From Massilia oculi (GTDB lineage Bacteria > Pseudomonadota > Gammaproteobacteria > Burkholderiales > Burkholderiaceae_D): a stretch of 64,000 nt of DNA. How positions within the stretch are numbered: position 1 is the stretch's first letter; every line of letters begins with the position of its first letter. Both the position numbers and the translations under genes were made by a program. The notes beneath the pieces are model-generated. The model saw only the letters and a program-made list of their open reading frames with translations, ran no database searches and was not told the origin of the DNA. Shown here piece by piece: positions 1 through 64,000 of the stretch. The DNA is taken from assembly GCF_003143515.1 (NCBI RefSeq), contig NZ_CP029343.1, positions 1,550,001 through 1,614,000 of the forward strand, read 5' to 3'.

Positions 1-14
1 TGCAGGTGGGTCAT
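1..14 (-). CDS. Start of the next late gene (cut by window edge)
   Basis: An ATG read leftward from position 14 follows a purine-rich CAGGGCAG stretch and lies just after the stop of the 60-residue gene at 35-217. In HK97-like phages this place is usually a head-tail connector gene. Only four codons are visible, so both the gene and its identity are inferred from context. Confidence 0.3.
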
Positions 15-34
15 GACGGTCTGCCCTGGTGGGT

Positions 35-217
35 TTACTTTGCGGCGCGGCCGCGCTTCGGCGCCCCTGCACCGGCGCCGCCTTCTTCGGGATCGTCGAA
101 GGCGCCGAGCTCGGTGGCGGCCGACTCCAGCTCAGGCGGGCATTCGTCGCCCGGCTCGTACTGCACGGGGTATATCTCGCCGGCCGGCACGCCTTGGAAT
201 GGCTTGGTGAATTGCAT
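35..217 (-). CDS. Small late protein downstream of capsid
   Basis: A 60-residue protein beginning MQFTKPFQGVPAGEIYP and ending in a basic Gly/Ala-rich tail (PKRGRAAK). The ATG at 217 has a good ribosome site (GGAGAG, 5 bases upstream). It lies 58 bp after the major capsid gene on the same strand, where HK97-like phages often carry a short gene before the connector genes. I do not recognise a domain. The composition (acidic middle, basic end) fits a small virion or head-completion protein, which is only inference. Confidence 0.55.
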   Translation of the reverse strand: MQFTKPFQGVPAGEIYPVQYEPGDECPPELESAATELGAFDDPEEGGAGAGAPKRGRAAK

Positions 218-275
218 GTCGCTCTCCAAATGAAAATGGCCCAGCATCAGCCGGGCCATTTCGGTCATGCCGCAG

Positions 276-1547
276 TTACGCGGCGGCGATGCGCATGAAC
301 TTCATGCACTCGGGATTGTCGAGGCCGCCGCCGACGCGCTTGGTCGTGTAGAACGACACGAACGGCTTGTTGGTGTACGGGTCGCGCAGCACGCGCACGC
401 CGACGCGGTCCAGAATCTTGTAGGCACGCTTGAAGTCGCCGAAGGCCACCGCCAGCGAGTTCGCGGCCACGCCCGGCATGTCCGGAATGTCCGCGATCGC
501 GTAACCGGCCAGGGTCGACGGCTGACCGGCCTGCAGCGATGGCTGCCACAGGTAGTTGCCGTCCGAGTCCTTCAGTTTGCGGATGCGCAGCATGGTGTTG
601 CGGTTCATCGCGAACTTGGCGTTGCCGGTGAAGGTCTCGGGGAGCGCGTACACCAGGTCCAGGATCGCGTCTCCGGTGATCGCTCCGGCGGCGCCGGAAG
701 CGATGATCTCGATACCGCCCAGGGGGTGCAGGGCGGTGCCGCCGGCGGCGTAGGTCAGCAGGCCGCGTGGCTTCTTGGAGCCGTCGCCGGAAACGAACGC
801 CTTGCCTTCCTGGTAGGCGAATTCGACGTCGACTTCGCCGGCGAGCCAGGCTTCCAGGTTGATCTCGCCGTCGTCGAGCATTTGCTGGGTGGCCGATGGG
901 TTGGCGTAAATCTCGCCCCAGCTGTAGCCTTGTTCGGCCAGCTTCGGGGTGTTGGTTTCCGGGCGAGCATCGGTCTCGCCGACCCAGCCCGAGGTGGTGC
1001 CGCGCAGATTGACCAGCTTCTTGTAGCCGCTGCCGCCGACCTTCTGGACGGTGCACAGCGCGCGCATTGGCGAGACGATCAGCAGCTTGTCGGTGATGGT
1101 ACGGTCCCACTCGACAGGCGAGGTATAGCCGCCGTCTTCCGCCGCGCCCTTACTGAGGGCTGCCTGCACGTCGCCGCGGCGCATGTGCGCCTGGAACGAT
1201 TCGCTGTATTCCTTGTCCTTGAGCGGCCGCGCGCCACCGGCACCGCTCATTTCCATGGCGGCCATCTTAGTGGTGTTGGCGTCGATCGCAGCCTGCAGGT
1301 TGGCGATCTCGTCGTTGATTTTCTCGACCTTGCTGGCCTGCAGCGGGTCGTTGATGTCGGCCTTCAGGTCGGTCAGCTGGCGGGTGTGCTCGTCCTTGAA
1401 CGAGGCGAACGCCTGCTGAAGCTGTTGGACGACCTTGGTGATATCGCCGGCATCGGCGCGCACGCCACTGACGATGCCGCGAGGGGCTGGTTTTGCTGCG
1501 ACTGCCAGCGCTGCGGCTTTCGCCAGCATGACACGATTGGTTTTCAT
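276..1547 (-). CDS. Major capsid protein, HK97 family
   Basis: 423 residues. The first ~100 form a charged helical delta domain/scaffold with coiled-coil character (residues ~30-90), rich in Lys, Glu and Gln. The rest matches the HK97 fold family: a TSPVEWDRTITDKL segment followed by motifs such as VGGSGYKKLVNLRGTTSGWVGE, and a C-terminal DPYTNKPFVSFYTTKRVGGG stretch typical of phage_capsid proteins. It builds the icosahedral head after the delta domain is removed by the protease encoded just upstream (4 bp gap). The gene order terminase-portal-protease-capsid is the HK97 head module. Confidence 0.93.
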   Translation of the reverse strand: MKTNRVMLAKAAALAVAAKPAPRGIVSGVRADAGDITKVVQQLQQAFASFKDEHTRQLTDLKADINDPLQASKVEKINDEIANLQAAIDANTTKMAAMEMSGAGGARPLKDKEYSESFQAHMRRGDVQAALSKGAAEDGGYTSPVEWDRTITDKLLIVSPMRALCTVQKVGGSGYKKLVNLRGTTSGWVGETDARPETNTPKLAEQGYSWGEIYANPSATQQMLDDGEINLEAWLAGEVDVEFAYQEGKAFVSGDGSKKPRGLLTYAAGGTALHPLGGIEIIASGAAGAITGDAILDLVYALPETFTGNAKFAMNRNTMLRIRKLKDSDGNYLWQPSLQAGQPSTLAGYAIADIPDMPGVAANSLAVAFGDFKRAYKILDRVGVRVLRDPYTNKPFVSFYTTKRVGGGLDNPECMKFMRIAAA

Positions 1548-1551
1548 AATT

Positions 1552-2403
1552 TCATCCTTGCATGGTATTCAGTAGGGATTGAAGCGAGGCTTCAACTTCG
1601 GTGTCGTTGCCAGCGCCCGGCGTGGCATCAGGTCCAGCGGCAGCGCCCGGCTTGCCGTTGAAAAGCGCGTTGAGCGTTTCGCGGCGCGCCGACCGGCTCA
1701 GGCCGGATTTCGCGAGCGAGGACTCGACGGTGGCCAGCACCTTCATCTGCTGGGCGGCCTTGGTGTCCTTGGTGACCGCGGCGCGATCGAGCTTGCCGGT
1801 GGCGAAGCCCTTGGCGATCGCATCGTCGGCGCCAATGAACGTTTCTTTGTCCATCATGGCCTCGATCTCGGCAGGCTTGATCCCGGTTCGAGCCGCGTAC
1901 ATGTCGCGCATGGCATTGTCGAACGGTTCGAGGTAGGCGGCGGCCTCGAGCATGTCGTGCCGGTTCCCCGCGGCGACGACCGATGCGTTGTGGATCATCA
2001 GATGCGAACCGTCACCCATCTTGACCTCGTCGCCGGCCATCGCGATGACCGACGCGGCCGACGCCGCGATGCCCATCACGTTGACCGTGACCTTGGCCGA
2101 GTGGCCGCGTAGCAGGTTGTAGATCGCGACGCCTTCGAAGAAGTCGCCGCCTGGCGAATTCAGGTTCACCTCCACGTCCTTGTTGCCAATGCTACGCAAC
2201 GCGGCGCCGATCCGTCGGGAGGTGACGCCCTCGCCGTCCCAGGTCTGGCCGATTGGCCCGTACATGCTGATGGTTTCGGGCTGGTCGCCGGCCGCGGCGC
2301 GCACGCCAGGCTCCCAAGCCTCGAGCGCATCCTGGCGCAGGTCGAAATTCGCCGATGCCATGCGGGCGTCCGCCCAGATTTCAGGTAGTTGCAGGAGGGA
2401 CAT
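1552..2403 (-). CDS. Head maturation protease, ClpP-like
   Basis: 283 residues. A ClpP/crotonase-fold serine protease: the core has VNLNSPGGDFFEGVAIYN (oxyanion region), then GIAASAASVIAMAGD, which holds the nucleophile serine, and HLMIHNAS with the probable catalytic His. The C-terminal third is low-complexity. It cleaves the capsid delta domain during prohead maturation. The start at 2403 overlaps the 3' end of the portal gene by 23 bp, suggesting translational coupling. Prophage 2 carries a distant relative fused to its capsid. Confidence 0.9.
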   Translation of the reverse strand: MSLLQLPEIWADARMASANFDLRQDALEAWEPGVRAAAGDQPETISMYGPIGQTWDGEGVTSRRIGAALRSIGNKDVEVNLNSPGGDFFEGVAIYNLLRGHSAKVTVNVMGIAASAASVIAMAGDEVKMGDGSHLMIHNASVVAAGNRHDMLEAAAYLEPFDNAMRDMYAARTGIKPAEIEAMMDKETFIGADDAIAKGFATGKLDRAAVTKDTKAAQQMKVLATVESSLAKSGLSRSARRETLNALFNGKPGAAAGPDATPGAGNDTEVEASLQSLLNTMQG

Positions 2404-3664
2404 TCGCGTTCCTTGTGAGAGTGCTTTCGAGCGAGTCGGCCGCGGGATCGTCCGATTTCGGCAGGTCCAGCCTGTCGCGGACCTCGTTTTGCTTCATGAA
2501 CGGCTTGCTACCGCCCGAGCCCAGGGCCTTGGCGAAGAAGTCAGCCTGGTCCTTGAGCGTGCCGCGCAGCAGCGCGTGCTCGTTGAACTTGGCGGCATAA
2601 AGATCACTCTCCTTCTCGGTCAACAACTTGAGCGCCACCTCGTCTTCCCAGATGTCGAACCAGTGCTGTAGCCCGTACTGCACGAAGAAGATGCCGAGCT
2701 GCTCGATGCCGCTACCCCAGGACGTGTCGTCCATCATCAGGAGCGGCCGGGGCACGCCGAACGCCCGGGCGATTTCCTCGATTTGGTGGTTGCGCCCTTC
2801 TTGCAGCTGCGAGTCGTTCGCCGTGTTCGCCCACTTCTCGGCCTTAATGCCGTCCTCGAGGATCATCCATTTATGAGCCTGGTCGGCGCCGGCGTAGCGG
2901 GCCTGAAGGCTGTTTTGAATGTTCTCGATCTGCTGCGTATTCAGCTTGTTCGGGTACGACAGCGCGCCCCCGGCCATGACGCCATTCTTGAAAATACGGG
3001 CGGCGGCCTTCTGTGCCTGCAGCGAAAGGCCGATCGACTCCCTGGCCTTGTCGACACGGGAAAGGCCGATTAGACCGTGTTCGTCCGGCGCCAAGTCAGC
3101 CAGGTGGAAGATGTCGCGGGCGGCAAGCGTCACCACGCTGCCGTCCGGCCGCTGCACCTCGTAACGAACGGTGAAGTCGTCGTTCATCTTCGGCGTGACC
3201 TTGCGCGAGTCCAGCGGTATAAGCCGCACCACGGTATTGCCTCGCCAGATCACCCTGGCGTAAGCATTTCCGTGGATGAGCGCGCGCAACTGCATCGTGC
3301 TCTTGAACTTGTACGGCCCCTGGAATTCGTTGGGCCGACGCTTGAGCACTCGATACAGCGGGTGGTCGACGGCATACGCCTTTTCCTCGCCGCGAATTGT
3401 CAGGTTCAGCGGCAGCATGCCGATCGATTCGGAGATCAGGCTCACGCACCGCAGCAGAGCCATGTTCTCCAGCGCTTTCGAGGTCGTGACATATTCGCCA
3501 CTCGCCGTTTCGCCGCCGCGCATGAAGTCCATCAGGTCAGCGCTGGTCATTGCCGCGTGCGTCGGGGTCATCGACCATGGCGGCACCGCGGGCTCCTCGC
3601 TCGCCTGGGCGGAATTGTCGCCAGCCTCTGCTGGCTGGCGAGAAAACCAATCGAAAAATCCCAT
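2381..3664 (-). CDS. Portal protein, HK97 type
   Basis: 427 residues. It has the usual order of phage_portal family motifs: an N-terminal segment with LRCVSLISESIGMLPL, then HPLYRVLKRRPNEFQ, HGNAYARVIW and the LSRVDKARESIGLSLQAQ stem helix region. It forms the dodecameric DNA channel at one head vertex and binds the terminase. It lies 8 bp after the terminase large subunit gene. The C-terminus is Asp/Ser-rich and unstructured. Confidence 0.93.
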   Translation of the reverse strand: MGFFDWFSRQPAEAGDNSAQASEEPAVPPWSMTPTHAAMTSADLMDFMRGGETASGEYVTTSKALENMALLRCVSLISESIGMLPLNLTIRGEEKAYAVDHPLYRVLKRRPNEFQGPYKFKSTMQLRALIHGNAYARVIWRGNTVVRLIPLDSRKVTPKMNDDFTVRYEVQRPDGSVVTLAARDIFHLADLAPDEHGLIGLSRVDKARESIGLSLQAQKAAARIFKNGVMAGGALSYPNKLNTQQIENIQNSLQARYAGADQAHKWMILEDGIKAEKWANTANDSQLQEGRNHQIEEIARAFGVPRPLLMMDDTSWGSGIEQLGIFFVQYGLQHWFDIWEDEVALKLLTEKESDLYAAKFNEHALLRGTLKDQADFFAKALGSGGSKPFMKQNEVRDRLDLPKSDDPAADSLESTLTRNANVPPATT

Positions 3665-3672
3665 AGGGCTCC

Positions 3673-5367
3673 TTAGAACATCAGAATTCCGCGCTCTTCG
3701 TATGCGGATTCGGCAGCGAACTCGCCGCTGATCGCCCGGTTCATGCCCATGATTGTTGCGACGATGCCGTCGATTTTCTGCTCCGGCTTTTCCTTGCGCG
3801 GGTAGATGTTGTCCTTCGCGTCGAGCTTGGCCACGACGTTTGATGCCATCCAGGTCAAAACCGGATTGCCATCGTGGTGCACCCGGCCGGCCTTCACAGC
3901 GCTCTCGAATTCCTTCATCGGCAGCGACAGGTTCTTGACCGTTTGCCCGACCTCAACCGCGGTGATGCCGCGCTTCGTCAGGCGCTGCTCGAGCTGGGCG
4001 GCGCGGAATGGATCGAACACCACCTCTTCAGGCCCGTACTCGCCGATCAGCGCCAAGGTGTCTTCCTCGATCAGGTCGAAGTCGATCTCGGCGCCCTCAT
4101 GCTGCTGAAGCGATCCCTCGATGACCCACTTGCGATAAGCGCCAGAGTTTTTCGGGTCGTTCTCGATCGCGTGCTCGGGCAGGTAGTAGTGGCCGAACAG
4201 GAAAAAGTGCTGCTTGCCGTCGATCTCCTTGACGAACATCAGCATAATCACGCAGACGTCTGACCGGCTGGCCAAGTCCAGGATCACGTAGCACCGCTCG
4301 CCCTTGAATTGCTCGGGCCGCAGCTTGTAGTCCGCGCACTTGTTCCAGTCGAGGATGTTCAGCCAGGCCGACTTGGCCGAGCACCACACGTTCAGATGCT
4401 TCGTTTTGAATCGAGTCTGTTTCGAAGCACTCTGCACCGCCTGCCGCTGCTGGCTCAGGAGGAAGTCCTCGTCGACCGAGATCCCCATGTTGGGGTTCGC
4501 CTTGTACAGCGCCTTCGGATCGTCCCAGCGGTCCTTGTCGTCGATTGTGTAGATCAGCGCGAACAGCTCCTCGTTGTCGAGGACGCCCTCCAGCACCTTC
4601 TTTGCCTCCGATTCCTGATCGAAGCATGGGCCGGCGATGTTGAACCCGGCCGTCGTGATCATCAGCATGAGGGGCTGCTCGCGCGAGCCCATGCCGGTTT
4701 CCATGGTGTCGACCAGGTCGCTGGTGTCGTGTTCGTGGTATTCGTCCACGATCGCGCATGACGGGCTTGAGCCGTCACCAGGCTTGCCGATCACTGGTTC
4801 GAAGCGCGAGCCGTCACCAGGGTTGACCAGCGCCTTGGCCCAGACCTCGGCCCCCAGGGCGTCGCGCAGCTCGGGCGTGCGCTCGAGCATCTGCTTCGCC
4901 GGCCGGAATACTTCCCATGCCTGCTTCTCGGTGCCAGCGCCGGCGTACACCTCGGCGCCGAACTCACCGTCGGCCGAGAACATATACAAGCCGATGCCCG
5001 AGCCGATGATGGACTTGCCGTTCTTCCGGGGGACGGCGAAGTACGCTTTGCGGAAGCGGCGGCGGCCGTCCTTCTTGCGTTTCCATCCGAACAACGCGCA
5101 GAACGCAAAGCACTGCCACGGCTGGAGGACGATCAGCTCCCGCTTCTGCGCCCACTTCCCCTTCGTGTGAGGCATGAGCGACAAGAACTGGCACACCCGA
5201 TTCGCCGCGTCGTCGTCAAAGTAATACTTGGCACCGCGCTTTTTGGCTGCCTTGAGGTCGTCGAGGTGACGCTTGCACGCCAGGCGGACCCATTTGCAAG
5301 CCACGATCTTTTTCTTTACGACCCCCTGCGCGTATTCCAGAGCGATGCCGACATGGTCGGCGGACAT
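3673..5367 (-). CDS. Terminase large subunit
   Basis: 564 residues. A Terminase_1/HK97-type packaging motor. The ATPase part shows a Walker A-like PRKNGKS in FAVPRKNGKSIIGSG, Walker B with catalytic acid in SCAIVDEYHEH, and coupling motif ITTAGFN. The C-terminal nuclease half has acidic residues in CYVILDLASRSD and EVVFDPFRA. It cuts concatemeric DNA and drives it into the prohead. The start at 5367 is 1 bp from the small subunit gene end, so the two are probably co-translated. Confidence 0.95.
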   Translation of the reverse strand: MSADHVGIALEYAQGVVKKKIVACKWVRLACKRHLDDLKAAKKRGAKYYFDDDAANRVCQFLSLMPHTKGKWAQKRELIVLQPWQCFAFCALFGWKRKKDGRRRFRKAYFAVPRKNGKSIIGSGIGLYMFSADGEFGAEVYAGAGTEKQAWEVFRPAKQMLERTPELRDALGAEVWAKALVNPGDGSRFEPVIGKPGDGSSPSCAIVDEYHEHDTSDLVDTMETGMGSREQPLMLMITTAGFNIAGPCFDQESEAKKVLEGVLDNEELFALIYTIDDKDRWDDPKALYKANPNMGISVDEDFLLSQQRQAVQSASKQTRFKTKHLNVWCSAKSAWLNILDWNKCADYKLRPEQFKGERCYVILDLASRSDVCVIMLMFVKEIDGKQHFFLFGHYYLPEHAIENDPKNSGAYRKWVIEGSLQQHEGAEIDFDLIEEDTLALIGEYGPEEVVFDPFRAAQLEQRLTKRGITAVEVGQTVKNLSLPMKEFESAVKAGRVHHDGNPVLTWMASNVVAKLDAKDNIYPRKEKPEQKIDGIVATIMGMNRAISGEFAAESAYEERGILMF

Positions 5368-5368
5368 A

Positions 5369-5764
5369 TCAGGCCTTCTTCTGCACCAGCGCCAAGAATG
5401 GATTGACTGCTGGAGCCTTGACTGCTGCGACGCGCGAACGATCCGCCGGCGTCATGCCGAGTGATGCGAGAGCCGTGCGGATCTGCGCTACTTGGGCCAT
5501 CGAGACGTCGGCGTCATCCTGCGACCGGAACCGGGCGATGAGGCGCGCGGTCAACTCGACGGCCATCCGGTCCGTCGCCTGCAGCACGCTCGGCGGCAGC
5601 AGCGCAACGATCTCGTCCCACACCGCCTTCTGGCCAGGGGAAAAGTACTCGGGCGCCGACTTGTCGAACTCGCCTGACTGGAAGTCCTCGCGCTTGCGGT
5701 CCGGGTTGTGGGCGAACGCGCCCCGGGCCTCGAGCACCGCCGATGGGGTTCGAGGCTTCGGCAT
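5369..5764 (-). CDS. Terminase small subunit, P27-like
   Basis: 131 residues. It begins MPKPRTPSAVLEARGAFAHNP and continues with KREDFQ, a proline-marked turn (LLPPSVLQATDR) and VELTARLIARFR, the pattern of the P27/terminase_4 family that recognises the packaging site. The ATG at 5764 is preferred over an upstream in-frame start because the family opens with a basic PKP segment. It lies directly before the large subunit and 63 bp after an HNH gene, the normal HK97-like order. Confidence 0.85.
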   Translation of the reverse strand: MPKPRTPSAVLEARGAFAHNPDRKREDFQSGEFDKSAPEYFSPGQKAVWDEIVALLPPSVLQATDRMAVELTARLIARFRSQDDADVSMAQVAQIRTALASLGMTPADRSRVAAVKAPAVNPFLALVQKKA

Positions 5765-5827
5765 GGCGTCTCCGGTCAAAAGTCTGAATTGGGGATACAA
5801 AAATAAGACGAACAGGTCGGTCTAGAG

Positions 5828-6226
5828 TCAAAGGGCCCCAGACTTTAGGGCGGGGGTACCCCCTTCGGCCCTCGTCTTGGCCGCGTGGCAGCAGGGGCAG
5901 ACCGCCTGCAGGTTCTCGTCGGCCTCAATCTGCTCGTCAGACCACCCCCGCGCGCGGGCAGCCGCCTTGTTCACGATGTGATCGACCTCACGCGCAACGA
6001 AGGTGCATTTCGGCCCCTTGATCTGGCACAGGCCCGCATCGCGGCTCAGGATTCGCTTGCGCCGCTGCTGCCACGCATAGTCGTATCCGCGCTCGGTGCT
6101 TGTCTTGCCCTGGTTCGAGCGGTTCCAACCCGTCGCCTGCTTGGCGTGTCGGGCGCAGTAGCCTGGCGCATCAATCAGCGCCCCGCACCCGACTTTCCTA
6201 CATATTGTCTTAGGGCGTGGCGGCAT
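5828..6226 (-). CDS. HNH endonuclease associated with terminase
   Basis: 132 residues. A four-cysteine zinc-stabilised HNH fold: CRKVGCGALI and CARH near the N-terminus, then EVDHIV (first His of the HNH), a middle Asn in ENLQAVC, and CHAAKTR. It lies next to the small terminase gene, as in HK97-type cos phages where such HNH proteins help cos cleavage and packaging. That role is known for the family and inferred here from position. Confidence 0.88.
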   Translation of the reverse strand: MPPRPKTICRKVGCGALIDAPGYCARHAKQATGWNRSNQGKTSTERGYDYAWQQRRKRILSRDAGLCQIKGPKCTFVAREVDHIVNKAAARARGWSDEQIEADENLQAVCPCCHAAKTRAEGGTPALKSGAL

Positions 6227-6237
6227 CGCATCCTTCT

Positions 6238-6966
6238 TTACAGCAGCGTCAACACCTTGTCCTTCTTGGTGATGTTGTCTTTAGCCCAAGCAGGGCGGAG
6301 GTTCGATAGCGCCCAGCATTGCCGAAACGCGTCAGAATCAATCTCGATGGCGCCGAATGATGCAACCGGGATGATGTGGTCTATGTGAATCTCACCAGTC
6401 ATGAAGCGCTTCCAGCACATCCCCTTGGTGAACTGCCGCTCCAGGTGCGAGCGTAGATCATCGGCCGTGTACCCGAGCAACTCAGCCATTCGGCGACCGC
6501 TACGCCCCTTCTGCAGGGTCACTCGAAGCAAGGCGCGAACGCGATGCTTAAGGGTGAACTCCAGGTCAGTGCCGTAACGTGCGTGGAACGCCGCCCTGGC
6601 TTTGGGCCTCCTGCGTTCGTTCAGCGCCGGTGCATTGGCAGCCTGGTACTCGCGCATCTTCTGAAGCCGGACTTCATGATTCTTGTGATGGCGCTCTCGC
6701 GCGAGCTTCCGTTGAACGTCCGCATTCTGCGCGTAGTAGGCGCGAACATCTGCGCACAGCCGCTCTTTGTTTGCTTGGTAATGTGCTCGCCGCTTGGGCA
6801 GGCGTTCGTCGCGATGATCAGCATGATCTTTCGCCCGGCAAACTCGGCAGACCTCGCGTCGACCATCAGAATTCTTCTTCTTCGCGTGGAAGAACTCAGC
6901 TGTTGCTGGCTTCTCTATCTTGCACTTTGTGCATACTCGAACTGCTGTTGTAGGCGTGTCGATCAT
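6238..6966 (-). CDS. HNH endonuclease, possible homing intruder
   Basis: 242 residues. The N-terminus has a two-CxxC zinc bead (CTKCKIEK and CRVCRAKDHADH), the middle is a long Arg/Lys/Glu-rich helix, and the C-terminus is an HNH catalytic part with IHIDHIIPVASFG and NLRPAWAKDN. This architecture is typical of free-standing phage HNH nucleases. It is inserted between two late genes, has lower GC and different codon use from its neighbours, and is preceded by an A+T-rich patch (6970-6982), suggesting separate acquisition. A second packaging nuclease is the less likely alternative. Confidence 0.83.
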   Translation of the reverse strand: MIDTPTTAVRVCTKCKIEKPATAEFFHAKKKNSDGRREVCRVCRAKDHADHRDERLPKRRAHYQANKERLCADVRAYYAQNADVQRKLARERHHKNHEVRLQKMREYQAANAPALNERRRPKARAAFHARYGTDLEFTLKHRVRALLRVTLQKGRSGRRMAELLGYTADDLRSHLERQFTKGMCWKRFMTGEIHIDHIIPVASFGAIEIDSDAFRQCWALSNLRPAWAKDNITKKDKVLTLL

Positions 6967-6995
6967 TCCACATATATATAGAGCTGACGATGCCT

Positions 6996-7247
6996 CTATT
7001 CTAGGTCCGCCAGAGCCGCAATTCCCGGACTGAATTGCGGCACCAGGGCCGCGACCTCGTGCAGCAGCAGGCCCGGCTTGCCGTAGCCCTTCGCCTGCAG
7101 GATCTCGGCGGCGCGCTCGGCCTCGACCAGGCGCTCGCAGATGCGATCCAAGGCAGTGCCGTCGATCACGCGCCAGACCATCGCCGGGCGGTTGCCGGTG
7201 ACGGCGCGCACGATCAGGTGGCGGTAGTGGGTCTTGGCCATGCTCAT
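6996..7247 (-). CDS. Hypothetical late protein, 83 residues
   Basis: An 83-residue soluble protein beginning MSMAKTHYRHLIVRAVTGNRPAMV, followed by a helix with several Ala and Glu (RLVEAERAAEIL) and a hydrophobic end. No domain recognised. Its start overlaps the stop of the 29-residue ORF at 7244-7333, so the two are probably translationally coupled. They are the first genes after the late terminators, where related phages carry small genes before the HNH/terminase module. Confidence 0.6.
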   Translation of the reverse strand: MSMAKTHYRHLIVRAVTGNRPAMVWRVIDGTALDRICERLVEAERAAEILQAKGYGKPGLLLHEVAALVPQFSPGIAALADLE

Positions 7248-7333
7248 GCGCCACCAATCCCTTCTGGGACCTGGTCGCGGTGGCGCTGCACCGTGTAGCG
7301 CAGCCAGGCCAGTTCGTCTTCAACGCTGATGCG
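7244..7333 (-). CDS. Tiny first gene of the late operon
   Basis: 29 residues beginning MRISVEDELAWLRYTVQRH. The ATG at 7333 follows a Shine-Dalgarno GAGGT in CTGAGGTCAGCC and lies directly after the T-run of an intrinsic terminator. The stop overlaps the next start by 4 bp. It could be a real micro-protein or a leader peptide coupling translation of the next gene. An in-frame upstream extension would run through the terminator hairpin and is unlikely. Confidence 0.5.
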   Translation of the reverse strand, partial: RISVEDELAWLRYTVQRHRDQVPEGIGGA

Positions 7334-7348
7334 CATGGCTGACCTCAG

Positions 7349-7388
7349 AAAAAGAAAAGCCGCCCGGCGCATTGCTGCGAGGGGCGGC
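7349..7388 (-). terminator. Late-leader terminator, minus strand
   Basis: Read on the minus strand, a 7-bp stem GCCGCCC/GGGCGGC encloses a 16-nt loop and is followed by TTTTCTTTTT. It sits between the probable late regulator and the first late gene, so it must be read through for late expression. That is what a lambda Q-type antitermination system predicts. Confidence 0.75.
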
Positions 7389-7817
7389 GAAAGACCAGCG
7401 TTGGAGCTGATCGAGGAGACAGGTTGTGGTGGCCGGTGCTGCACCCGGCGACGCCTAAGGAGGATTCAACGGGATTCGCCCGCGTTCTCATTTCACCACA
7501 CCATGGCAGCCATCCTCTGGCCGGTATGCTGGCATTTAGGCCCAGCCCAGGGCGCTGCCGCACGTTCGGCTGCCATGGCGTGGTGACTCGTTGTCGGGAG
7601 TCAGGCGACCAGCCCCAAGGCTATCTGCCAGGTAGGCGGTAAACGTAAAAACCCGCTGGTGAGCGGGCCGGTACAGGCGAGCGAAAGCACTCAATGGATG
7701 GGTGCTGTCGCAAGTCCCGGTTATCGGTGGCGCCATGCGCACATTACGAGGCCGGGAGAGTGTAGGCCTGCAGTTTACCTCAAATTGCTGTGCGTATACA
7801 CAGTGCTCAGCAATAAA
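7389..7817 (-). promoter_or_regulatory. Gene-free late leader with long hairpin
   Basis: 429 bases without a credible gene. A weak minus-strand promoter can be drawn just below the regulator gene (TTGATT, 17-bp spacer, TATACG, about 7788-7816). The region also holds a terminator at 7645-7668 and a 19-bp inverted repeat (7493-7511 with 7568-7586, one mismatch). Promoter, structured leader and terminators before the late genes resemble the lambda pR'/tR' region. The promoter assignment is inference. Confidence 0.4.
7645..7668 (-). terminator. First late-leader terminator, minus strand
   Basis: On the minus strand a CCCGCT-CACC-AGCGGG hairpin is followed by TTTTTACG. The stem is short but GC-rich with a T-run. 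It is the first of two terminators between the regulator gene and the late genes. Confidence 0.65.
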
Positions 7818-8483
7818 TCAAGCGGGCTGTGGCGTTCGCATCTTCACCGCCGCGCGCGCGGCGTGGCTGTCGGCGATGCTGTGCAGCTCGCTCACCATGT
7901 TGAGCACGTGCTCGCGCACGAACCCGGCCGCCATGGCCAGCTCGGCCTTGCCGCTTCCCTTGCAGCACTTGCATGCACGCGACTCCAGCACACCCGAGCC
8001 GCCGCACGTCTCGCACAGGCCATTGAGCCAGTGCGCCAGCGAATGCTCGGCCACGGTGCGGTACAGCTTGATAGCCGCCGCCGCATCCCAGGCGGTATTC
8101 TCCGGAACCCACCGGCGCGCGCGGCCGCGCTTCGTGACCTCGGCCGTCCAGACGCGGAGCAGCTGCGCCACGTGGGCCACGCCGCTTTCGAGCGCGGTCG
8201 CATCGCCCTGCAGCGCCTGGCGGCATTCGGCCTCGCGGCTCGTGTCCTTCTTGCGGATCGCCTCGGTCAGTTCCTTCTCGACGCGTGTGCGCATCGCGAG
8301 GGCCTTGGCCATGTCCTGGGTTGCGGTGCCGGCGTACTTCGCCCGGTGCAGCAGCGCGCCCAGGTCGCCCGGCGTGACGGAGGCCAGTGCCGCCGCGAGC
8401 AGCGGTTCGGCCTGGCTGTGACGGGCATCGTCCTGGAGGCTCGATGCGCTCAATGCGTGGATGTAGCGGTCAACGAAACCCAT
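7818..8483 (-). CDS. Probable Q-type late antiterminator (zinc finger)
   Basis: 221 residues. Mostly helical N-terminal part, then a DnaJ-like zinc motif CETCGGSGVLESRACKCCKGSG at about residues 164-185 (two CxxCxGxG halves), then a short helical end. Lambdoid Q proteins of the phage 82/21 group carry a comparable CxxCxGxG pair. Support is mostly positional: it is the last early gene on this strand and directly precedes a leader with two terminators and the late operon. A different zinc-binding early protein cannot be excluded. Confidence 0.6.
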   Translation of the reverse strand: MGFVDRYIHALSASSLQDDARHSQAEPLLAAALASVTPGDLGALLHRAKYAGTATQDMAKALAMRTRVEKELTEAIRKKDTSREAECRQALQGDATALESGVAHVAQLLRVWTAEVTKRGRARRWVPENTAWDAAAAIKLYRTVAEHSLAHWLNGLCETCGGSGVLESRACKCCKGSGKAELAMAAGFVREHVLNMVSELHSIADSHAARAAVKMRTPQPA

Positions 8484-8594
8484 GATTTAACTTTCTGTGG
8501 AGGACGACCGAGCCAGCGTACCATATGCCACCAAGAAATTTCCGGGCTGAATTTAATGATTTTCGGAATTGTCGACCGAGCTGCTGTGCTGTTG

Positions 8595-8759
8595 CTAGCG
8601 CGCGTCACGCCAGCCTTCGTCGTACCCAATCATGCCCGCTACGATCATGCCCAGCGTCGCAATCCAGAACACCGGATGATCAGGCCAGATGCCGTGCACG
8701 GCCAGCAGGATGCCCAGCGCAGCACCGAGTAGGAGCTTCATCAGCAGGTGCCAAGTCAT
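8595..8759 (-). CDS. Small inner-membrane protein
   Basis: 54 residues with two predicted membrane helices (LLMKLLLGAALGILLAVHGI and VFWIATLGMIVAGMIGY) separated by a short polar turn, and a charged C-terminus. The ATG at 8759 overlaps the stop of the winged-helix gene (ATGA), which decides the start. Its size and topology would fit a small holin or an exclusion protein, but it lies in the replication operon, so no role is assigned. Confidence 0.6.
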   Translation of the reverse strand: MTWHLLMKLLLGAALGILLAVHGIWPDHPVFWIATLGMIVAGMIGYDEGWRDAR

Positions 8760-9142
8760 CATGGCCGCCCTCCGAACATCGCCCACAGCAGCGGGTCGCG
8801 CGGCGGCACGGTGAAGGGCTTCGGCGGCGCCGGCGGCTTGGCGCGCGACTTGCGCCTCTTGTCTGAGCGCGGCGGCAGCGGCTGGCCTGTCAGCACCCAG
8901 GTAGCGCCGATGATCTGGCCGTCCTCGCCCGTACGGCGGTCGGTTCGGTTCTGGACGGCGCCGGCTTCCTGCATCTGCTTGAGCATGCGATAGACCTCGG
9001 CGCGCGGCAGGTCGAGCGCCGTGTACAGCGCGCGCGTCGTCCGAGAGGAGACTGCAAGCGCAGCCAGGATCGCGGCTTGCAGCTTCGCCCCGCGCCTTTC
9101 AGCGGCAGTCGGGGGCAATTGAGGAGGCGAGGTATGGATCAT
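8759..9142 (-). CDS. Winged-helix DNA-binding protein with RDPLLWAMFGG tail
   Basis: 127 residues. Residues ~20-80 look like a winged helix (LQAAILAALAVSSRTTRALYT, LPRAEVYRMLKQMQEAG, then a beta wing RRTGEDGQIIGATWVL). A Pro/Lys linker leads to a C-terminal RDPLLWAMFGG. The protein at 14597-14950 ends in a similar RDPLVAALFGA, so the tail is probably a docking peptide shared by phage regulators. Coupled by ATGA overlaps on both sides. Target unknown. Confidence 0.65.
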   Translation of the reverse strand: MIHTSPPQLPPTAAERRGAKLQAAILAALAVSSRTTRALYTALDLPRAEVYRMLKQMQEAGAVQNRTDRRTGEDGQIIGATWVLTGQPLPPRSDKRRKSRAKPPAPPKPFTVPPRDPLLWAMFGGRP

Positions 9143-9579
9143 GGCGAGGTTCTCCGTTCATCATGGCGGATGTTGAGCAGCGCGGCGAACCAGGGCTGCG
9201 GGCGGCCGCGCAGGCGGTGGATGCGGTAGTGCACGCGCGCGGCGGCGCGCACCCTGTCGTATCGATCCGGGTCGGCCTTGATGCGCAGCCAGTCCTGTCT
9301 GTTGCGCTCCTGCCGGGTCTTCGTGACTGGCTTCGGCGCGTCCCGCCGGCTGCCGGCAGCGAAGACCGGCGCGGGCAGCCCGCCGGTGGGCTGCCACTGC
9401 TTGATGAACACCCGGCGCGGCGCGGTCCGCAAATGCGCCAGGTAGCGCCGCACCGCCGGCGCGGTAACGCCGAGCAGGCGCTTCAAGTCGGCGATCGCCA
9501 TCGGGCGCGCAGCCAGCTCGCCAACAATCCGCGCCAGCCGGGCCTGAGCCTTGGGCGTCTCGAAGGTGAAATTGCCCAT
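9139..9579 (-). CDS. Winged-helix-like early protein
   Basis: 146 residues. The N-terminal ~60 resemble a winged helix (LARIVGELAARPMAIADLKR, VTAPAVRRYLAHLR). The rest is very basic and Arg-rich, ending with RPQPWFAALLN, a weak echo of the tail of neighbouring winged-helix proteins. The ATG at 9579 overlaps the RusA stop (ATGA). An upstream TTG is possible. A DNA-binding accessory factor of the replication operon is likely; specific role unknown. Confidence 0.6.
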   Translation of the reverse strand: MGNFTFETPKAQARLARIVGELAARPMAIADLKRLLGVTAPAVRRYLAHLRTAPRRVFIKQWQPTGGLPAPVFAAGSRRDAPKPVTKTRQERNRQDWLRIKADPDRYDRVRAAARVHYRIHRLRGRPQPWFAALLNIRHDERRTSP

Positions 9580-10010
9580 CAAGCCGCCTCCCCGCTCATC
9601 GCCATCACCTCGATCAGGGCGCCGGGCGTCTCCGAGTAGCGCTTCTCGATCATGATGCGCACCACCTGGGCGTCGTCGCGCCAGATGATGCCGTTGCAGC
9701 CGTCCTTGATCCCCTTCAGCACGTTGTCGGCATCGGGCTTCTTCGTGGCCGCGATCCCGCCGGCGACGGCCAGCGCACGGCGCTTCTTCGACCAGCTGGC
9801 GGGAATCTGCAGGTCCAGCGTCAGGGACAGCGCCACCGGGCCCGCGGTCGGCTCAATGCCGGCCATGGCCTGGGTGGCAGCCATCTTGACCAGGTTCTCG
9901 TAGCTGGCGGTCTTCTGCGGCGTGTACGCGACCACGTGCGCGCCACGGCGGGCGAACTTCGGGCGGCCCTTGGCGACCGGCTGGCCGGGAATGTTGAACG
10001 CGACGATCAT
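9579..10010 (-). CDS. rusA: RusA-family Holliday junction resolvase
   Basis: 143 residues. It has the RusA fold signature: an N-terminal FNIPGQPVAKGRPKF strand-turn, then KKPDADNVLKGIKDGCNGIIWRDDAQV, which contains the metal-binding aspartates (PDxDN and the later DD), and a C-terminal KRYSETPG. RusA cuts four-way junctions formed during phage replication and recombination. Usual family length is ~120-140. It overlaps both neighbours by 4 bp in the replication operon. Confidence 0.92.
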   Translation of the reverse strand: MIVAFNIPGQPVAKGRPKFARRGAHVVAYTPQKTASYENLVKMAATQAMAGIEPTAGPVALSLTLDLQIPASWSKKRRALAVAGGIAATKKPDADNVLKGIKDGCNGIIWRDDAQVVRIMIEKRYSETPGALIEVMAMSGEAA

Positions 10011-10486
10011 GCGGTGATTCCTTCCTGCTTCAGTTGTTCCTGGGTGATGGCGCGGGCGCGGTCGAACGCGGCGTCGAGCTGCTGGCGCGAGATCCAGCCC
10101 GGCAGCGGCCGGCGGCCGTCCAGAACGTCGTGGCAGTCGCTGCAGCCGAAGCACGCGGCGCTATCGGGTGCCTTCAGGGCCATGCCCTTGCCGTCGGCCA
10201 GGCGGTTCGAGTGGCACAGCACCGTGGTGGCCGGGTCGCGGTTGCAGACGCCCGGGAGCATCAGCGTGCAGTCGCGGCCGCGCGCGGCGCGCCGGGCCGG
10301 CGTCGACTTGGCGCGGGACTTCTTCATCGGCTTGCGGGTCTTGAGCTGCACCGCGGCGACGCGAAGCAGGCCGGCGCCGTCGGCCGGCGTCTTGAAGCCG
10401 GTGCCGCGCGCCATCGGCGTCTTGCGCGAAAGCGGCTTGCCCTGCTTGAGGGTGCCAGTGCGGGCGATGGGAGAGGTGCGGATCAT
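10007..10486 (-). CDS. DUF1364 phage nuclease-like protein
   Basis: 159 residues. The C-terminal half is the DUF1364 domain: RGRDCTLMLPGVCNRDPATT, CHSNRLADGKGM, then ALKAPDSAACFGCSDCHDVLDGRR, an HNH-like set of Cys and His that would bind zinc. The first ~65 residues are basic and probably disordered. The family lies next to rusA and other recombination genes in many lambdoid phages and is thought to be a nuclease. Activity here is inferred. Overlaps rusA and the downstream-strand methyltransferase remnant by 4 bp. Confidence 0.85.
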   Translation of the reverse strand: MIRTSPIARTGTLKQGKPLSRKTPMARGTGFKTPADGAGLLRVAAVQLKTRKPMKKSRAKSTPARRAARGRDCTLMLPGVCNRDPATTVLCHSNRLADGKGMALKAPDSAACFGCSDCHDVLDGRRPLPGWISRQQLDAAFDRARAITQEQLKQEGITA

Positions 10487-11532
10487 GCGGCCTCCATCAC
10501 GGCTTCGATGAAGACGCGCGCCGCTTCGGCGTTGATCGCGTTGCCGTAGGCGCGCAGGCGTCCCACTCGGGCGGCAGCCCCATGAGCCAGCGGGAATGTG
10601 CCGGGTTCAACTGGCCGCCACTTTCCATCCCGGCATCCGAGCCAGTCAGCATCGCGCCAGAAGCCGTTAGTCGGGCCGGAGTCGCATGTGGCAGCGGTAT
10701 GTACCGCCCCGTCGCCTGGTTGGTCAGCGACGTCTGCTGCTTGCCGCCCGCCGATTCGCAGTCCGTCGCGTTCGGCGTCGCCCACCCGCAGAAGGCCTGA
10801 GCCTGCATGTTCAAATCGGACATCGACACACCCATCTGCGCGCCACTGGCGATGGACTTTCGCTTGCGCTCCAGGAATGCTTCGGGCGTTCCGTTCGCCT
10901 GCTGCGCCAGCGGCGTTCCCCAGCCCGCCAACATCGCGAAGTCCTGCAGGCGCTGCTGTACCTTGCTGCCGTCCGCACGTGTCATGCTCAGCGCCGACTG
11001 CTCGTTGCCGGCGCGGTCGTTGCTGCAGCTGGGCGTTGGCCACCCAATAGTTCCTGTCGCGGATGTGCGGCGCACCGATGCCCGCAGACGGGAACGGGAC
11101 ACTCCCGAAGGCGTAACCCATGGCTTCCAGGTCAGCGTGTACAAGGTCGATCCATACATCGACGTCTTTGCTCGCAACCTGCTCTCCAAGGACGACTGGA
11201 GGCTTGCACTGCGCGATGAGGTGCCCAAAAGCTGGTCAGAGGTGCCGCTCGTCAGCAAACCCAGCTCCTTGGCCTGCCGCGCTGAAAGGTTGGCAGGGAC
11301 AGGAACCAGTCCAAACAGGTCGGTCGTCTGGCCAGCCGGCGCGGCGAAGTGCCAGGGACCACACGCCGATGCCGGCGAAGAAGTGGCACTGGGTGAAATC
11401 CTTGAGGTCGGCGGGGTGTACATCCTCTATGCTCCTGGTGTCGACCACGCCGGGAGCGATGTGGCCAGCCCACATTAAGTTCTCCAGCCACTGTGCGGCG
11501 TAGGGGTCGATTTCGTTGTAGTAGATAGTCAT
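10483..11532 (-). pseudogene. DNA cytosine methyltransferase, broken by a nonsense codon
   Basis: The frame from ATG 11532 to the stop at 10483 encodes a phage-type C5-cytosine methyltransferase of ~349 codons. It has the SAM motif [19 protein letters not shown], catalytic [17 protein letters not shown], then [25 protein letters not shown], and the end [20 protein letters not shown]. An in-frame TGA at 11236-11238 falls just after ADERHL, where relatives read Trp (TGG), so one G-to-A change explains it. Without readthrough only a 98-residue stub is made. A second frame over the same DNA also looks protein-like but is judged a shadow. Confidence 0.8.
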
Positions 11533-11726
11533 GCTTGTGCTTTCTCCTGCTGCATCGCCACATACCGCGCCCTCGGCGCCCGGTCCTTCGCTTCCTTGAA
11601 CAGGACGCCGATCTGGCCGTTCCAGGGCTTCGGCTCGCCCCAGGCGGTGCATTGGCCGACCGGCGCGCCGTCGGTGGGTACGGTGAAGCGCTCGCACATG
11701 GCGCAGGGGTCGTGTTCGCGCGTCAT
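11529..11726 (-). CDS. Small Cys-pair protein between methyltransferases
   Basis: 65 residues, beginning MTREHDPCAMCERFTVPTDG, with a CxxC pair and a further Cys in GQCTAWGEPKPWNGQ. It ends with a basic helix. The short length and cysteines suggest a zinc-binding small phage protein. It overlaps both flanking methyltransferase genes by 4 bp, so it is part of the same translational chain. Function unknown. Confidence 0.6.
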   Translation of the reverse strand: MTREHDPCAMCERFTVPTDGAPVGQCTAWGEPKPWNGQIGVLFKEAKDRAPRARYVAMQQEKAQA

Positions 11727-12602
11727 GCGAACATCCTCAGCTGCGAAGCTTCTAGCTCGAGCGCAGCGGCGCACGCCGGGTTGATCCAAATGACCTCCTC
11801 GCGCAGTGCGGTGCCGCGGCCTGCGCTGATGCGCGCGCTGGTCGAGTGCACGGTCCAGCCGGCCAACCTCGAGGCGTACAAGTCCGATCTGTAGCCGGAC
11901 AGGACAACGAAGCCGTCTAGCTCGAGCAGCGTGTCGAGCAGCTCGCAGTGGTCGAAGTCCGAAAGCTCGTGCTTGTAGGTGCGGCGGCTGCCCGTCATCA
12001 CGCGGGTGCCGTGCATGTACGGCGGATCCACAAAGTGCAACGTCGACGGTGCGTCGTGGGCCTTCATGACCTCGATCGCCGGACGGTTCTCGACCAGGAC
12101 GCCGGTCATGCGCTGTCCAGCTGCTGCGACGGCGTGCGGGTACGTGGCCCACAGGTGCTGCGCCGTGCCGTACTCGCGCTTCGTGTCGATGCGGAACCCG
12201 GTGTGACCCTTCGTCGCGCCAGCGGATCCGAAGCCCATCTGCGCACGGATGCACAGGCGGCGCGCCATTTCGAGCGGCTCATCGGTCGGCTCCCATGCCT
12301 CCTCGAAGTCGGCCCGGCTGTACGGGGTCAGCACCAGTAGCTCGAGCAGCTGGATCCGCAGCGCTGGGTCGCGCAGCACGCGGAAGAAGTTGACGACGGC
12401 GCCGTCGAGGTCGTTGTAGACCTCGGCATAGACGCGGCCCTTCTGGAGCAGCACGCCGGCCGCGCCGCCGAACGGTTCGACATAGCAGGTATGTTCCGGG
12501 AAGAACTGCATCACCCACTGGCCAGACGGAACTTGGCGCCGTGGTAGCGCAGCGCCGGCGCGGTGACTTTTTGCGGCAGCTCACCGCTGATGATCGATGG
12601 CA

Positions 12603-12606
<4 letters not shown>
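11723..12606 (-). pseudogene. DNA adenine methylase (Dam/D12 class), frameshifted
   Basis: Reading starts at ATG 12606 with a correct N-terminus (APALRYHGAKFRLA, the SAM-binding region of D12 methylases), then meets a TGA near 12511. The next frame picks up exactly where the family continues: WVMQFFPEHTCYVEPFGGAAGVLL, then catalytic VDPPYMHGT. One base is missing between CGTCTGGCC and TGGGTGATG (about 12516-12522). The long remaining ORF from 12514 lacks the first SAM-binding strand and is probably inactive. A sequencing error is the main alternative. Confidence 0.8.
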
Positions 12607-13363
<757 letters not shown>

Positions 13364-13379
<16 letters not shown>

Positions 13380-14344
13380 AATTCGATCTCCTCGTCAGGG
13401 CCCGGCACCGTGGCGCCGTGGCGTTGCATGCTCTCCTCCATCGCGCGCTGGTCGCCGGAGCGGTCCAGGTGCGAGAAGTTGAATTTTTCGTTGACGGCCG
13501 GCGGGCGGGCCGCGGTGCGGCGCTCGGCCGGGTTCAGCAGGCGCTCGACGATCGGCGCCAGGTACTGCGGCGGGATGCTCTCGTCGCCCTTGTGCTCCCG
13601 GGCCATGCGCACCGCCTCGACCAGCAACTCGATCGAAACCCCGCGATCAGCCCAGCCGATGACGATCGGGTTCATCGAGGTGGCGGTGACGCCAAGGGGG
13701 CGCAGTGCAACGGCGATGGCAACCGCCGGGGCGACCGGCTCTGGCAGGTCCTGGCGCGGCGGCAGTGGCGCTGCACCTGGCGGCCGGAAGTCGTCCGGAT
13801 CGGCAGGACCGCCGCCGCCCTCCGCCGGCGCGCTCGCGTCGGTGGTGGTGGGGGTATCAGGATTCAGGATGGGGGAATCAGGAATCAGGGCGTTATCAGA
13901 CGGTGGGATAACGTTATCTAACGGTGGCTTAACGTTAGCCTTCGTTTCTACCGCCTTTGCCTTGGTAGATTTGCCTGTTATCCCACCGTTCTTGCTGCGC
14001 TCATTCACGGTGTAAAAGCCCTCCGCGTCAGGCAGAGCACTGTCCTTCTCCGTGGAATGAGGTGCTTGGTGCTTGGCGAAGTTGGCGATCTCGATCACCT
14101 TGATGCCGTCCGCCTGGTAGCGCGTGATGAAGCCGCTGTCGGCCAGCTGGCCCAGCGCCTGCTCGCAGTCGACGTCGTCGGCCGGGAAGATTTCCATCTT
14201 GATCTTCTTCGGACGATCAACCACGCGGCCTTCGCGATCTGCGATGGTCCACAAGCCGATGAACAGCAGCCGGGTGGCGAACGGCAGCTCGACCAACTCG
14301 TCGTTGGTGAAGAAGCCGGGCTTGATGTTGCGTGCACGTGCCAT
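13364..14344 (-). CDS. Phage replication initiator (O-like)
   Basis: 326 residues. The N-terminal ~100 (ARNIKPGFFTNDELVELPFATRLLF, then LWTIADREGRV and RPKKIKMEIFP) form the winged-helix domain of phage replication initiators. Residues ~140-210 are a Pro/Ala/Asp-rich linker, and the C-terminal ~110 probably contact the loader. Directly upstream of the DnaC-like gene, as lambda O precedes P. The linker DNA contains phased iterons (13900-13989), the likely origin. Start ATG at 14344. Confidence 0.85.
13900..13989. repeat. Iterons inside the initiator gene, probable origin
   Basis: ACGGTGGGATAACGTTA at 13900-13916 and ACGGTGGCTTAACGTTA at 13921-13937 match at 15 of 17 bases and are spaced exactly 21 bp, two helical turns. 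A 13-bp inverted copy lies at 13977-13989. Each of the first two contains AACGTTA. In lambda the O protein binds iterons within its own gene, and the same layout here suggests the replication origin. Confidence 0.65.
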
Positions 14345-14345
14345 T

Positions 14346-14600
14346 TCAGTGGCCTTTCTCTACCAGCGGCAGCTGGCGGGTGTCGACCGGCTTGGCGACG
14401 TAGATCACGCCGCGCTCGCAGTGCTCCAGTTCCGCGCGCTGGGCGACCTGGCAGGCGCGATCGCAGATCGATGCGTGCTGGCCAGCGAACAGGCAACCGC
14501 GGCAGCTCTTGGCCGGCCTGGTGGTGAACTGCATGCTCTCGGGATGCAGCGGCTCGCCGTGGTGGCCGAGCCAGTCTTGGATGGCGACGCAGTGCCTCAT
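14346..14600 (-). CDS. Cys-rich small early protein
   Basis: 84 residues with a cluster CRGCLFAGQHASICDRAC plus a later Cys in LEHCERG, suggesting zinc or iron-sulphur binding. The N-terminus is His/Trp-containing. It lies 1 bp from the initiator gene and overlaps the upstream winged-helix gene by 4 bp, so it belongs to the replication operon. Not recognised. Confidence 0.6.
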   Translation of the reverse strand: MRHCVAIQDWLGHHGEPLHPESMQFTTRPAKSCRGCLFAGQHASICDRACQVAQRAELEHCERGVIYVAKPVDTRQLPLVEKGH

Positions 14601-14950
14601 GCAGTCACCATCAAGGTTGCGGCCGGCGCGCCGAACAGTGCAGCCACCAGCGGGTCGCGCAGGCCCAGGGTCGGGTACTTGCTGCTGATCACGACCTGGC
14701 GCTCATCGGCCTGCGAGTACGTCTCGTCGAGGTCGGACGGGCCCAGGCGCCAGATGCAGGCGGTGCCGCCGTGTGCCGACGGCGCGCGCACGGCATTGAC
14801 CAGGCCAAGGCCGCGCATGTAGCAGAGGCGCGTGCTGACGTCCTTCGTGGAGAAGCCGGTGACGGCGCTGATCTCATCGGTGCGCTGGTAGCCAGCTTCG
14901 AGCGCCACCAGGATCGCGGCGCGCATTTGGGGTTGGAAGCGGCGCGACAT
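14597..14950 (-). CDS. Winged-helix regulator with RDPLVAALFGA tail
   Basis: 117 residues. The first ~65 form a winged helix (MRAAILVALEAGYQRTDEIS, TKDVSTRLCYMRGLGLV, then ACIWRLG). The C-terminus reads RDPLVAALFGAPAATL and resembles the end of the winged-helix protein at 8759-9142. Start ATG 14950 overlaps the CII-like gene stop by 1 bp. Probably a DNA-binding accessory factor for replication or transcription. Confidence 0.65.
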   Translation of the reverse strand: MSRRFQPQMRAAILVALEAGYQRTDEISAVTGFSTKDVSTRLCYMRGLGLVNAVRAPSAHGGTACIWRLGPSDLDETYSQADERQVVISSKYPTLGLRDPLVAALFGAPAATLMVTA

Positions 14951-15387
14951 CACTGAGCCATCCCATTCAGGCGGGCCAGCAGCTCCATCATCGGGCGAAT
15001 CGAAACGAAGATCGCCTTCTCGATGCTCTCGACCTCGTGGCGGTCGATGCGGCCGTCGGCCAGCGCGGTGTGCACCTGCGTGCCGACCTGGCCCAGGCTC
15101 TGCCAGATATCCGTGACCGATTCCAGCACCGCCATGTCGCTGGCCGGCTGCTCGTCGATCTTCGTGCACACGAAGCCGTGCTGGCGCGCCAGGGCGTGCA
15201 GAACGTCGTGGCAGCCGGTCAGCTCCATCACCCGCGAGGCGTCGTCCATCGTCAGGACGTTCGTCGTCGAGTTCGGGTTGGCCTTGTTGCGCAGCAGGCC
15301 GGCGGTGTAACCCATGCGCACGGCCAGGGCCTCGCAGCCGCCTGGGGCTTCGTGCACGGTACGGTGGAAGGCGTCCTTGTAGTTCAT
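14950..15387 (-). CDS. Phage CII-family regulator
   Basis: 145 residues. Resembles the Phage_CII/YmfL group: MNYKDAFHRTVHEAPGGCEALAVRM, GYTAGLLRNKANPN, then TMDDASRVMELTGCHDVLHALA, a helix-turn-helix with a helical C-terminus. Such proteins activate lysogeny promoters. It lies 73 bp after Cro on the same strand. Prophage 2 has a counterpart (58577-59038) in the same place relative to its Cro. Confidence 0.85.
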   Translation of the reverse strand: MNYKDAFHRTVHEAPGGCEALAVRMGYTAGLLRNKANPNSTTNVLTMDDASRVMELTGCHDVLHALARQHGFVCTKIDEQPASDMAVLESVTDIWQSLGQVGTQVHTALADGRIDRHEVESIEKAIFVSIRPMMELLARLNGMAQ

Positions 15388-15460
15388 GTGCGGTTCCTGA
15401 GAACAAATGATGCGTGGAAATGTTTATGGCGCGACAATGCAGTGATGGAAACTTCGAAAA

Positions 15461-15700
15461 TCACTTCGACTTATCGGCCTGTCGTCGGCGCGGCAGTTCG
15501 GGCAGCGGCCCGTAGATGTCGTCGAAGGTGACGCCGAAGCCCAGTCCATGGGCGTAGGTGATCAACCTTCGGGCGACGTCTGGCGGCACCTGTTGCCCCC
15601 GCTCGTAGTTCGACACGTTGCCTTGAGTAACGCCGATGCCGGCGGCCAGTGCTTCTTGGGTGACGCCGAGGCGCGCCCGGAGGGATTTGATCGAGTTCAT
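15461..15700 (-). CDS. Cro-like helix-turn-helix repressor
   Basis: 79 residues. HTH_3/XRE fold: SIKSLRARLGVTQEALAAGIGVTQGNVSNYERGQ with the recognition helix at ~residues 26-36. It is divergent from the cI-like repressor. Its promoter (TTGACA 15730-15735, 17-bp spacer, TAATAT 15707-15712) puts the transcription start at or one base from the ATG, so the message is probably leaderless. Expected to switch the phage to lytic growth. Confidence 0.88.
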   Translation of the reverse strand: MNSIKSLRARLGVTQEALAAGIGVTQGNVSNYERGQQVPPDVARRLITYAHGLGFGVTFDDIYGPLPELPRRRQADKSK

Positions 15701-15706
15701 GCTTGA

Positions 15707-15735
15707 ATATTAGTCCGACTAATCATCAATGTCAA
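15707..15735 (-). promoter_or_regulatory. cro promoter of prophage 1
   Basis: On the minus strand TTGACA and TAATAT are separated by 17 bp. The -10 box overlaps operator ATTAGTCCGACTAAT. Only six bases (TCAAGC) separate the -10 box from the cro ATG. The same promoter-operator arrangement recurs at 17917-17958. Confidence 0.8.
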
Positions 15736-15771
15736 CAGTCTGACTAATTGTCGAATATTAGTTTTACTTAT
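15709..15771. promoter_or_regulatory. Three cI/Cro operators of prophage 1
   Basis: A perfect 15-bp palindrome ATTAGTCCGACTAAT (15709-15723) is followed by AACAGTCTGACTAAT (15734-15748) and the weaker ATTAGTTTTACTTAT (15757-15771). Centres are 25 and 23 bp apart, between divergent cro and cI genes, like a lambda three-site operator. The repressor promoter probably uses TTGTCG (15748) and TATCCT (15771), starting close to the repressor ATG. Confidence 0.78.
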
Positions 15772-15783
15772 ATCCTCGCGCGT

Positions 15784-16566
15784 ATGCCAGCCTTACCCCT
15801 CACAAAAGAGCAGCTCGAAGACGCAGCTCGCCTGAAGCAATTGTTCGCCACCTGGCAGAAAGCCCAGCGCGAAGCTGGGCTCCCCTCGTCCCAAGAGGCG
15901 CTGAGCGACCAGCTCGGCTTTAACCAGAGTGCACTCAGCCAGTACCTCAACGGGCGGATCCCGCTGAACATCGACGCCGCGACCAAGTTCGCGAACCTCA
16001 TCGGGAAGTCCGTCGCCGACTTCAGCCCGCTGCTGGCGGCCCAGATCGAGAAGTACACCGGCCCGGCAGAGCCGGTGGACCCTGCCGCGATGGTCCGGAA
16101 GGCGACGCCGGTATCCCTGGATGAGCCGGACCCGAGCGGCCTTATTTCCGTCCAGGCCGTGAACATTCGCGTCGAGGCCGGCGTGCCCGGGTTTGAGGCT
16201 GATCGAGAATTCGAGGATGGCGGGCTGATTCAGATCCCTCGGGAAGCGGTCGAGACCGAAGAGTGGGCACCTCAGTGCCTCCTGGCCATCAAGGTGCGCG
16301 GCCTGAGCATGCTCCCCGTCTTCGCCGACGGCGACACCATCGTCATCAACGTGGCCGATCGGCGCCTGGTCTCGGGCGAGGTCTACGCAGTGAATTGCGA
16401 CGGCAAGCCAGCCGTCAAGCAGTTGGTCTTCGAGCGCCACCAGTGGTACATGCGCTCGTTCAATCCGAATTTTCAGCCGGTACCCTACCGCACGCCGGCG
16501 TCCGATATTATCGGCAAGGTGGTGTACCAGCCTGGCCGAGTAGTCTCGGGGCGGATGAAGCAATGA
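15784..16566 (+). CDS. CI-like repressor with S24 autoprotease
   Basis: 260 residues from ATG 15784. An earlier in-frame ATG lies in the operator and is rejected. The HTH is SSQEALSDQLGFNQSALSQYLNGR (~residues 40-63). The C-terminal LexA/S24 domain has an Ala-Gly cleavage site in VEAGVPGF, nucleophile Ser in GLSMLPVF and Lys in KPAVKQL. It maintains lysogeny and should self-cleave with activated RecA. The message is nearly leaderless. Confidence 0.92.
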   Translation: MPALPLTKEQLEDAARLKQLFATWQKAQREAGLPSSQEALSDQLGFNQSALSQYLNGRIPLNIDAATKFANLIGKSVADFSPLLAAQIEKYTGPAEPVDPAAMVRKATPVSLDEPDPSGLISVQAVNIRVEAGVPGFEADREFEDGGLIQIPREAVETEEWAPQCLLAIKVRGLSMLPVFADGDTIVINVADRRLVSGEVYAVNCDGKPAVKQLVFERHQWYMRSFNPNFQPVPYRTPASDIIGKVVYQPGRVVSGRMKQ

Positions 16567-16832
16567 GGCGATTCGCGATTGCCGAATGGCTCGGCCCGCT
16601 GATCGTTGTCGAGCTGGATCCGGCTGAATTTGATGGGCCAGACATAGAGCGCCTCGAGCAGAAGATCGCCCAGCGATTCCCGGGCATCAACGTGGCGATC
16701 ATCACGCCGGACTGGGAGGCTGATAGCGGCATCCGTGTGCGCGGCCTCGAGGCCCCGGCTGATGTGCTGGCTTCGCCCGACTTGGCCTGGCGCGACCTGA
16801 ACCTCCCCGATGACGACGAGCTACCCTTTTAA
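16563..16832 (+). CDS. Small acidic protein coupled to the repressor
   Basis: 89 residues, beginning MRRFAIAEWLGPLIVVELDP and ending in an acidic LPDDDELPF. The ATG overlaps the repressor stop (ATGA), so it is expressed with cI in the lysogen. No domain recognised. Acidic, with a beta-strand-like start. A lysogenic-conversion or repressor-modulating protein is possible, but only the position supports it. Confidence 0.6.
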   Translation: MRRFAIAEWLGPLIVVELDPAEFDGPDIERLEQKIAQRFPGINVAIITPDWEADSGIRVRGLEAPADVLASPDLAWRDLNLPDDDELPF

Positions 16833-16867
16833 ATCAGAGAAAATGAACGCTATCTCATGGAGGACCG

Positions 16868-17218
16868 ATGAAAAAGTTTATCGCCGCAGCTGCATTATCA
16901 GCGATCTCTAGCGCGACTTTCGCGAGCCCCTGTGTCGCGCTCGATTATCAAGAGATGAAGGACATGTCGGTCGAGGAGCTAGCCCTGGAAGCATGCAAGG
17001 CAAGCGCATCCGCCGTCAGCAGTTTCGAGAAAAACATGGAGAACCTTGGGAGGCGCGGGCCGAAGCCCTATCCGGACGCGCAGGCTGATTTTGACCAGTG
17101 CATGGGCCAGAGCGCTAGGATGGAGCGCGTGTTGGCCGCCAAGGGCGTGCCGAAGGAAAAAATCCCCGCAGTCTGCGAGCAGGCGCGGGCGACGGCGGTA
17201 AGGCCGGCCAATCAATAA
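16868..17218 (+). CDS. Small secreted periplasmic protein
   Basis: 116 residues. A clear signal peptide (MKKFIAAAALSAISSATFASP, cleavage after AFAS-like motif), then a helical Cys-containing domain (four Cys: SPCVALDY, LEACKAS, DQCMGQ, AVCEQA). A strong ribosome site GGAGG lies 6 bases before ATG. It sits in the lysogeny cassette, so it is a candidate conversion factor exported by the lysogen. No family recognised. Confidence 0.7.
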   Translation: MKKFIAAAALSAISSATFASPCVALDYQEMKDMSVEELALEACKASASAVSSFEKNMENLGRRGPKPYPDAQADFDQCMGQSARMERVLAAKGVPKEKIPAVCEQARATAVRPANQ

Positions 17219-17272
17219 GGCGCTACGGCACGCCTGGATGCCGCGGGGCTTACGATCCCCAGCAAATAATTT

Positions 17273-17680
17273 ATGGCTCTTAAATTCTTCCCTGAGCAGG
17301 GTTCGATTCTGATTTGTGATTTCAAGGGCTTTAACGACCCCGAGATGACGAAGCGCAGGCCTGTCGTGGTCATTTCGCCGAAGAGGAAGCATAGTCCGCG
17401 CCTATGCACCATTGTTCCGTTAAGCACGACTGCCCCTAGGCCAGTGGAGAAGTTTCATGTGCGATTGCAGATTGAACCGGCTCTACCGGAGCCGTATGAT
17501 CGAGCGATATGCTGGGCCAAGTGCGACATGATCTACCAGGTCTCATTTGACCGCCTCTCACTACCGTGCTTCGGCAAGATCTCGGATGGTAGTCGCATGT
17601 ACTATCAGGTGCCCGTTGCCCCTGAAAAGTTGCTAGAAATTCGACAGGCAGTAGCCTTCGCTCTGGGCCTGCACGATTGA
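17273..17680 (+). CDS. PemK/MazF-family toxin without a partner antitoxin
   Basis: 135 residues. MazF/PemK-like fold: FFPEQGSILICDFKG at the N-terminus, KRRPVVVIS, then TIVPLSTTAPRP, and a conserved-looking CWAKCDMIYQVSFDRL. Relatives are mRNA endoribonucleases. No antitoxin ORF of the usual MazE type precedes it; instead a promoter and a structured RNA follow directly. It lies in the lysogeny cassette and so should be silent-to-moderate in the prophage. It may act in phage defence or stability, which is inferred. Confidence 0.8.
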   Translation: MALKFFPEQGSILICDFKGFNDPEMTKRRPVVVISPKRKHSPRLCTIVPLSTTAPRPVEKFHVRLQIEPALPEPYDRAICWAKCDMIYQVSFDRLSLPCFGKISDGSRMYYQVPVAPEKLLEIRQAVAFALGLHD

Positions 17681-17705
17681 CCTTGTAGCGTTTAAACGCT
17701 ATGAT
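17677..17705 (+). promoter_or_regulatory. Promoter of the structured RNA
   Basis: TTGACC (17677-17682), 17-bp spacer, TATGAT (17700-17705). The spacer and first -10 bases form a perfect 16-bp palindrome TAGCGTTTAAACGCTA (17686-17701), an operator-like site for a dimeric regulator. The -35 box overlaps the last codons of the toxin gene. Confidence 0.7.
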
Positions 17706-17707
17706 GG

Positions 17708-17824
17708 TGTCGTTCCTGCGCTGCGCAAGCATCAGGCTGAAGTCCTCTTCGGAGGCCTTTGCACTTGGAGATTGCAATCCTGTGCAACGACATTCGGGCC
17801 CCACTTGTTGGGGCCCTTGCTTTT
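17708..17824 (+). ncRNA. Putative structured small RNA downstream of the toxin
   Basis: About 85-110 nt between a good promoter and an intrinsic terminator. Visible pairing: P1 TGTCGTT (17708-17714) with AACGACA (17786-17792); P2 CCTG/CAGG (17715-17718 with 17733-17736); P3 CCTC-TTCG-GAGG (17744-17755, a UUCG tetraloop); P4 GCAC/GTGC (17761-17764 with 17782-17785). P1, P2 and P4 abut without gaps, a compact junction. The terminator GGGCCCC/GGGGCCC lies at 17796-17816, then TTGCTTTT. I cannot name an RNA family. P1 may be partly upstream of the start site. Confidence 0.6.
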
Positions 17825-17833
17825 CCCGCCTCC

Positions 17834-17860
17834 ATACCCGCCCAGCGCGGGTATTTTTTT
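17834..17860 (+). terminator. Second terminator before the early promoter
   Basis: ATACCCGC, loop CCAGC, GCGGGTAT followed by seven T. Together with the RNA's own terminator it isolates the lysogeny cassette from the early promoter at 17.93 kb. Confidence 0.85.
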
Positions 17861-17916
17861 GCCCGTAGCTCGGGCCGGCCTGCCGGCAGCGCCAGCGCGA
17901 CTATTTTCTCGTAATT

Positions 17917-17958
17917 ATCAGTCCGACTGTTGACATCATAAATTAGTCGGACTAATAT
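17917..17958 (+). promoter_or_regulatory. Distal early promoter with two cI/Cro operators
   Basis: TTGACA (17930-17935), 17-bp spacer, TAATAT (17953-17958). Operators ATCAGTCCGACTGTT (17917-17931) and the perfect ATTAGTCGGACTAAT (17942-17956) overlap the two boxes. This is nearly the same sequence as the cro promoter, transplanted 2.2 kb away. It should drive the rightward accessory operon (18010-24625) and be silenced in the lysogen. Confidence 0.82.
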
Positions 17959-18009
17959 GACTCCATCGCAACCGAGCCCAGCAGGGCCCCGGATGAACTG
18001 GAGAAAAGC

Positions 18010-18228
18010 ATGGGCAAGTACACCACCGAGCAGCTGGGCCAGATGGCCGCCACCGTGCTCGCAGCGCGTGACGAAGGCGACGACCGCTTCTTCGCGCTGA
18101 TCATCACCCTATCGTTCACTCTCGGGCTGGACCCGAACGATGTGCTCGAGCGCATTGAGCGACTGGCGCAAGCGCATGCGACGGCACGGCACGCGACAGC
18201 AGCCGAATCCAGCGAGGTGCCGGCATGA
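18010..18228 (+). CDS. First gene of rightward early operon, hypothetical
   Basis: 72 residues, helical: MGKYTTEQLGQMAATVLAAR, FFALIITLSFTLGLDPNDV, then RIERLAQAHATARH. A ribosome site GGAGAAAAG lies before ATG, ~50 bases from the promoter. No domain recognised; a conserved-looking small phage protein. Confidence 0.65.
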   Translation: MGKYTTEQLGQMAATVLAARDEGDDRFFALIITLSFTLGLDPNDVLERIERLAQAHATARHATAAESSEVPA

Positions 18229-18701
18229 CCCAGCAGTACGACACCGAATACCTGAAGCAGGCGATCGACGACGAGATCAAGCTCGGCCTGCTCGACAAGA
18301 AGCTGCGCGGTATAAGGCCGACCACCGTGTGGTTCGACGTGCCAGTTCACGCCCGGCAGCCCGGGATGGCGGCTAGCAGCGGCTACGGCGGCCTTCGCGG
18401 CGTCGACTTGCCAAAGTACCGCCGCAACCTGCGCGACGCCGGCGAGCTGGCGATCCGCCGCGGCCTGAACGTCAAGCACGACCACGAGGAATGCAGCGTG
18501 TCGGTCAGCTACGGCAGCAGCCGGCGCGCGGTGACCGAGTTCTACGGAGCGCACCCCGAAGTCGCCGCCGCCACGATGGCCGCCATCACCCGCGCCGCGA
18601 TCCAGCTGCTGACCGAGCAGCGCGACGAAGCTGCCGCGCTCAACCCCACCCGCGCGACTTCGCGCCGCAAGCCCAGCGCCCGGGCGAAAAGCAAGGAGTG
18701 A
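18225..18701 (+). CDS. Hypothetical early protein, 158 residues
   Basis: 158 residues, overlapping the previous gene by 4 bp. Acidic N-terminal helix (QQYDTEYLKQAIDDEIKLG), a Gly-rich middle (MAASSGYGGLRGVDLPKYR), an amphipathic C-terminal helix and a basic Arg/Lys tail (RRKPSARAKSKE) that may bind nucleic acid. Not recognised. Confidence 0.6.
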   Translation: MTQQYDTEYLKQAIDDEIKLGLLDKKLRGIRPTTVWFDVPVHARQPGMAASSGYGGLRGVDLPKYRRNLRDAGELAIRRGLNVKHDHEECSVSVSYGSSRRAVTEFYGAHPEVAAATMAAITRAAIQLLTEQRDEAAALNPTRATSRRKPSARAKSKE

Positions 18702-18706
18702 CCGCC

Positions 18707-18838
18707 ATGTGCTTCCGCATCACCACCCGCACCGCCACCAGCACCACGACCTACACCGCGATCGGCAACCGCGATGCGCTGATTGACGCCGCCTACGAGG
18801 CCGGCGCCCTGGGCGTGACGCTGGTGGTCGAACAGTAA
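18707..18838 (+). CDS. 43-residue early protein
   Basis: Begins MCFRITTRTATSTTTYTAIG and ends LGVTLVVEQ. Small beta-rich polypeptide. It has a GGAG-containing leader (AAGGAGTGACCGCC) overlapping the end of the previous gene. Similar small Thr-rich genes are common in Burkholderiales prophages. Role unknown. Confidence 0.5.
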   Translation: MCFRITTRTATSTTTYTAIGNRDALIDAAYEAGALGVTLVVEQ

Positions 18839-18869
18839 CCGGCCGCGCGCCACCATCAGGAGATTGAGC

Positions 18870-19052
18870 ATGCCCCAGAAAAAACGCCGCATCTACCGCG
18901 CGCCGAGTGCCGACAGCCAGGGCATGACCCAGGCCGACCTGGATGCGATCCGCAACTATCGCGCCAACCGCGGCTCGTCGCGCTACTACAGCGACCTGAA
19001 AGCGATCGACAGCAAGGCCCCCATCACCCAGCCAGACGAGGCCAAGAAATGA
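18870..19052 (+). CDS. Small basic early protein, 60 residues
   Basis: Begins MPQKKRRIYRAPSADSQGMTQADLD, basic at the N-terminus and polar throughout. The ATG at 18870 is preferred over a TTG six bases earlier because AGGAG lies about 9 bases before it. Overlaps the next start by 4 bp. Unknown function. Confidence 0.5.
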   Translation: MPQKKRRIYRAPSADSQGMTQADLDAIRNYRANRGSSRYYSDLKAIDSKAPITQPDEAKK

Positions 19053-19444
19053 CCAGCACCAGCCTGCCAGCACCAGCACCAGCACCCGGCGCGCTGCGGC
19101 GCCGCGTCGACGACCTGTTCCTGCCCGGCCATTCGCTCGACTGGGGCGAGGATGGATCGCCGCTGCCGCCTTCGACCGTCGTCTACCAGTACCGCCCGCG
19201 CGCCGACGAGCGTCACCGCCTCTGGGCCGACATCAAGACCGAGGAGCTGCTGGCCTATGTCCAGGCCGCGCCGGAGCGCTTCGAGCTGCGCGCGCTGTAC
19301 AAAGATTCGATCGAGGACCTGGTGCGCGCACCATCGGTCGTGGTGCTCACGGCGCTGGCGGCGCTGGACCGCTCCCGCTTCGAGGCGGAGGCCGCAAAAG
19401 CGAAGCTGCGCGCCGCGCTCGCCGCCCTGGGAGGCATGCCATGA
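19049..19444 (+). CDS. Hypothetical early protein, 131 residues
   Basis: 131 residues. Pro/Ala-rich first 14 residues, then RRRVDDLFLPGHSLDWGEDGSPLPP, YRPRADERHRLWADI and a long Ala/Glu/Arg helix at the end with coiled-coil character (FEAEAAKAKLRAALAAL). Overlaps both neighbours by 4 bp. Not recognised. Confidence 0.55.
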   Translation: MTSTSLPAPAPAPGALRRRVDDLFLPGHSLDWGEDGSPLPPSTVVYQYRPRADERHRLWADIKTEELLAYVQAAPERFELRALYKDSIEDLVRAPSVVVLTALAALDRSRFEAEAAKAKLRAALAALGGMP

Positions 19445-19554
19445 AGCGCCCGTACAGCGAGCACGATCTCGCCGCCGCCAGCCGCTTCACGATCGCGGTC
19501 TTGGCCGTAGTCGTCCTGTGCACTGCAGCCATCTTGAACGGGTGGCCGCTGTGA
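19441..19554 (+). CDS. 37-residue membrane peptide
   Basis: Begins MKRPYSEHDLAAASRF and has one hydrophobic helix FTIAVLAVVVLCTAAILNG. ATG overlaps the previous stop (ATGA) and its own stop overlaps the next GTG start. Too short for usual gene-finding limits. A single-pass membrane peptide. Confidence 0.5.
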   Translation: MKRPYSEHDLAAASRFTIAVLAVVVLCTAAILNGWPL

Positions 19555-19682
19555 TCCGCCGCATCGCCCTGGCCCTGGTCGCCGTCTTCGCCCTGCTGCT
19601 GATCATCGGCGATATCCAGCGCGTAGAACACGAAGAGGAAATGCGCGAGGTCTACCGCGCGCTCGAGGCGGTCGAGTCGTGA
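19551..19682 (+). CDS. 43-residue membrane peptide
   Basis: GTG start overlapping the previous stop (GTGA). Begins MIRRIALALVAVFALLLIIG, then an acidic helix VEHEEEMREVYRALEAVES. Signal-anchor-like hydrophobic N-terminus. It and the preceding peptide could form a membrane pair. Unknown role. Confidence 0.5.
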   Translation: MIRRIALALVAVFALLLIIGDIQRVEHEEEMREVYRALEAVES

Positions 19683-19876
19683 GCTTCGAAGCCCTGCGCG
19701 TGACCTTCCAGTGCCCCGAGCGGCTGGCGCGCCACCTGTACGACGAGCTGAGCGCCGCGCGTGCCGAGATCGCCCGGTTCGAAGCCGCGTTGTCGCTGGC
19801 CGAGGCCCAGCGCGACAAGCTCAAAAACAAACTGGCGCCGCCGGCCGAGCGACGCACACATCGAGGACAGAACTGA
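19679..19876 (+). CDS. Small coiled-coil protein
   Basis: 65 residues from GTG 19679 overlapping the previous stop. Most of it is one amphipathic helix (DELSAARAEIARFEAALSLA continuing through EAQRDKLKNKLA) with coiled-coil heptads. Member of a chain of four overlapping very small genes. Function unknown. Confidence 0.5.
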   Translation: MSFEALRVTFQCPERLARHLYDELSAARAEIARFEAALSLAEAQRDKLKNKLAPPAERRTHRGQN

Positions 19877-20586
19877 TGAACCAAGTAATCACCCGCGCCA
19901 CCGGCGCCACTCCCAGCGCCACGCCACCGGCCACCGCGCGGCGCACCTGGGCGATCCTGCTCACCAGCGCGAACCACGGTGTCGTCGGTCCGCTCGGCAG
20001 CACCTTCCCTCACGCCGGCGAACACCACGAGCGCGTGCAAGTCGTCGAGCTGGTTGAGGCCGGCGCACCCCCGGCACCAGACGTGGATCTCGCCGGTCTG
20101 CTCCGCTTCAACATGGCCGGCGAGCCAGTTGCGATCGAAGGTGCGGCCCCGGTCGCGGCACAAGCCGGTCAGGTAGCGGCGGCCGACCTGCACGACGCGA
20201 TCATTCGCCTGCGGGAGACATCGCCCTACGATCCAGTTCGCCACAGCACTGAGCATGTCGCATACAAGTGCGGCCACCGCGACGCGCGCCACGCTGCCGC
20301 CGAGTTGGCTACTGGTTCTACGGCCGGTCAGGTAGCGGTGCCGGGGTGGATCAGCGTGGACGAACGCTTTCCGGGCGAGCAAGGGCAGGACAGCGAAGAG
20401 GTGCTGTGCTTTCTGAGCGGGCATTGCGCCATGACTGATTTCGAGTGTCGTGACGGCGCGGGCTGGGGCATCCGCCTCGGCTATTACGACGCTGAGAAGG
20501 GCATGTTCCGCACCGGCGGCCGCCCAGATGCGAGCGTCACCCACTGGATGCCACTTCCCCCATCGCCAGCAAAGGAATCGAAATGA
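19876..20586 (+). CDS. DUF551-containing early protein
   Basis: 236 residues. The C-terminal ~75 match the DUF551 pattern: PGWISVDERFPGEQGQDSEEVLCFL, then RLGYYDAEKGMF and a final VTHWMPLPPSP. The N-terminal half is variable and Ala/Pro-rich. DUF551 proteins are small accessory proteins in many lambdoid phages with no proven role. Overlaps both neighbours by 1-4 bp. Confidence 0.75.
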   Translation: MNQVITRATGATPSATPPATARRTWAILLTSANHGVVGPLGSTFPHAGEHHERVQVVELVEAGAPPAPDVDLAGLLRFNMAGEPVAIEGAAPVAAQAGQVAAADLHDAIIRLRETSPYDPVRHSTEHVAYKCGHRDARHAAAELATGSTAGQVAVPGWISVDERFPGEQGQDSEEVLCFLSGHCAMTDFECRDGAGWGIRLGYYDAEKGMFRTGGRPDASVTHWMPLPPSPAKESK

Positions 20587-21635
20587 GCAATCCAACTGAA
20601 CTGACGGACCTGGACCGCCTGGAAGCGCTGGCGCGCGCGGCAACGCCTGGACCGTGGTCCTGGTGGACCAGCAACAGCATCCTTCGCCTGAGTGCCGACG
20701 ACGGAATCGACGGTGGAGTCCTGCACGCCTACTCCCATCGTGGCTACGCCGACATCTGCTGTGGAGAGAGCGACCGCGCCTTCATCGCCGCCGCCAACCC
20801 TGCCGCCGTGCTGGCCCTGATCGAATTGGCTCGCCGCGCCCAGCCAGAGGGCGAAGCGCCGCAAGCCGACACCATCGACACTCCCGAATTCCGCGATTTA
20901 CTGCATACCGTACAGGCGCTATTCATCGGCGACGCAAGCGCAGCCAAGGCGGCACTCATTGCCCACATCGACGCCCGTATCGCCCCAGCCGCCCAGCATG
21001 CAGAGAGCGGCGCACTCGAAGCCGAATTGAAGCGTCGCATGGCCACGTATGCAGCAGGCCACGAAGCCGCTGTCGAATATCTGCGTTCGGAACTGGAGAA
21101 AGCACGCGCAGCCCTCACCGCTCAGTCCCAAGACACCGGCCTGCTGAAATTGGCGCTCGAACAGGCGAAGTCTCGGATCGCACAAGCAGATGCGCGGATC
21201 GAGGAACTGGAAGCCGCTCAGTCCCAAGGCGCACAGCCCAGCCTTGCCGCACTCGATCAGGCGTGGAAGCTTGGGCTGAAAGCCGATGTCGACGGGTGGG
21301 CCGATCTGCGCGCCCAGCAAGCCGCAGCACCTGGCGCGCTGGCCGTGATTCCCGTGTCCGCAATCCAGGAGATCGTGGACACAAAGTATCCGGTAAGCCG
21401 CAACGATTATACGTCGGTCAACAGCATCCTGAAGAAGCTCGAAGCTGCTATTGCTGCCGCCCCTAGCGCCCCCGGCACACCGGAAGCGCCGGGGCTGCCG
21501 GGCCAAACCGATGAGGAAGCCTATGCGGGTTCGGGCTATCACCACGTCATGTCGCTCGACACCTTCAAGACGTTCCGGCGCGAGTACGAAAATCGCGCCG
21601 CCCAGCTCGACGGCGGCCAGGGAGATGGAGCATGA
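20583..21635 (+). CDS. Ead/Ea22-like early protein
   Basis: 350 residues. N-terminus has the Ead/Ea22 signature: LEALARAATPGPWSWW, then DRAFIAAANPAAVLALIELA. A central long helix (residues ~140-215) is coiled-coil. Ea22-like proteins are non-essential lambdoid early proteins expressed from the delayed-early leftward operon and affect the lysis-lysogeny decision in some phages. Overlaps the neighbours by 4 bp. Confidence 0.75.
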   Translation: MSNPTELTDLDRLEALARAATPGPWSWWTSNSILRLSADDGIDGGVLHAYSHRGYADICCGESDRAFIAAANPAAVLALIELARRAQPEGEAPQADTIDTPEFRDLLHTVQALFIGDASAAKAALIAHIDARIAPAAQHAESGALEAELKRRMATYAAGHEAAVEYLRSELEKARAALTAQSQDTGLLKLALEQAKSRIAQADARIEELEAAQSQGAQPSLAALDQAWKLGLKADVDGWADLRAQQAAAPGALAVIPVSAIQEIVDTKYPVSRNDYTSVNSILKKLEAAIAAAPSAPGTPEAPGLPGQTDEEAYAGSGYHHVMSLDTFKTFRREYENRAAQLDGGQGDGA

Positions 21636-22231
21636 AGCCGCTGAAAGCCTACCAGGTCCACGACGGCGACGAGGGCTGGTCGATCCAGTTCGCCACCAAC
21701 AGCGCCACCGCGCGCCGCCATGGCGCCAACGAGATCGGCTGCGACTGGGAAGACATCGAGTCCTGCCGCCGTATGCCGGTGCTCGACCAGCACGCTCCAG
21801 GGCCTGTGCCGGTAAGCGCGATGCTGGCAGCCGGCTGGTGGTTCGAGTGCATGCACTGCGGCACTCAGGTCTATGACGATCATGAAGGCCACATCGCCGA
21901 AGGGCAGCACGTGTACTGCAGCGAGCGCTGCTCCCAGAGGGAATGGCTGGATCGCCGCACCCGCCAGCGCGCCGAGGTCGACCTGATCGAGCTGTTCGAG
22001 GCGAAGTTCCCGGGCTGCACCATCAAGCACGTCCACGTGTACCGCCGGCTCGAAGCCAAGGAACACAAGAACGACGGCGGCAAGGCGCTGGTGCGCTTCA
22101 GCTTCCCAGGCGCCAAGTATCAGTCGACGTTTGAGTTCGGCGACGACCACGTGTCGATCCCTCTTATCGACGTCGATGCGTGGCATGCCTGGCGCGGCAC
22201 GAAACCTGAGCAGGAGGCCGACCATGGCTAA
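21632..22231 (+). CDS. Zinc-finger early protein
   Basis: 199 residues. Contains WWFECMHCGTQVYDDHEGHI with a CxxC and VYCSERCSQREWL with a second CxxxC, a likely four-Cys zinc ribbon at ~residues 72-110. The N-terminal part (YQVHDGDEGWSIQFATNSATARR) is typical of small phage proteins with a beta-sheet. Overlaps the next gene by 8 bp. Function unknown. Confidence 0.65.
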   Translation: MKPLKAYQVHDGDEGWSIQFATNSATARRHGANEIGCDWEDIESCRRMPVLDQHAPGPVPVSAMLAAGWWFECMHCGTQVYDDHEGHIAEGQHVYCSERCSQREWLDRRTRQRAEVDLIELFEAKFPGCTIKHVHVYRRLEAKEHKNDGGKALVRFSFPGAKYQSTFEFGDDHVSIPLIDVDAWHAWRGTKPEQEADHG

Positions 22232-22937
22232 CCCCTCCCATGACCTGCTGCCGTGTCCGTTCTGCGGTAGCGCCGAAGTCTCCCGCGACGCATGGGAAAG
22301 CTTGACGGCTGAAGGCCCGGGATGCGACGAGTGCGGCGCTACTGCTGCCACGGATGCAGACTGGAACCGCCGCGCCACCCCGCCATCGCCCAGCACCGCG
22401 CCCGAGGTGAAGACGTGGCAGGAGCGATGCGGGGATACCGGGATGATGCCGTCGCTGCAAGAGGCGTCGCTCGCCATGAAAGCCGAAATCGCCGATCTCC
22501 GCGCCGCCCTTGCTTCTCGCCCTGCTGAGGTGGACGACGAAGGGCTGCCGGCGCCAGCAGCCTGGGCGGTGGGCGAGGAACTCTTCACTTGCCATGATGC
22601 CATTCCTTTCCGTCTACTGCCGCCTATTGGTCAGCCTGAACCGCTATTCACCGCCGAGCAGTACCGCCAGGGCCAGCGTGATGCGGTGGCGGCGGATCGG
22701 GCGCGGCGTGGGGCGGTAGAAAAGCCGCAGGTCGTGCAGGACTGGCGCGCGCTTGGCTACGTCGTGGGCGCAACCGTTCGGCAGGAGATCGGCCTCGGCA
22801 GGTACGACGACGCCGTTATCACCCATGCGGAGAGAAATGGTGCGCTGGACGTCGAGATGAACGGTCGCGCCTACGGCTGGTCGGCGCAGTTCTGCAAGGT
22901 CGTGGCAGCGCCGACCGAAAAGAAGGCGGCGAGCTAA
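22224..22937 (+). CDS. Lar-like zinc ribbon protein
   Basis: 237 residues. N-terminal ~50 resemble the Lar (restriction alleviation) family: DLLPCPFCGSAEVSRD followed by GPGCDECGATAATDADWNRRA. Lar of the Rac prophage modulates host type I restriction. Here only the zinc ribbon is shared, and the rest is a phage-type extension with DUF-like helical and C-terminal ALGYVVGATVRQEIGLG. Restriction relief is therefore a guess. ATG 22224 chosen because it precedes the family motif. Confidence 0.65.
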   Translation: MANPSHDLLPCPFCGSAEVSRDAWESLTAEGPGCDECGATAATDADWNRRATPPSPSTAPEVKTWQERCGDTGMMPSLQEASLAMKAEIADLRAALASRPAEVDDEGLPAPAAWAVGEELFTCHDAIPFRLLPPIGQPEPLFTAEQYRQGQRDAVAADRARRGAVEKPQVVQDWRALGYVVGATVRQEIGLGRYDDAVITHAERNGALDVEMNGRAYGWSAQFCKVVAAPTEKKAAS

Positions 22938-23125
22938 TGGTCGACCTGAGCAACATCACGCACGAGGCGCGCCGCCAGCACCAGTGCGCATTCTGCGGCC
23001 TGTCGATCCAGACCGGCGAGCGGTATGTGCGCGCCAAGGCGCCGGGCGGCGGGCTTCTGGCGAAGCGCGCGTTTCACAGCAAGTGCTATGCCGGGCTGAG
23101 CGCGGCAGTAGCAAAAAAAGGATGA
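22937..23125 (+). CDS. Small CxxC protein, 62 residues
   Basis: Begins MVDLSNITHEARRQHQCAFCGLSIQTGERYVR and ends with a helix holding KCYAGLSAAVAKKG, probably binding zinc through CxxC, His and Cys. The TAATG overlap couples it to the previous gene. Unknown role. Confidence 0.6.
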   Translation: MVDLSNITHEARRQHQCAFCGLSIQTGERYVRAKAPGGGLLAKRAFHSKCYAGLSAAVAKKG

Positions 23126-23136
23126 GCGGAGGATGT

Positions 23137-23370
23137 ATGAGCGCAAGCGGATACTTGAGCGCGGATGAGTTGGCCGAGTTGGTCGACTGCAAACCGAACC
23201 AGCGGACGAGGATGGCAGCATGGCTGCGCGCGAGGAAGTGGCGATTTGAGGTGGGCTCGACCGGGCTGCCGAAAGTTGCGCGCGCCTACCATGACCGTAT
23301 GATGGGCATTACCGATGAGCCAAAACGACAAAAATATGCGGACGAACCGAACCTCCAGGCCTTCTCTTAA
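23137..23370 (+). CDS. DUF4224-type protein next to integrase
   Basis: 77 residues. SGYLSADELAELVDCKPN, RTRMAAWLRARKWRFEV and LPKVARAYHD give the small DUF4224 pattern (helix-turn-helix-like). GGAGG precedes the ATG. These genes are regularly found just upstream of tyrosine integrases and may act as recombination directionality factors, which is an inference from location. It overlaps the integrase by 56 bp. Confidence 0.75.
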   Translation: MSASGYLSADELAELVDCKPNQRTRMAAWLRARKWRFEVGSTGLPKVARAYHDRMMGITDEPKRQKYADEPNLQAFS

Positions 23371-24625
23371 AGAGCGCACAGGGATCGACCGGCTCTATAA
23401 AAGAACCGGCGTAAAGAAAGTGTCTTGGTATTACCAATACCCGGACGGGAAGAACGAAACTCTGGCCACGGCGGCGGTCGGCGACAAGCAGGCAATCCGC
23501 GAAGCCGACATCGTGGCCAAGCGCCGCGCGATCGATATCCAGCAGGGCCGGATCATAGCCGGCTCGCTGGGCGAGCTTATTGACCGGTTCAAGACGGAAG
23601 AGGATCCGAAGCACTACCGCGACCAGTCGAAGGAAGGCATTGCGGTCCGGAATGGCATCTACGCCAACCTGACGAAGTTCTTCGGCCAGATGGCGCCGCG
23701 CTCGCTCAGGACGATCCACGGATACCAGTACGTGGAGGCGCGCGCTTCGGCCGGCGCGCCGGCGAAAGCCTGGAAGGAGCTCTACACCTTCTCGACGATT
23801 TGCAAGAAGGCGATCCGATGGGGGGTGATGGAATTGAATCCATTTGTGGACATGGATACCGATGTGCTCGAGAAGGACGTACGCACAGTGTCGAGGTCAC
23901 AGATCGTGCGCTTCTACTTTTGGACCCAGCGCCAGGAAAACCGCGTGGCCCGCCTGATGGGGTGCATGGCCCTTTTCACCTACCTGACCGGCTTCCGGAC
24001 AGCAGAGGTCCGGCCTATGCTGAAGACTGCCTGTGGCAAAGAAGGTGTGACCGCGGTGGGCGCGAAACGGAAACGGGGTGAGGCTGAGACGCTGAAGCTG
24101 CGAGAGTGGTCACCGCGGCTGCGCATGGTGGTCAAGCGCGTGGAGCAGGCGCAGCAGCATATGCCATCGATTCCCCAGGAAGCGAGCCAAGCCCTGGCGC
24201 AGATCGCGATATCGATAGCCCGGGGCGAGACTGCGAAAGCTGCAGCTGCCGCCGCCGGCATGAAGGAGTCGACCTACTACTACTGGGTCAACAGAATGAA
24301 GAAGGATGAGCGGGTCAAGCCGAAGGAGTCGGTCTATATGTTTCCCGCAGCGGGCGGTAAGTGTTATACAAAGGGCGGTCTGACCTCATCCTGGGGCGAG
24401 GCGATGCTGACCTACGTGAAGACGCTGGACCCTGATGTGACCGAGAAGACGCTGACGCAGCACCCCGAATACTTCGCCCAGTTGGACATCAGGCCGGCCG
24501 CGATCACGACGAAGCTGTCGAAGCGGGAGGCCGACGCCTACGACTTCGCGGCCCACGCAAACCCGTCGACGACGCACCGTCATTACGACCGGCGAAAGGT
24601 GCGAAAAGCGAGCGCGACCGAGTAA
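23315..24625 (+). CDS. int: Tyrosine integrase with inserted HTH-like segment
   Basis: 436 residues. N-terminal arm-binding and core-binding parts (VSWYYQYPDG, then residues ~80-180), catalytic Arg228 in TGFRTAE, Arg393 in LDIRPAA, His414 and nucleophile Tyr424 in HRHYDRR. Between them, residues ~285-335 read like a helix-turn-helix (ARGETAKAAAAAAGMKESTY, YYYWVNRM), unusual for this family. It lies 120 bp from the tRNA-His attachment site. Met at 23336 is an alternative start. Confidence 0.9.
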   Translation: MSQNDKNMRTNRTSRPSLKERTGIDRLYKRTGVKKVSWYYQYPDGKNETLATAAVGDKQAIREADIVAKRRAIDIQQGRIIAGSLGELIDRFKTEEDPKHYRDQSKEGIAVRNGIYANLTKFFGQMAPRSLRTIHGYQYVEARASAGAPAKAWKELYTFSTICKKAIRWGVMELNPFVDMDTDVLEKDVRTVSRSQIVRFYFWTQRQENRVARLMGCMALFTYLTGFRTAEVRPMLKTACGKEGVTAVGAKRKRGEAETLKLREWSPRLRMVVKRVEQAQQHMPSIPQEASQALAQIAISIARGETAKAAAAAAGMKESTYYYWVNRMKKDERVKPKESVYMFPAAGGKCYTKGGLTSSWGEAMLTYVKTLDPDVTEKTLTQHPEYFAQLDIRPAAITTKLSKREADAYDFAAHANPSTTHRHYDRRKVRKASATE

Positions 24626-24744
24626 GATTTTTTACAACGCCCCATTTCCCTCATAGGGGAGAAATCCGCAAAAAGTCGAGTCGCCGTTGTAACACCAAAA
24701 GCGTAACGCTTTGATATAATTGCGGAAATCCATGGGCCGCTGCT

Positions 24745-24792
24745 GGATTGTGATTCCTGTTGTCGTGGGTTCGAGTCCCATCAGCCACCCCA
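24745..24792 (+). other. attR: 3' portion of tRNA-His (GUG)
   Basis: From the anticodon arm (GGA-TTGTGAT-TCC, anticodon GTG) through the T arm GTGGG-TTCGAGT-CCCAT and the acceptor 3' strand CAGCCAC + C + CCA. No D arm or 5' acceptor strand precedes it; the upstream DNA is phage. This is the displaced 3' part of a host tRNA-His gene and marks the right attachment site. The intact gene should lie left of the window. Confidence 0.88.
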
Positions 24793-24802
24793 CCGAATTC
24801 AT

Positions 24803-24838
24803 GAAAAAGGTCACCTGCTCCGGCATGTGGCCTTTTTT
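24803..24838 (+). terminator. Former tRNA-His terminator
   Basis: AAAAAGGTCAC pairs with GTGGCCTTTTTT (one G-U) around a 12-nt loop, followed by TTTTGTTTT. It lies 11 bp after the CCA end, the normal terminator of the host tRNA gene now separated from its 5' part. Confidence 0.8.
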
Positions 24839-24856
24839 GTTTTCCGAAGGACCCGC

Positions 24857-25525
24857 ATGCAGATCACAGGACAAACCCTCACTCGCGCGGATGTCGAAGC
24901 GGCATTACCCCACGCCCCACTCGTCTTCCAGGATTGCAACCTCGACGGCGCCGACCTGTCGCGCCTCGACCTGCGCAACTGCACCTTTACCAGCTGCAGC
25001 ATCGCCGAGACCTCGTTCTACGCCGCCAAGCTGGGCCAGACCACCTGGCAACGCTGCCGCGGCCGGCAAGCCGATTTCGAAGCGGCCGACCTGACCGACG
25101 CCCGCTTCCAGGGCTGCGACCTGAACAACAGCAGCTGGCGCCGCGCCCACCTGGCCTCGCTCACCGTCAAGGGCTGCAAGCTGACCGGCGCCAGCTTCGA
25201 GGAAGCGGCCCACCTTGGCCTGGAGTTCGAGGATTGCCTGCTGGTCGGCGCCGACCTGCGCCGCATGTCCTTCCGCAAGGCCAAGCTCATCCAGCTGGAC
25301 TTCGGCGACGCCGACCTGGCCGCCTGCGACTTTCGCGACGCCGTGTTCGAGGGCGGCAGCCTGCGCGGCGCCAACCTCAAACAGGCGCGCTTCGACAACG
25401 CCGACTTGCGCGAAGCCGACCTGGGCGGCATCACGCTGGCCGATATCAAACTGTTCCAGGGCGCCTGGATCACGCCGCGCCAGGCCGCGGAACTGGTCAG
25501 CGAACTCGGACTGCGCGTAGCCTGA
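24857..25525 (+). CDS. Pentapeptide-repeat protein
   Basis: 222 residues made almost entirely of A(D/N)LxX repeats: CNLDGADLSRLDLRNCTF, ADLTDARFQGCDLNNSSWR, LRGANLKQARFDNADLREAD. They fold into a right-handed quadrilateral beta helix. Such proteins include gyrase-binding Qnr-like and other roles, so no function is assigned. AAGGA lies 6 bases before ATG. First host gene after the attachment site. Confidence 0.85.
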   Translation: MQITGQTLTRADVEAALPHAPLVFQDCNLDGADLSRLDLRNCTFTSCSIAETSFYAAKLGQTTWQRCRGRQADFEAADLTDARFQGCDLNNSSWRRAHLASLTVKGCKLTGASFEEAAHLGLEFEDCLLVGADLRRMSFRKAKLIQLDFGDADLAACDFRDAVFEGGSLRGANLKQARFDNADLREADLGGITLADIKLFQGAWITPRQAAELVSELGLRVA

Positions 25526-25651
25526 ACCCAGCTTCACATTTGGCGCCCATCCCAGGACACAGATGTAAAAATCCCCAGCTTAACCGCTGGATAAGACGTG
25601 ATGTGCGACAATTGGTGAGTTTTCCAAAAAGAAATTTTCCCCGCTATTTCG

Positions 25652-27256
25652 ATGTCGCAAGCCAGTCGTCGTTCAACGGCGGCTCCCCGATGTATGCCAG
25701 ATAAGAGTACCGCTCCCGAAATATCTCGCCTGACCGCCGAAAAACGTCCTGCAGTGCGCAATGCCGTGCTGTTCGTGGCCGCCCTGTGCCTGTTGTTGCT
25801 GACCATACAGGTTTCAGACGGTTGGCGCGCGCGCAAGGAGCGTCTGGCGGAGGTGGGCGTCGCCACCACCAATATGTCGCATGCGCTGGCGGCGCAGGCC
25901 GAGAGCGCGGTGCGGGTGGTGGACACGGTACTGGCCGGCGTGGTCGAGCGGGTCGAGACCGATGGCATGAAGGGCACGGGGCGCCCGCGCCTGCAATTGC
26001 ATCTCAAGAATATGGTGACCGAGGTTGAAGAGCTGCACGGCCTGTTCGTGTTCGGCGCCGACGGCCACTGGCTGATGACCTCGCAGGACCGCCTTCCGTT
26101 GTACACGGTCGACGACCGCGAATACTTCCAGTACCACGTGAGGAATCCCGACCGCTTCGTCCACGTGGGCAAGCCGGTACGCAGCCGCTCCAGCGGCGAG
26201 TGGGTGCTGCCCGTCTCGCGCCGCCTCAATAATCCGGACGGCACCTTCGGCGGCATCGCACTTGGCACGATCCGCATCGATTACTTCTCCACCCTGTACA
26301 AGACCTTCGACGTGGGCAGCAATGGCGTGATCATGCTGACCCTGGACGACGGCACCCTGATCTACCGCCTGCCGCACAACGAAAAGCTGGTGGGAACCGA
26401 TATCAGCAACGGCCCGGTCCACCAGATGTACCGCAGCCTGGGACCGGCCGGCACCGCCATGCTGCGCTCGAAGATCGACGGCATCGAAAGGCTGTACAGC
26501 TACCGCCACCTGGAAACCTATCCGCTGATCGTCGCCACCGCGCAGAGCAAGCACGAGATCCTGGAAAAATGGCTGAAGTCGATGCTCGGCCAGGCCCTGA
26601 TCACCCTGGTCGCCATTGCATTCCTGCTGTATTTCGGCCGGCGCCTGGTGCGCCAGATCGTGATTCGCGACCACCTCGAGCACGAGCTGGTGCAGGCGCG
26701 CGAACTGCTGCAGGAACATAACCGCGCGCTCACGGTCCTGGCCGACCACGACGGCCTGACCGGCATCGCCAACCGGCGCCGCTTCGAGGAAGCCCTGGAC
26801 GTGGAGTTCGCGCGCGCAAGCCGGAGCGGCGCACCGCTGTCGCTGCTGATGTTGGACGTCGATTTCTTCAAGCGCTACAACGACACCTATGGCCACGTGG
26901 CTGGCGATGCCTGCCTGCGCCAGGTGGCGCACGCCCTGAACGACAGCCTGGTGCGGCCGGCCGACCTGGCCGCGCGCTATGGTGGGGAAGAATTCGTGGC
27001 CTTGCTGCCGGATACCGATCCGGCCGGCGCCAGGATGGTGGCCGAGCGCATCCGCCAGGCGGTGATGGCGCTTGCGATCCCGCACGTGGGCAATGGCGCC
27101 GGCATCGTGACGATCAGCGCCGGCGTGTACACCAGCAGTGCCGCGGCGGCGGCGGACAGCGCCACCGTGCTGGTGGAGCGGGCCGACGCCCTGCTCTATC
27201 AAGCCAAGCAGTCGGGCCGCAACCAGGTGTGCGGCGGCGATCTCGCCGCACCCTGA
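25652..27256 (+). CDS. Sensor diguanylate cyclase (dCACHE-GGDEF)
   Basis: 534 residues. First membrane helix (VRNAVLFVAALCLLLLTIQ), periplasmic dCACHE-like sensor with YFQYHVRNPDRFVHVGKPVRS, second membrane helix (ALITLVAIAFLLYFGRRLV), short linker, and GGDEF domain with catalytic RYGGEEF near residue 444. The inhibitory I-site RPAD lies five residues upstream, so c-di-GMP feedback is expected. It makes cyclic di-GMP from two GTP in response to a ligand. A start at 25694 is possible. Confidence 0.93.
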   Translation: MSQASRRSTAAPRCMPDKSTAPEISRLTAEKRPAVRNAVLFVAALCLLLLTIQVSDGWRARKERLAEVGVATTNMSHALAAQAESAVRVVDTVLAGVVERVETDGMKGTGRPRLQLHLKNMVTEVEELHGLFVFGADGHWLMTSQDRLPLYTVDDREYFQYHVRNPDRFVHVGKPVRSRSSGEWVLPVSRRLNNPDGTFGGIALGTIRIDYFSTLYKTFDVGSNGVIMLTLDDGTLIYRLPHNEKLVGTDISNGPVHQMYRSLGPAGTAMLRSKIDGIERLYSYRHLETYPLIVATAQSKHEILEKWLKSMLGQALITLVAIAFLLYFGRRLVRQIVIRDHLEHELVQARELLQEHNRALTVLADHDGLTGIANRRRFEEALDVEFARASRSGAPLSLLMLDVDFFKRYNDTYGHVAGDACLRQVAHALNDSLVRPADLAARYGGEEFVALLPDTDPAGARMVAERIRQAVMALAIPHVGNGAGIVTISAGVYTSSAAAAADSATVLVERADALLYQAKQSGRNQVCGGDLAAP

Positions 27257-27274
27257 GCCGGTGGCCCGCCACGA

Positions 27275-27679
27275 TCAATGGCGGTAAGGGTTGTTGGGGC
27301 GGGCATCGTGGCGGTTGGGGACGCCGTCACGATCGCGGTCGCGGTAGGCCGCCACCTGGCGCGACTGGTGCCAGCCGCCGCGGTCGAGATACCAGCCATT
27401 GCGGTCCTGGCGCCATTGCGCCCGCTGGTAGGCATAGCCAGGACGCACTTTCTCCCAGTGACCGGCGACCCAGTTGTGGCGGCGGCCGTTCCAGTCCCAG
27501 TAACCCGACACCCACTCAAAGCCGCGGCGCGCGGCCGGTACGGCTTCGCGGCGGGGCGCCGGCGGCGCCTTCTTGATCACGATCACTTCGGCACGCGGAT
27601 GGGCGGCCTGGGCCTGCACTGGGGCGAATGCTGCGCTACCGATCAGGATGGCGGCGGCAGTGGCGAGAATGGTTTTCAT
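27275..27679 (-). CDS. RcnB-like periplasmic protein
   Basis: 134 residues. A signal peptide ([24 protein letters not shown]), basic linker, then repeated Trp/Arg motifs [24 protein letters not shown] and [20 protein letters not shown], then [23 protein letters not shown]. This pattern (YXXBXXGWxW repeats) is common in betaproteobacterial 'RcnB/YXWGXW repeat' proteins. A periplasmic or cell-surface role is likely. Convergent with the diguanylate cyclase. Confidence 0.75.
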
Positions 27680-27831
27680 GGTGCTCTCCGTTTCGGTTGG
27701 TGTGAGACCACTATAGCCAGACGGGGCGCCAAAAAGATGAAATGAAGGAAGTCTTTACAGCCGATACATGCCGCTACAAACTTGTAACAGCGAGTGGATA
27801 ATTGCGGAGGGAGGAAGAAAAGCGGGCGCTG

Positions 27832-27864
27832 CAAAAACACAGCCGGCTATGGAAGCCGGCTGTG
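27832..27864 (-). terminator. Terminator of the TonB-C gene
   Basis: On the minus strand CACAGCCGGCT, loop TCCAT, AGCCGGCTGTG followed by TTTTTGC. An 11-bp perfect stem with a T-run just after the stop at 27879. Confidence 0.9.
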
Positions 27865-27878
27865 CAAAGGGGAAGGTA

Positions 27879-28223
27879 TTAGTCGAGCTTGAAGGCGTAG
27901 TCGACCTTGGTCCAGGTCTGGGCCGGTGCGCCATCCTTGGTGCCCGGCTTGAACTTGCACGAGGTCAGGCCCTTGACCAGAGCGCGGTCCAGGTTCTTGA
28001 AGCCGCTCGACTTGTCGATCTTCGATTCCGCCACGGTGCCGTCCGCATTGACCAGGAACGATGCCGAGGTCGTGCCCTGCTCTTCGTTCATCAGCGACGA
28101 CTTTGGATATTCGATGGTGCACTTCTTCGGATCGAACGACGCCGCGGTTTCGGCGGCGAAGCTGGCGCTGGCGGCAGCGGTGAGGGTCAGTGCGACGAAC
28201 AGCTTGGCAGACAGGTTTTTCAT
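27879..28223 (-). CDS. Periplasmic TonB C-terminal domain protein
   Basis: 114 residues. Signal peptide (MKNLSAKLFVALTLTAAASA to SFAAE), then a TonB_C-like domain: KKCTIEYPKSSLMNEEQGTTSASFLVNADGTV and KSSGFKNLDRALVKGL, then CKFKPGTKDGAPAQTW. Two Cys may form a disulfide. Unlike TonB it has no membrane anchor or proline-rich stalk; such stand-alone domains occur often in Oxalobacteraceae. Confidence 0.85.
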   Translation of the reverse strand: MKNLSAKLFVALTLTAAASASFAAETAASFDPKKCTIEYPKSSLMNEEQGTTSASFLVNADGTVAESKIDKSSGFKNLDRALVKGLTSCKFKPGTKDGAPAQTWTKVDYAFKLD

Positions 28224-28318
28224 GATTTCCCCAAATAAGGTTTTTAAGAGTTAAATGTCGTGATGCGTGCTGCGCGCCGCCCGACTGGCCGGCGCATGAC
28301 TGCTTAGTGAAAGAGTGC

Positions 28319-30088
28319 TTAGAATTCTTCCCACTCGTCGTTGCCGACGGCGGCAGCTGCCTTTTTCGGCTTGGGCGCGACTTCCGCCTCTTCCGGATTC
28401 ACCGCGGCGCTGGCGGCGGCCGGCTTTTTCGGCGCCGGCGGTACTGGACGCTTCGCGGCCGGACGGACCACCACCGCGGTGGTGGTCGCGACTGGCGCCT
28501 GCGCCTCGAATTGGAACTGTTCACCCTCATCCAGCTTGAAGATGCTGACCACACGGGCCAGTTCGCCGGCCTGGTCCTGCAGGCTCTGGGCGGCCGCTGC
28601 GGCTTCTTCCACCAGCGCGGCGTTTTGCTGGGTCATGCCATCCATCTCGATGATCGAGGTGTTGACCTGGGCGATGCCGGCGCTCTGTTCGGCGCTGGCG
28701 TTGGCGATCTCGCTCATGATGTCGGTCACGCGCTTGACGCTGGTAACCACTTCATCCATCGTCACGCCGGCCTGGCCGACCAGTTTGCTGCCGCGCTCGA
28801 CCTTCGATACCGAATCGTCGATTAGGGTCTTGATCTCTTTCGCCGCCGCAGCCGAACGCTGGGCCAGGTTACGCACTTCGGATGCCACGACCGCGAAGCC
28901 ACGGCCCTGTTCGCCGGCACGGGCCGCTTCGACCGCGGCGTTCAACGCCAGGATGTTGGTCTGGAAGGCAATGCCGTCGATCACGCCGATGATGTCGGCG
29001 ATCTTGCTGGCCGAGCCGTTGATCTCACCCATGGTGCCGACCACTTGCGACACCACGTCGCCGCCCTTGCGGGCCACGTCCGACGCCGCTGCCGCCAAGG
29101 CATTGGCTTCACGGGCATTGTCGGCGTTCTGCTTGACGGTCGAGGTCAGTTGTTCCATCGCCGATGCGGTCTTTTCCAGCGAGCTGGCCTGCAGTTCGGT
29201 ACGCGAGGACAGGTCGATATTGCCGGCGGCGATTTCACGCGAGGCGGTGCCGATGGTTTCGGTGCCGCGGCGCACCTGGGACACGATGTCCACCAGGCTG
29301 TTACGCATTTCCTTCATTTCGACCAGCAGGCTGCCGCGGTCCGATTCCTTGGTGTCGATGGCGATCGACAGATCGCCGTGGGCGATGCTGCCGGCGATCT
29401 TGGCGGTGTAGCCAGGCTCGCCGCCGAGCTGCTTGAGCAGGCTGCGGGTGATCACGACGGCGGCCGCCACGCCCAGCACCACGGCCAGGGCCAGCAGGAC
29501 CAGCATGAAGTTACGGGCATTGTCGAACGCCGCTTCGGCATCGGCCTTGGTCTGGGCGTTCTGTTTTTCTTCCTGGGCGGCCAGCGCGTTCAGGGCGTCG
29601 GTCCACTTGCGCTGCACCGGACGTACTTCGCGCACCATGACGCGGGTGGCGTCCATGGCGTTGGCTGCCAGATAGAGTTCGGTGGCGCGGGCGATCGCCG
29701 GCATGGCGGCGGCTTCGTGTTCCTTGATCTGGCCCAGCAGCGCCTTTTCCTGGTCGTTGCCGTTCGATGCGAACAGCGCGGTCAGTTTGCGCTGGGTTTC
29801 GTTGTATTGGGCGGTCTGTTCCTTGAACTTGGCGATCTCCGGTTCCATGTCGGCAGGGTCGGCCATCAGGGTCAGGACGCGCAGCGACTGCAGGCGATCG
29901 TTGACGTTGTTGCGCATCTCGATCACGAGGCCGGTCGACACATTGCTCACGCTGACCACGTGATCAAGGCGATCCTGGATCTGCGCCATGCGCAGGATAC
30001 CCACTACAGCAACCGCTACCAGCAGCACCAGGATCAGTGCGAAACCGAGGGCCAGACGGGTACCGACCTTCATGTTGTTCAAATTCAT
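28319..30088 (-). CDS. Methyl-accepting chemotaxis protein
   Basis: 589 residues. Two membrane helices (residues ~12-34 and ~190-214) flank a four-helix-bundle periplasmic sensor, then HAMP and a long cytoplasmic coiled coil. The kinase-contact tip is present: [40 protein letters not shown]. The Ala/Pro/Lys-rich tail ends EWEEF, matching the xWxxF CheR/CheB tether. It reports ligand to CheA-CheW. Ligand unknown. Confidence 0.93.
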
Positions 30089-30442
30089 TCGTGTTTTCCC
30101 TGTAACTTTATTGATCGAAACTCGCTCGGAGAGACTAGCGCCGTGCGAAGCGCATCTGAAATCGGTGTTTCTGCACGATTTCGAGTGTTTCCGACAGGAT
30201 AAATCAAGATTTCATGTCGCTAGTCAGAAAATCTCTTGCTCGACCGAATTGTTTCGGCACAACAACAGGATTGATACACTGCAACATTGGAACAGGACTG
30301 CATTATGGAACGACTATTTCCACACAGCAAGCAATTTTGAAACTTGTATGGTTATTTCGATAACCAAATGTCTCGATTTGTCGACAAGAAATGAAAAAAG
30401 GCGTGCCTCGGCACGCCTTTTAGTTACCACTGATAGCTTGCT
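30089..30442. other. Intergenic between chemoreceptor and dusA end
   Basis: 354 bases with no gene. It should hold the minus-strand chemoreceptor promoter near 30100-30250, but I see no unambiguous sigma-70 or sigma-28 boxes. At its right end is the dusA terminator. A+T-rich stretches at 30190-30390 contrast with the surrounding GC. Confidence 0.5.
30394..30421. terminator. Bidirectional terminator after dusA
   Basis: GGCGTGC-CTCG-GCACGCC flanked by AAAAAA on one side and TTTTA on the other. It ends minus-strand dusA transcription and is symmetrical enough to act in both directions. Confidence 0.85.
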
Positions 30443-31435
30443 TCAGGCCGCGGCCGGCATCCTGGCGGCGGCCTCGAGCAGCAGGCGCGGATCGCCCAGT
30501 GCCAGCTTCTTCGAATCGGACAGGGTTTGGCGGAAAGAACGAGCACCCGGCAAGCCCTGCATCAGGCCCAGCATGTGGCGCGTGATGCTGTTGAGCTTCA
30601 GGCCCAGCGGGCCGTACAGGCGCAGCTGCTCCTCGATATACGGGATCATCGCTTCCAGCACCTCGACCCGCGAGCGCGGGCGGCCAGCCTCGTCGCCATA
30701 GAAGCGGCGATCCCAGTCGGCCATGGTCCAGGGATTGTGATAGGCCTCGCGGCCCAGCATCACGCCGTCGACGTGTTCCAGGTGCAGTGCGATCTCGTCG
30801 TCGCTCTTGATGCCGCCGTTGATCAGGATCTCGAGGTCAGGGAATTCCCGCTTGAGCTGGTAAGCAACCGCATAGCGCAGCGGCGGGATCTCGCGGTTTT
30901 CCTTCGGCGACAGCCCTTTCAGGACGGCATTGCGGGCGTGCACGATGAAGGTCTTGCAACCGGCGTCGGCAATGGTGCCGACGAAATCGCGCACGAAGCC
31001 GTATTCCTCGTCGTAATCGATGCCGATGCGGTGTTTTACCGTCACGTCAATCGAGACCGCGTCGCGCATCGCCTTCACGCAATCGGCCACCAGCTGCGGC
31101 TCGTTCATCAGGCAGGCGCCGAACGCACCCTTCTGTACCCGCTCGGACGGGCAGCCGCAGTTGAGATTGATCTCGTCATAGCCCCATTGCTCGCCCAGCT
31201 TCGCGCTTTTGGCCAGGTCGGCCGGATCGCTCCCGCCCAGCTGCAGGGCGACCGGATGCTCGACGTCGTCGTAGCGCAGGTGGCGCTCGACGTCGCCGTA
31301 GACCAGGGCGCCGGTGGTGACCATCTCGGTGTACAGCCACGTGTGGTGGGTGATCTGGCGGTGGAAGACGCGGCAGTGGCGGTCGGTCCAGTCCATCATG
31401 GGGGCTACACTAAGTTTTCGCTTTCCAAAAGCCAT
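30443..31435 (-). CDS. dusA: tRNA-dihydrouridine synthase A
   Basis: 330 residues, complete. FMN-dependent DUS fold: SVAPMMDWTDRHCRVFHRQI, INLNCGCPSERVQKGAFGACLM (active-site Cys), KHRIGID, FIVHARNA and INGGIKS. It reduces U20/U20a in the D-loop of tRNA. Its 5' end is a known prophage integration site; the first ~15 codons are probably rebuilt from phage DNA, so its upstream sequence and promoter are phage-derived. Confidence 0.95.
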   Translation of the reverse strand: MAFGKRKLSVAPMMDWTDRHCRVFHRQITHHTWLYTEMVTTGALVYGDVERHLRYDDVEHPVALQLGGSDPADLAKSAKLGEQWGYDEINLNCGCPSERVQKGAFGACLMNEPQLVADCVKAMRDAVSIDVTVKHRIGIDYDEEYGFVRDFVGTIADAGCKTFIVHARNAVLKGLSPKENREIPPLRYAVAYQLKREFPDLEILINGGIKSDDEIALHLEHVDGVMLGREAYHNPWTMADWDRRFYGDEAGRPRSRVEVLEAMIPYIEEQLRLYGPLGLKLNSITRHMLGLMQGLPGARSFRQTLSDSKKLALGDPRLLLEAAARMPAAA

Positions 31436-31440
31436 TATTT
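31380..31440. other. Attachment site region of prophage 2 at dusA 5' end
   Basis: The integrase gene starts 100 bp from the dusA ATG, divergent from it. In dusA-targeting elements the att core lies in the conserved codons for the APMMDWTDRH segment, which is present and intact here. The exact crossover cannot be set without the other att copy outside the window. Confidence 0.6.
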
Positions 31441-31535
31441 CATCTACTTTTCACTCTACGCGGCTGGTTTGCTATTTCCCGGAACTTCCCGCAAAATGCC
31501 GCAGTTTCTCGAACTCACTACTCCAAAATTACTCC

Positions 31536-32555
31536 ATGGCGGCAATCTCAAAACGCGGCGATTCATGGCGGGCACACATCCGTCGGACGGGTCATAAGTC
31601 GATATCGGGGACCTTCCCGACCAAAGCGCAAGCAGTTGCGTGGGCAAGAGGGATCGAGGCGGAGATGGACGCCAAGCGCTTCAAGGATGCGCGAGGGCTG
31701 GCGAATATTACCCTAAAAACCGCGATCGAAAGGTATGAGGAGGAGATCGGCGCCGAGCACCCGTTCGGGAAGAACAAGGGGGCAGTTCTAAAGATGTGGA
31801 AGAACAAACATGGCGACAAGACGCTAGACGAGCTTACGGATGAGTACCTAACAAAGTTTGTACGGGAGCGCCGTAAGGGCGGCGCCGGCGGCGTTACCAT
31901 CAGCATTGATCTGACCTATCTGGCCGGAGTGCTCAAGACGGCTAAGGAGCTGTGGAAGCTCCCGGTCACACTCGAGGCAGTGCAGGCCGCGCGGGCCAAC
32001 ATGGCGCACTTGAAAATCTCCACTAGATCGGAAGAACGCCGGCGCCGCCCTACTCCGGACGAGATAGTGGCCCTGTGCGAGCACTTCGACAGGCGGTCGA
32101 CATTACCCATGCGGGACCTAGTGCATTTCGCGATCGCATCTGCAATGCGCATCGAGGAGATCACTATGCTCCGCTGGGTCGACCTGAACGAAGCCGATCG
32201 CACCATCATTATTCGAGACCGCAAACATCCTCGGCAAAAAAAGGGGAATGATCAGGAAGTACCATTGCTTGGAGACGCCTTTGAGATTGTAAAGCGGCAA
32301 CCGCGACCGATAAACCCGTCATCGGAATGCCGCATCTTTCCTGTCAAAGCCGCTACCGTCAGCACAGTTTTTCCCAGGGCGACGAAGGCGCTTGGTATTG
32401 AAGACTTGCATTTCCACGACTTACGCCATGAGGGCGTTTCTCGACTGTTTGAGCAGGGGTATCAGATCCAAGAAGTTGCGCTGGTGTCGGGCCACCGCGA
32501 CTGGAAGATGCTAGCCCGGTACACACAAATCAAGGCGAAAGATTTACACCGGTAG
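31536..32555 (+). CDS. int: Tyrosine integrase (dusA-type)
   Basis: 339 residues from ATG 31536. N-terminal arm-type domain (ISKRGDSWRAHIRRTGHKSISGTF), SAM-like core-binding domain (~60-150) and catalytic domain with Arg205, Lys230, His294, Arg297, His320 and Tyr329 (HDLRHEG, SGHRDW, ARYTQI). Upstream in-frame starts would overlap dusA and are rejected. Its place beside dusA matches the dusA-associated integrase family. Confidence 0.92.
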   Translation: MAAISKRGDSWRAHIRRTGHKSISGTFPTKAQAVAWARGIEAEMDAKRFKDARGLANITLKTAIERYEEEIGAEHPFGKNKGAVLKMWKNKHGDKTLDELTDEYLTKFVRERRKGGAGGVTISIDLTYLAGVLKTAKELWKLPVTLEAVQAARANMAHLKISTRSEERRRRPTPDEIVALCEHFDRRSTLPMRDLVHFAIASAMRIEEITMLRWVDLNEADRTIIIRDRKHPRQKKGNDQEVPLLGDAFEIVKRQPRPINPSSECRIFPVKAATVSTVFPRATKALGIEDLHFHDLRHEGVSRLFEQGYQIQEVALVSGHRDWKMLARYTQIKAKDLHR

Positions 32556-32590
32556 TTCTTATTGCACACGAAAATGGGGAGAATCAAACA

Positions 32591-33463
32591 GTGTCGAGCA
32601 CCGTACGCAACTCAGAGGAGGTCACGGAGCGCGAAATCTATATCGCACGGGTTAAAGACCTGCAAACTCTTCTTCGCCATAGCCTCAGGCTTTACCAAGC
32701 GATACCGGAACCCGCGAATCACGAACTCGCACTTCAATATTCGCAAGCGGTGTACTTCAAGTTTCTTACCCACGGGGTAAGCCTTCTGAATCTGCTACCA
32801 GATGGGCCATCCAAAGCTGGAAAAGCATGGGATCTTAGTTCTGCCTCGGCACTCGCACGCTGCATGATCGAGGCATTTGAAGCATTGGCTTATATCTCAC
32901 TTCATAAAGTCTCAGAAGAAGAACAGACATTTCGGATCAAACTCTGGAGGGCACACGATTGTGAACGCAGGTTGCAAATGATGAAGCTCGTCCCAGTCGA
33001 CGAGGTGAAAACTTCGATGTGCTCCAAGTGGCTTGAGGACGCTAGAGAAGAGCTAATGGCATGTTCGTTTTTCAAAACCCTAGACCTTCCTCAACAGAAG
33101 AAGCTCCTGAAGGAGCTGCCTGCGTACCACATAAGTCACGAGGAGATTTGCAGATCATCAAACATCGATTTCGAGTACTACCGGCTTTCGAAAATGATGA
33201 CATCCCAACATGTTCACACAGCAAGTTTTGCTATCCACCATCTCGACCGGCACATACCGGCGTCCGACGAGGGCTACAGAAACATGACTATGGCGATCAC
33301 ACCAGCCGTGGTCTTCTTAGCGAAAGCTATTGTCGATTTACGCGTCCTGTACGGGCTGGCCGATGAAGAACTGGACTCAACTGACGCCGATGTGCTCTCA
33401 GAGTACCTTCCCTTTCTTGACGGCTTACGTCAATGGCGCGTGGAGAGCCCTTCCGGTACTTAA
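32591..33463 (+). CDS. Cargo protein beside integrase, function unknown
   Basis: 290 residues from GTG 32591 (GGGGAGA about 9 bases before). All-helical look: RVKDLQTLLRHSLRLYQAI, SALARCMIEAFEALAYISLH, LWRAHDCERRLQMMK. It resembles the DUF5677-type architecture, but I cannot confirm this. GC content and codons are lower than the rest of the prophage, and it lies at the element's edge, the usual place for cargo such as defence genes. No catalytic motif visible. Confidence 0.6.
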   Translation: MSSTVRNSEEVTEREIYIARVKDLQTLLRHSLRLYQAIPEPANHELALQYSQAVYFKFLTHGVSLLNLLPDGPSKAGKAWDLSSASALARCMIEAFEALAYISLHKVSEEEQTFRIKLWRAHDCERRLQMMKLVPVDEVKTSMCSKWLEDAREELMACSFFKTLDLPQQKKLLKELPAYHISHEEICRSSNIDFEYYRLSKMMTSQHVHTASFAIHHLDRHIPASDEGYRNMTMAITPAVVFLAKAIVDLRVLYGLADEELDSTDADVLSEYLPFLDGLRQWRVESPSGT

Positions 33464-33510
33464 CAGGCGTACGGGTTAAAGTTGACTCATACATTCATGC
33501 TAGGGACCGA

Positions 33511-33804
33511 CTACACACTAAGCTGAACCGACCACTCCTGAACGTATGCTGGCCCGTTGTCGCCTTGCGGCCGCTCCTCACCTTTGAACAGCATGCGCTG
33601 GCCATGCATCGACGTAAGACGGGCATCATACAGGTCGGGAATCAAAGGGTCGCTCACCTGACTATGCGGATCGGACACGCTGGCCAAGACCGAGCTCCCC
33701 AGCGTGTAAACCCGCACTTCACCTTCAACGTAAGGCGTCGCGCCGATCGCTCGATCGGACATTCGCTTTCCGCTCTCTCTCAACCGTTTCACCTTTCCAT
33801 ACAT
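33511..33804 (-). CDS. Hypothetical end-of-late-region protein
   Basis: 97 residues from ATG 33804: MYGKVKRLRESGKRMSDRAIGAT then VYTLGSSVLASVSDPHSQVSDPLI, ending ERPQGDNGPAYVQEWSV. A small beta-rich protein with a basic start. A TTG 33 bp upstream is possible. It lies beyond the Dam gene at the edge of the minus-strand block. Not recognised. Confidence 0.5.
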   Translation of the reverse strand: MYGKVKRLRESGKRMSDRAIGATPYVEGEVRVYTLGSSVLASVSDPHSQVSDPLIPDLYDARLTSMHGQRMLFKGEERPQGDNGPAYVQEWSVQLSV

Positions 33805-33863
33805 GCGCCGGAGTGTAGCACTGTTGAGCGGAACCAAAACTGACCGCCTGTGGCGCGAACGTG

Positions 33864-33881
33864 AGTGCAGACGTCTGCACT
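33864..33881. repeat. 18-bp palindrome, copy 1
   Basis: AGTGCAGACGTCTGCACT, a perfect palindrome, intergenic between the Dam gene end and the small gene at 33511. Identical to the copy at 45494-45511, with near-copies at 54502 and 61117. Confidence 0.85.
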
Positions 33882-33890
33882 ACCCCTTCG

Positions 33891-34676
33891 TTAGAACAGT
33901 CCAGCCGGCTCTGTTGTGCGGTCCCAACTATAGATGATCACTTCTGCGCGCTCGACGCCCTTACCACCACCAACCGTATAGCTGACCGGGACCGTATCCA
34001 TCTGAAAGTCAGCGAACACACGGCGGATCTCGGGATGATCGTTCAGGCTCACGATCGCCTTCCCCTTCAGGCGCTTCATCAGGGCCGCCATCTTCTCGTA
34101 TTCCTTAAGTCCAAAGTCGACACCGTACCCTTCGGTCTCCCAATATGGCGGATCGAGGTAGAACAGCGTATGGGCGCGATCATATCGCTCCATCAGCCTG
34201 TGCCAGTCCATGTTCTCGATGTAGGCGCCCGACAGCCGCAGGTGGGCAGCAGACAAGTTCTCTTCGATCCGCAGCAGGTTGATCGGCGGCGTGGTCGTCG
34301 CCGTGCCCCAGGTCTGTCCTTGCACCTTGCCGCCGAACGCATGATGCTGCAGGTAGAAGAACCTCACGGCGCGCTGGATGTCCGTGAGCGTGTCTGGTGG
34401 CGTCTCCTGATGCCACTTAAAGACCTCACGACTGGCCAGCGCCCACTTGAAGTGCCTTACGAACTCCTCCAGGTGATGCTGCACGACGCGGTACAACCTG
34501 ACCAGCTCGCCGTTGATGTCGTTGATGACTTCAACCTTCGCCGGCGGCCGCATGAAGTAGAGCGCGGCGCCGCCGGCGAAGACTTCGACGTAGCACTCGT
34601 GCGCCGGGAACTGAGGGATGATGTGGTCGGCCAGGCGTCGCTTACCGCCGATCCATGGAATGATGGGTGTTGCCAT
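33891..34676 (-). CDS. DNA adenine methylase (Dam/D12 class)
   Basis: 261 residues, intact. SAM-binding IPWIGGKRRLADHIIPQFP, then ECYVEVFAGGAALYFMRPPA, catalytic FYLDPPYWETEGYG. Family D12 methylases modify N6 of adenine in a short sequence such as GATC. It may shield phage DNA or regulate it. Unlike the prophage 1 version this gene has no frameshift. Start ATG 34676. Confidence 0.93.
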   Translation of the reverse strand: MATPIIPWIGGKRRLADHIIPQFPAHECYVEVFAGGAALYFMRPPAKVEVINDINGELVRLYRVVQHHLEEFVRHFKWALASREVFKWHQETPPDTLTDIQRAVRFFYLQHHAFGGKVQGQTWGTATTTPPINLLRIEENLSAAHLRLSGAYIENMDWHRLMERYDRAHTLFYLDPPYWETEGYGVDFGLKEYEKMAALMKRLKGKAIVSLNDHPEIRRVFADFQMDTVPVSYTVGGGKGVERAEVIIYSWDRTTEPAGLF

Positions 34677-34818
34677 TAGTAAACCTTACAGTTGCGATTG
34701 TGCTAAACTCGCGCCGCCTTCCGGAAGGTGGCAGAGCCTTGCTTGGTTCACTGGCGAGAACAGTGGATCGAGGCCGACATCGGTTGTTGACGCAACCGGC
34801 GCCGGCGCTCTGTCTTTA

Positions 34819-35364
34819 CTACGGGGCGATGGCCCCTACTTCGTAGAAGCCATGCCTTAGAGCCCAGTCCTGCAGCGCGCTTATTTTTTCTCGGAGACGT
34901 TCGGTCTCGAGGTCTGCGTCTCGGACGAGGTCTCGAAGATGCCGCTCAGTCGGCTTTGGTAGCTCGATGTATTCGGTCGCTCTGGCGTCATGAGCGATGA
35001 CGGGACCTGGGGCTTCGGCGCCGCCGGCAGCGGCACACTCGCGGGCAGGGACTGCGATGCGCAGCCGCAGACGATCGGCAGCAGCACGCTCAGCAGCGAT
35101 ACGCTTTTCAGCTTCATTCAGATTCCTCTGGTAGGTGGCCAGGGTGGCCCTGGTAGACACGATGTCCCGTTGTCGCTCGGCTTCGTTATGGGCCACCGCG
35201 ATCCGCACGTCGTGCATGGCCGCGTCCGCACGTTCCGTCTTGTCGCGCTCCCATTCGAGCCGGACATCGTCGGCGCCGAAGTGGTAGCCAGACAGGGCCG
35301 CGATCGATACCGCGCCAAGCAAGGCCGCTCCAACGGCAGCGACCTTCAATTGCTCAACGATCAT
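34819..35364 (-). CDS. Rz-like inner-membrane spanin
   Basis: 181 residues. N-terminal membrane helix (VAAVGAALLGAVSIAALSGYHF), then a long periplasmic helical coiled coil (TLATYQRNLNEAEKRIAAER), as in lambda Rz. The ATG at 35364 overlaps the endolysin gene stop by 4 bp and fits the hydrophobic start. A second gene, Rz1-like, is nested in another frame. Together they fuse the inner and outer membranes at lysis. Confidence 0.85.
   Translation of the reverse strand: MIVEQLKVAAVGAALLGAVSIAALSGYHFGADDVRLEWERDKTERADAAMHDVRIAVAHNEAERQRDIVSTRATLATYQRNLNEAEKRIAAERAAADRLRLRIAVPARECAAAGGAEAPGPVIAHDARATEYIELPKPTERHLRDLVRDADLETERLREKISALQDWALRHGFYEVGAIAP
34881..35117 (-). CDS. Rz1-like outer-membrane lipoprotein spanin, nested
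   Basis: 78 residues, entirely inside the Rz gene in another frame. Lipoprotein signal MKLKSVSLLSVLLPIVCGC with lipobox ending in Cys19, then a Pro-rich stretch (ASVPLPAAPKPQVPSS). This is the classical Rz1 layout. The nested arrangement supports both as real. Confidence 0.8.
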   Translation of the reverse strand: MKLKSVSLLSVLLPIVCGCASQSLPASVPLPAAPKPQVPSSLMTPERPNTSSYQSRLSGIFETSSETQTSRPNVSEKK

Positions 35365-35822
35365 GCTGCTGCTTCCTGGCTGTCGAATCGCTGGAGACTC
35401 CGGCCATTCATGACCGCAATGAGAATCTTCGCGTAATTCGGATCTGTCGCGTAGCCGGCTGCAGCTGCGGCACGAGCCCAACCTTCGCCAGTGCTCTCAT
35501 CGAAGCAGGCCGCATAGCGCGGGTTCACCTTGAAGAAGCGCGCGCGATCGGCGATGCACTCATCAAAGTTGGCGTATGCGCGGAACTTGGCGACCAGGTC
35601 GACGCGCTTGCCGTCCACGTATTCATGGGTCGGTACGTCGACGGTCTTGCCTTTCCAGGAGCGGTTGGCCTTGATGCCGAACAAGTTGTTGCCAGGCGCG
35701 CGCGAACCCCAACCGGATTCGAGCGCAGCTTGGGCGATGGTGAACGAGGCCGGGATGCCATGCTCTCGGTGGACACGTTGGGCGGCCGGCAGTAGCAACG
35801 CAATGAAGGCGGTAGGCGGCAT
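35361..35822 (-). CDS. Endolysin, glucosaminidase/FlgJ-like
   Basis: 153 residues. GH73 muramidase-like: HGIPASFTIAQAALESGWGSRAPGNNLFGIK with catalytic Glu in ALESGWG, then THEYVDGKRVDLVAKFRAY and the ending YATDPNYAKIL. Cleaves peptidoglycan at lysis. Starts 1 bp from the holin gene. No signal peptide, so release depends on the holin. Confidence 0.92.
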   Translation of the reverse strand: MPPTAFIALLLPAAQRVHREHGIPASFTIAQAALESGWGSRAPGNNLFGIKANRSWKGKTVDVPTHEYVDGKRVDLVAKFRAYANFDECIADRARFFKVNPRYAACFDESTGEGWARAAAAAGYATDPNYAKILIAVMNGRSLQRFDSQEAAA

Positions 35823-36199
35823 CAGATGATCTCCCGCACGTCCTTGACCAGATCAGCCAGATCGGCATCGCGGCGCTTCTCGATGAACTTGAACAGCGCG
35901 CGAACAATGACCCAAGCCGGCAAGCCGCACGTGAACATGAAGCCGCCCTGGGCAATCTGGCCCAGCAGGTCATCCGACCAGTGTTCGATACCGAGGTACT
36001 TGATGAGCGCGGCGCCACCGGCGATCGAGCCGACGACGGTGCACGCCAACGCCACGCGCCACTCCTTCTTGCTGCCGGGCGGCGTCATGGCCATCACGAC
36101 GAAGGACGCAAGCCCGGCGCCGATGCCCATGCCGACCAGGCCGCCGATGATTTTCATGCTTGCTGCGCCGGCGGCCGCGCCGGAAATTGGTTCACTCAT
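35822..36199 (-). CDS. Phage holin-like membrane protein
   Basis: 125 residues from ATG 36199. Three hydrophobic segments (KIIGGLVGMGIGAGLASFVVMAM, VALACTVVGSIAGGAALIKYL, GGFMFTCGLPAWVIVRALF) and a charged cytoplasmic tail. In the lysis module before the endolysin, so probably the holin. The class is uncertain. Confidence 0.75.
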   Translation of the reverse strand: MSEPISGAAAGAASMKIIGGLVGMGIGAGLASFVVMAMTPPGSKKEWRVALACTVVGSIAGGAALIKYLGIEHWSDDLLGQIAQGGFMFTCGLPAWVIVRALFKFIEKRRDADLADLVKDVREII

Positions 36200-36291
36200 T
36201 GGGGTTCTTTCGTGGTTAGAAGTCGCCCGGCATGCTGTCCAATTCATGCGCACTTAGGATTACCGGGTGCGCACAGTCTCTCGCTCTAGCG

Positions 36292-36317
36292 GTCCCATTT
36301 CTAGGGAGAAATGGGAC
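36292..36317. repeat. 26-bp hairpin, copy 1 (holin / peptidase gap)
   Basis: Perfect 11-bp inverted repeat GTCCCATTTCT / AGAAATGGGAC around loop AGGG. Identical to copies at 48812-48837 and 50705-50730. All lie in non-coding gaps of the minus-strand late operon. Read on the minus strand this copy is followed by G/C-rich DNA rather than a T-run, so it is not an obvious terminator. Confidence 0.9.
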
Positions 36318-36321
36318 TATT

Positions 36322-36813
36322 TCATGCTTTGCTGCCGCGGAGGTCGACGCGCTGCAGCTTCGGGTGGAAGCACTGGAACAGGTCGTTCGGCGTGACCCGG
36401 TGCGCCTCCGCCGGATCAAGGAGGATCGTGCCGCCGGCCATCAGCAGCGCGAACACCAGCTCGCTGCACCACCAGGTCGACGTGTCGTTCCAATCGTCCG
36501 ACGCCATGAAGGGAATGCCCAGGGCGCCCCCGAAGTCGTAGCCGCGGCCGTCCTGCTCCTCGCCGAAGGCGATCGCCTTCTCGAGGTCAGGTACCCATAC
36601 GGTCATGTCCTGGTACTGGACTACCCCCTTCATCACCTCATCGACTGTCGTCGCCCTGCAGCCGTCGGTCATCGATGCCTCGTAGGCGCGGCCGCCCGCG
36701 ATCGCGACCACGTGACTGAAGAAGCGGGAGCCGGAGCAGCGCGCTATCACCAGGCTCGCCGGGTTCCATGGCCACTTGGTGGTGAACCTTACCGTAACAA
36801 CGCCAGCCGCCAT
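36322..36813 (-). CDS. Permuted NlpC/P60-like tail peptidase
   Basis: 163 residues. His first in SRFFSHVVAIAGG, then catalytic Cys later in WWCSELVFAL. This His-before-Cys order marks the permuted YaeF/YiiX branch of NlpC/P60. Other marks are GYDFGGALGIPF and TPNDLF. Likely cuts peptidoglycan at infection or assembles the tail tip. First gene after the fibre genes. Confidence 0.78.
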   Translation of the reverse strand: MAAGVVTVRFTTKWPWNPASLVIARCSGSRFFSHVVAIAGGRAYEASMTDGCRATTVDEVMKGVVQYQDMTVWVPDLEKAIAFGEEQDGRGYDFGGALGIPFMASDDWNDTSTWWCSELVFALLMAGGTILLDPAEAHRVTPNDLFQCFHPKLQRVDLRGSKA

Positions 36814-36814
36814 C

Positions 36815-37273
36815 TCAGTTCGCCTCCTCGACAGGCCGCGATACCTCCCATCGGATTGCAGCTATTTCTTCCGGCGTACTCGCGGCGGCCAACTGCGCCT
36901 TCAATTCCTGCGAGTGATTGAAGTTCCTGGTGCCCTGGGCGGTCATCGCAGCGTACAGAGCGCGGAAGGCGTCGACGGTGGCCAGATCAAGCATCGAGTT
37001 GTCGAGTGCCTTCCAGCCGCCGGGGAATCCCGTCGGGAACTCACTAAAGAGACCGACGTGATTAGCAACGCCATCGATATCCGAGCGAGACAGCGCATCG
37101 CACGCGAACTGCTTCCCGGCGTGCGGGAACGTGGACATATTTGCGTCGGCGCGCCAGGCGTTGATTTCTTGGTTCTTGGCCGTCTTCATGTCGTCGACGC
37201 TGACGTTGATCTCGGCAAGCTCTGCGGGGGTGGCATCGCGCACAATGCCGTCTACCATAATCTGCTTCGTCAT
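36815..37273 (-). CDS. DUF4376-like tail fibre accessory protein
   Basis: 152 residues. DVDDMKTAKNQEINAWRADANMS, then FPHAGKQFACDALSRSDIDGVANHV matches the DUF4376 pattern (GKxFxxDxxSRxDI) found in tail-fibre assembly proteins. Ends with helical TPEEIAAIRWEVSRPV. One bp from the fibre gene. Confidence 0.7.
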   Translation of the reverse strand: MTKQIMVDGIVRDATPAELAEINVSVDDMKTAKNQEINAWRADANMSTFPHAGKQFACDALSRSDIDGVANHVGLFSEFPTGFPGGWKALDNSMLDLATVDAFRALYAAMTAQGTRNFNHSQELKAQLAAASTPEEIAAIRWEVSRPVEEAN

Positions 37274-38272
37274 TTAATCATTCCTGTGACCGAAAACACG
37301 GATAGTGCCGGCGGTAAAAACATCACTATTGCCGGGGATGATGCGAAACCCTCGAGCGGGTTCTGGCATCGAAATGCCGGCCCCCATCGCGAACTGAAAT
37401 CGGGTGTCGCCAAACCCACGAAATTCAAGACTCTTCAGGACGCCGTTTGCGTTCCGGATCTCAGCCGTTCCAGTAAGGACTGAAGACGATGCGAGGGCGA
37501 GTCCAGACGCGGTTGTGCCATTCCCTGTGAGCACCCCGCCGGAATAGCCAGAGGTAACTACCCCACCTGCCGTCACCAGCTGGAGAACTGGTGTGGTGCC
37601 CGAGCTGGACTTGGACACCCCGTTCAACTCAATCGAGTACTTGTCGTAGATTGGGTTGAAAATGTTCGGATAATCGATCGCCACTAACTGCGACGTAATC
37701 GTTGCAGCGGCAAGCGGATCGACGCTCCTTGCCCCGATCTGGCCCCGATCGCCTGTGCGCTGGAAAAACAGCAACAACGAATCGCCGCTCACAAACGGGC
37801 TGGTCGAGCTACTTCCCGTGCACACCACGGCCAGGTTGCGGTAACCGGCCGGAGCCGTGCGCGCAGAGACGTCGAACGTCATCCATTTACTCATGTCGCC
37901 TTGCTTCGTCAGGCGAATCGTGCCTTTTACCAGGCTGGTCGACGCGTCGAATGTATCGATCAGCGTCGTGTAATCCTGGCCACCTGCTGTCAGGTCAAGC
38001 CGCATCACGGTCGAAGCATTTTGCGCGGCACTGGACAGCCGCAGCTTGCCGGCGCCCGGGTCGGCGTCCGCTGTTGCCGTGTCGAAGGTGTAGGGCAATG
38101 CATACGCGCCGCCGGCCAGCGCTGCATTGAATGCTGCCAGGGTTTCATTGACTTCTCGCCCCCACTTCGGGAAGTTCTGGAAGACATATGCGACCAAGTC
38201 GTCGAACAGCTTCTGCTCTTGGTTACGAGCAGGCATTTTTGACTCATCCAGGAACGTAGTTATCCCTGCCAT
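37274..38272 (-). CDS. Tail fibre/receptor-binding protein candidate
   Basis: 332 residues. N-terminal helical tail-attachment region (QNFPKWGREVNETLAAFNAA), then long Ser/Thr/Gly-rich beta structure (SSSSTSPFVSGDSLLLFFQRTG, TAGGVVTSGYSGGVLTGNG) and a C-terminal strand. Composition fits a phage fibre or receptor-binding protein. No enzyme motif seen. Overlaps the next gene by 1 bp. Confidence 0.7.
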   Translation of the reverse strand: MAGITTFLDESKMPARNQEQKLFDDLVAYVFQNFPKWGREVNETLAAFNAALAGGAYALPYTFDTATADADPGAGKLRLSSAAQNASTVMRLDLTAGGQDYTTLIDTFDASTSLVKGTIRLTKQGDMSKWMTFDVSARTAPAGYRNLAVVCTGSSSTSPFVSGDSLLLFFQRTGDRGQIGARSVDPLAAATITSQLVAIDYPNIFNPIYDKYSIELNGVSKSSSGTTPVLQLVTAGGVVTSGYSGGVLTGNGTTASGLALASSSVLTGTAEIRNANGVLKSLEFRGFGDTRFQFAMGAGISMPEPARGFRIIPGNSDVFTAGTIRVFGHRND

Positions 38273-39315
38273 TAAACAGCTCCTTCAATTGTGAAACTCA
38301 TAAGTGATTGAATTTGATACTGGATGACGATCTTGAAGCTGCCGTATCGACCGGCGATGATCGTGCTGCCGAAGCTCCCGCCCCCAAAGAAGACCAGCAT
38401 CTTCTGCCGGCGCTCGAACAGCCACGCATTCAAGTAATCGATCTGATGGTTATCCACCACCACGTCCAACGTCATACGCTTTGCGTACGGCCTCAACGTG
38501 GTTTTGCTGGTACCGTCCATGTTGAAGGTCGTGCTCGAGTAGTCCTTGCCCTCGAGTCCCATCCCAAGAAGCGTCGGGCCGAACTCGTCGACAGGCCCGA
38601 GGGCGCACATGCCGCACTTGGCTATTCCGCCGATTTTCCTGATCGAGATCGTGACTAGCGCTTTGGCGTAGACTGGCAATTGCAATGTGCCGAAGTAGTC
38701 CTTCCGCTTGATGCGCTTGAAGCACCAGTTAAAGAACGAGCTCCCCGACGTGGACTGCACCAGTTCAGTGGTCTCGCTGTACACGATTCCCTCTGTCGGA
38801 TCGACCACGCTGATACGGACTTCATCAGCGAACACGTTGCCCAGGTAGAGGCCCTGGCTGATCGTCTCAGGCGCGAGAACGATCAGTATTTCATCGGGCA
38901 TCTCCGTCTGTGTGTTGTTGTATTCGTCAAGCATCTTCCATCGGTTCGTCACGCCGCGAGGCGTCCAGGCCGAGGTGTCGGTCATCGCCTTGCCGATGTT
39001 GTTGGCGATAAGCGACTGGAACACGCTGTGGGACGCCGGGTCGTATACCAGCGCGTCTTTCGCATAAGTGCTGGTCGCGCTATAGACCGATTCAGGGATC
39101 GGCACGTTGGAATACACAAGGCCGGCACCGCTACCGATGACCTCACCGGCATCAAGCAGCGCATATGGCGCCTTGCCGAGATCGGCTTGGTCGTACGTCA
39201 CCCGCAGCGTGTTCGGCGCAGCGGTCTGCTGGGCGCCGTTGCGATCGAAGTACGACGCCGGCGCCGCCCGCGTGCAGGTCACGTCGCCGAAGGTCACTGG
39301 GTCAAGAACGATCAT
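38272..39315 (-). CDS. Distal tail protein with carbohydrate-binding-like segment
   Basis: 347 residues. Beta-rich. VYSATSTYAKDALVYDPASHSVF then TDTSAWTPRGV resembles small carbohydrate-binding modules (ChiC/CBM5-like) found in phage tails. Central half has FFNWCFKRIKRKDYF and the end is beta-strands with NHQIDYLNAWLFERRQKM. Adhesion or tail-tip role is inferred from position between tape measure and fibre. Confidence 0.65.
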   Translation of the reverse strand: MIVLDPVTFGDVTCTRAAPASYFDRNGAQQTAAPNTLRVTYDQADLGKAPYALLDAGEVIGSGAGLVYSNVPIPESVYSATSTYAKDALVYDPASHSVFQSLIANNIGKAMTDTSAWTPRGVTNRWKMLDEYNNTQTEMPDEILIVLAPETISQGLYLGNVFADEVRISVVDPTEGIVYSETTELVQSTSGSSFFNWCFKRIKRKDYFGTLQLPVYAKALVTISIRKIGGIAKCGMCALGPVDEFGPTLLGMGLEGKDYSSTTFNMDGTSKTTLRPYAKRMTLDVVVDNHQIDYLNAWLFERRQKMLVFFGGGSFGSTIIAGRYGSFKIVIQYQIQSLMSFTIEGAV

Positions 39316-42300
39316 CGGAAACCACTTTCATTGCGAGAGGCGTATCGCCATAAATTGCTGCATCCAGGTGCTCGGCCGTGGCCTGAGCGCTCTTCGCGAT
39401 CGCACGATTCTCCGCACTGTTCGCTTCTCGCAACTGCCGGACTTCCTCGCGAAGCGCACGGATCTCGGCTGCGAGCGCAGCACCGTCGTTGTTATCGGAA
39501 CGGGTGCCTCCCAGCATGTCCGCAGTCTGCTGATTGCTCCAGATCCTTGCTGGCCCAGTTACTTCGAGCTCAGGACCGTTCTCACCCACAAGCCGCAGGC
39601 CGCCGGTATGCATGCCGCCGGCCGCGAAGCCGGGGACAGTGTTTCGCTTCTTGTATTCGTCAGTGCCCTTAGCGACATTCAGGAAATCCGCCTTCTCTGC
39701 GGCGTCCATGTTCGGTCCGTAGGCCTTCATCCAGAACGCAAGTCCTTCTGCATCGGGGGCACGCCCCAGGACGCTCTCGTACAGGCGATTGAGGTCCGCC
39801 TCGGTAGAGTTGGCGATGCCGTCGACGATCTGCGAAACAGGCGTGCCACCGGCGGCAGCGTTCTTCCACCACTCCAACCCCGCAGCATCCGGCGCCCGGC
39901 CGAGGTGCGTCTGGTACGCGTTGTTGATGGCGGCGCCAGCCGAGACCACCGGGTTCTGCTGCGCCGCCAGCATCGCTCCGTGCAGTGCTTTTAGCGCATC
40001 CGCGATCGACAGGCCGATCGTGCGCAGCCCCTTCAATTCGGCAATCTGCTCCTGCTCGTGTTGCAGCATGCTCTCGTATCGTCTGACCTGCTCCTCGAGC
40101 GCCTTAAGGCTTCGCTCTTCGACAGACAATGCAGCATCAGAGAGGTCGGCCAAGGCATCGAGATCTACTTGAGTCGAAAACACCTCACGCTGGTAATCGA
40201 GGTAGCTGCTGAACGAATCCATGGAAGGGCCGCGCCCCAAATTCGCCAACGTGCGCTGCAGCGCGTCCGGATCCGGCAACGTCCCACCTGCACGGGCAAG
40301 TGCCAGCACAGCAGCCAGTTCGCTTCGCGCATTGACTCGACTCGCCTCTTGCTGCTCGGCGGTTTGCATGCCGTCAAATGCACTGCGCAGCGCGCTGGTC
40401 AGGCTTTTCAGCTTGGCGACAGACGCGCTGCGGATCTCGATGTCTTCCTGCAGGGCCGCGATCTGCCGTGCCGTTACCTGCTGCAGCACATCGTAAGCAC
40501 CATCAACGCCAGCAAGAAGCCCAGCCGCCACGCTCAACGCGGCCTGCCTCGTTTCCTCAGCCGCTCGCCGCTGCTCCTCCGCCGTGCGCGCCGCCGCCGC
40601 TTCTTGCTCCCTGATCGCCGCAGTCAGCGACTCGGTTGTCGGATATAGCTGCGCAAAACCGGCCTGCAGGTTCATCAGCGCTGAGAATTGCTTTGCTCCC
40701 GCCTCCGTCGCGAGGTCGAGACCCAAGACAATATTCTTGAACTCCTCGCGGGTGTCGACGTCAACATAACCAAGGGCTGCAAGCTGCTCGGTCACCAGTT
40801 TTAACACCGGCGCGTTTCGCTCCCCTTGCGTCAGGAAGTTCTGATGGAAGTAAGCGGTGTTTGCCGAAAATGAGTCGAGTCCCCCAGCAGCCTCGAGGAG
40901 ACGCTCACGCGCTCCCAGGGACGCAATACCAACTTGACCGAATGCCATACCAATACCGGTCAGCGCGTCATCCACCACGGCATAGTTCGTGGCAAGACGC
41001 TGCAGCGTGGCCGACGCCGCCTCCCCTTTCAGCTGAAAATTCACCAGCTCCGGAATCAGGTCGGTGGCCATGGTATTGGCCAGCCCCTCGAAGTAAGCGG
41101 TGATGTTCGCCTGGGTTTCGGCGTCGGTCTTGCCAATCGCGATATTGAGGGCGTCGGTACGACTGGCGATGCTGGTCGCGTCTGCCCCGAGCGCCTCGGC
41201 GAATGCACGAGTAGTAACCTTCATGACGCCGTAGGCATCGGACAACGCCTGGTCCATTTCTGGTGCCACGTCCACGCGATCGAAACCGGATTTATCGCTG
41301 CGGAACCAACCGCCCTTCTGCTTCCATTCCTGGATCACCTTGCCGTCGAAGCCGCTCTCACCCAGAGTGCCGGCGAGATTGCTGCCCACGACTTCCTTTG
41401 GCTTATGGCCGAACATGCGATTTACGGCCCCGCCGAGCAGGCCACCGACCAGGGAGCCGAGGGCCGTCCCCAGTGGGCCAACAATCGTGCCGACAGCGGC
41501 GCCAATCGCTGCGCCAGCGTTCACAGTCGAGTTGCCAGAACCACCAAGCGCCGAGAAGCCATTCGAGATCGCACGGCCTCCCATTACGCCACCGACGACA
41601 CCGCCAGCAATCCCCGCCGCCGTGCCGAGGCCCTGGGCGACTGGCGTGAGCGCCTGGCCACCTGCAGTTGCCAGACCTTGCGATGCCAAGGGCGTGTAGC
41701 CCATCGAGCTCATGATGTTTTGGGCAAAGCCAGCCACGGTGTCCCCCAGGGCGGCGAAGCCGCCCTGCATCGCATCGTAGATCCCTTTGACCGAGCTGAT
41801 GGTGCTCCCAATACCGCCACTACCGGCGCCGGCCGCACCTGGCGCAGCACCGAGACCGAACTGGTTAAGCACACTTTGCCCGAGTCCGTTCAACGTTCCC
41901 GACACGGGCTGTAGCACACCCTGGATCACTGGACGAAGCACCAGGGTGTTGAACATGTTCTTCAGCGTGTCGACCAGGTTCTCGGCAAACCCTTTGCCAT
42001 TCTCGAAGCCGCGCAGCAGTGCATCGGTCAGGGACGACTCGATCGTCTCGGCCATACGCTTGCCTTCATCCGCCAGCTTCTTGACCGCCTCTATCTCGGC
42101 ATCGTGGACGGTTGCAGCGGCCTGGGCATTGCGCAGGCCTTTCAATGCATCGATCCTGCGCTGGATGTCGGCAACGCCAGCATCGGACAAGGCGAGCGAC
42201 TGCTTCGCTGCCTCGAGCTCGGCAATCTGGACATCAGTGATCGCCTCCGGCAGCATGCCGTAGGTGCGGATCTTCAGTTCCAGGGCGTCGGTCTGCTTGA

Positions 42301-43648
42301 CGATTCCATCGATATCACGGTCAACCGCGGCAGTGGCCTCGTCCAGCAGCTTTTTCTCATCTGCAGCAGCCTTCGCAGCCGCATCGTTTGCAGCTTTGAT
42401 TGCCGGCTGTTTGGCAAGCAAATCGGCCTGTGCCTTCGTCAGCTGATCGACCGAGATAGTGCCGTTCGCATACGCCTTGCTGAGCGCCTCCCATTCCTGG
42501 GAAAAGGTTCCACTCAGGCCAGACAGCTCGGCCAGCAGTTTGGCTTGCGCCTGCTGCTCCTGGTTCAGTTTCTTGGTTTCGGCCGCGATCTCGGCCGCGC
42601 TCTTGCCGAGCACGGTTCCATGGCGCACGATAGCGGCCATCTCTTCCACAGAGGCGTCACCGCTGGCGCCCCAGGCGGCCGCAATCGAGCTTGCCGTGTC
42701 CGACCAGCTCTTGCCGATGTCGGCTTGCCACTGGCGGCCGATCTCCGCTGCCATTTTGAAATCGCCCTGAATAAACGCGACCAGCTGGGCAGCCCCCGCA
42801 CCAAGGGTCTTGCCGACCGTCGAGAATACCTCGACGATACCGACGCCGACGGTGTAGAGTAGCTTGAGTCCGGAGGCAAGGAACTGGGCGGTGTTCCTGA
42901 GGGTGTCGCCCTGCGTGGCGGTCTTGAGGAATTGGCCAGCAAGGGTGCTCAGCGTCGGCAGCAGTTCTGCCGCCACGCCCCGAGCCACACCCTGAGTTCC
43001 GAGCATCAGCAGGTCCAAGGTATCGTTGAAGGATCCGGCTTGCTCGACCGCTTCTTCGCTCAGCGACAGGCCGAGCTGGCGCGCCATCGCATCCATCTCG
43101 CGCAAGCCCTCGGAACCGCCGTTGAGCAGCGGGAGCATGGCGGCCCCTGACTTGCCGAACACCTCCTGGGCGAGGGCCACCTTCTGGACGCCCTCCTCCA
43201 TGCCGGCGAACTCATCCGCCAGCTCGTACAGCATATCTTTGTTACTCTTGAACGAACCGTCCAGGTTCTTCGAGCTGATGCCGAGCTTTGCGAACGCGTC
43301 ACCGTTGTCGACGATCTGCTTGGACAGCTTCGTCATCGCCCCTTCGAGGGCGCTCGCTTCCATGCCCCCCATCTGGAAGGCCAGCTCGAGGCCGGCCAGG
43401 TCTTCCACCGCAACGCCGATCCGTTGTGACAGGTCGCTCGCCGCGTCAGTAGCGTCGATCGCACCCTTGATCCAGCCGGTGAAAGCCGCGATCGACAGCG
43501 AAGCCCCTACCGCGCCAAGCACGCCGCCGATGACGCCACCAGCTTGCGAGACCGTCTCCAAGGCGTCGGTTGCTTGCTCGCGGAACCGACGGAACTCGGA
43601 AATTGCGCGATCGGCAACGGCTGTGATGATTACTCGAGATTCGCTCAC
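39302..43648 (-). CDS. Tape measure protein with DUF4214 repeats
   Basis: 1448 residues. Coiled-coil N-terminus (residues ~1-40 AVADRAISEFRRFREQATDALETV), a Gly/Ala-rich membrane-interacting region (GGVVGGVMGGRAIS), and the long helical rod characteristic of siphophages. Near the C-terminus two DUF4214-type repeats appear (AYQTHLGRAPDAAGLEWWKNAA and LYESVLGRAPDAEGLAFWMKA). Length sets tail length. Overlaps the fibre-side gene by 14 bp. Confidence 0.92.
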   Translation of the reverse strand: MSESRVIITAVADRAISEFRRFREQATDALETVSQAGGVIGGVLGAVGASLSIAAFTGWIKGAIDATDAASDLSQRIGVAVEDLAGLELAFQMGGMEASALEGAMTKLSKQIVDNGDAFAKLGISSKNLDGSFKSNKDMLYELADEFAGMEEGVQKVALAQEVFGKSGAAMLPLLNGGSEGLREMDAMARQLGLSLSEEAVEQAGSFNDTLDLLMLGTQGVARGVAAELLPTLSTLAGQFLKTATQGDTLRNTAQFLASGLKLLYTVGVGIVEVFSTVGKTLGAGAAQLVAFIQGDFKMAAEIGRQWQADIGKSWSDTASSIAAAWGASGDASVEEMAAIVRHGTVLGKSAAEIAAETKKLNQEQQAQAKLLAELSGLSGTFSQEWEALSKAYANGTISVDQLTKAQADLLAKQPAIKAANDAAAKAAADEKKLLDEATAAVDRDIDGIVKQTDALELKIRTYGMLPEAITDVQIAELEAAKQSLALSDAGVADIQRRIDALKGLRNAQAAATVHDAEIEAVKKLADEGKRMAETIESSLTDALLRGFENGKGFAENLVDTLKNMFNTLVLRPVIQGVLQPVSGTLNGLGQSVLNQFGLGAAPGAAGAGSGGIGSTISSVKGIYDAMQGGFAALGDTVAGFAQNIMSSMGYTPLASQGLATAGGQALTPVAQGLGTAAGIAGGVVGGVMGGRAISNGFSALGGSGNSTVNAGAAIGAAVGTIVGPLGTALGSLVGGLLGGAVNRMFGHKPKEVVGSNLAGTLGESGFDGKVIQEWKQKGGWFRSDKSGFDRVDVAPEMDQALSDAYGVMKVTTRAFAEALGADATSIASRTDALNIAIGKTDAETQANITAYFEGLANTMATDLIPELVNFQLKGEAASATLQRLATNYAVVDDALTGIGMAFGQVGIASLGARERLLEAAGGLDSFSANTAYFHQNFLTQGERNAPVLKLVTEQLAALGYVDVDTREEFKNIVLGLDLATEAGAKQFSALMNLQAGFAQLYPTTESLTAAIREQEAAAARTAEEQRRAAEETRQAALSVAAGLLAGVDGAYDVLQQVTARQIAALQEDIEIRSASVAKLKSLTSALRSAFDGMQTAEQQEASRVNARSELAAVLALARAGGTLPDPDALQRTLANLGRGPSMDSFSSYLDYQREVFSTQVDLDALADLSDAALSVEERSLKALEEQVRRYESMLQHEQEQIAELKGLRTIGLSIADALKALHGAMLAAQQNPVVSAGAAINNAYQTHLGRAPDAAGLEWWKNAAAGGTPVSQIVDGIANSTEADLNRLYESVLGRAPDAEGLAFWMKAYGPNMDAAEKADFLNVAKGTDEYKKRNTVPGFAAGGMHTGGLRLVGENGPELEVTGPARIWSNQQTADMLGGTRSDNNDGAALAAEIRALREEVRQLREANSAENRAIAKSAQATAEHLDAAIYGDTPLAMKVVSDDRS

Positions 43649-44004
43649 TTCTTTCGTTCACTCCATCCTGACAAGGTCGCGCGCTCCATCGCTTGCACTT
43701 CCGAAAACAACTTGGGCCATTCCTTGCGCCTGATCTTCCACGCATCGCGCACCACGAGGACGCTCTGGTAATTCAGACCAACCGCGCCGCCTGGCCCGAC
43801 GACCCACTGGGTCGACACGGCCTGGAAGAAGTTCCAGGCCTTGACACATTCAGGCCAAAGGTAGAGAGGTTCGGCCCGTTGCCGCTCATAGACCGGCGCC
43901 AAGCCGAATGCCGCCGCGGCCTCGCTGACAGCCTCGTCGTCCAGCTCCTCCTGGTCTTCGTCGACGATCCAGCCCAGGGCCGCGTAGCGCGCGACCTGCG
44001 CTAG
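43645..44004 (-). CDS. Tail assembly chaperone GT extension (-1 frame, DUF1799)
   Basis: 119 residues read after a -1 shift: LAQVARYAALGWIVDEDQEELDD, then AAAAFGLAPVYER and a Trp-rich end EPLYLWPECVKAWNFFQAV. Such DUF1799 parts are made only as fusions to the upstream G protein. The shift site is A AAA AAC at 44004-44010, just before the G stop. The fusion would be 235 residues. Independent starts at 44049 are unlikely. Confidence 0.85.
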   Translation of the reverse strand, partial: LAQVARYAALGWIVDEDQEELDDEAVSEAAAAFGLAPVYERQRAEPLYLWPECVKAWNFFQAVSTQWVVGPGGAVGLNYQSVLVVRDAWKIRRKEWPKLFSEVQAMERATLSGWSERKK

Positions 44005-44351
44005 TTTTTTGCTTCGGCGCTCGTCTCCTTGGCGAAGGCGTTGAAGCACACCAGGGCCATGCCAGGGATGTTCAGCAGCGCATCGAATGCCTCGGGGCAG
44101 AATTCGGCCGGCTGGCTGGCCTCCTCGTCGACGACCAGGCGCTGACCACTCCAGTCGGTGGTGACTTCGCGCAGCACGTCCTTCATGTCGAATTCGCCGC
44201 TGCTGATGCGCTGTTTGAGGTCGTCCGCCTGCAGACGCGAACAGGTCAATGTGAACTTGAACGGCACGGGCTGGCCCTTGCCATCCTTGGTGGCGCCCCT
44301 GACGGTGACGAGGACGGTTGGGCTGATAACGGTGGTAAAGCGCTTGCTCAT
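44001..44351 (-). CDS. Tail assembly chaperone G
   Basis: 116 residues. MSKRFTTVISPTVLVTVRGA then TLTCSRLQADDLKQRI, helical C-terminus ending SAEAKN. This is the lambda G-like chaperone class that binds the tape measure. Its last codons contain the slippery heptamer. ATG 44351 is used since it follows the preceding stop and fits the family start. Confidence 0.82.
   Translation of the reverse strand: MSKRFTTVISPTVLVTVRGATKDGKGQPVPFKFTLTCSRLQADDLKQRISSGEFDMKDVLREVTTDWSGQRLVVDEEASQPAEFCPEAFDALLNIPGMALVCFNAFAKETSAEAKN
44004..44010 (-). other. Programmed -1 frameshift site
   Basis: Minus-strand heptamer A AAA AAC (codons GCA AAA AAC) directly followed by stop TAG. A -1 slip reads AAA AAA CTA GCG CAG, which is exactly the frame of the DUF1799 ORF. 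Both the heptamer and the overlap match the G/GT mechanism of siphophages. Confidence 0.88.
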
Positions 44352-44391
44352 GATTTTTCCTGTGTCGATGCGGGCCAGGCGGCCCGCGTGG

Positions 44392-45378
44392 TTATGCAAA
44401 GCTGGTGATGATGCGGATCTCGTCGTTGCCGGCGACGGGCGTGGCGCGCACGTTGTAGCCGATCAGGCGCTCGCCATTCAGCTCTTCCTTGGTCGGCTCC
44501 TTAAACTGGGCCGCCGGCAGGAACACGGCAACTTTGTCGTTCGGGACAGTGCCGTGGATCAGGCCGAGCGTTTCCTTCGTGGCGGCTTTGACCTTGCCCA
44601 TGAACGACACTTCCTGCGCGGCAGTCTGTTTGAGCTTGACGGCGCCGGTGACTTCACGGTCGGTGATGGCCACTGACTTCCCGCCCAGGATCTTCTGGAA
44701 GGTCGCCGTGACGCCCAGGTCGATGGTCAGGCCCTGGCTCGGATATTCGACGCCGCCAACGAAGGCTGGCGCGGTGGCGATGCCGTGGGTGGCGCCAATC
44801 GTGATGTTTCCCGAGTTGTCGTCGGTGACGATCTGCGGCACGCGCCAGGCGGTCAGGGTCGTGGACGGATTATTCAGCGCAGCGATGCCGCCATCGACAC
44901 CGATCAACTTGAAGCTGATCACTGGCTTCTCGCCGACAGTCAGGTTCAACGACGCGGTGCCGCGCACACCCAGGAGCTTGTGCAGCACGCCGTCGTCGAA
45001 ATAATAGATCGACGACGACTCGAAGCCGCCGGAGATCGGGACGTAGTCGACACGCACGCCAGCGGTGATGATCTCGGCAAAGCCGATCGAGCGCATGAGC
45101 GGTCCCCATGCCGGGGCCTTGCCCGCCGTACCGGCGCCGACCAGCTCGATGTCGAATCCGCATTCGACGTACGACGCGCCTGGCAGCTCTTCGGACGCGC
45201 CCAGGTATTCGCGAATGATGTCGCGCTTGATCCATTCGGCGTTCAGAGCATTAATCGACACGTTGCTGATCACGAGCGCGTTGGCCGCACCTTCAGGGAT
45301 CGAGTCGACGCCATACTCCTCTTCGAGCTTCGCGAGGATCGCCGTCTTGCGAATCAAGCGCTGGGTTTCCACAGCCAT
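44392..45378 (-). CDS. Major tail tube protein
   Basis: 328 residues. Beta-rich, with RLIRKTAILAKLEEEYGVDSIP at the start and a middle VEYPSQGLTIDLGVTATFQK. The C-terminal FKEPTKEELNGERLIGYN region and its place just before the chaperones fit the major tail tube. Distinct from prophage 1. Confidence 0.8.
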   Translation of the reverse strand: MAVETQRLIRKTAILAKLEEEYGVDSIPEGAANALVISNVSINALNAEWIKRDIIREYLGASEELPGASYVECGFDIELVGAGTAGKAPAWGPLMRSIGFAEIITAGVRVDYVPISGGFESSSIYYFDDGVLHKLLGVRGTASLNLTVGEKPVISFKLIGVDGGIAALNNPSTTLTAWRVPQIVTDDNSGNITIGATHGIATAPAFVGGVEYPSQGLTIDLGVTATFQKILGGKSVAITDREVTGAVKLKQTAAQEVSFMGKVKAATKETLGLIHGTVPNDKVAVFLPAAQFKEPTKEELNGERLIGYNVRATPVAGNDEIRIITSFA

Positions 45379-45381
45379 GTG

Positions 45382-45567
45382 TTACTCCTGTTCTTTCGGT
45401 TCACGGACCGGTTCGATCTTGACGAGCTCGCCGGTACCAACATTTCGGACGTAGCTGCCGCCCACCGCAGGGTCTTGCTGCGGCGCGGGCACCAGTGCAG
45501 ACGTCTGCACTTCGTCAGCGTTGACCAGATCCGGCGTACTCGCGCCGGCGGTTTTCAGGTATTTCAT
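45382..45567 (-). CDS. Small tail-module protein carrying the palindrome
   Basis: 61 residues: MKYLKTAGASTPDLVNADEV then TSALVPAPQQDPAVGGSYVRNVGT. Pro/Ala-rich and probably unstructured. It contains the 18-bp palindrome as codons for VQTSAL. It overlaps the next gene by 4 bp. Unknown function; similar peptides occur between terminator and tube genes in some phages. Confidence 0.5.
   Translation of the reverse strand: MKYLKTAGASTPDLVNADEVQTSALVPAPQQDPAVGGSYVRNVGTGELVKIEPVREPKEQE
45494..45511. repeat. 18-bp palindrome, copy 2 (in a gene)
   Basis: AGTGCAGACGTCTGCACT, identical to 33864-33881, within codons of the 61-residue tail-module gene. Its persistence inside coding DNA suggests selection for the DNA site. 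Confidence 0.85.
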
Positions 45568-46013
45568 AACTTCAGGGTTCTCCCGTTGGTTTGGTGTTTC
45601 ACTACGAAGCGCGCGCTGACGCACGCCACGCTGTTGTCCAGCTCCTCGAAGTCCCAAGCCAGGGTGTCGCCTGGCAGAGGGCTGATGTCCATCACGCCGT
45701 AGCCGAGGCCCGAGCCGGCATCGAGGTTGTCGAAGACGCTCTCGAGTAGCTGGTCGGCGATCGTGCCCGGCACGTCGTCGGCGCCATCCCTGCCATAGCA
45801 CTCGATCTCGATCAGCGTGTCCCACGCCGTGCGGCCGCCCAGTTGCTTCACTTCCTGCGACAGCGAGCGACCGAGACGGACCACGATGGCCCGGCTCTTG
45901 TCGTTGCTCAGCGAGCGTCGACGGTTGACGTAGACGCGGTCGACCACGATCGCCGGATCGTCCTGCAGGCGCTGTGCGATCGCCTTCACAATCTCCATAT
46001 GCTGGGTCGTCAT
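45564..46013 (-). CDS. Tail terminator-like protein
   Basis: 149 residues. MTTQHMEIVKAIAQRLQDDPAI, then RLGRSLSQEVKQLGGRTAWDTLIEIECYGRDG, and acidic LAWDFEELDNSVACVSARFVV. Gene size and place between tail tube side and head-tail connectors match a tail terminator (minor tail U-like) protein. Overlaps the neighbours. Confidence 0.65.
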   Translation of the reverse strand: MTTQHMEIVKAIAQRLQDDPAIVVDRVYVNRRRSLSNDKSRAIVVRLGRSLSQEVKQLGGRTAWDTLIEIECYGRDGADDVPGTIADQLLESVFDNLDAGSGLGYGVMDISPLPGDTLAWDFEELDNSVACVSARFVVKHQTNGRTLKL

Positions 46014-46318
46014 GCCTTCTCCAGGAGGACCAGGCTCAGGCCAGTCGGCAGATAGCTGTCGGCCTGGCAGTCGGCCACCTTCCATGCCGCGCCGTTGACG
46101 GTGATGCGTATCTCGTCGAAGTCGGCCGGCACCCGGTCGTTGGCGATGACCATTTGCGGCGCCGCCGCGCCCATGCCCATACCGACCATGCCGTTCCTGT
46201 ACTCGGCGTCGAAGATGACGGGGATGTCACCCTCGACGCCGGGGATCCGCGCAATGGCATTCGACAGGCGGTCCATCGCGAGCCGGTTCAGGCGGGCTTC
46301 GAGCTGATCGAACATCAC
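46010..46318 (-). CDS. Head-tail joining protein
   Basis: 102 residues. DQLEARLNRLAMDRLSNAIA then DIPVIFDAEYRNGM and PTGLSLVLLEKA. The beta-rich pattern and place (capsid side to tail terminator) resemble FII-type head-tail joining proteins. Overlaps both neighbours by 4 bp. Confidence 0.65.
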   Translation of the reverse strand: MMFDQLEARLNRLAMDRLSNAIARIPGVEGDIPVIFDAEYRNGMVGMGMGAAAPQMVIANDRVPADFDEIRITVNGAAWKVADCQADSYLPTGLSLVLLEKA

Positions 46319-46647
46319 GCGTTGATCTTGATGCGGACAGTGGCATCGCCATTGCCTGCCGGCGCCGCCGCGTAGCCGGCGAGTTCATGTGCAGCGTCGG
46401 CGGTCTTGGTCAAGCGGAAGTCGCCGGAGTCCCAGTACAGTTCATCGCCTTGGGCGACAACCTCGGTAGGCACCTTGGCGACGTTCCAGACGCCGGTAAC
46501 AGCCACCGAGCCGGTGCTATGGGCCGGGATATCACCCAGGGCGATGCCGACACGCTTGCCCATCGTCACCATCAGGCCGGACGCGACTGGGTCGGTGCCG
46601 GTGGTGTAGTCGAGCACGTCGCCCTCTTGCACGTAATTCTTTGCCAT
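46315..46647 (-). CDS. DUF2190-like capsid decoration protein
   Basis: 110 residues. NYVQEGDVLDYTTGTDPVASG, GKRVGIALGDIPAHSTGSVAVTG, then DELYWDSGDFRLTKT. This is the DUF2190 family of small capsid-associated/decoration proteins. 61 bp from the capsid gene. Confidence 0.82.
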   Translation of the reverse strand: MAKNYVQEGDVLDYTTGTDPVASGLMVTMGKRVGIALGDIPAHSTGSVAVTGVWNVAKVPTEVVAQGDELYWDSGDFRLTKTADAAHELAGYAAAPAGNGDATVRIKINA

Positions 46648-46708
46648 TGCTGGCTCCTCTTGAAGTCAGTGAGCGCCGCTCAAGCGGCGCTGCAGTGGAA
46701 GGTCAGGG

Positions 46709-48754
46709 TTATTCGCCCTGATTGACGGCCAGTGTGCGGAAGTCCAGGGCCTTGACGCCGGCATCCATGCGCACCTTGAACTCGACGCCGTCGCGGGTCC
46801 AGCCATCCTGCTGCTCCAGAGTCGGCGCCTGGTTGCCGTCGAGGTATTGCACTTCGACCGTGTCATGGACGTTCTGGTCAGCGGCGCCGTACCAGGTGGA
46901 AGGATCAGCGTCCAGGCGAGCATCGCTGATGACTTCGAAGGTGCCGCGTGCCGAGTTCGGTACGGTGTTGTTCTTGGCGCCCGCGCCGACTTCGTATTCG
47001 CTGTCCTTGACCACCAGCGCGGTGCCTTCCAGGGCCACCGGCACCAGCAGCTTGGCCAGACGGATATTCAGCGCGCGCGCAGTGCCATCGGTTTGCGTAC
47101 GCATCCGGGCGCGCATGGCATTGACAGAGGCCGTGTTGATGCCTGCTGCGGCCAGGATGTTGGCGTGGTCTTCGTGGAACAGCTCCTTGCCATCGGCCAT
47201 CAGCGGGTTGTCCATCAGGATCGCGTACACCAGGTCACCGATCGTGCGGATCGCGGCGCGACCCATGCGACGCGGGATCTTGGTGAATGCGTCCAGGTCG
47301 TCGTTGATGATGGTCTGGCGGGTCAGCGAGAACATCTTGCCGTAGGTCGCCAGCTGGACGGTTTCACCACGCTCGCCGACCTCGGCATAGCGGTACTCGC
47401 CGCCGTCCTGGATCCTGTCCAGCGAGGGGAAGGTGTTCAGGTCGACACGCTTGCCCGGCTTGAAGTCGCCCATGGTGCCGACCGAGGTCCACAGCTGGAA
47501 CGTTTCTTCCGCTTCTTCGTAGCCCTTCATCATGGCCTTGTCGGCGACATTGGCCAGCAACAGCGGGAAGTCCGAACCGGTCTGCGTGAATGCGGCCGCG
47601 ACCACGTCCATCTTGCCCATGCCGCGCGCGCTGACGCCGGCGTGGGCCAGGCATTCGCGCGCCAGGTCCATCAGCGAAAAGCCGCGATAGTTATTCGCCT
47701 TGTCGTCCTTGTCCAGGTTGCCGCGCGCCAGGATCGAAGCTTGGGCGCCGGCGCGGAATTTATCGCGCTCGTCTTCCAGAGTGACGATGTAGTTGCCGGC
47801 GACCGGCGTCGCGCCCTTGCCCAGGTGGGCCAGCAGCTTGGTGTTCGCCTGCTCGACGGTGCAGTCGTGATCGTCAGCGCAGGCCGTCTGCAGGGCAGTC
47901 ACGCCTTCGAGGCTGGCGAACGATGCGAATGCAGCGGCGATGCCGGCACGGCGGGTTTTGTCGGCCGCCAGTGCGGCTTGTGCTGCAGCTTTTGCTGGAT
48001 CCAGGGCCGGGTCGGTGCCCGCCGGGTTGGTGGTGCCTGGCATGGTGTTGCTCTCCTTCGATTGTGGTTGAGGCGCGGTAGATGCCGCGGGGGTATTCGG
48101 CTGCGGGAACGATGCATACCGCGCCTTGATGGAATCCTTCAGTTGCGCGCTGGCGGCGACCGGCAGACCAGCGACCACGACGTCGACGAACTTGGCGGCC
48201 AGGGCCTGCTCGGCGGTGTACCAGTGGTCCTTGCCGTCGGTGAGCAGGGCCAGCATCTCGGCCTTGTCGCCGCCGGTCTTCGATGCATAGGTGGTCGACA
48301 TCGCGTCGGCCCAGCTGTCGAGCATGTCGGCGTAGTCGCGCATGGCCGCGCTGTTGCCCGAGTTCCAGCCCCACGGCGCGTGGATCATGATCTGGGCGTT
48401 CTCCGCCATCTCGACGGTATCGCCGGCCATGGCGATCAGACTGGCGATGGATGCGGCAATGCCATCCACGACGGTCGTCACGGTCGCCTTATGACGCTTG
48501 AGCGCGTTGTGGATTGCGATGCCGTCGGTCACCGAGCCGCCGTAGCTGTTAATGCGCACGGTGAGCTGCTCGACGTCGAGGGCCATCACTTCGCGCACGA
48601 AGGCAGCCGCCGCGATCGTGTCGCCGTACCAGCTCTCGCCGATGTCGCCGTAAATGAGGATCTCCGCCGAGGAAGCCTGCACTGCACCCGCGGCGCTTGC
48701 GCGGGCGCGGATGGTGTACCACTTCGGCGGCTGGTTCTGGTTTGCTATGGGCAT
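46709..48754 (-). CDS. ClpP-like prohead protease / major capsid fusion
   Basis: 681 residues. Residues ~25-200: ClpP-fold serine protease (VRINSYGGSVTDGIAIHNAL, DGIAASIASLIAMAGD with the nucleophile Ser, MIHAPWGWN with His). A Pro/Ala/Lys-rich hinge follows, then capsid ~300-681 (FQLWTSVGTMGDFKPGK, QTIINDDLDAFTKIPRRMGRAA, GMRARMRTQ-like helix, and VRMDAGVKALDFRTL). An internal ATG at 48043 with strong ribosome site may also give free capsid of 444 residues. Confidence 0.9.
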   Translation of the reverse strand: MPIANQNQPPKWYTIRARASAAGAVQASSAEILIYGDIGESWYGDTIAAAAFVREVMALDVEQLTVRINSYGGSVTDGIAIHNALKRHKATVTTVVDGIAASIASLIAMAGDTVEMAENAQIMIHAPWGWNSGNSAAMRDYADMLDSWADAMSTTYASKTGGDKAEMLALLTDGKDHWYTAEQALAAKFVDVVVAGLPVAASAQLKDSIKARYASFPQPNTPAASTAPQPQSKESNTMPGTTNPAGTDPALDPAKAAAQAALAADKTRRAGIAAAFASFASLEGVTALQTACADDHDCTVEQANTKLLAHLGKGATPVAGNYIVTLEDERDKFRAGAQASILARGNLDKDDKANNYRGFSLMDLARECLAHAGVSARGMGKMDVVAAAFTQTGSDFPLLLANVADKAMMKGYEEAEETFQLWTSVGTMGDFKPGKRVDLNTFPSLDRIQDGGEYRYAEVGERGETVQLATYGKMFSLTRQTIINDDLDAFTKIPRRMGRAAIRTIGDLVYAILMDNPLMADGKELFHEDHANILAAAGINTASVNAMRARMRTQTDGTARALNIRLAKLLVPVALEGTALVVKDSEYEVGAGAKNNTVPNSARGTFEVISDARLDADPSTWYGAADQNVHDTVEVQYLDGNQAPTLEQQDGWTRDGVEFKVRMDAGVKALDFRTLAVNQGE
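48043..48058 (-). promoter_or_regulatory. Internal ribosome site for free capsid protein
   Basis: Minus-strand AAGGAG (48053-48058) nine bases before ATG (48043-48041), in frame inside the fusion gene, giving MPGTTNPAG onwards. The SD is stronger than expected by chance in coding DNA. It would yield a 444-residue capsid separately from the protease-bearing form, as in lambda C/Nu3-type nested genes. Confidence 0.65.
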
Positions 48755-48811
48755 CGTCCGTATTCCCTGTCGAATGCTTCGTTATGAAGTCGTCAGTTTG
48801 TTTGCGATGGA

Positions 48812-48837
48812 GTCCCATTTCTAGGGAGAAATGGGAC
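48812..48837. repeat. 26-bp hairpin, copy 2 (portal / protease-capsid gap)
   Basis: Same GTCCCATTTCT-AGGG-AGAAATGGGAC sequence in the 141-bp gap between the portal stop and the fusion start. On the plus strand it is followed by AGTTTTTG, so this copy could terminate plus-strand transcription, but the operon runs minus. Confidence 0.9.
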
Positions 48838-48895
48838 AGTTTTTGATGGGCACAAAGTAAAAGGCCACCTGGTGATGGCTCGTCGGCGCAGCGCT

Positions 48896-50428
48896 CTACG
48901 CGTCCTTGTCCGCGTCCTCGGGCGGCGGCGCTGGCGGGGCAGCCTTGCCTGTGTTGGCAAAGTTAGAAGCGAACACCAGCCCCTTCTCTGCACACTCGTC
49001 GCGATGGGCCTTGACCTGCTCAATGACGTCTCGCGGGTTCGCGCCGCGCTTGCGCATGACTTCGACCTCGCTGGCGAAGCCGTCCAGGACAAGTGAATGC
49101 CAGGCCGTTGCCTCCTTCAGCGGATCGATCCAGGGCATCGACTGGCCAACGAAGAGCGCGTCGTCGGCTGTCTGAGGCTCCACGTCTGCCGGCATCGGCA
49201 CCACACCCGACAGCCGTGCGGCCAGCACGAAGTCGTTCCAGGTCGGCTGCACGAACTGGCCGACGAATTCGTCGCACAGCACCGCGTAGTGGATCCACTG
49301 CTCCACGAGCTCCTGCCGCTGGGAGGAATAGGTGCCGCTGTAGTCGCGCGCGATGCTCGAGTAGCTGCCGCCCAGACCGGCAGCGACGGCGCGCAACTGC
49401 CCCTGCCGGAACGTGACCAGGTTTGGGTTTGGACGGTTGGAGTCGATCATGCCGATCTCCTCGCCCACGCCCAGGTTGTCGATGATCATGCCCGGCGAAA
49501 AGTGCAGCTCGCGGGCCTGGCCCGCGGCGCCGTCGCCGGTGTCGGGATAGTGCTCGGGCGAGCCCTTCTTGACGTATGCGGTCAGGGACGCTGCCACCTT
49601 GGCGGCGATGCGCTCGGACTCTTCGTAGTCCTTGATATCTTCGAGGCGGCCGATGACGCTGGCGAATTCGGACACGCCACGCATCTGGCCGATACGGTCG
49701 AGCGACGCGATATGGTGCATGCGGCCAGCCTCAATACGCTTGAGCTCGTAGCTGCCTTTCGTCCAGCTGTCGCCGCCGGGGAATTCCTTGTAGGCCCAGT
49801 AGCCGGTCGGCTTGCCCCAGGTGTTGCTCTCGATGCCCTGGCGGATCCTACGCGCTTGGTCGTCGTAGTCGAACGGGATGAGATCGGGCTCGATCAGCTC
49901 GAGCGAGTACGGCACCCGGCTGCCATGGTCGAGCAACGGTACAGCGCCGGTGAGGCGCTGCGTAAAGCATTCGCCGTCGCGCAGCCAGGTCTTGGCTACC
50001 ATGCGCTGGACCTTGCTCCAGTGGTGCCGCTGCGTGACTTCCGGCGTCTGCGCCCAGTCGCGGTATGCCTTCCTCAAGGCGGCGGCATACTCGACGTGGA
50101 TGGACCCATCGCGGCGCCGCGGCTGCGGCTCGATGCCGATGCCGTTCGAGCCCACAACGTTGTTCACCAGGGTGCGCAGTGCACCCCGCGCGATATCGTG
50201 GTTCGCCTCGAGGTGGCGGGCCAGGCCTCGCAGACCCACCGCCCCCATCTGCGAGCCGGCGTTCGGCGAACCGTTGGCCTTGCGCCCCTTGCGCAGACGC
50301 GACGGCTTAGCCGCCTCGTACTGGCTCAGCACGTTGCGCGCGGCCAGGCGGCGCACGCCCGCGCCCGGGGCGAAGAATGCGACCGCCCGATCGAAGAAGT
50401 TGAGCTGGACTTTCGGGTCGACCTTCAT
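48896..50428 (-). CDS. Lambda-type portal protein (gpB-like)
   Basis: 510 residues. Long N-terminal region (VQLNFFDRAVAFFAPGAGVRRLAARN), EPQPRRRDGSIHVEYAAALRKAYRDWA, MVAKTWLRDGECFTQRL, and the tail FVGQSMPWIDPLKEATAWHSLV. This is the phage_portal_2 lambda class. ATG 50428 chosen; 2 bp from the gpW gene. Sits between gpW and the hairpin-bearing gap. Confidence 0.92.
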   Translation of the reverse strand: MKVDPKVQLNFFDRAVAFFAPGAGVRRLAARNVLSQYEAAKPSRLRKGRKANGSPNAGSQMGAVGLRGLARHLEANHDIARGALRTLVNNVVGSNGIGIEPQPRRRDGSIHVEYAAALRKAYRDWAQTPEVTQRHHWSKVQRMVAKTWLRDGECFTQRLTGAVPLLDHGSRVPYSLELIEPDLIPFDYDDQARRIRQGIESNTWGKPTGYWAYKEFPGGDSWTKGSYELKRIEAGRMHHIASLDRIGQMRGVSEFASVIGRLEDIKDYEESERIAAKVAASLTAYVKKGSPEHYPDTGDGAAGQARELHFSPGMIIDNLGVGEEIGMIDSNRPNPNLVTFRQGQLRAVAAGLGGSYSSIARDYSGTYSSQRQELVEQWIHYAVLCDEFVGQFVQPTWNDFVLAARLSGVVPMPADVEPQTADDALFVGQSMPWIDPLKEATAWHSLVLDGFASEVEVMRKRGANPRDVIEQVKAHRDECAEKGLVFASNFANTGKAAPPAPPPEDADKDA

Positions 50429-50430
50429 CG

Positions 50431-50661
50431 TTAGCGGTCCCCGAAGCTGGCGACGGAGAACGACATGCCGCCGATCGATGGCCGGCAGCTGGCCATACGG
50501 GCTTGCTGGGCGGCACGTGCTTCCCACTCGCGGCGGCCCGCGCGGATCTCCTGAAGATTTTCCATAGACATCGAACGGCCCTGGAAGGTGATGGTCTTGC
50601 CGGCCAGGACGGCCAGCTCGGCCTTTGTGTACTCGGCCACCATGGTTGCTGCGGTAGTCAT
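50431..50661 (-). CDS. gpW-like head-tail joining protein
   Basis: 76 residues. MVAEYTKAELAVLAGKTITFQGRSM then NLQEIRAGRREWEARA. The first half matches the gpW/gp25 fold (two helices and a hairpin) that closes the head. GGAG site before ATG 50661. Follows the portal as in lambda. Confidence 0.82.
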   Translation of the reverse strand: MTTAATMVAEYTKAELAVLAGKTITFQGRSMSMENLQEIRAGRREWEARAAQQARMASCRPSIGGMSFSVASFGDR

Positions 50662-50704
50662 TGGACGCTCCTTGATCTGAGCGCCCAACACTACCTACGG
50701 CGCA

Positions 50705-50730
50705 GTCCCATTTCTAGGGAGAAATGGGAC
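50705..50730. repeat. 26-bp hairpin, copy 3 (gpW / Mor gap)
   Basis: Third identical GTCCCATTTCT-AGGG-AGAAATGGGAC, between the Mor-like gene stop and gpW. No T-run in transcription direction. All three copies are intergenic, 14.4 kb apart at most, and lie upstream of morphogenesis genes on the minus strand. Confidence 0.9.
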
Positions 50731-50765
50731 TGGATGAGCGCACCATCGGAGCAGCTCAATGCACA

Positions 50766-51041
50766 TCAGTCGCCCTTGATGACCAAGTAGAACTGGGTCC
50801 GGCTGATGTTGTATTCCGCCATCAGCTCCTTCCTGTTGCGACCGTTGTATTTCGCCCGGATCTCCACGGCCCTGGCTTCGGGGTCCACGTTGCTCTTCTT
50901 GACATAGACCTCCTGGCCGCCCCACTGCATCCGGAGCATGCTGTCGATCAGCTGCTGCTTCTCCGGCGGGAACACCGACAGGCCGAGCGTGGCACCGACC
51001 AGGTTGACAAAGGCGCCAACAATGTCGTTTTCGTTTTGCAT
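50766..51041 (-). CDS. Mor-family transcription activator
   Basis: 91 residues. SMLRMQWGGQEVYVKKSN, then EIRAKYNGRNRKELMAEYNI and SRTQFYLVIKGD give the Mor/C activator pattern (GG.G.YV and a C-terminal HTH). In Mu these activate middle and late promoters. Lies between gpW and the terminase gene, where it could activate late genes. Starts 1 bp from terminase. Confidence 0.85.
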   Translation of the reverse strand: MQNENDIVGAFVNLVGATLGLSVFPPEKQQLIDSMLRMQWGGQEVYVKKSNVDPEARAVEIRAKYNGRNRKELMAEYNISRTQFYLVIKGD

Positions 51042-53119
51042 TATCCAAATCCCCTACTGGACCAATCATCAGACGCGAATCGGTTGCCCGCGTTCCTGTT
51101 CTTTACCGGCGCCGGCGGCGTGGCCGGTGCTGGCGGTTTCGGTTTCGATGCCGGCGGCACCGGCTTTACCGGCTCGGGCGCCGCTGCAGCCGACTGGCTG
51201 AAGAGGTCCCCGATCGCTGGCTGGACTTCGGCCTCGAGGGCGTCCCACCACTTGGCCGGCTTCTTGGCCAGCTCCAGGTGCGTTTCGAGCCAGACCGCGT
51301 AGACCGTGCAGTCCCACGCTTCCACTCGCTTGCGCAGCGCCGTCCAGCGCGATTCCTTTCCGCCGGCGGTAGCCCGCTCCACTCGTGCTTCGCCTGCCAT
51401 CTGCGCAAAGTATTCATCCGTCGACTCCTTTGAAAAGTGCATGTAGCCGGCCCCCGGCTTCGTGATCTGCAGTCGGCCGTAGATCAGGTCCTTGGCCAGG
51501 TTGGTGCCGACCTGCCACAGAAACAGGCCGCGCTTCTTTGTCTTGCCGCGCCAGTCGATGTCGACCTTCGAGACGCCATCCTTGATGTGCTTCTCCCGAC
51601 CCGAGCGCCCCTTCACGGCAAACACCTTCCGGCCCAGCGCACTCTGCGCGTGCACGAACGCGTACACCGCCTGGGTGTGGTGGCCACCGGTGTCGATCGC
51701 GGCCGCGTAGATGCGCAGCTGCTGACCGCTCGCATGTGCGAACTCGGTCTCGAACAGGTACTCGGCGACGTCCTGCCACACCTGATCCTCGCTCGGGTTG
51801 CCATACAAGATGCGGTGGTCGATCTTCCAGGTCTCGCAACCGCGGCCATATCCGCGCACCGTGACCTCGATCCGGTTGTCCTGGGTGTCGCAGCCGGCCA
51901 GCAGCCGCACGCACCCCATCGGCACGGTGCCGAGCTTGTAGGGCTCGGCGCGCTCCTTCAGCTGGTCCGCATCGCTCTTCTCCTGCTCCAGCGCCCAGAC
52001 CTCGCCCAAGGTCGTGTTGGTGAACGTCTTGAGCTTGGTGATGTCGCCGCCCTGCGCCGCCTCGTAGGCCTCCAGGAATTCCTCGACTAGCCGCGACCAG
52101 GTCACCAGCGGGCTGTATGCGGTCCAGACGTGGAAGGCGATATGCTCGAGCGCCGGGATCTCATCGCCGGCCGCGTTGCGGAACACGCCGGCGGCGTCCA
52201 CCGTGATGCTGCCGTCGTCGTTCTGCCAGCGGCCCTGGTCGGCCACGGCCAGGAACTGCGCCTGGGTGACCAGGCAGTGGCAGTGCGGACACAGGTGACG
52301 CACCGTTTCCGGATCGCCGTTCACCCACTTTAAGCCGTGCTGCTCATCCTTCTTGCCCCATGTCAGCGCGTGGAACTCGCCGCACTCCGGACAGGGGATC
52401 GCGTACTTGAGGCGCACGTCCGCCGCCTGGTAGCGATCGTCGATGAGCGAGAAGCCCTGCAGCTTCGGCGTCGAGCCAGTGATCATCTTGGGGAAGGTCG
52501 CGCCTTCCACGCGCTTGGCCGCCAGCACGTCAGGCGAGCCTTCCTTCTCGACGTCGCGGTCGAACGCATCCAGTTCGTCCAGCAACGCGACGTCGACCGA
52601 GATCCGGCGGTACGCACGCGCGGCCGTCCCGCCGCGCGTGTGCAGAAGGCAGCCCAGGAACTTCTTCTGCGCGAGGGTGTTGTCCTTGTGCCTGGAGACG
52701 TGCGCCGGCATCGCCTTGCGCATGACCTTCACGTCGCGCAGCATCGTGTCGAGCTCGGTCTTGACGAACTCGTCGCTGTCGCCATCGGTCGGCTGCCAGA
52801 GTGCCTGGTTGCGCCGCTTGTGCTCGGCGAAGTAGCCGACGGCCGCCAGCAGCATCTTGGTGTAGCCGACCCGGGCCGACTTCTTGAAGTCGATCGCGCG
52901 GATGTCGTCGTTGCTGATGCACGCCAGGATCCCGCGCTGGAATGGCCACGGCCGCCAGGCCTGCTCGACGTACGACGATTCGGCCGACAGGTAAAAGTGC
53001 TCTGCAGCCCACTCCTCGAGCGTCATTGGCGGCGGCACGCCGAACGTGCCCAAGCCGCGCGCCACGGTCCTGGCCAGCTCGGGCGACTGCCAGTTCAGCA
53101 CCTCGTGCATGCTGCTCAT
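51041..53119 (-). CDS. Terminase large subunit, GpA class
   Basis: 692 residues. Lambda GpA-type: EEWAAEHFYLSAESSYVEQAW, DFKKSARVGYTKMLLAAVGY (motor nucleotide-binding), VALLDELDAFDRDV (Walker B). Large C-terminal nuclease half with IYAAAIDTGGHHTQAVYAF and WRGKTKKRGLFLWQVG. Packages DNA into heads. Overlaps the small subunit by 4 bp. Confidence 0.94.
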   Translation of the reverse strand: MSSMHEVLNWQSPELARTVARGLGTFGVPPPMTLEEWAAEHFYLSAESSYVEQAWRPWPFQRGILACISNDDIRAIDFKKSARVGYTKMLLAAVGYFAEHKRRNQALWQPTDGDSDEFVKTELDTMLRDVKVMRKAMPAHVSRHKDNTLAQKKFLGCLLHTRGGTAARAYRRISVDVALLDELDAFDRDVEKEGSPDVLAAKRVEGATFPKMITGSTPKLQGFSLIDDRYQAADVRLKYAIPCPECGEFHALTWGKKDEQHGLKWVNGDPETVRHLCPHCHCLVTQAQFLAVADQGRWQNDDGSITVDAAGVFRNAAGDEIPALEHIAFHVWTAYSPLVTWSRLVEEFLEAYEAAQGGDITKLKTFTNTTLGEVWALEQEKSDADQLKERAEPYKLGTVPMGCVRLLAGCDTQDNRIEVTVRGYGRGCETWKIDHRILYGNPSEDQVWQDVAEYLFETEFAHASGQQLRIYAAAIDTGGHHTQAVYAFVHAQSALGRKVFAVKGRSGREKHIKDGVSKVDIDWRGKTKKRGLFLWQVGTNLAKDLIYGRLQITKPGAGYMHFSKESTDEYFAQMAGEARVERATAGGKESRWTALRKRVEAWDCTVYAVWLETHLELAKKPAKWWDALEAEVQPAIGDLFSQSAAAAPEPVKPVPPASKPKPPAPATPPAPVKNRNAGNRFASDDWSSRGFG

Positions 53120-53634
53120 GGCGCGAGCTCCTCGCCCTCGGCGTCGTCCTCTTCTTCGTCAGGCTCGCGCAGATCCTCCAGCGACATGACGGCGACCACG
53201 TTGCGCACGCGCGCGATCTCGCCCGCGATGTTCTTGATCTCGTCGCCCGACAAGCTGGGCACCCGGCGCTTCACGGCACCAGGGATCGCCTCCAGGATGC
53301 CGGCGATGCGGCCGCCGGCCTTGGACAGCACTTCCTCGATCAGTGCGACGGGCGCCAGCTCGCCGCGCGTGACCGCGTTCTGCATCTCGATCTTTTCGCG
53401 CTGCGCCTTTGCCAGGCCTGCGCGCTCGGTCGCCAGGTCCAGCTCGCCATTGGCGGCGCGGCCGGCCGCCTGTTCGCGCAGGTGCGAGCAGTACGCAAGC
53501 AGTAGCTGCTCGGCGTCCATCCCCTTGTCGAGGACGCCTCTGCCGACCAGGTTGCCGATGGCCTGCTGGCTGACACCGACGAGCGCACCGAATGCTGCCT
53601 GTGTCATCGGCATGGTTAGATCAATGGTGGACAA
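53116..53634 (-). CDS. Terminase small subunit, Nu1-like
   Basis: 172 residues from TTG 53634 (AAGGGG ahead); ATG at 53613 is the alternative. N-terminal HTH (TQAAFGALVGVSQQAIGNLVGRGVL) as in lambda Nu1, then helical LDLATERAGLAKAQREKIEMQ and acidic C-terminus. Recognises cos and recruits the large subunit. Overlaps the next gene by 4 bp. Confidence 0.8.
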   Translation of the reverse strand: MSTIDLTMPMTQAAFGALVGVSQQAIGNLVGRGVLDKGMDAEQLLLAYCSHLREQAAGRAANGELDLATERAGLAKAQREKIEMQNAVTRGELAPVALIEEVLSKAGGRIAGILEAIPGAVKRRVPSLSGDEIKNIAGEIARVRNVVAVMSLEDLREPDEEEDDAEGEELAP

Positions 53635-53733
53635 TACAACCCCCTTAGGACGGGTCTGTGACTAGAGAAAACTCGGGGTTCGAATTACCCTTGAAGGGCC
53701 CCCTCCCGGGAGTACCTTGGAAATCGCAAAAGG

Positions 53734-54489
53734 TCAGCGCTGCGTCGCCCGCGCCTCGGCCAGCGCGCGGCTGAACTCGCCGGCGAAGTGCTGTTCGATC
53801 GTCGACGTGGCCACGTAGTCGAAGTCGAATGTCTTCTGGTAGACGACGTTGCGCACGAAGATCATCACCGCCCTGATTGCCGTGCCTCGTGCGAAGTGGA
53901 CGCGCTGGTAGACCCCGAGCGGAAGGCGATCACCTGGGCGCCCAACGAAGTAGGAAACGCCCTGGCGCGTCCTGCTCCCGCGCTGCAGCGCCTCCCGCCG
54001 CTTGTCGCTCATGTTCGCCTTATACCCAGCTTCCGGGAACGCCCTGAGGTACGCGAGAATCTGGACGATCTGGCCGCGGTTCATGTTGCCGTAGGCGTCC
54101 AGCTCTGCACCTTCGCCGGGGACGACACGATAGCCAGGCGGCAGCGCGCCGATCGACTCCAGCGCGCGCTCGAAGCGCTTCTGTCCGCGAGTGCCACCTT
54201 TGATCTGCGCCTCCAGGTATTTCGCTGCCGGCGTGCTGCTCTTGCTGGCGAAGTCCTTGAGCTTGACCTCGGCGGTCAGGTTCGATGCTGTCGCCGGCCG
54301 CACGAAAAGGCCCGACATCGTGAACGGCGTGGGCCGGTCGAAGCTGTCCCGCATTTCATGCTGCTCTGCGGCCTCGACTCTCTTAGCCGTCCGGGTCAGA
54401 GCTACACGCGTGGCGAACTTCACCTGCTTTTCCTCCACCAGGGTTCCGGTGGTGAGCTGCCTGATCGCATCGCGCACGTCGACTGCCAT
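53734..54489 (-). CDS. Hypothetical virion-module protein
   Basis: 251 residues. Helical N-terminus (VDVRDAIRQLTTGTLVEEKQVK, RVEAAEQHEMRDSFDRP), basic middle (RQGVSYFVGRPGDRLPLGVYQ) and C-terminal helix with FDFDYVATSTIEQHFAGEF. Not recognised. It precedes terminase on the same strand, a common place for a phage-specific virion gene. The 18-bp palindrome near-copy at 54502 lies just upstream of ATG. Confidence 0.55.
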   Translation of the reverse strand: MAVDVRDAIRQLTTGTLVEEKQVKFATRVALTRTAKRVEAAEQHEMRDSFDRPTPFTMSGLFVRPATASNLTAEVKLKDFASKSSTPAAKYLEAQIKGGTRGQKRFERALESIGALPPGYRVVPGEGAELDAYGNMNRGQIVQILAYLRAFPEAGYKANMSDKRREALQRGSRTRQGVSYFVGRPGDRLPLGVYQRVHFARGTAIRAVMIFVRNVVYQKTFDFDYVATSTIEQHFAGEFSRALAEARATQR

Positions 54490-54501
54490 CGTTCTTCCTT
54501 C

Positions 54502-54517
54502 GTGTAGACGTCTGCAC
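54502..54517. repeat. 16-bp near-palindrome, copy 3
   Basis: GTGTAGACGTCTGCAC matches GTGCAGACGTCTGCAC in 15 of 16 bases. Intergenic, 13 bp before the ATG at 54489. Third member of the palindrome family. Confidence 0.75.
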
Positions 54518-54650
54518 AAGACGCAGCGGTCGATGGCGAGCGTCATCCACAACCTGCGCCGATTCGGCGTCCAGCGTTCGCTTGAGGTTCGGGATTGGAG
54601 CCACTATCATGGGCTCCGACGGTTTGCCAGGTGACGGCGCTGTCGTGCTG

Positions 54651-54686
54651 AAAACAAAAAAGCCCGCGACCTTTCGGGGCGGGCTT
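54651..54686 (-). terminator. Terminator after gene at 54730
   Basis: On the minus strand AGCCCGC (54661-54667 complement) pairs with GCGGGCT, followed by TTTTTTGTTTT. It ends the 54730 transcript before the terminase genes. Confidence 0.85.
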
Positions 54687-54729
54687 TGCTCGTGTGTTAG
54701 ACGCAATATCGACATCTAGGACGCGTATC

Positions 54730-55194
54730 CTAATGGAAATATCGTCTCGTGGCAATATTCCGTTGCATTGCCCTGGACAGCGTGCGCTCGGCCTCCTCCA
54801 AAGCCTGCTCGTAGGAGTGCTCGGGGAACCGCCACACCGTGGCGATTCCGAACGCCTTGCGCACCGCCCACCACTGGATGCGCGGCAGGTTGTCGATCAT
54901 GATCTCGACCGCCGAACCGCATGCCATGAATTCTTTCACGTCCTGCGGGTTTGCCCACCCATTCGAGTGCTGCTGATCAGCCAGCGTCATCCAGCGCGCC
55001 CAGGTCTTCATCACCTTCCGAAACGGGCTGTCCCGCTCGACATCCGCGCCGCCTACACCGCGGCTGCTTAAGACCATCTCGCCCACCCCATCCGCAGCCG
55101 CGGCTACTTCGATCCATTCGTTCGCCTCGTGTTGCATCTGCACCCCTTCCATATCCTGCCCCTTTGCTGTTCTCACATTCATCGTCACTGCCAT
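54730..55194 (-). CDS. Phage early/late protein, function unknown
   Basis: 154 residues from ATG 55194 (AAGGG ahead); upstream starts at 55341 (ATG) or 55359 (TTG) lie in the inverted repeat and are less likely. MQHEANEWIEVAAAADGVGE, then WARWMTLADQQHSNGW and EEAERTLSRAMQRN. Similar proteins precede the late genes in related phages, perhaps acting as late regulator. No domain recognised. Confidence 0.5.
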   Translation of the reverse strand: MAVTMNVRTAKGQDMEGVQMQHEANEWIEVAAAADGVGEMVLSSRGVGGADVERDSPFRKVMKTWARWMTLADQQHSNGWANPQDVKEFMACGSAVEIMIDNLPRIQWWAVRKAFGIATVWRFPEHSYEQALEEAERTLSRAMQRNIATRRYFH

Positions 55195-55318
55195 GGCCGG
55201 CCCTTGCCGGGTTGCTCCCCACCTGTCCTTCAACATCGGCCATCCCTGCATCCGGACTGCCTGTATCCACTGCTCGCCCTGCTTTCGATCCGTCCAACCG
55301 CTGAAGGGTTGGCGAAAA

Positions 55319-55521
55319 GGTTGGACGGCTGGAACCCGCATGGATGCTGTGTTTGCCAACCTCCCAACCTACCTAACCTCTTTCTAAGTTCTGCCAGAAG
55401 GGGCAAGAGCCACATCGACCCGTCGCGCACGTATACGCGGGTGTGCGCGGGGGCGCGTGTCGGTTGGCGAGGTTGGGAGGTTGGGAAACCCACTATCCAT
55501 GCGGGTTTCAGCCGTCTAACC
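55319..55521. repeat. Long inverted repeat with nested hairpin
   Basis: Arms 55319-55378 and 55462-55521 pair over ~60 bp (about 50 matches) around an 83-nt loop. A third part-copy at 55534-55546 (GGTTGGACGGCTG) pairs with the same right-arm segment to form a local 14-bp hairpin (about 55510-55545, one mismatch). The two folds exclude each other. It lies between the 54730 gene and the primase gene, with no other gene between 55360 and 55659. Confidence 0.7.
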
Positions 55522-55659
55522 TCAAAAAAGCGAGGTTGGACGGCTGTCCGTCCTTGGGCGAGAATCGCTACCTTGAGCAGCGACGACAGCACCTTTTCCG
55601 CTTGCGCACGATGCGCCCGCGATCCCTGGTGAGTCGCCGTCATGATCACGGCTGCGTGT

Positions 55660-58164
55660 TTAATTTGGCAGGCCATTTCCCACCTCGCCCCCTGCAGAAG
55701 CTGCCTTCGGCCGCTCGTAAAAATACTCGCGTGCGCCTTCCGTACTCCGCTCCTTGCTCCATCCCAGCTTGCGCATGATCGCGCCGATACGCATCGTCTC
55801 TGCCCGCGCTGGCCCCATCTTCGACAACTCGAAGTGCAGCGCCCTGGTCAGCAGCTCGCGCGCGGTGATGCGCGTGACCTTGCCAACCATCGTCGGCTTG
55901 CCTTCGGTGTCCATCCCTTCCAGATATTCGTACACGCGTCCATGCCATGGATCCGGGATCTCGCGGCTTTCCTGCATCGGACTGATCAGGCGCTGCTGCT
56001 GCTCGTATGTCGGCCACCACTGGACGCCGGCATTCATCAGCGCAATCGCTTCGCCGAATAGCTGGTCGCGATCCGCGATCAGCGCTTCAATATCGAGGCG
56101 CCCCGTCTCGACCGGCCAGAAGCGCCGGTTCCCGGTTGAGTCCTTGAAATAGGCGTCTTCGTTCGTCGTCGCGGCGAAAGCGCATCGGCGCGGCATGTTC
56201 TTCATGCGGCGGCCGTATGGCTCGCGGAAGCGGTCGACGGTGCTGGACATGAAGGCCTTGATGGCTGTGACCTCGGAACGGTTGAACTGCTCGAGCTCGG
56301 CGACCTCATACAGCAGCACCCCCTGGATCGACAAGTAGCCGTCCTTCTCGCCCATCCGGAAAGGCGTGTCGGCAAACCAGTCGCCGCCCAGCACCTTGAG
56401 CGCGGTCGATTTACCACGGCCCTGGCCGCCTTCGAACACTGGCGCGTGGTCGTTCTTTACCCCCGGCCGGTAGCCGCGGACCACGATCCCGATGAAGAAC
56501 ATCGTGGCCACCAGCCGCAGGTACTCCGAGTCGGCTGCGCCCCAATACGTGGTGAAGGCCGTCGCTACCCGCGCCTGCCCGTCCCACATGGATGCGCAGC
56601 GGTCGAAGTAATCCACGACCGGATTGAAGGAATGTTCGCGTGCTGCCTGAGCGACACCGCGCTCGATGTCGCCGATCGACGCCAGGACGAGGCTGTGATG
56701 CTCGGCCATGTACATGCCCAGGCGGAAATCGTCGGACTCGGTCCATTCGCCTGGCTCGCTTGGCCATGGTGTCGGGCGGCGCTTCATCTGTAGGCCGGAG
56801 AACATGTCCAGGCCGACCAGGCCGATCAGGCGCGGGTCGTTCTCCATCACCATGTAGACGTTCTCACGGCACCCCTTCACGCCGCCGTTCGCCGTCTGGA
56901 TCAGCATCTGGCGAAGCTGCTTCTTCGACACGCCCGCGCCAGCCGGCAGTGGGGTGGAAGCACCTGCCGGCGCCGCGTCGAGTTGCTCGGCTACCCATGC
57001 TGGCACATCGTCAGCAGACGGCTCCTGCACCAGCTCGTCGTCGTCCTCGGCCGCCTGATCGGCTCGCAGCCTAGTGAGCCAGGCGACGACCTGCTCCTCG
57101 GTGGCGCCGCCATCGATCAGGTCGGCAATATCCCACCCATCGGCCACATCGCCAGGTGCAGGAATATCGATGAAGAACACGCTGCAGTCCTGCGCCTGCA
57201 GGATCGCCGCGACCTGGACCATGGCGACCATGCCCGGCTGCTCACATTCAGGCATGATCTGGCCGGCGTATTCGTGGCCTTCCTTGTAGACCTTGGCGTC
57301 GGCGTCAGCCCACAGGATCACGTTGCGGCCGCGGATCGCGGACCAATCAGATTTTTTGACAGCCTTGCCGCCGCCGGACCACGTCAGCACCTCGAAGTTC
57401 TCATGTACGGCCTGCAGCCCAACAGCCTTATCGACGCACTTCTCGCCCTCGAGGACCAGCACCGGCAGTTCGGGCCGGTGTGGCCCACGCAGATAGAGCG
57501 GCCTCGGCTCAGGGAAGGCCATCCACCGCCATTCCTTCCGTCCGGAGTCCGCGTTGCGCGCATAAACGCAGGGCAGCACTTCCTTGCCCCCGTCAGAACG
57601 CAGGAACCGGTAGATCACGCCGAGCAGTTGGCCATCGACGTCGCGGTATTCCCAGGATGCTTCGGGTCGGCCACGGACCACGTGGGCTTTCGGTGGCGGT
57701 CCAGCGTCCTGCGGGACCGGCAGCATCGGCTCCCATGGCGTCCGCGATTTTTTTTCGGCAGGTGCTTCTACCCCTTTGCCGGCTTGCGCAGGCGTGCGAT
57801 TAGGGGGCTGTTTCGGCTTCAAGACAATCGGTGCGCTTCCGTTACCACTCGGCTTATCGCGCGGGGTCAGCGGAATACCAAGGCGCTCGGCCAGGGCCGC
57901 GCAGGCGCGGCCAGGAGAGAGGCTGTTGACGAAGGCGTAGAGCGAGATCAGATCGCCGCCGGCTTCGCCGTCGGAGAAGTCAGACCAGACCCCGGCCTTG
58001 TCGCCGGTGAGACGAATGCGCAGCGACTGGCCAGCCTCACCGTCGCGCGATCCAATGCAGAATTCGTGGCCTTCCCGCACGCCGTTCGGGAACCATTCGG
58101 CGAGGAGAGTTTCAATTTGGTTGAGCGCTGCGCGCCCAACAGCAATAAAATCTTGACCGGTCAC
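55660..58164 (-). CDS. Primase-helicase, TOPRIM-VapE type
   Basis: 834 residues. N-terminal DUF3854/TOPRIM half with VLVLEGEKCVDKAVG and VILWADADAKVY (acidic metal site); C-terminal VapE/VirE ATPase with GGQGRGKSTALKVLGGDW (Walker A). The end is helical with TARELLTRALHFELSKM. Primes and unwinds phage DNA. Overlaps the next gene by 4 bp. Confidence 0.92.
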   Translation of the reverse strand: MTGQDFIAVGRAALNQIETLLAEWFPNGVREGHEFCIGSRDGEAGQSLRIRLTGDKAGVWSDFSDGEAGGDLISLYAFVNSLSPGRACAALAERLGIPLTPRDKPSGNGSAPIVLKPKQPPNRTPAQAGKGVEAPAEKKSRTPWEPMLPVPQDAGPPPKAHVVRGRPEASWEYRDVDGQLLGVIYRFLRSDGGKEVLPCVYARNADSGRKEWRWMAFPEPRPLYLRGPHRPELPVLVLEGEKCVDKAVGLQAVHENFEVLTWSGGGKAVKKSDWSAIRGRNVILWADADAKVYKEGHEYAGQIMPECEQPGMVAMVQVAAILQAQDCSVFFIDIPAPGDVADGWDIADLIDGGATEEQVVAWLTRLRADQAAEDDDELVQEPSADDVPAWVAEQLDAAPAGASTPLPAGAGVSKKQLRQMLIQTANGGVKGCRENVYMVMENDPRLIGLVGLDMFSGLQMKRRPTPWPSEPGEWTESDDFRLGMYMAEHHSLVLASIGDIERGVAQAAREHSFNPVVDYFDRCASMWDGQARVATAFTTYWGAADSEYLRLVATMFFIGIVVRGYRPGVKNDHAPVFEGGQGRGKSTALKVLGGDWFADTPFRMGEKDGYLSIQGVLLYEVAELEQFNRSEVTAIKAFMSSTVDRFREPYGRRMKNMPRRCAFAATTNEDAYFKDSTGNRRFWPVETGRLDIEALIADRDQLFGEAIALMNAGVQWWPTYEQQQRLISPMQESREIPDPWHGRVYEYLEGMDTEGKPTMVGKVTRITARELLTRALHFELSKMGPARAETMRIGAIMRKLGWSKERSTEGAREYFYERPKAASAGGEVGNGLPN

Positions 58165-58580
58165 GTAGTCGCCTTCTCTACGTGATCGACGAGTTCATTC
58201 GCCATGCGCGAGGGGATGTCGCGATATGCGAGCGAACCTGGCCGCATCGACACCAGGCGTGGGCGATTCTTGAGGGACAGCGGCCGCATCGGCGGCGCGT
58301 AGCGGCCGGGCGTCACTACCGCGACCTCGGCTACTGGCGCCGGCTCTGGCTCTACAAGCTGGCGGCCCCAGACCGTCAGCAGTACCGTCTCGTTGGTCCT
58401 GACCACGAGGCCCTGGCGCTCGAGCAGTCCGATGACGGCCACGTCGAACTCCGCGCGCGCACGCGGATAAACTACTGCGCGAAGCAGCGCTGTCGGCGTC
58501 GACGTCCCGCCACACCGCACTAGGTGAAGCAAGACCGAATGTGCGCGGCTTCCTGCGCGCGGCAGACGATGCAGTGTCAT
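58161..58580 (-). CDS. Winged-helix-like early protein
   Basis: 139 residues. N-terminal ~65 like a winged helix (RAHSVLLHLVRCGGTSTPTALL, RARAEFDVAVIGLLERQGLVV), then a Pro-rich linker with a recurring PGRYAPPMRPLSLKNRPRL, RPGSLAYRDIPSRM tail seen in related phages. Probable regulator or primase partner. Overlaps both neighbours by 4 bp. Confidence 0.6.
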   Translation of the reverse strand: MTLHRLPRAGSRAHSVLLHLVRCGGTSTPTALLRAVVYPRARAEFDVAVIGLLERQGLVVRTNETVLLTVWGRQLVEPEPAPVAEVAVVTPGRYAPPMRPLSLKNRPRLVSMRPGSLAYRDIPSRMANELVDHVEKATT

Positions 58581-59038
58581 TCCGCCTCCCTCCCGCCCTG
58601 CGGTGCATAGATGCGCAACGTAAGCGCGAGGAGTTCGGCGACGACCTTGTGCAGCTCGGCGGCGTCGTGCTCGAGGATGGCCTGCTCACGACGGTCGATC
58701 AGGTCGTCCGCCGTCGCCGCGGTAAAGTCCTTGGAAAACTCTCCCAGTCGCGCATAGAGCGTCTGGAACTTGGACATCAGCAGCTCGTTACCTTCGTCGA
58801 GATCGTCAGGCAGCTTGAGGAAGGTGCCGCCGCTCGCGGTTGCGATCGCCTCGGCAAAGTGGGTGGTCTGCGAGAACGCCTGGATCTGCAGCGCGGTTTC
58901 GACCGTGACGCCTTGCCCCTTGCGCTCATACACGCGGTTCTCGAGCGCGTCACGGCTCATGCCTAACGCGCCCGCCATAGCATCCCAGCCACCGGGAAAT
59001 GCCTTGATCATGGACAGGTAAGATTGCCTCAGGTTCAC
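58577..59038 (-). CDS. Phage CII-family regulator
   Basis: 153 residues. MNLRQSYLSMIKAFPGGWDAMA, SRDALENRVYERKGQGVTVET and ALQIQAFSQTTHF: a helix-turn-helix with a helical tail as in CII/YmfL. Activates lysogeny promoters. It is the counterpart of prophage 1's CII at 14950-15387. Confidence 0.85.
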   Translation of the reverse strand: MNLRQSYLSMIKAFPGGWDAMAGALGMSRDALENRVYERKGQGVTVETALQIQAFSQTTHFAEAIATASGGTFLKLPDDLDEGNELLMSKFQTLYARLGEFSKDFTAATADDLIDRREQAILEHDAAELHKVVAELLALTLRIYAPQGGREAE

Positions 59039-59184
59039 AACTGCCTCTCTTTCACTGTGGTTGCCGCGACCTACGCGTCAACCTATTCTTGCAATATGGA
59101 TACTTATCCTGCGATTTTATTTCCGTATGGAAACTTTATAGACGTGACTCAACTGCAACGTAGTGCTGACGCTAGTTGAATTTG

Positions 59185-59502
59185 TTAAGCCGACTGCTCT
59201 TCAGGGCAGGTAATGGTGAGCAGCGAAATATCTGCGAAAGACTCATCGTCAGCCTGGCCGGCGCCCGCTGTTCGAGCGGGTTGCGTAAGGGCTAGCTCCG
59301 GCCATATCAGTTCCCAGTCATCGGGACGAAGCTCAGGCCGCGTGACCTCCCCCTCAGTTGCGCGTTCGATCGCAACACAACGCTCCGGAGGAATAGGACG
59401 CTTAGCATTCGCCCATTGATTGATCAACACTGGCGTGATGCCGAGCTTCGTCGCGAGCTCGCGCTGGGTGGCCCGGGTTTTGACGTAGTCGAGTAGTTTC
59501 AT
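59185..59502 (-). CDS. YdaS-like Cro repressor
   Basis: 105 residues. MKLLDYVKTRATQRELATKLG and ITPVLINQWANAKRPIPPER: the YdaS_antitoxin-type HTH. Its promoter (TTGCAC 59533-59538, 17-bp spacer, TATAGT 59510-59515) starts ~7 bp before the ATG, so the transcript is likely leaderless, as in prophage 1. Prevents repressor re-establishment in lytic growth. Confidence 0.85.
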   Translation of the reverse strand: MKLLDYVKTRATQRELATKLGITPVLINQWANAKRPIPPERCVAIERATEGEVTRPELRPDDWELIWPELALTQPARTAGAGQADDESFADISLLTITCPEEQSA

Positions 59503-59509
59503 GGCACAG

Positions 59510-59577
59510 ACTATAGCAATTTGCTTTTGATCGTGCAATAGCAATTTGCGCATTCCATACATAAGCGTTTTGCTTTT
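59510..59577. promoter_or_regulatory. Cro promoter and three operators of prophage 2
   Basis: Operators ATAGCAATTTGCTTTT (59513-59528), ATAGCAATTTGCGCAT (59538-59553) and the weaker TAAGCGTTTTGCTTTT (59562-59577) share an AGCAA-T-TTGCT core. The -10 box TATAGT and -35 box TTGCAC overlap the first two. Same layout as prophage 1 with unrelated sequence. Confidence 0.78.
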
Positions 59578-59587
59578 AAATTGATAC

Positions 59588-60280
59588 ATGACAACCGTAA
59601 AAGAATTACGCCTCGAGAACCTCAGGTCATTGGTCGCTGAGTTCAAGACAGCAGATGCTGTCGCGCAGCGGGCACAAACCGCCCCCATGTATCTCAGTCA
59701 GATCTTGAACGGTGCTAAATCGTCTACAGGTAACGCACGCGGAATTGGCGACAAGCTGGCGCGCAAGCTGGAAGAAGGCTGCGGTAAGGAAGTTGGCTGG
59801 ATGGATAGACCGCATCGTAACGTCGCTGCACAGTTCGATGAGAATGTCGTTCCTGCGGCAGTTGGTCTGCGACCAGTACCCGTGATTTCATCAGTTCAAG
59901 CTGGCGCGCTTAGGGATATGGAGAGCCCGTATCCGCCCGGCGCCGGCTACGCCTATGAGTACACGGATCAAGATCTGTCGGCATGGGCGTTCGCACTTGA
60001 CGTCGAAGGCCTTTCAATGCTGCCCGACTTCCGGCCAGGCGATCGCATCATTGTCGACCCGGATATGGCTCCGAACCCTGGAGACTTCGTAGTCGCTCGT
60101 AACGGCAGTGCGCAGGCCACCTTCAAAAAATACCGCCCGCGCGGTATTGATGCGGCAGGAAATGAAATCTTCGAGCTTGTACCGCTCAACGACGACTATC
60201 CAACGCTTCGTAGCGATACTGAGCTGTTGTCGGTCATAGGCGTAGTTACCGAACATCGGAAAAAGTTAAGAAAGCAGTAG
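59588..60280 (+). CDS. S24-type CI-like repressor
   Basis: 230 residues. HTH in the N-terminal ~65 (TADAVAQRAQTAPMYLSQILNG), cleavage site Ala-Gly in VQAGALRD, nucleophile Ser in VEGLSMLPDFRPGD and general-base Lys in QATFKKYRP. Autocleaves with RecA. Drives the lysogenic state together with the HIRAN gene. The ATG at 59588 lies just after operator 3. Confidence 0.9.
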   Translation: MTTVKELRLENLRSLVAEFKTADAVAQRAQTAPMYLSQILNGAKSSTGNARGIGDKLARKLEEGCGKEVGWMDRPHRNVAAQFDENVVPAAVGLRPVPVISSVQAGALRDMESPYPPGAGYAYEYTDQDLSAWAFALDVEGLSMLPDFRPGDRIIVDPDMAPNPGDFVVARNGSAQATFKKYRPRGIDAAGNEIFELVPLNDDYPTLRSDTELLSVIGVVTEHRKKLRKQ

Positions 60281-60295
60281 GAGCAACAGCCACGC

Positions 60296-60679
60296 ATGAG
60301 GGATGAAGTACCTAAAATTAGCGGTCCTGGGTATTACCGCATTAACGTAGCGGGAGAGAGTTTCTATCGCGATAGTCTCATTCGAATTTGCGGCCCGCGG
60401 CGCGAGGATGGCGTCAACATCGAGACCTACGCGGAATTGGTCCTGCAGGACGATAATCCTTACGACAAGTTTGCGGTCCAGGTATGGATCGACGGACATC
60501 AGGTCGGGCACCTTCCCCGCGAGTCAGCCCGCGCTTTCCGTCGTATCGTCCGCTATGGGCAGCTGAGTCAGCATGAACGGTTCAAATGCGCTGCCGTTAT
60601 TAGAGGCGGTTGGGATCGCGGCGCTGGCGACCACGGTGACTACGGGGTGCGGCTAGACCTTCCTCAGGACGACGATTAA
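60296..60679 (+). CDS. HIRAN-domain protein
   Basis: 127 residues. YRINVAGESFYRDSLIRICG, then LQDDNPYDKFAVQVWIDGHQVGHLPRE match the HIRAN fold (conserved NxxDxxAVxV and GxVGYLxR-like). HIRAN binds ssDNA 3' ends and stalled forks in larger proteins such as HLTF; here it is stand-alone and coexpressed with the repressor. Possible genome-sensing or superinfection role. 15 bp from the repressor stop. Confidence 0.83.
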   Translation: MRDEVPKISGPGYYRINVAGESFYRDSLIRICGPRREDGVNIETYAELVLQDDNPYDKFAVQVWIDGHQVGHLPRESARAFRRIVRYGQLSQHERFKCAAVIRGGWDRGAGDHGDYGVRLDLPQDDD

Positions 60680-60717
60680 CAAACACCGGTATTACGCACT
60701 CACGCAGCCGCTCGAAG

Positions 60718-60741
60718 ACCCGCCTTGCGCGGGTTTTTTTT
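60718..60741 (+). terminator. Terminator of the repressor-HIRAN operon
   Basis: ACCCGC, loop CTTGC, GCGGGT followed by eight T. It separates the lysogeny cassette from the distal early promoter. Confidence 0.9.
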
Positions 60742-60790
60742 CGTCCGTTACTAAGCGGAGATACCTTTCCTTCTGGCCACCCATCCAAAT

Positions 60791-60834
60791 AAAAGCAAAT
60801 TGCTCTTGCTCGTCTAAAAGCAAATTGCTATAGT
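60791..60834 (+). promoter_or_regulatory. Distal early promoter of prophage 2 with two operators
   Basis: Operators AAAAGCAAATTGCTCT (60791-60806) and AAAAGCAAATTGCTAT (60816-60831), 25 bp apart, are the reverse complement of the cro-side operators. TTGCTC (60806-60811), 17-bp spacer, TATAGT (60829-60834). Nearly copies the cro promoter. Confidence 0.82.
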
Positions 60835-60865
60835 TGCGCTCGTAGTGTCAACCACCGAGGGCAAC

Positions 60866-61006
60866 ATGATTCCGTTTCGCGTCACCGTAGCCACCAAAGC
60901 CGGCCGGCTCACCTACTTCGTAGTCTCGTCCTCGAGCTACGAAGCGTGGCTTGAGGCTGCAAGCCGATTTGAACAGCCACATCCGATCTCGGTGGTACGG
61001 GCATGA
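60866..61006 (+). CDS. Small first gene of the early operon
   Basis: 46 residues: MIPFRVTVATKAGRLTYFVV then SYEAWLEAASRFEQPH. Has GAGGG ahead of ATG, 32 bp from the promoter -10. Stop overlaps the next ATG. Similar small MIPFRV-type genes follow this promoter in related prophages. Unknown function. Confidence 0.6.
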   Translation: MIPFRVTVATKAGRLTYFVVSSSSYEAWLEAASRFEQPHPISVVRA

Positions 61007-61386
61007 GCGCTGCAACAACAGCACGTCCGCCGAAAGGCAAAGCTCGCGTCGGCACCGGCAACCTCAGCCAGGCCTTACATCATGCACGCGACCGCAATGC
61101 CCTGAATCGCTTCTGCAGTGCACACGTCTGCACTCCGGCCGAAGTGTCGGAAGACGGCATGCATCTGCACCTGCCCAGCGTTCTCCAGCTCATGCGAACC
61201 CGTGGCTACGAAGTTTCCGCGCCGATCAAACCTCAGCATCAGCCGAAAGCCCGGCAGGGCCTCACTGCATGGGTCGTGCACATCCGCGTCCGACACGTCG
61301 AGTTCGATGTCGCTTTTTATATGCCGACGGCGGTCGGGAACGGCGCCGCTAACAAACCCCAACTTTCCAGACTGGAGCATGCATGA
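61003..61386 (+). CDS. Early protein carrying the palindrome
   Basis: 127 residues: helical N-terminus (ALHHARDRNALNRFCSAHVC), then LHLPSVLQLMRTRGYEVS and a beta-rich ending AWVVHIRVRHVEFDVAFYMP. Small phage regulator-like protein, not recognised. It contains palindrome copy 4 and overlaps the ParB gene by 4 bp. Confidence 0.55.
   Translation: MSAATTARPPKGKARVGTGNLSQALHHARDRNALNRFCSAHVCTPAEVSEDGMHLHLPSVLQLMRTRGYEVSAPIKPQHQPKARQGLTAWVVHIRVRHVEFDVAFYMPTAVGNGAANKPQLSRLEHA
61117..61134. repeat. 18-bp palindrome, copy 4 (near parB)
   Basis: AGTGCACACGTCTGCACT, 17 of 18 with the perfect palindrome, inside the gene just before the ParB-H-NS gene. parS-like sites commonly lie next to parB. Confidence 0.75.
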
Positions 61387-63350
61387 CCCCTACCGCCCTG
61401 ACCCTTTTAGCAGCTCCGCAACTGCCAGCAGTGGGCGACCAGGCGATCGTCGTCGACGAGCTAGTGACAAACGCTGGAGAGTTTGGCCACTTTAACCTGA
61501 TTGACATCCGTATCTCGAAAACGAACAGGAAGCGTTTCGACTTGGTCAAGCTCAATGAGTTGGCCGCGAGCATCAAGGCTAAAGGCGTCGCGCAGCCGAT
61601 TCTGTTACGCCCTGTTGAGCCGACGCCGGATGAGCCACAGAAGTATGAGATCGTCGCCGGCGAGCGCCGCTTCCGCGCGTCAATCATTGCCGGGCTTTCG
61701 ATTATTCCCGCGCTACTTCGCACGCTTACCGATGTCGAGGCCCTCGAATTACAAATCCTCGAGAACCTGCAGCGCGACGATCCTCATCCGCTCGAGGAGG
61801 CGGAAGGGTACGAGCGTCTTATGCTCGAGCGGAACTACGACGTCGACCAGCTGGCCTACAGAGTCAGTAGAAGCCGGTCCTATGTCTATGGCCGCCTCAA
61901 GCTGTGCGCGCTGACTACGAGCGTGCGCGAGCAGTTCCTTGAAGACAAATTCAGCGCAGCGACCGCGCTGCTGATTGCGCGCATTCCAAATCCCTCGCTC
62001 CAGGTGAAGGCCGCGATGGAAGTCAGCCAAACCGACTGGCAGGGCAACCCGATGTCATATCGATCGCAACGTGATCTGCTCCGCCGGCGCTTCATGTTGG
62101 ACCTGAAAAATGCAGTCTTTGCGGTCAAAGATGCTGCGCTGCTGGCGGATATCGGTTCGTGCGTCGAATGCCCAAAGCGCAGCGGCAACCAGGAGGAAGC
62201 CTTCGAGAGCGAAAACCACGCTAACCTCTGCACCGATCCTGACTGTTTCGCCGAGAAGACTGCTGCGCACTCGAAGAAGGCGAAGCAGAAGGCTGAGGAC
62301 CGCGGCCATTCCGTCATCAGCGGCGAGGCAGCCAAGAAGATCATGCCGAACTCATACGGCAATCTCAAGGACGGCTATTCCGACGTCGATCGCGAGTTCT
62401 ATGTCTCGGGCAGCGGCTCGACGAGCTACCGCAAGATCCTCGGCAAACAGACCCCAAAGGGCGTGCTGCTGGAGAGCCCGTTCGAGCCAGGCAAGCTCAT
62501 CACCATTGCCAAGACCGACGAGCTGGAAGACCTGGTGACGCAAGTTGCCGGCAGCGGCAAGACCGAGGCATCGGCAGCCGCGAAGCAAAAGGCCCAGGAG
62601 AAGCAGAAGGAGCAGGCGGCCGCGCTCGAGAAGCGCTACCGCCGCGAACTGTTTGTATCCATCCGCGACGCCGGCCGAATCGAGGATACCCCGATCAATG
62701 AGCAGGAGGTGGCCGCCCTCCTGTTCCGGAACTCCCCCAACTCCGAAGACGGCTTCATCCGGAAGCTCTACGGCTGGACCGGCAAAGAATTCGAATCGGG
62801 CACTTGGGACGGAAAGTATGTCACCGGAACGAACAGAATTTGCGACGCAATCCGCCAGATGACACCTGAAGCGGCACGTCAGCTGATCCGCGACATGACC
62901 CTCATCCGCGAACTGGAAGTCAGCACCTACTCATACAGCAAAGCGGACCGTCCGACGCTCATGCTTGCCGCTGCAGAGCGTCTCGGCATCGATGCCGAGG
63001 CCATGAAGTCGGCACTGAACAAGGAAGCCAAGCAGCTGGCTGACGAGAAGGCGGCGAAGAAGGCAAGGGCCGCGAGCAAGGGCAAGGCCGCGACGCCCGC
63101 ACAGGCGGTTCTGCCAGAGGTAGCGAAACACGACAAGAGCGCGACGGCGCCTGCAGCAGAAGCCGATTCAAAGGCCCGCGCTGCATCGACCGAGGTGCGC
63201 TATCGGCATCCGGATCTCACGCAAACTTGGACCGGCCGTGGCCGTGCGCCGAAGTGGGTCCGCGACTGGATCGACGCCGGCAAGACCCTCGATAGCCTGC
63301 AGGTGTCGCCTGCTCCCGCAGCACCTCTCCAGGCGCAGGTAATGCAATGA
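61383..63350 (+). CDS. ParB-family protein with H-NS-like C-terminal tail
   Basis: 655 residues. ParB N-terminal nucleotide-binding fold: GERRFRAS at 93-100 and ENLQR at 127-131; HTH region ~150-200; a Cys-rich part CVECPKRSG / NLCTDPDCF (~260-290); long helical middle. Residues 607-641 match the H-NS C-terminal DNA-binding motif (TWTGRGRAPKW...GKTL). No ParA is seen. May load on palindromic sites or control phage genes. Overlaps both neighbours. Confidence 0.88.
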   Translation: MTPTALTLLAAPQLPAVGDQAIVVDELVTNAGEFGHFNLIDIRISKTNRKRFDLVKLNELAASIKAKGVAQPILLRPVEPTPDEPQKYEIVAGERRFRASIIAGLSIIPALLRTLTDVEALELQILENLQRDDPHPLEEAEGYERLMLERNYDVDQLAYRVSRSRSYVYGRLKLCALTTSVREQFLEDKFSAATALLIARIPNPSLQVKAAMEVSQTDWQGNPMSYRSQRDLLRRRFMLDLKNAVFAVKDAALLADIGSCVECPKRSGNQEEAFESENHANLCTDPDCFAEKTAAHSKKAKQKAEDRGHSVISGEAAKKIMPNSYGNLKDGYSDVDREFYVSGSGSTSYRKILGKQTPKGVLLESPFEPGKLITIAKTDELEDLVTQVAGSGKTEASAAAKQKAQEKQKEQAAALEKRYRRELFVSIRDAGRIEDTPINEQEVAALLFRNSPNSEDGFIRKLYGWTGKEFESGTWDGKYVTGTNRICDAIRQMTPEAARQLIRDMTLIRELEVSTYSYSKADRPTLMLAAAERLGIDAEAMKSALNKEAKQLADEKAAKKARAASKGKAATPAQAVLPEVAKHDKSATAPAAEADSKARAASTEVRYRHPDLTQTWTGRGRAPKWVRDWIDAGKTLDSLQVSPAPAAPLQAQVMQ

Positions 63351-63601
63351 CGTTGAGCGAACAAAGCGTGAGCGCGATCGCCAGGGCCCTGCTTAATGAC
63401 CGCAAGACCCTGGTCGAGAGCCTTGAGTTCTGGAGCGACCCCGGCCGCGCCCGTCGATATCCAAACCGCCACGCGGCAATCGTGGCCGACCTGGACGAGA
63501 ACGCGAGTGCATTGGCCGAGCTCGCCGAGGGCTTCGCTCCTTGGCTAAAACAGCGTAACGACTGGCCGACCATCGCTCGCACTATCCCAGCAAAACACTG
63601 A
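63347..63601 (+). CDS. Hypothetical early protein, 84 residues
   Basis: MTLSEQSVSAIARALLNDRKTL, then FWSDPGRARRYPNRHAAIVADL and LKQRNDWPTIART. Helical small protein. ATG overlaps the ParB stop by 4 bp. Not recognised. Confidence 0.55.
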   Translation: MTLSEQSVSAIARALLNDRKTLVESLEFWSDPGRARRYPNRHAAIVADLDENASALAELAEGFAPWLKQRNDWPTIARTIPAKH

Positions 63602-63610
63602 AAGCACGCT

Positions 63611-64000
63611 ATGAAAAACACCCTGAACACTGCCCTTATCAACTTCAGCGATGCAGCCGCCCGCAACTTGGCAGCGCCCATTGCAGCCGTCAATGCAGCT
63701 TGCGAAGCCCTCAAGGCGATGATCACGCCGGCAGCGGCGCCGGCGATCGCCGCACGGCCAGCGCACTGCGGCAACATCATGACGCTGCTGGCCCACCTGT
63801 GCGACATGCACGACGAGCTGCAGCTATGGATCCTCCGCTGGCTGGCGTACCCGCTGCGAAACCCTGGCGCCAGGATGTCTACCGCCTTGGTCTTCAATGG
63901 CAGCGAAGGCTCGGGCAAATCGCTGTTCATGAATTTCGTCGTCGCCGAGATCTACGGCGATAGTGCCGCAAAAATCCGGCCACGCGACTTGCATAGCACG
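63611..64000 (+). CDS. DUF5906-like phage ATPase (partial)
   Basis: Reads open to the edge, 130 residues so far. After a helical N-terminus with QLWILRWLAYPLRNPGARM it has Walker A FNGSEGSGKSLFMNFV. This matches the DUF5906/D5-like phage primase-helicase ATPase group. With VapE on the other strand, prophage 2 has two related replication ATPases. C-terminus outside the window. Confidence 0.75.
   Translation, partial: MKNTLNTALINFSDAAARNLAAPIAAVNAACEALKAMITPAAAPAIAARPAHCGNIMTLLAHLCDMHDELQLWILRWLAYPLRNPGARMSTALVFNGSEGSGKSLFMNFVVAEIYGDSAAKIRPRDLHST

Follow-up and report, generated by a model that had tools for sequence, protein, structure and literature searches.

Palindromes distributed along temperate phage genomes are putative parS-like sites for an orphan ParB

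Introduction

The parS palindrome of bacterial chromosomes is GTTTCACGTGAAAC, and the inverted-repeat (IR) sites of phage N15 stand apart in the N15 genome. Orphan ParBs are reported to occur widely and commonly and often to be uncharacterised, and divergent ones to be frequent on plasmids and prophages (passages of PMC12704722). Here, we describe a palindrome and an orphan ParB of a Massilia oculi prophage, located in a 64-kb stretch of DNA (the window). Comparison with described systems revealed that (i) chromosomal ParB–parS (Spo0J; PDB 6t1f, 7bm8, 1vz0) shares the N-terminal CTP-binding fold, the HTH and a 16-bp palindromic site, but its palindrome differs, the phage sites are scattered along the phage genome, the phage ParB has an extra Cys4 region and a long variable tail, and neither ParA (PF13614) nor a ParA-binding motif was found in the phage set; (ii) KorB of plasmid RK2, with its OB operators, is likewise a CTPase clamp of the ParB family that binds a 16-bp operator and acts over long distances (passages of PMC11790492), but it acts with KorA on a plasmid and is far more distant in sequence; (iii) N15 is likewise a temperate phage, with four IR sites and a ParB-type protein, SopB, but it is a linear plasmid prophage requiring active partition (passages of PMC7205306), whereas, of the phages described here, those inspected have integrases, and a PF13614 ParA was not found; (iv) ParB of the PRTRC system (TIGR03734) matches residues 43–306 of the window's ParB at 140 bits, a span that takes in the N-domain, the HTH and the Cys region, but four of the phage proteins scored 126–143 bits against a curated cut-off of 278.6; and (v) VirB of Shigella is described as a CTP switch of ParB descent that controls genes and antagonises H-NS, but it activates plasmid genes. 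A link between VirB and the H-NS tail of the window's ParB is speculative.

The 16-mer was not found in the open-licence PMC text searched, a body of text outside which preprints fall, and no paper on these sites was among the matches listed for open-licence PMC titles and abstract starts. In the available portion of the VarioGold phage paper (PMC9658991), "parS" occurs 0 times and passages on ParB are present.

Results

Four palindromes and an orphan ParB in the M. oculi prophage

The window contains exactly four matches to the palindrome at up to 3 mismatches of 18 (Table 1). The initial annotation had reported four copies, and these proved real: two are perfect, site 4 has one mismatch, and site 3 has one in its 16-bp core. 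The ORF map of the window agrees with its division into two coding and two gap copies and with its placing of one copy beside the ParB gene, which is site 4, 249 bp ahead of parB. Its judgement that chance recurrence is very small also holds, since 100 shuffles of the window gave a mean of 0.04 matches (maximum 1) against four real ones, and the core GTGCAGACGTCTGCAC was found nowhere else in the 5,844,653-bp genome at up to 2 mismatches (16-mer; reversed control 0). Use of the motif by the host was rejected because the genome holds no further copies. Site 2 is translated as VQTSA and site 4 as AHVCT; the two are read in different frames, and therefore the DNA is conserved rather than the peptide. 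Site 3 lies 11 bp ahead of the ATG of ORF 53734–54489; this start codon was chosen manually, as was that of the 61-aa ORF. A promoter and terminator scan of 53500–61500 performed no better than shuffles.

Table 1. Features of the M. oculi prophage region (positions in window numbering)
Feature	Position	Strand	Remarks
Tyrosine integrase ORF	31314..32555	+	Adjoins a gene that we take to be dusA
Att-like repeat, 20 bp	31383 and about 67920
Site 1	33864..33881	none	AGTGCAGACGTCTGCACT, perfect; intergenic, 9 bp past the stop end of the DNA methyltransferase ORF
DNA methyltransferase ORF	33891..34676	-
61-aa ORF	45382..45567	-	Contains site 2
Site 2	45494..45511	none	Perfect; in the late (head and tail) region
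ORF behind site 3	53734..54489	-
Site 3	54501..54518	none	Core GTGTAGACGTCTGCAC, 1 of 16 mismatched; 3 of 18 over the full length
VapE-type primase-helicase	55660..58164	-	Bait picked irrespective of ParB or motif
CI-like repressor with S24 peptidase domain	59588..60280	+	Upstream of parB, same strand
Small ORF	61003..61386	+	No family match; contains site 4; overlaps the parB start
Site 4	61117..61134	none	AGTGCACACGTCTGCACT, 1 of 18 mismatched
Orphan ParB, 655 aa	61383..63350	+	ParB_N (47–130), HTH_ParB (133–220), H-NS C-terminal domain (606–641)

The ParB domains score above their curated cut-offs (PF02195, 80.7 bits; PF17762, 50.1 bits), and the protein reaches 124.4 bits against TIGR00180 (cut-off 58.45). 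The closest solved structures are those of ParB, Spo0J and Noc (profile match, E about 2e-59), and the KorB chains match more weakly (4e-21). In alignment A1, which was built solely from ParBs of motif phages, the nucleotide boxes G[EA]RR and EN.[QH]R are kept in 28/29 and 29/29 proteins, respectively. Judged by domains and nucleotide boxes, the protein belongs to the ParB superfamily (CTPase fold and HTH). A Cys4 zinc-ribbon-like stretch was spotted by eye at about residues 260–288. The AlphaFold2 model has a pLDDT of 80 and a pTM of 0.50.

Co-occurrence of the palindrome with ParB

We examined 50 IMG/VR contigs of at least 30 kb that carry the palindrome in 1–8 copies each. ParB_N is encoded in 46 of them, once each, with scores of 43–108 bits; in the background contigs it was found in 9/28 at E 0.001 and in 6/28 over the cut-off (best 37.5 bits), and the motif in 0/28. 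Conversely, the motif occurs in 28 of 35 further contigs chosen by ParB similarity; A1, the bait for the converse searches in contigs and in whole genomes, came from motif-phage ParBs and the best 80 of 553 were kept, and therefore these tests sample close relatives. The reversed control motif was absent from the 50 motif contigs. A control palindrome of the same composition occurs in 3 stretches in all of IMG/VR, compared with at least 120 for the motif, and one of these three contigs also encodes ParB_N. Relatives of the window's ParB were present in 29 of 33 motif sequences and those of the next family in 19 of 33 (ORFs of at least 70 aa, BLASTP above 50 bits), with frames antisense to parB, which account for counts of 20–24, excluded.

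The same association was observed in 294 whole genomes of the host family, where the motif is present in 20/22 genomes with this ParB and in 27/272 without it. Four or more sites were found in 16/22 and 0/272 genomes, respectively; of the 272, nine have at least two sites and a further 18 a single one. Each of the 13 ParB loci (in 12 genomes) for which site positions were listed has 2–6 sites on its contig at no more than 45 kb from ParB. Genome G129 has a second motif cluster with no ParB in 40 kb, and a search of genome contigs with a single ParB sequence gave no match. Thus, the frequency of the motif is unequal with and without this ParB, in both directions and in viral contigs as well as whole genomes, although these statistics take in related sequences and all P values are inflated by kinship. 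Sites of this kind are widespread and occur along the genomes of many temperate phages, the four palindromes of the window among them.

The initial annotation had coupled the motif to a ParB with an H-NS tail. That feature did not stand: an H-NS C-terminal domain is present in only 4 of the 46 motif-contig ParBs, which rules out the H-NS-fused ParB as the motif-linked class.

Eight of the 50 motif contigs have just one or two sites. Four have no ParB_N: G319 stops ahead of the expected parB locus; G325 has an integrase and a repressor, with a NACHT ATPase at the expected ParB place; G299 showed no ParB within the 40,000 bases examined; and G322 has a single site. Separately, some genome records from outside Betaproteobacteria contain two or three motif copies.

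Recognition helix of ParB

The ParB recognition helix mostly reads [KQR]S[RK]xY[VI]Y. Its key position is Tyr in 28/28 motif-positive contigs of the ParB-similarity set and in 29/29 proteins of A1, and it is Ala or Thr in 7/7 motif-negative ParB contigs. The seven motif-negative ParBs are mutually alike, and therefore the contrast may reflect one evolutionary event. In the seven motif-negative phages, searches for near-palindromes of 14–18 bp (G425 minus its last 8.4 kb) and for exact palindromes of 10–14 bp returned GC-rich background only. We consider Tyr versus Ala/Thr a candidate recognition code; comparative genomics demonstrates, at the level of sequence, both the association and the agreement between helix and motif.

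Positions of the sites

A site lies within parB or up to about 1.6 kb upstream of it in 28/30 cases. In the parB-internal site, 69 of 76 alanines are encoded by GCA, compared with 19.8% in the same genes; judging from this usage, the site is maintained through codon choice. The sites are spaced more evenly than random in 22/27 cases, and 8 of the 11 sites in the annotated phages Aval and VarioGold are intragenic. The sites thus form a scattered, fairly even array, which is the second correction to the earlier parS-like reading. Even spacing is no proof of genome coverage.

Discussion

The palindromes, with the consensus WGTGCAGACGTCTGCACW, very probably act like parS, as the places at which the phage loads its own ParB clamp. 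The initial annotation had suggested that the palindrome serves the ParB encoded beside it as a parS-like site, with another phage regulator as the alternative, and the co-occurrence, the helix type and the finding that ParB is the most widely shared family all argue for the ParB reading. A ParB dimer would read the 16 bp through its HTH, then take up CTP, shut as a clamp and slide to adjoining DNA. Because there are several sites at several-kb intervals, the clamps could reach much of a 30–45 kb phage genome. The likely outcome would be that the phage genome is organised or covered and that phage transcription is controlled, as is parB itself, which has a site within it or just upstream. For binding, CTP-gated sliding and physiological outcome, we infer from the biochemistry of ParB, KorB and VirB. 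It is plausible, if tentative, that these temperate phages, a large group mainly of Betaproteobacteria and with ParA undetected, use a genome-wide ParB–parS-like system of their own, in which a CTP-gated clamp loaded at evenly scattered 16-bp sites would cover the entire phage genome and serve as phage chromatin or a whole-genome switch rather than for partition. As part of the same proposal, some phages in which the gene was replaced and the sites were kept might use or evade another phage's ParB.

A less likely reading, which overlaps with clamp loading and does not exclude it, is that of a KorB/VirB-like regulator, whose sites would mainly silence or activate certain phage promoters (parB operon, late genes) with genome-wide loading incidental. 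The preference for sites in or near parB and the position of site 3 just ahead of a start codon are consistent with this, as is KorB, which slides from its operator and reaches promoters at distances of up to 1.5 kb (passages of PMC11790492). However, most Aval and VarioGold sites and two of the four window sites are intragenic, and the spacing exceeds random evenness.

Partition, in which a ParA from phage or host would work with the sites and ParB to segregate a plasmid-like prophage, is improbable. The ParB fold and palindromes would suit it, as would the precedent of N15, whose four IR centromere sites serve SopB (passages of PMC7205306), and a phage of this ParB–motif type is recorded as a circular 36.9-kb Comamonas "plasmid". 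However, a search with the PF13614 family alone found ParA in 0/50 motif contigs, a set that includes the close relatives G295 and G308 and lies outside the window's own prophage. The ParA-binding motif was found in 0/29 and 0/79 readable ParB N-termini of two overlapping sets, and the Comamonas phage, like the M. oculi prophage with its att-like repeat, carries an integrase. ParABS partition was rejected because neither PF13614 ParA nor the ParA-binding motif was found.

Binding of the palindrome by a different phage protein that is inherited together with ParB is slightly less credible still. Association by itself cannot name the binder, and a small ORF precedes parB; against this, no other family approaches ParB in the motif sequences once antisense frames are set aside, the helix difference resides in ParB itself, and a site is preferred inside parB. 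An origin in chance, in coding constraint or in a motif common to the whole host genome is hardly credible: 18 of the 272 genomes without this ParB have single sites and 5/294 genomes have one copy of the reversed control, but the shuffles, the controls in contigs and the otherwise motif-free genome, together with the differing frames and a constraint at wobble level, rule out chance and coding constraint.

The orphan ParB of one large phage family thereby gains a specific putative target sequence in DNA and a candidate code for its recognition, with dozens of site arrays available in nature, and the motif is a marker with which such phages may be found in sequence data. With this putative target, code and set of arrays, the function of a ParA-less ParB becomes directly testable.

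Distribution of the palindrome

The initial annotation described four copies of a palindrome across the prophage; scanning the 64-kb window recovered these four and none further, separated by gaps of 11.6, 9.0, and 6.6 kb, and the 5.84-Mb genome held no further copy within 2 mismatches of the 16-bp core. Shuffled sequence gave a mean of 0.04 matches. In agreement with the description of two coding and two intergenic copies, two lie within genes and are read in different frames, one lies directly past a DNA methyltransferase ORF, and another is shortly upstream of a start codon. The prophage encodes an integrase and is inserted at the 5′ end of a gene that we take to be dusA. The copies of a 20-bp repeat are likely the att sites, and their positions suggest a prophage length of about 36.5 kb.

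Coordinates of the features discussed (window positions unless a record is named)
Feature	Position	Strand	Remark
dusA-like gene	30443–31435		
20-bp repeat	31383; about 67920		
Palindrome sites	33864; 45494; 54501; 61117		
VapE-type primase-helicase	55660–58164	−	bait for contig search
Small HIRAN-domain protein	60296–60679		between CI-like repressor and parB
ParB (655 aa)	61383–63350	+	
NACHT-domain ATPase of contig G325	L367:11586–14621		defence-like
Second motif cluster of genome G129	C1:4265001–4305000		

The exact motif matched at least 120 stretches of the viral contig database IMG/VR, compared with 3 for a control palindrome of the same composition, and at least 119 stretches of the genome contig collection. 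Among the 80 genome-contig matches listed, 51 were from Betaproteobacteria (by record title, the class being presumed from the names), and the other 29 were scattered outside this class, some with two or three copies; one locus, in an Acidobacteria bin (L544), had three exact 16-mers inside 1.8 kb. The IMG/VR matches listed included, by manual count, 64 contigs of 30 kb or longer, and the 50 listed first were taken as the motif contigs. These 50 carried 1–8 sites each (≤2 mismatches), with just one or two in eight contigs, and the reversed-control pattern had no match in the 50. Repeated near-palindromes were compared across 33 sequences bearing the motif, namely 30 contigs, phages Aval and VarioGold, and the prophage of the window; the motif or a variant 1–2 letters off was the top or tied-top repeated near-palindrome in 30, the exceptions being G305, G313, and G314; the top near-palindrome of Aval was GTGCACACGTGTGCAC, with five copies. 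A Comamonas odontotermitis record filed as a 36.9-kb plasmid (L620, NZ_CP083453.1) is a temperate phage with an integrase, a ParB, and seven sites (≤2 mismatches to the degenerate form).

Association of the motif with ParB

The motif sites are very likely targets of the ParB encoded by the phages that carry them. A ParB_N domain was found in 46 of the 50 motif contigs, one apiece, scoring 43–108 bits in frames of 511–920 aa. For background, 80 listed matches to an arbitrary 14-mer included 30 contigs of 30 kb or longer by our count, and all but two of these were used; ParB_N was present in 9/28 at E 0.001 and in 6/28 above the cut-off, at 37.5 bits at best, and the motif in none of the 28. In the converse direction, the motif occurred, with 2–7 sites apiece, in 28 of 35 contigs, each 30 kb or longer and new to the motif scan, from among the best 80 of 553 loci matching A1. 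As A1 is an alignment of 29 ParBs from motif phages, this test samples close relatives. Contigs retrieved with the helicase, a bait picked regardless of ParB or motif, had the motif in 21/22 and ParB_N in 14/22; the eight without ParB are G325 and seven contigs in which the sequence stops no more than 5 kb from the helicase.

Across 294 whole genomes of the family, 22 encoded an A1-type ParB (E ≤1e-90). The motif (≤1 mismatch) was present in 20/22 of these versus 27/272 of the others, at least two sites in 19/22 versus 9/272, and at least four in 16/22 versus 0/272 (Fisher tests, the P values being only a guide because the sequences are mutually related). The reversed pattern appeared once apiece in 5/294 genomes. 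The two ParB genomes without the motif had a match with two stops (G074) and a partial match (G253). In 12 of the ParB genomes with sites among the matches listed, positions were compared, and all 13 of their ParB loci had 2–6 sites within 45 kb of ParB. The motif is thus less common without this ParB than with it, which supports the suspected tie between the two.

Relatives of the window ParB occurred in 29 of the 33 motif sequences. Each ParB frame used as a query found 26–30 of the 33, bar one that found 7, presumably the divergent G306. Among other frames, the top counts (20–24/33) belonged, by coordinates, to frames antisense to parB, and the most shared real family after ParB reached 19/33.

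Several records depart from the pairing. G319 stops short of the expected parB locus, and G325, which has a repressor and an integrase, carries the NACHT ATPase at that place and retains five sites. No ParB was found within 40,000 of the 40,659 bp of G299, whose early genes had no match among six reference phages; G322 has a single site. No ParB was detected in the 40-kb region of the second cluster in G129.

Architecture of ParB and its recognition helix

The window ParB contains ParB_N, HTH_ParB, and an H-NS C-terminal domain. Among solved structures, ParB, Spo0J, and Noc came closest, followed by KorB; the AlphaFold2 model was moderate (pLDDT 80, pTM 0.50). In A1, the nucleotide boxes and Cys4 region are conserved and the tail is variable. 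The H-NS domain was present in 4 of the 46 ParBs of motif contigs and five of the 29 aligned proteins, and so is optional; of the proposed site for a ParB–H-NS protein, the ParB part is supported and the H-NS part is not. H-NS domains occupy differing tail positions in otherwise divergent ParBs (the window protein, L350, L337, L349, and L388), a pattern suggestive of repeated gain or loss. ParA (PF13614) was found in 0/50 motif contigs, and a ParA-binding motif in 0/29 and 0/79 ParBs.

The seventh position of the recognition helix is Tyr in 29/29 A1 ParBs and in 28/28 motif-bearing contigs (27 by pattern match, one by inspection). In the seven motif-less ParB contigs, the helix resembles QTRTYVAQ, with Ala at this position in six and Thr in one. 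Since these seven ParBs resemble each other, the difference may be a single evolutionary contrast. Near-palindromes of 14–18 bp (in G425, up to its last 8.4 kb) and exact palindromes of 10–14 bp yielded no alternative site for them. These seven (G404, G407, G412, G414, G416, G419, and G425) are phage contigs of 48–58 kb.

A site within or near parB

An inner site was present in 21 of 30 parB genes, 758–935 bp past the start codon taken, overlying Cys4-region codons (mostly ADVCT), and 18/30 had a site within about 1.6 kb upstream; 28/30 loci had one or the other, and G306 and G314 neither. The window parB has no inner site (5 mismatches there). Among 100 readable motif-type parB genes, drawn from two sets that overlap so that some contigs enter twice, the inner site was the exact 16-mer in 30 and encoded alanine in 76, by GCA in 69 of these 76, compared with a GCA share of 19.8% in the same genes overall. 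Such a codon bias suggests that selection acts on the DNA as such.

Site spacing and the putative role of ParB

The consensus of 154 sites in the 33 sequences (≤2 mismatches to GTGCANACGTNTGCAC) was WGTGCAGACGTCTGCACW, with the core flanked by A or T in 75%. As proposed from its membership of the ParB family, ParB would load at these sites as a sliding clamp, which could serve to cover or organise the DNA of the phage or act as a gene switch; we favour genome-wide loading with transcriptional effects. Of the 27 sequences with at least four sites, 22 had them spaced more evenly than uniform placement would give (mean coefficient of variation 0.54 versus 0.72), which would suit loading points serving the whole phage genome.
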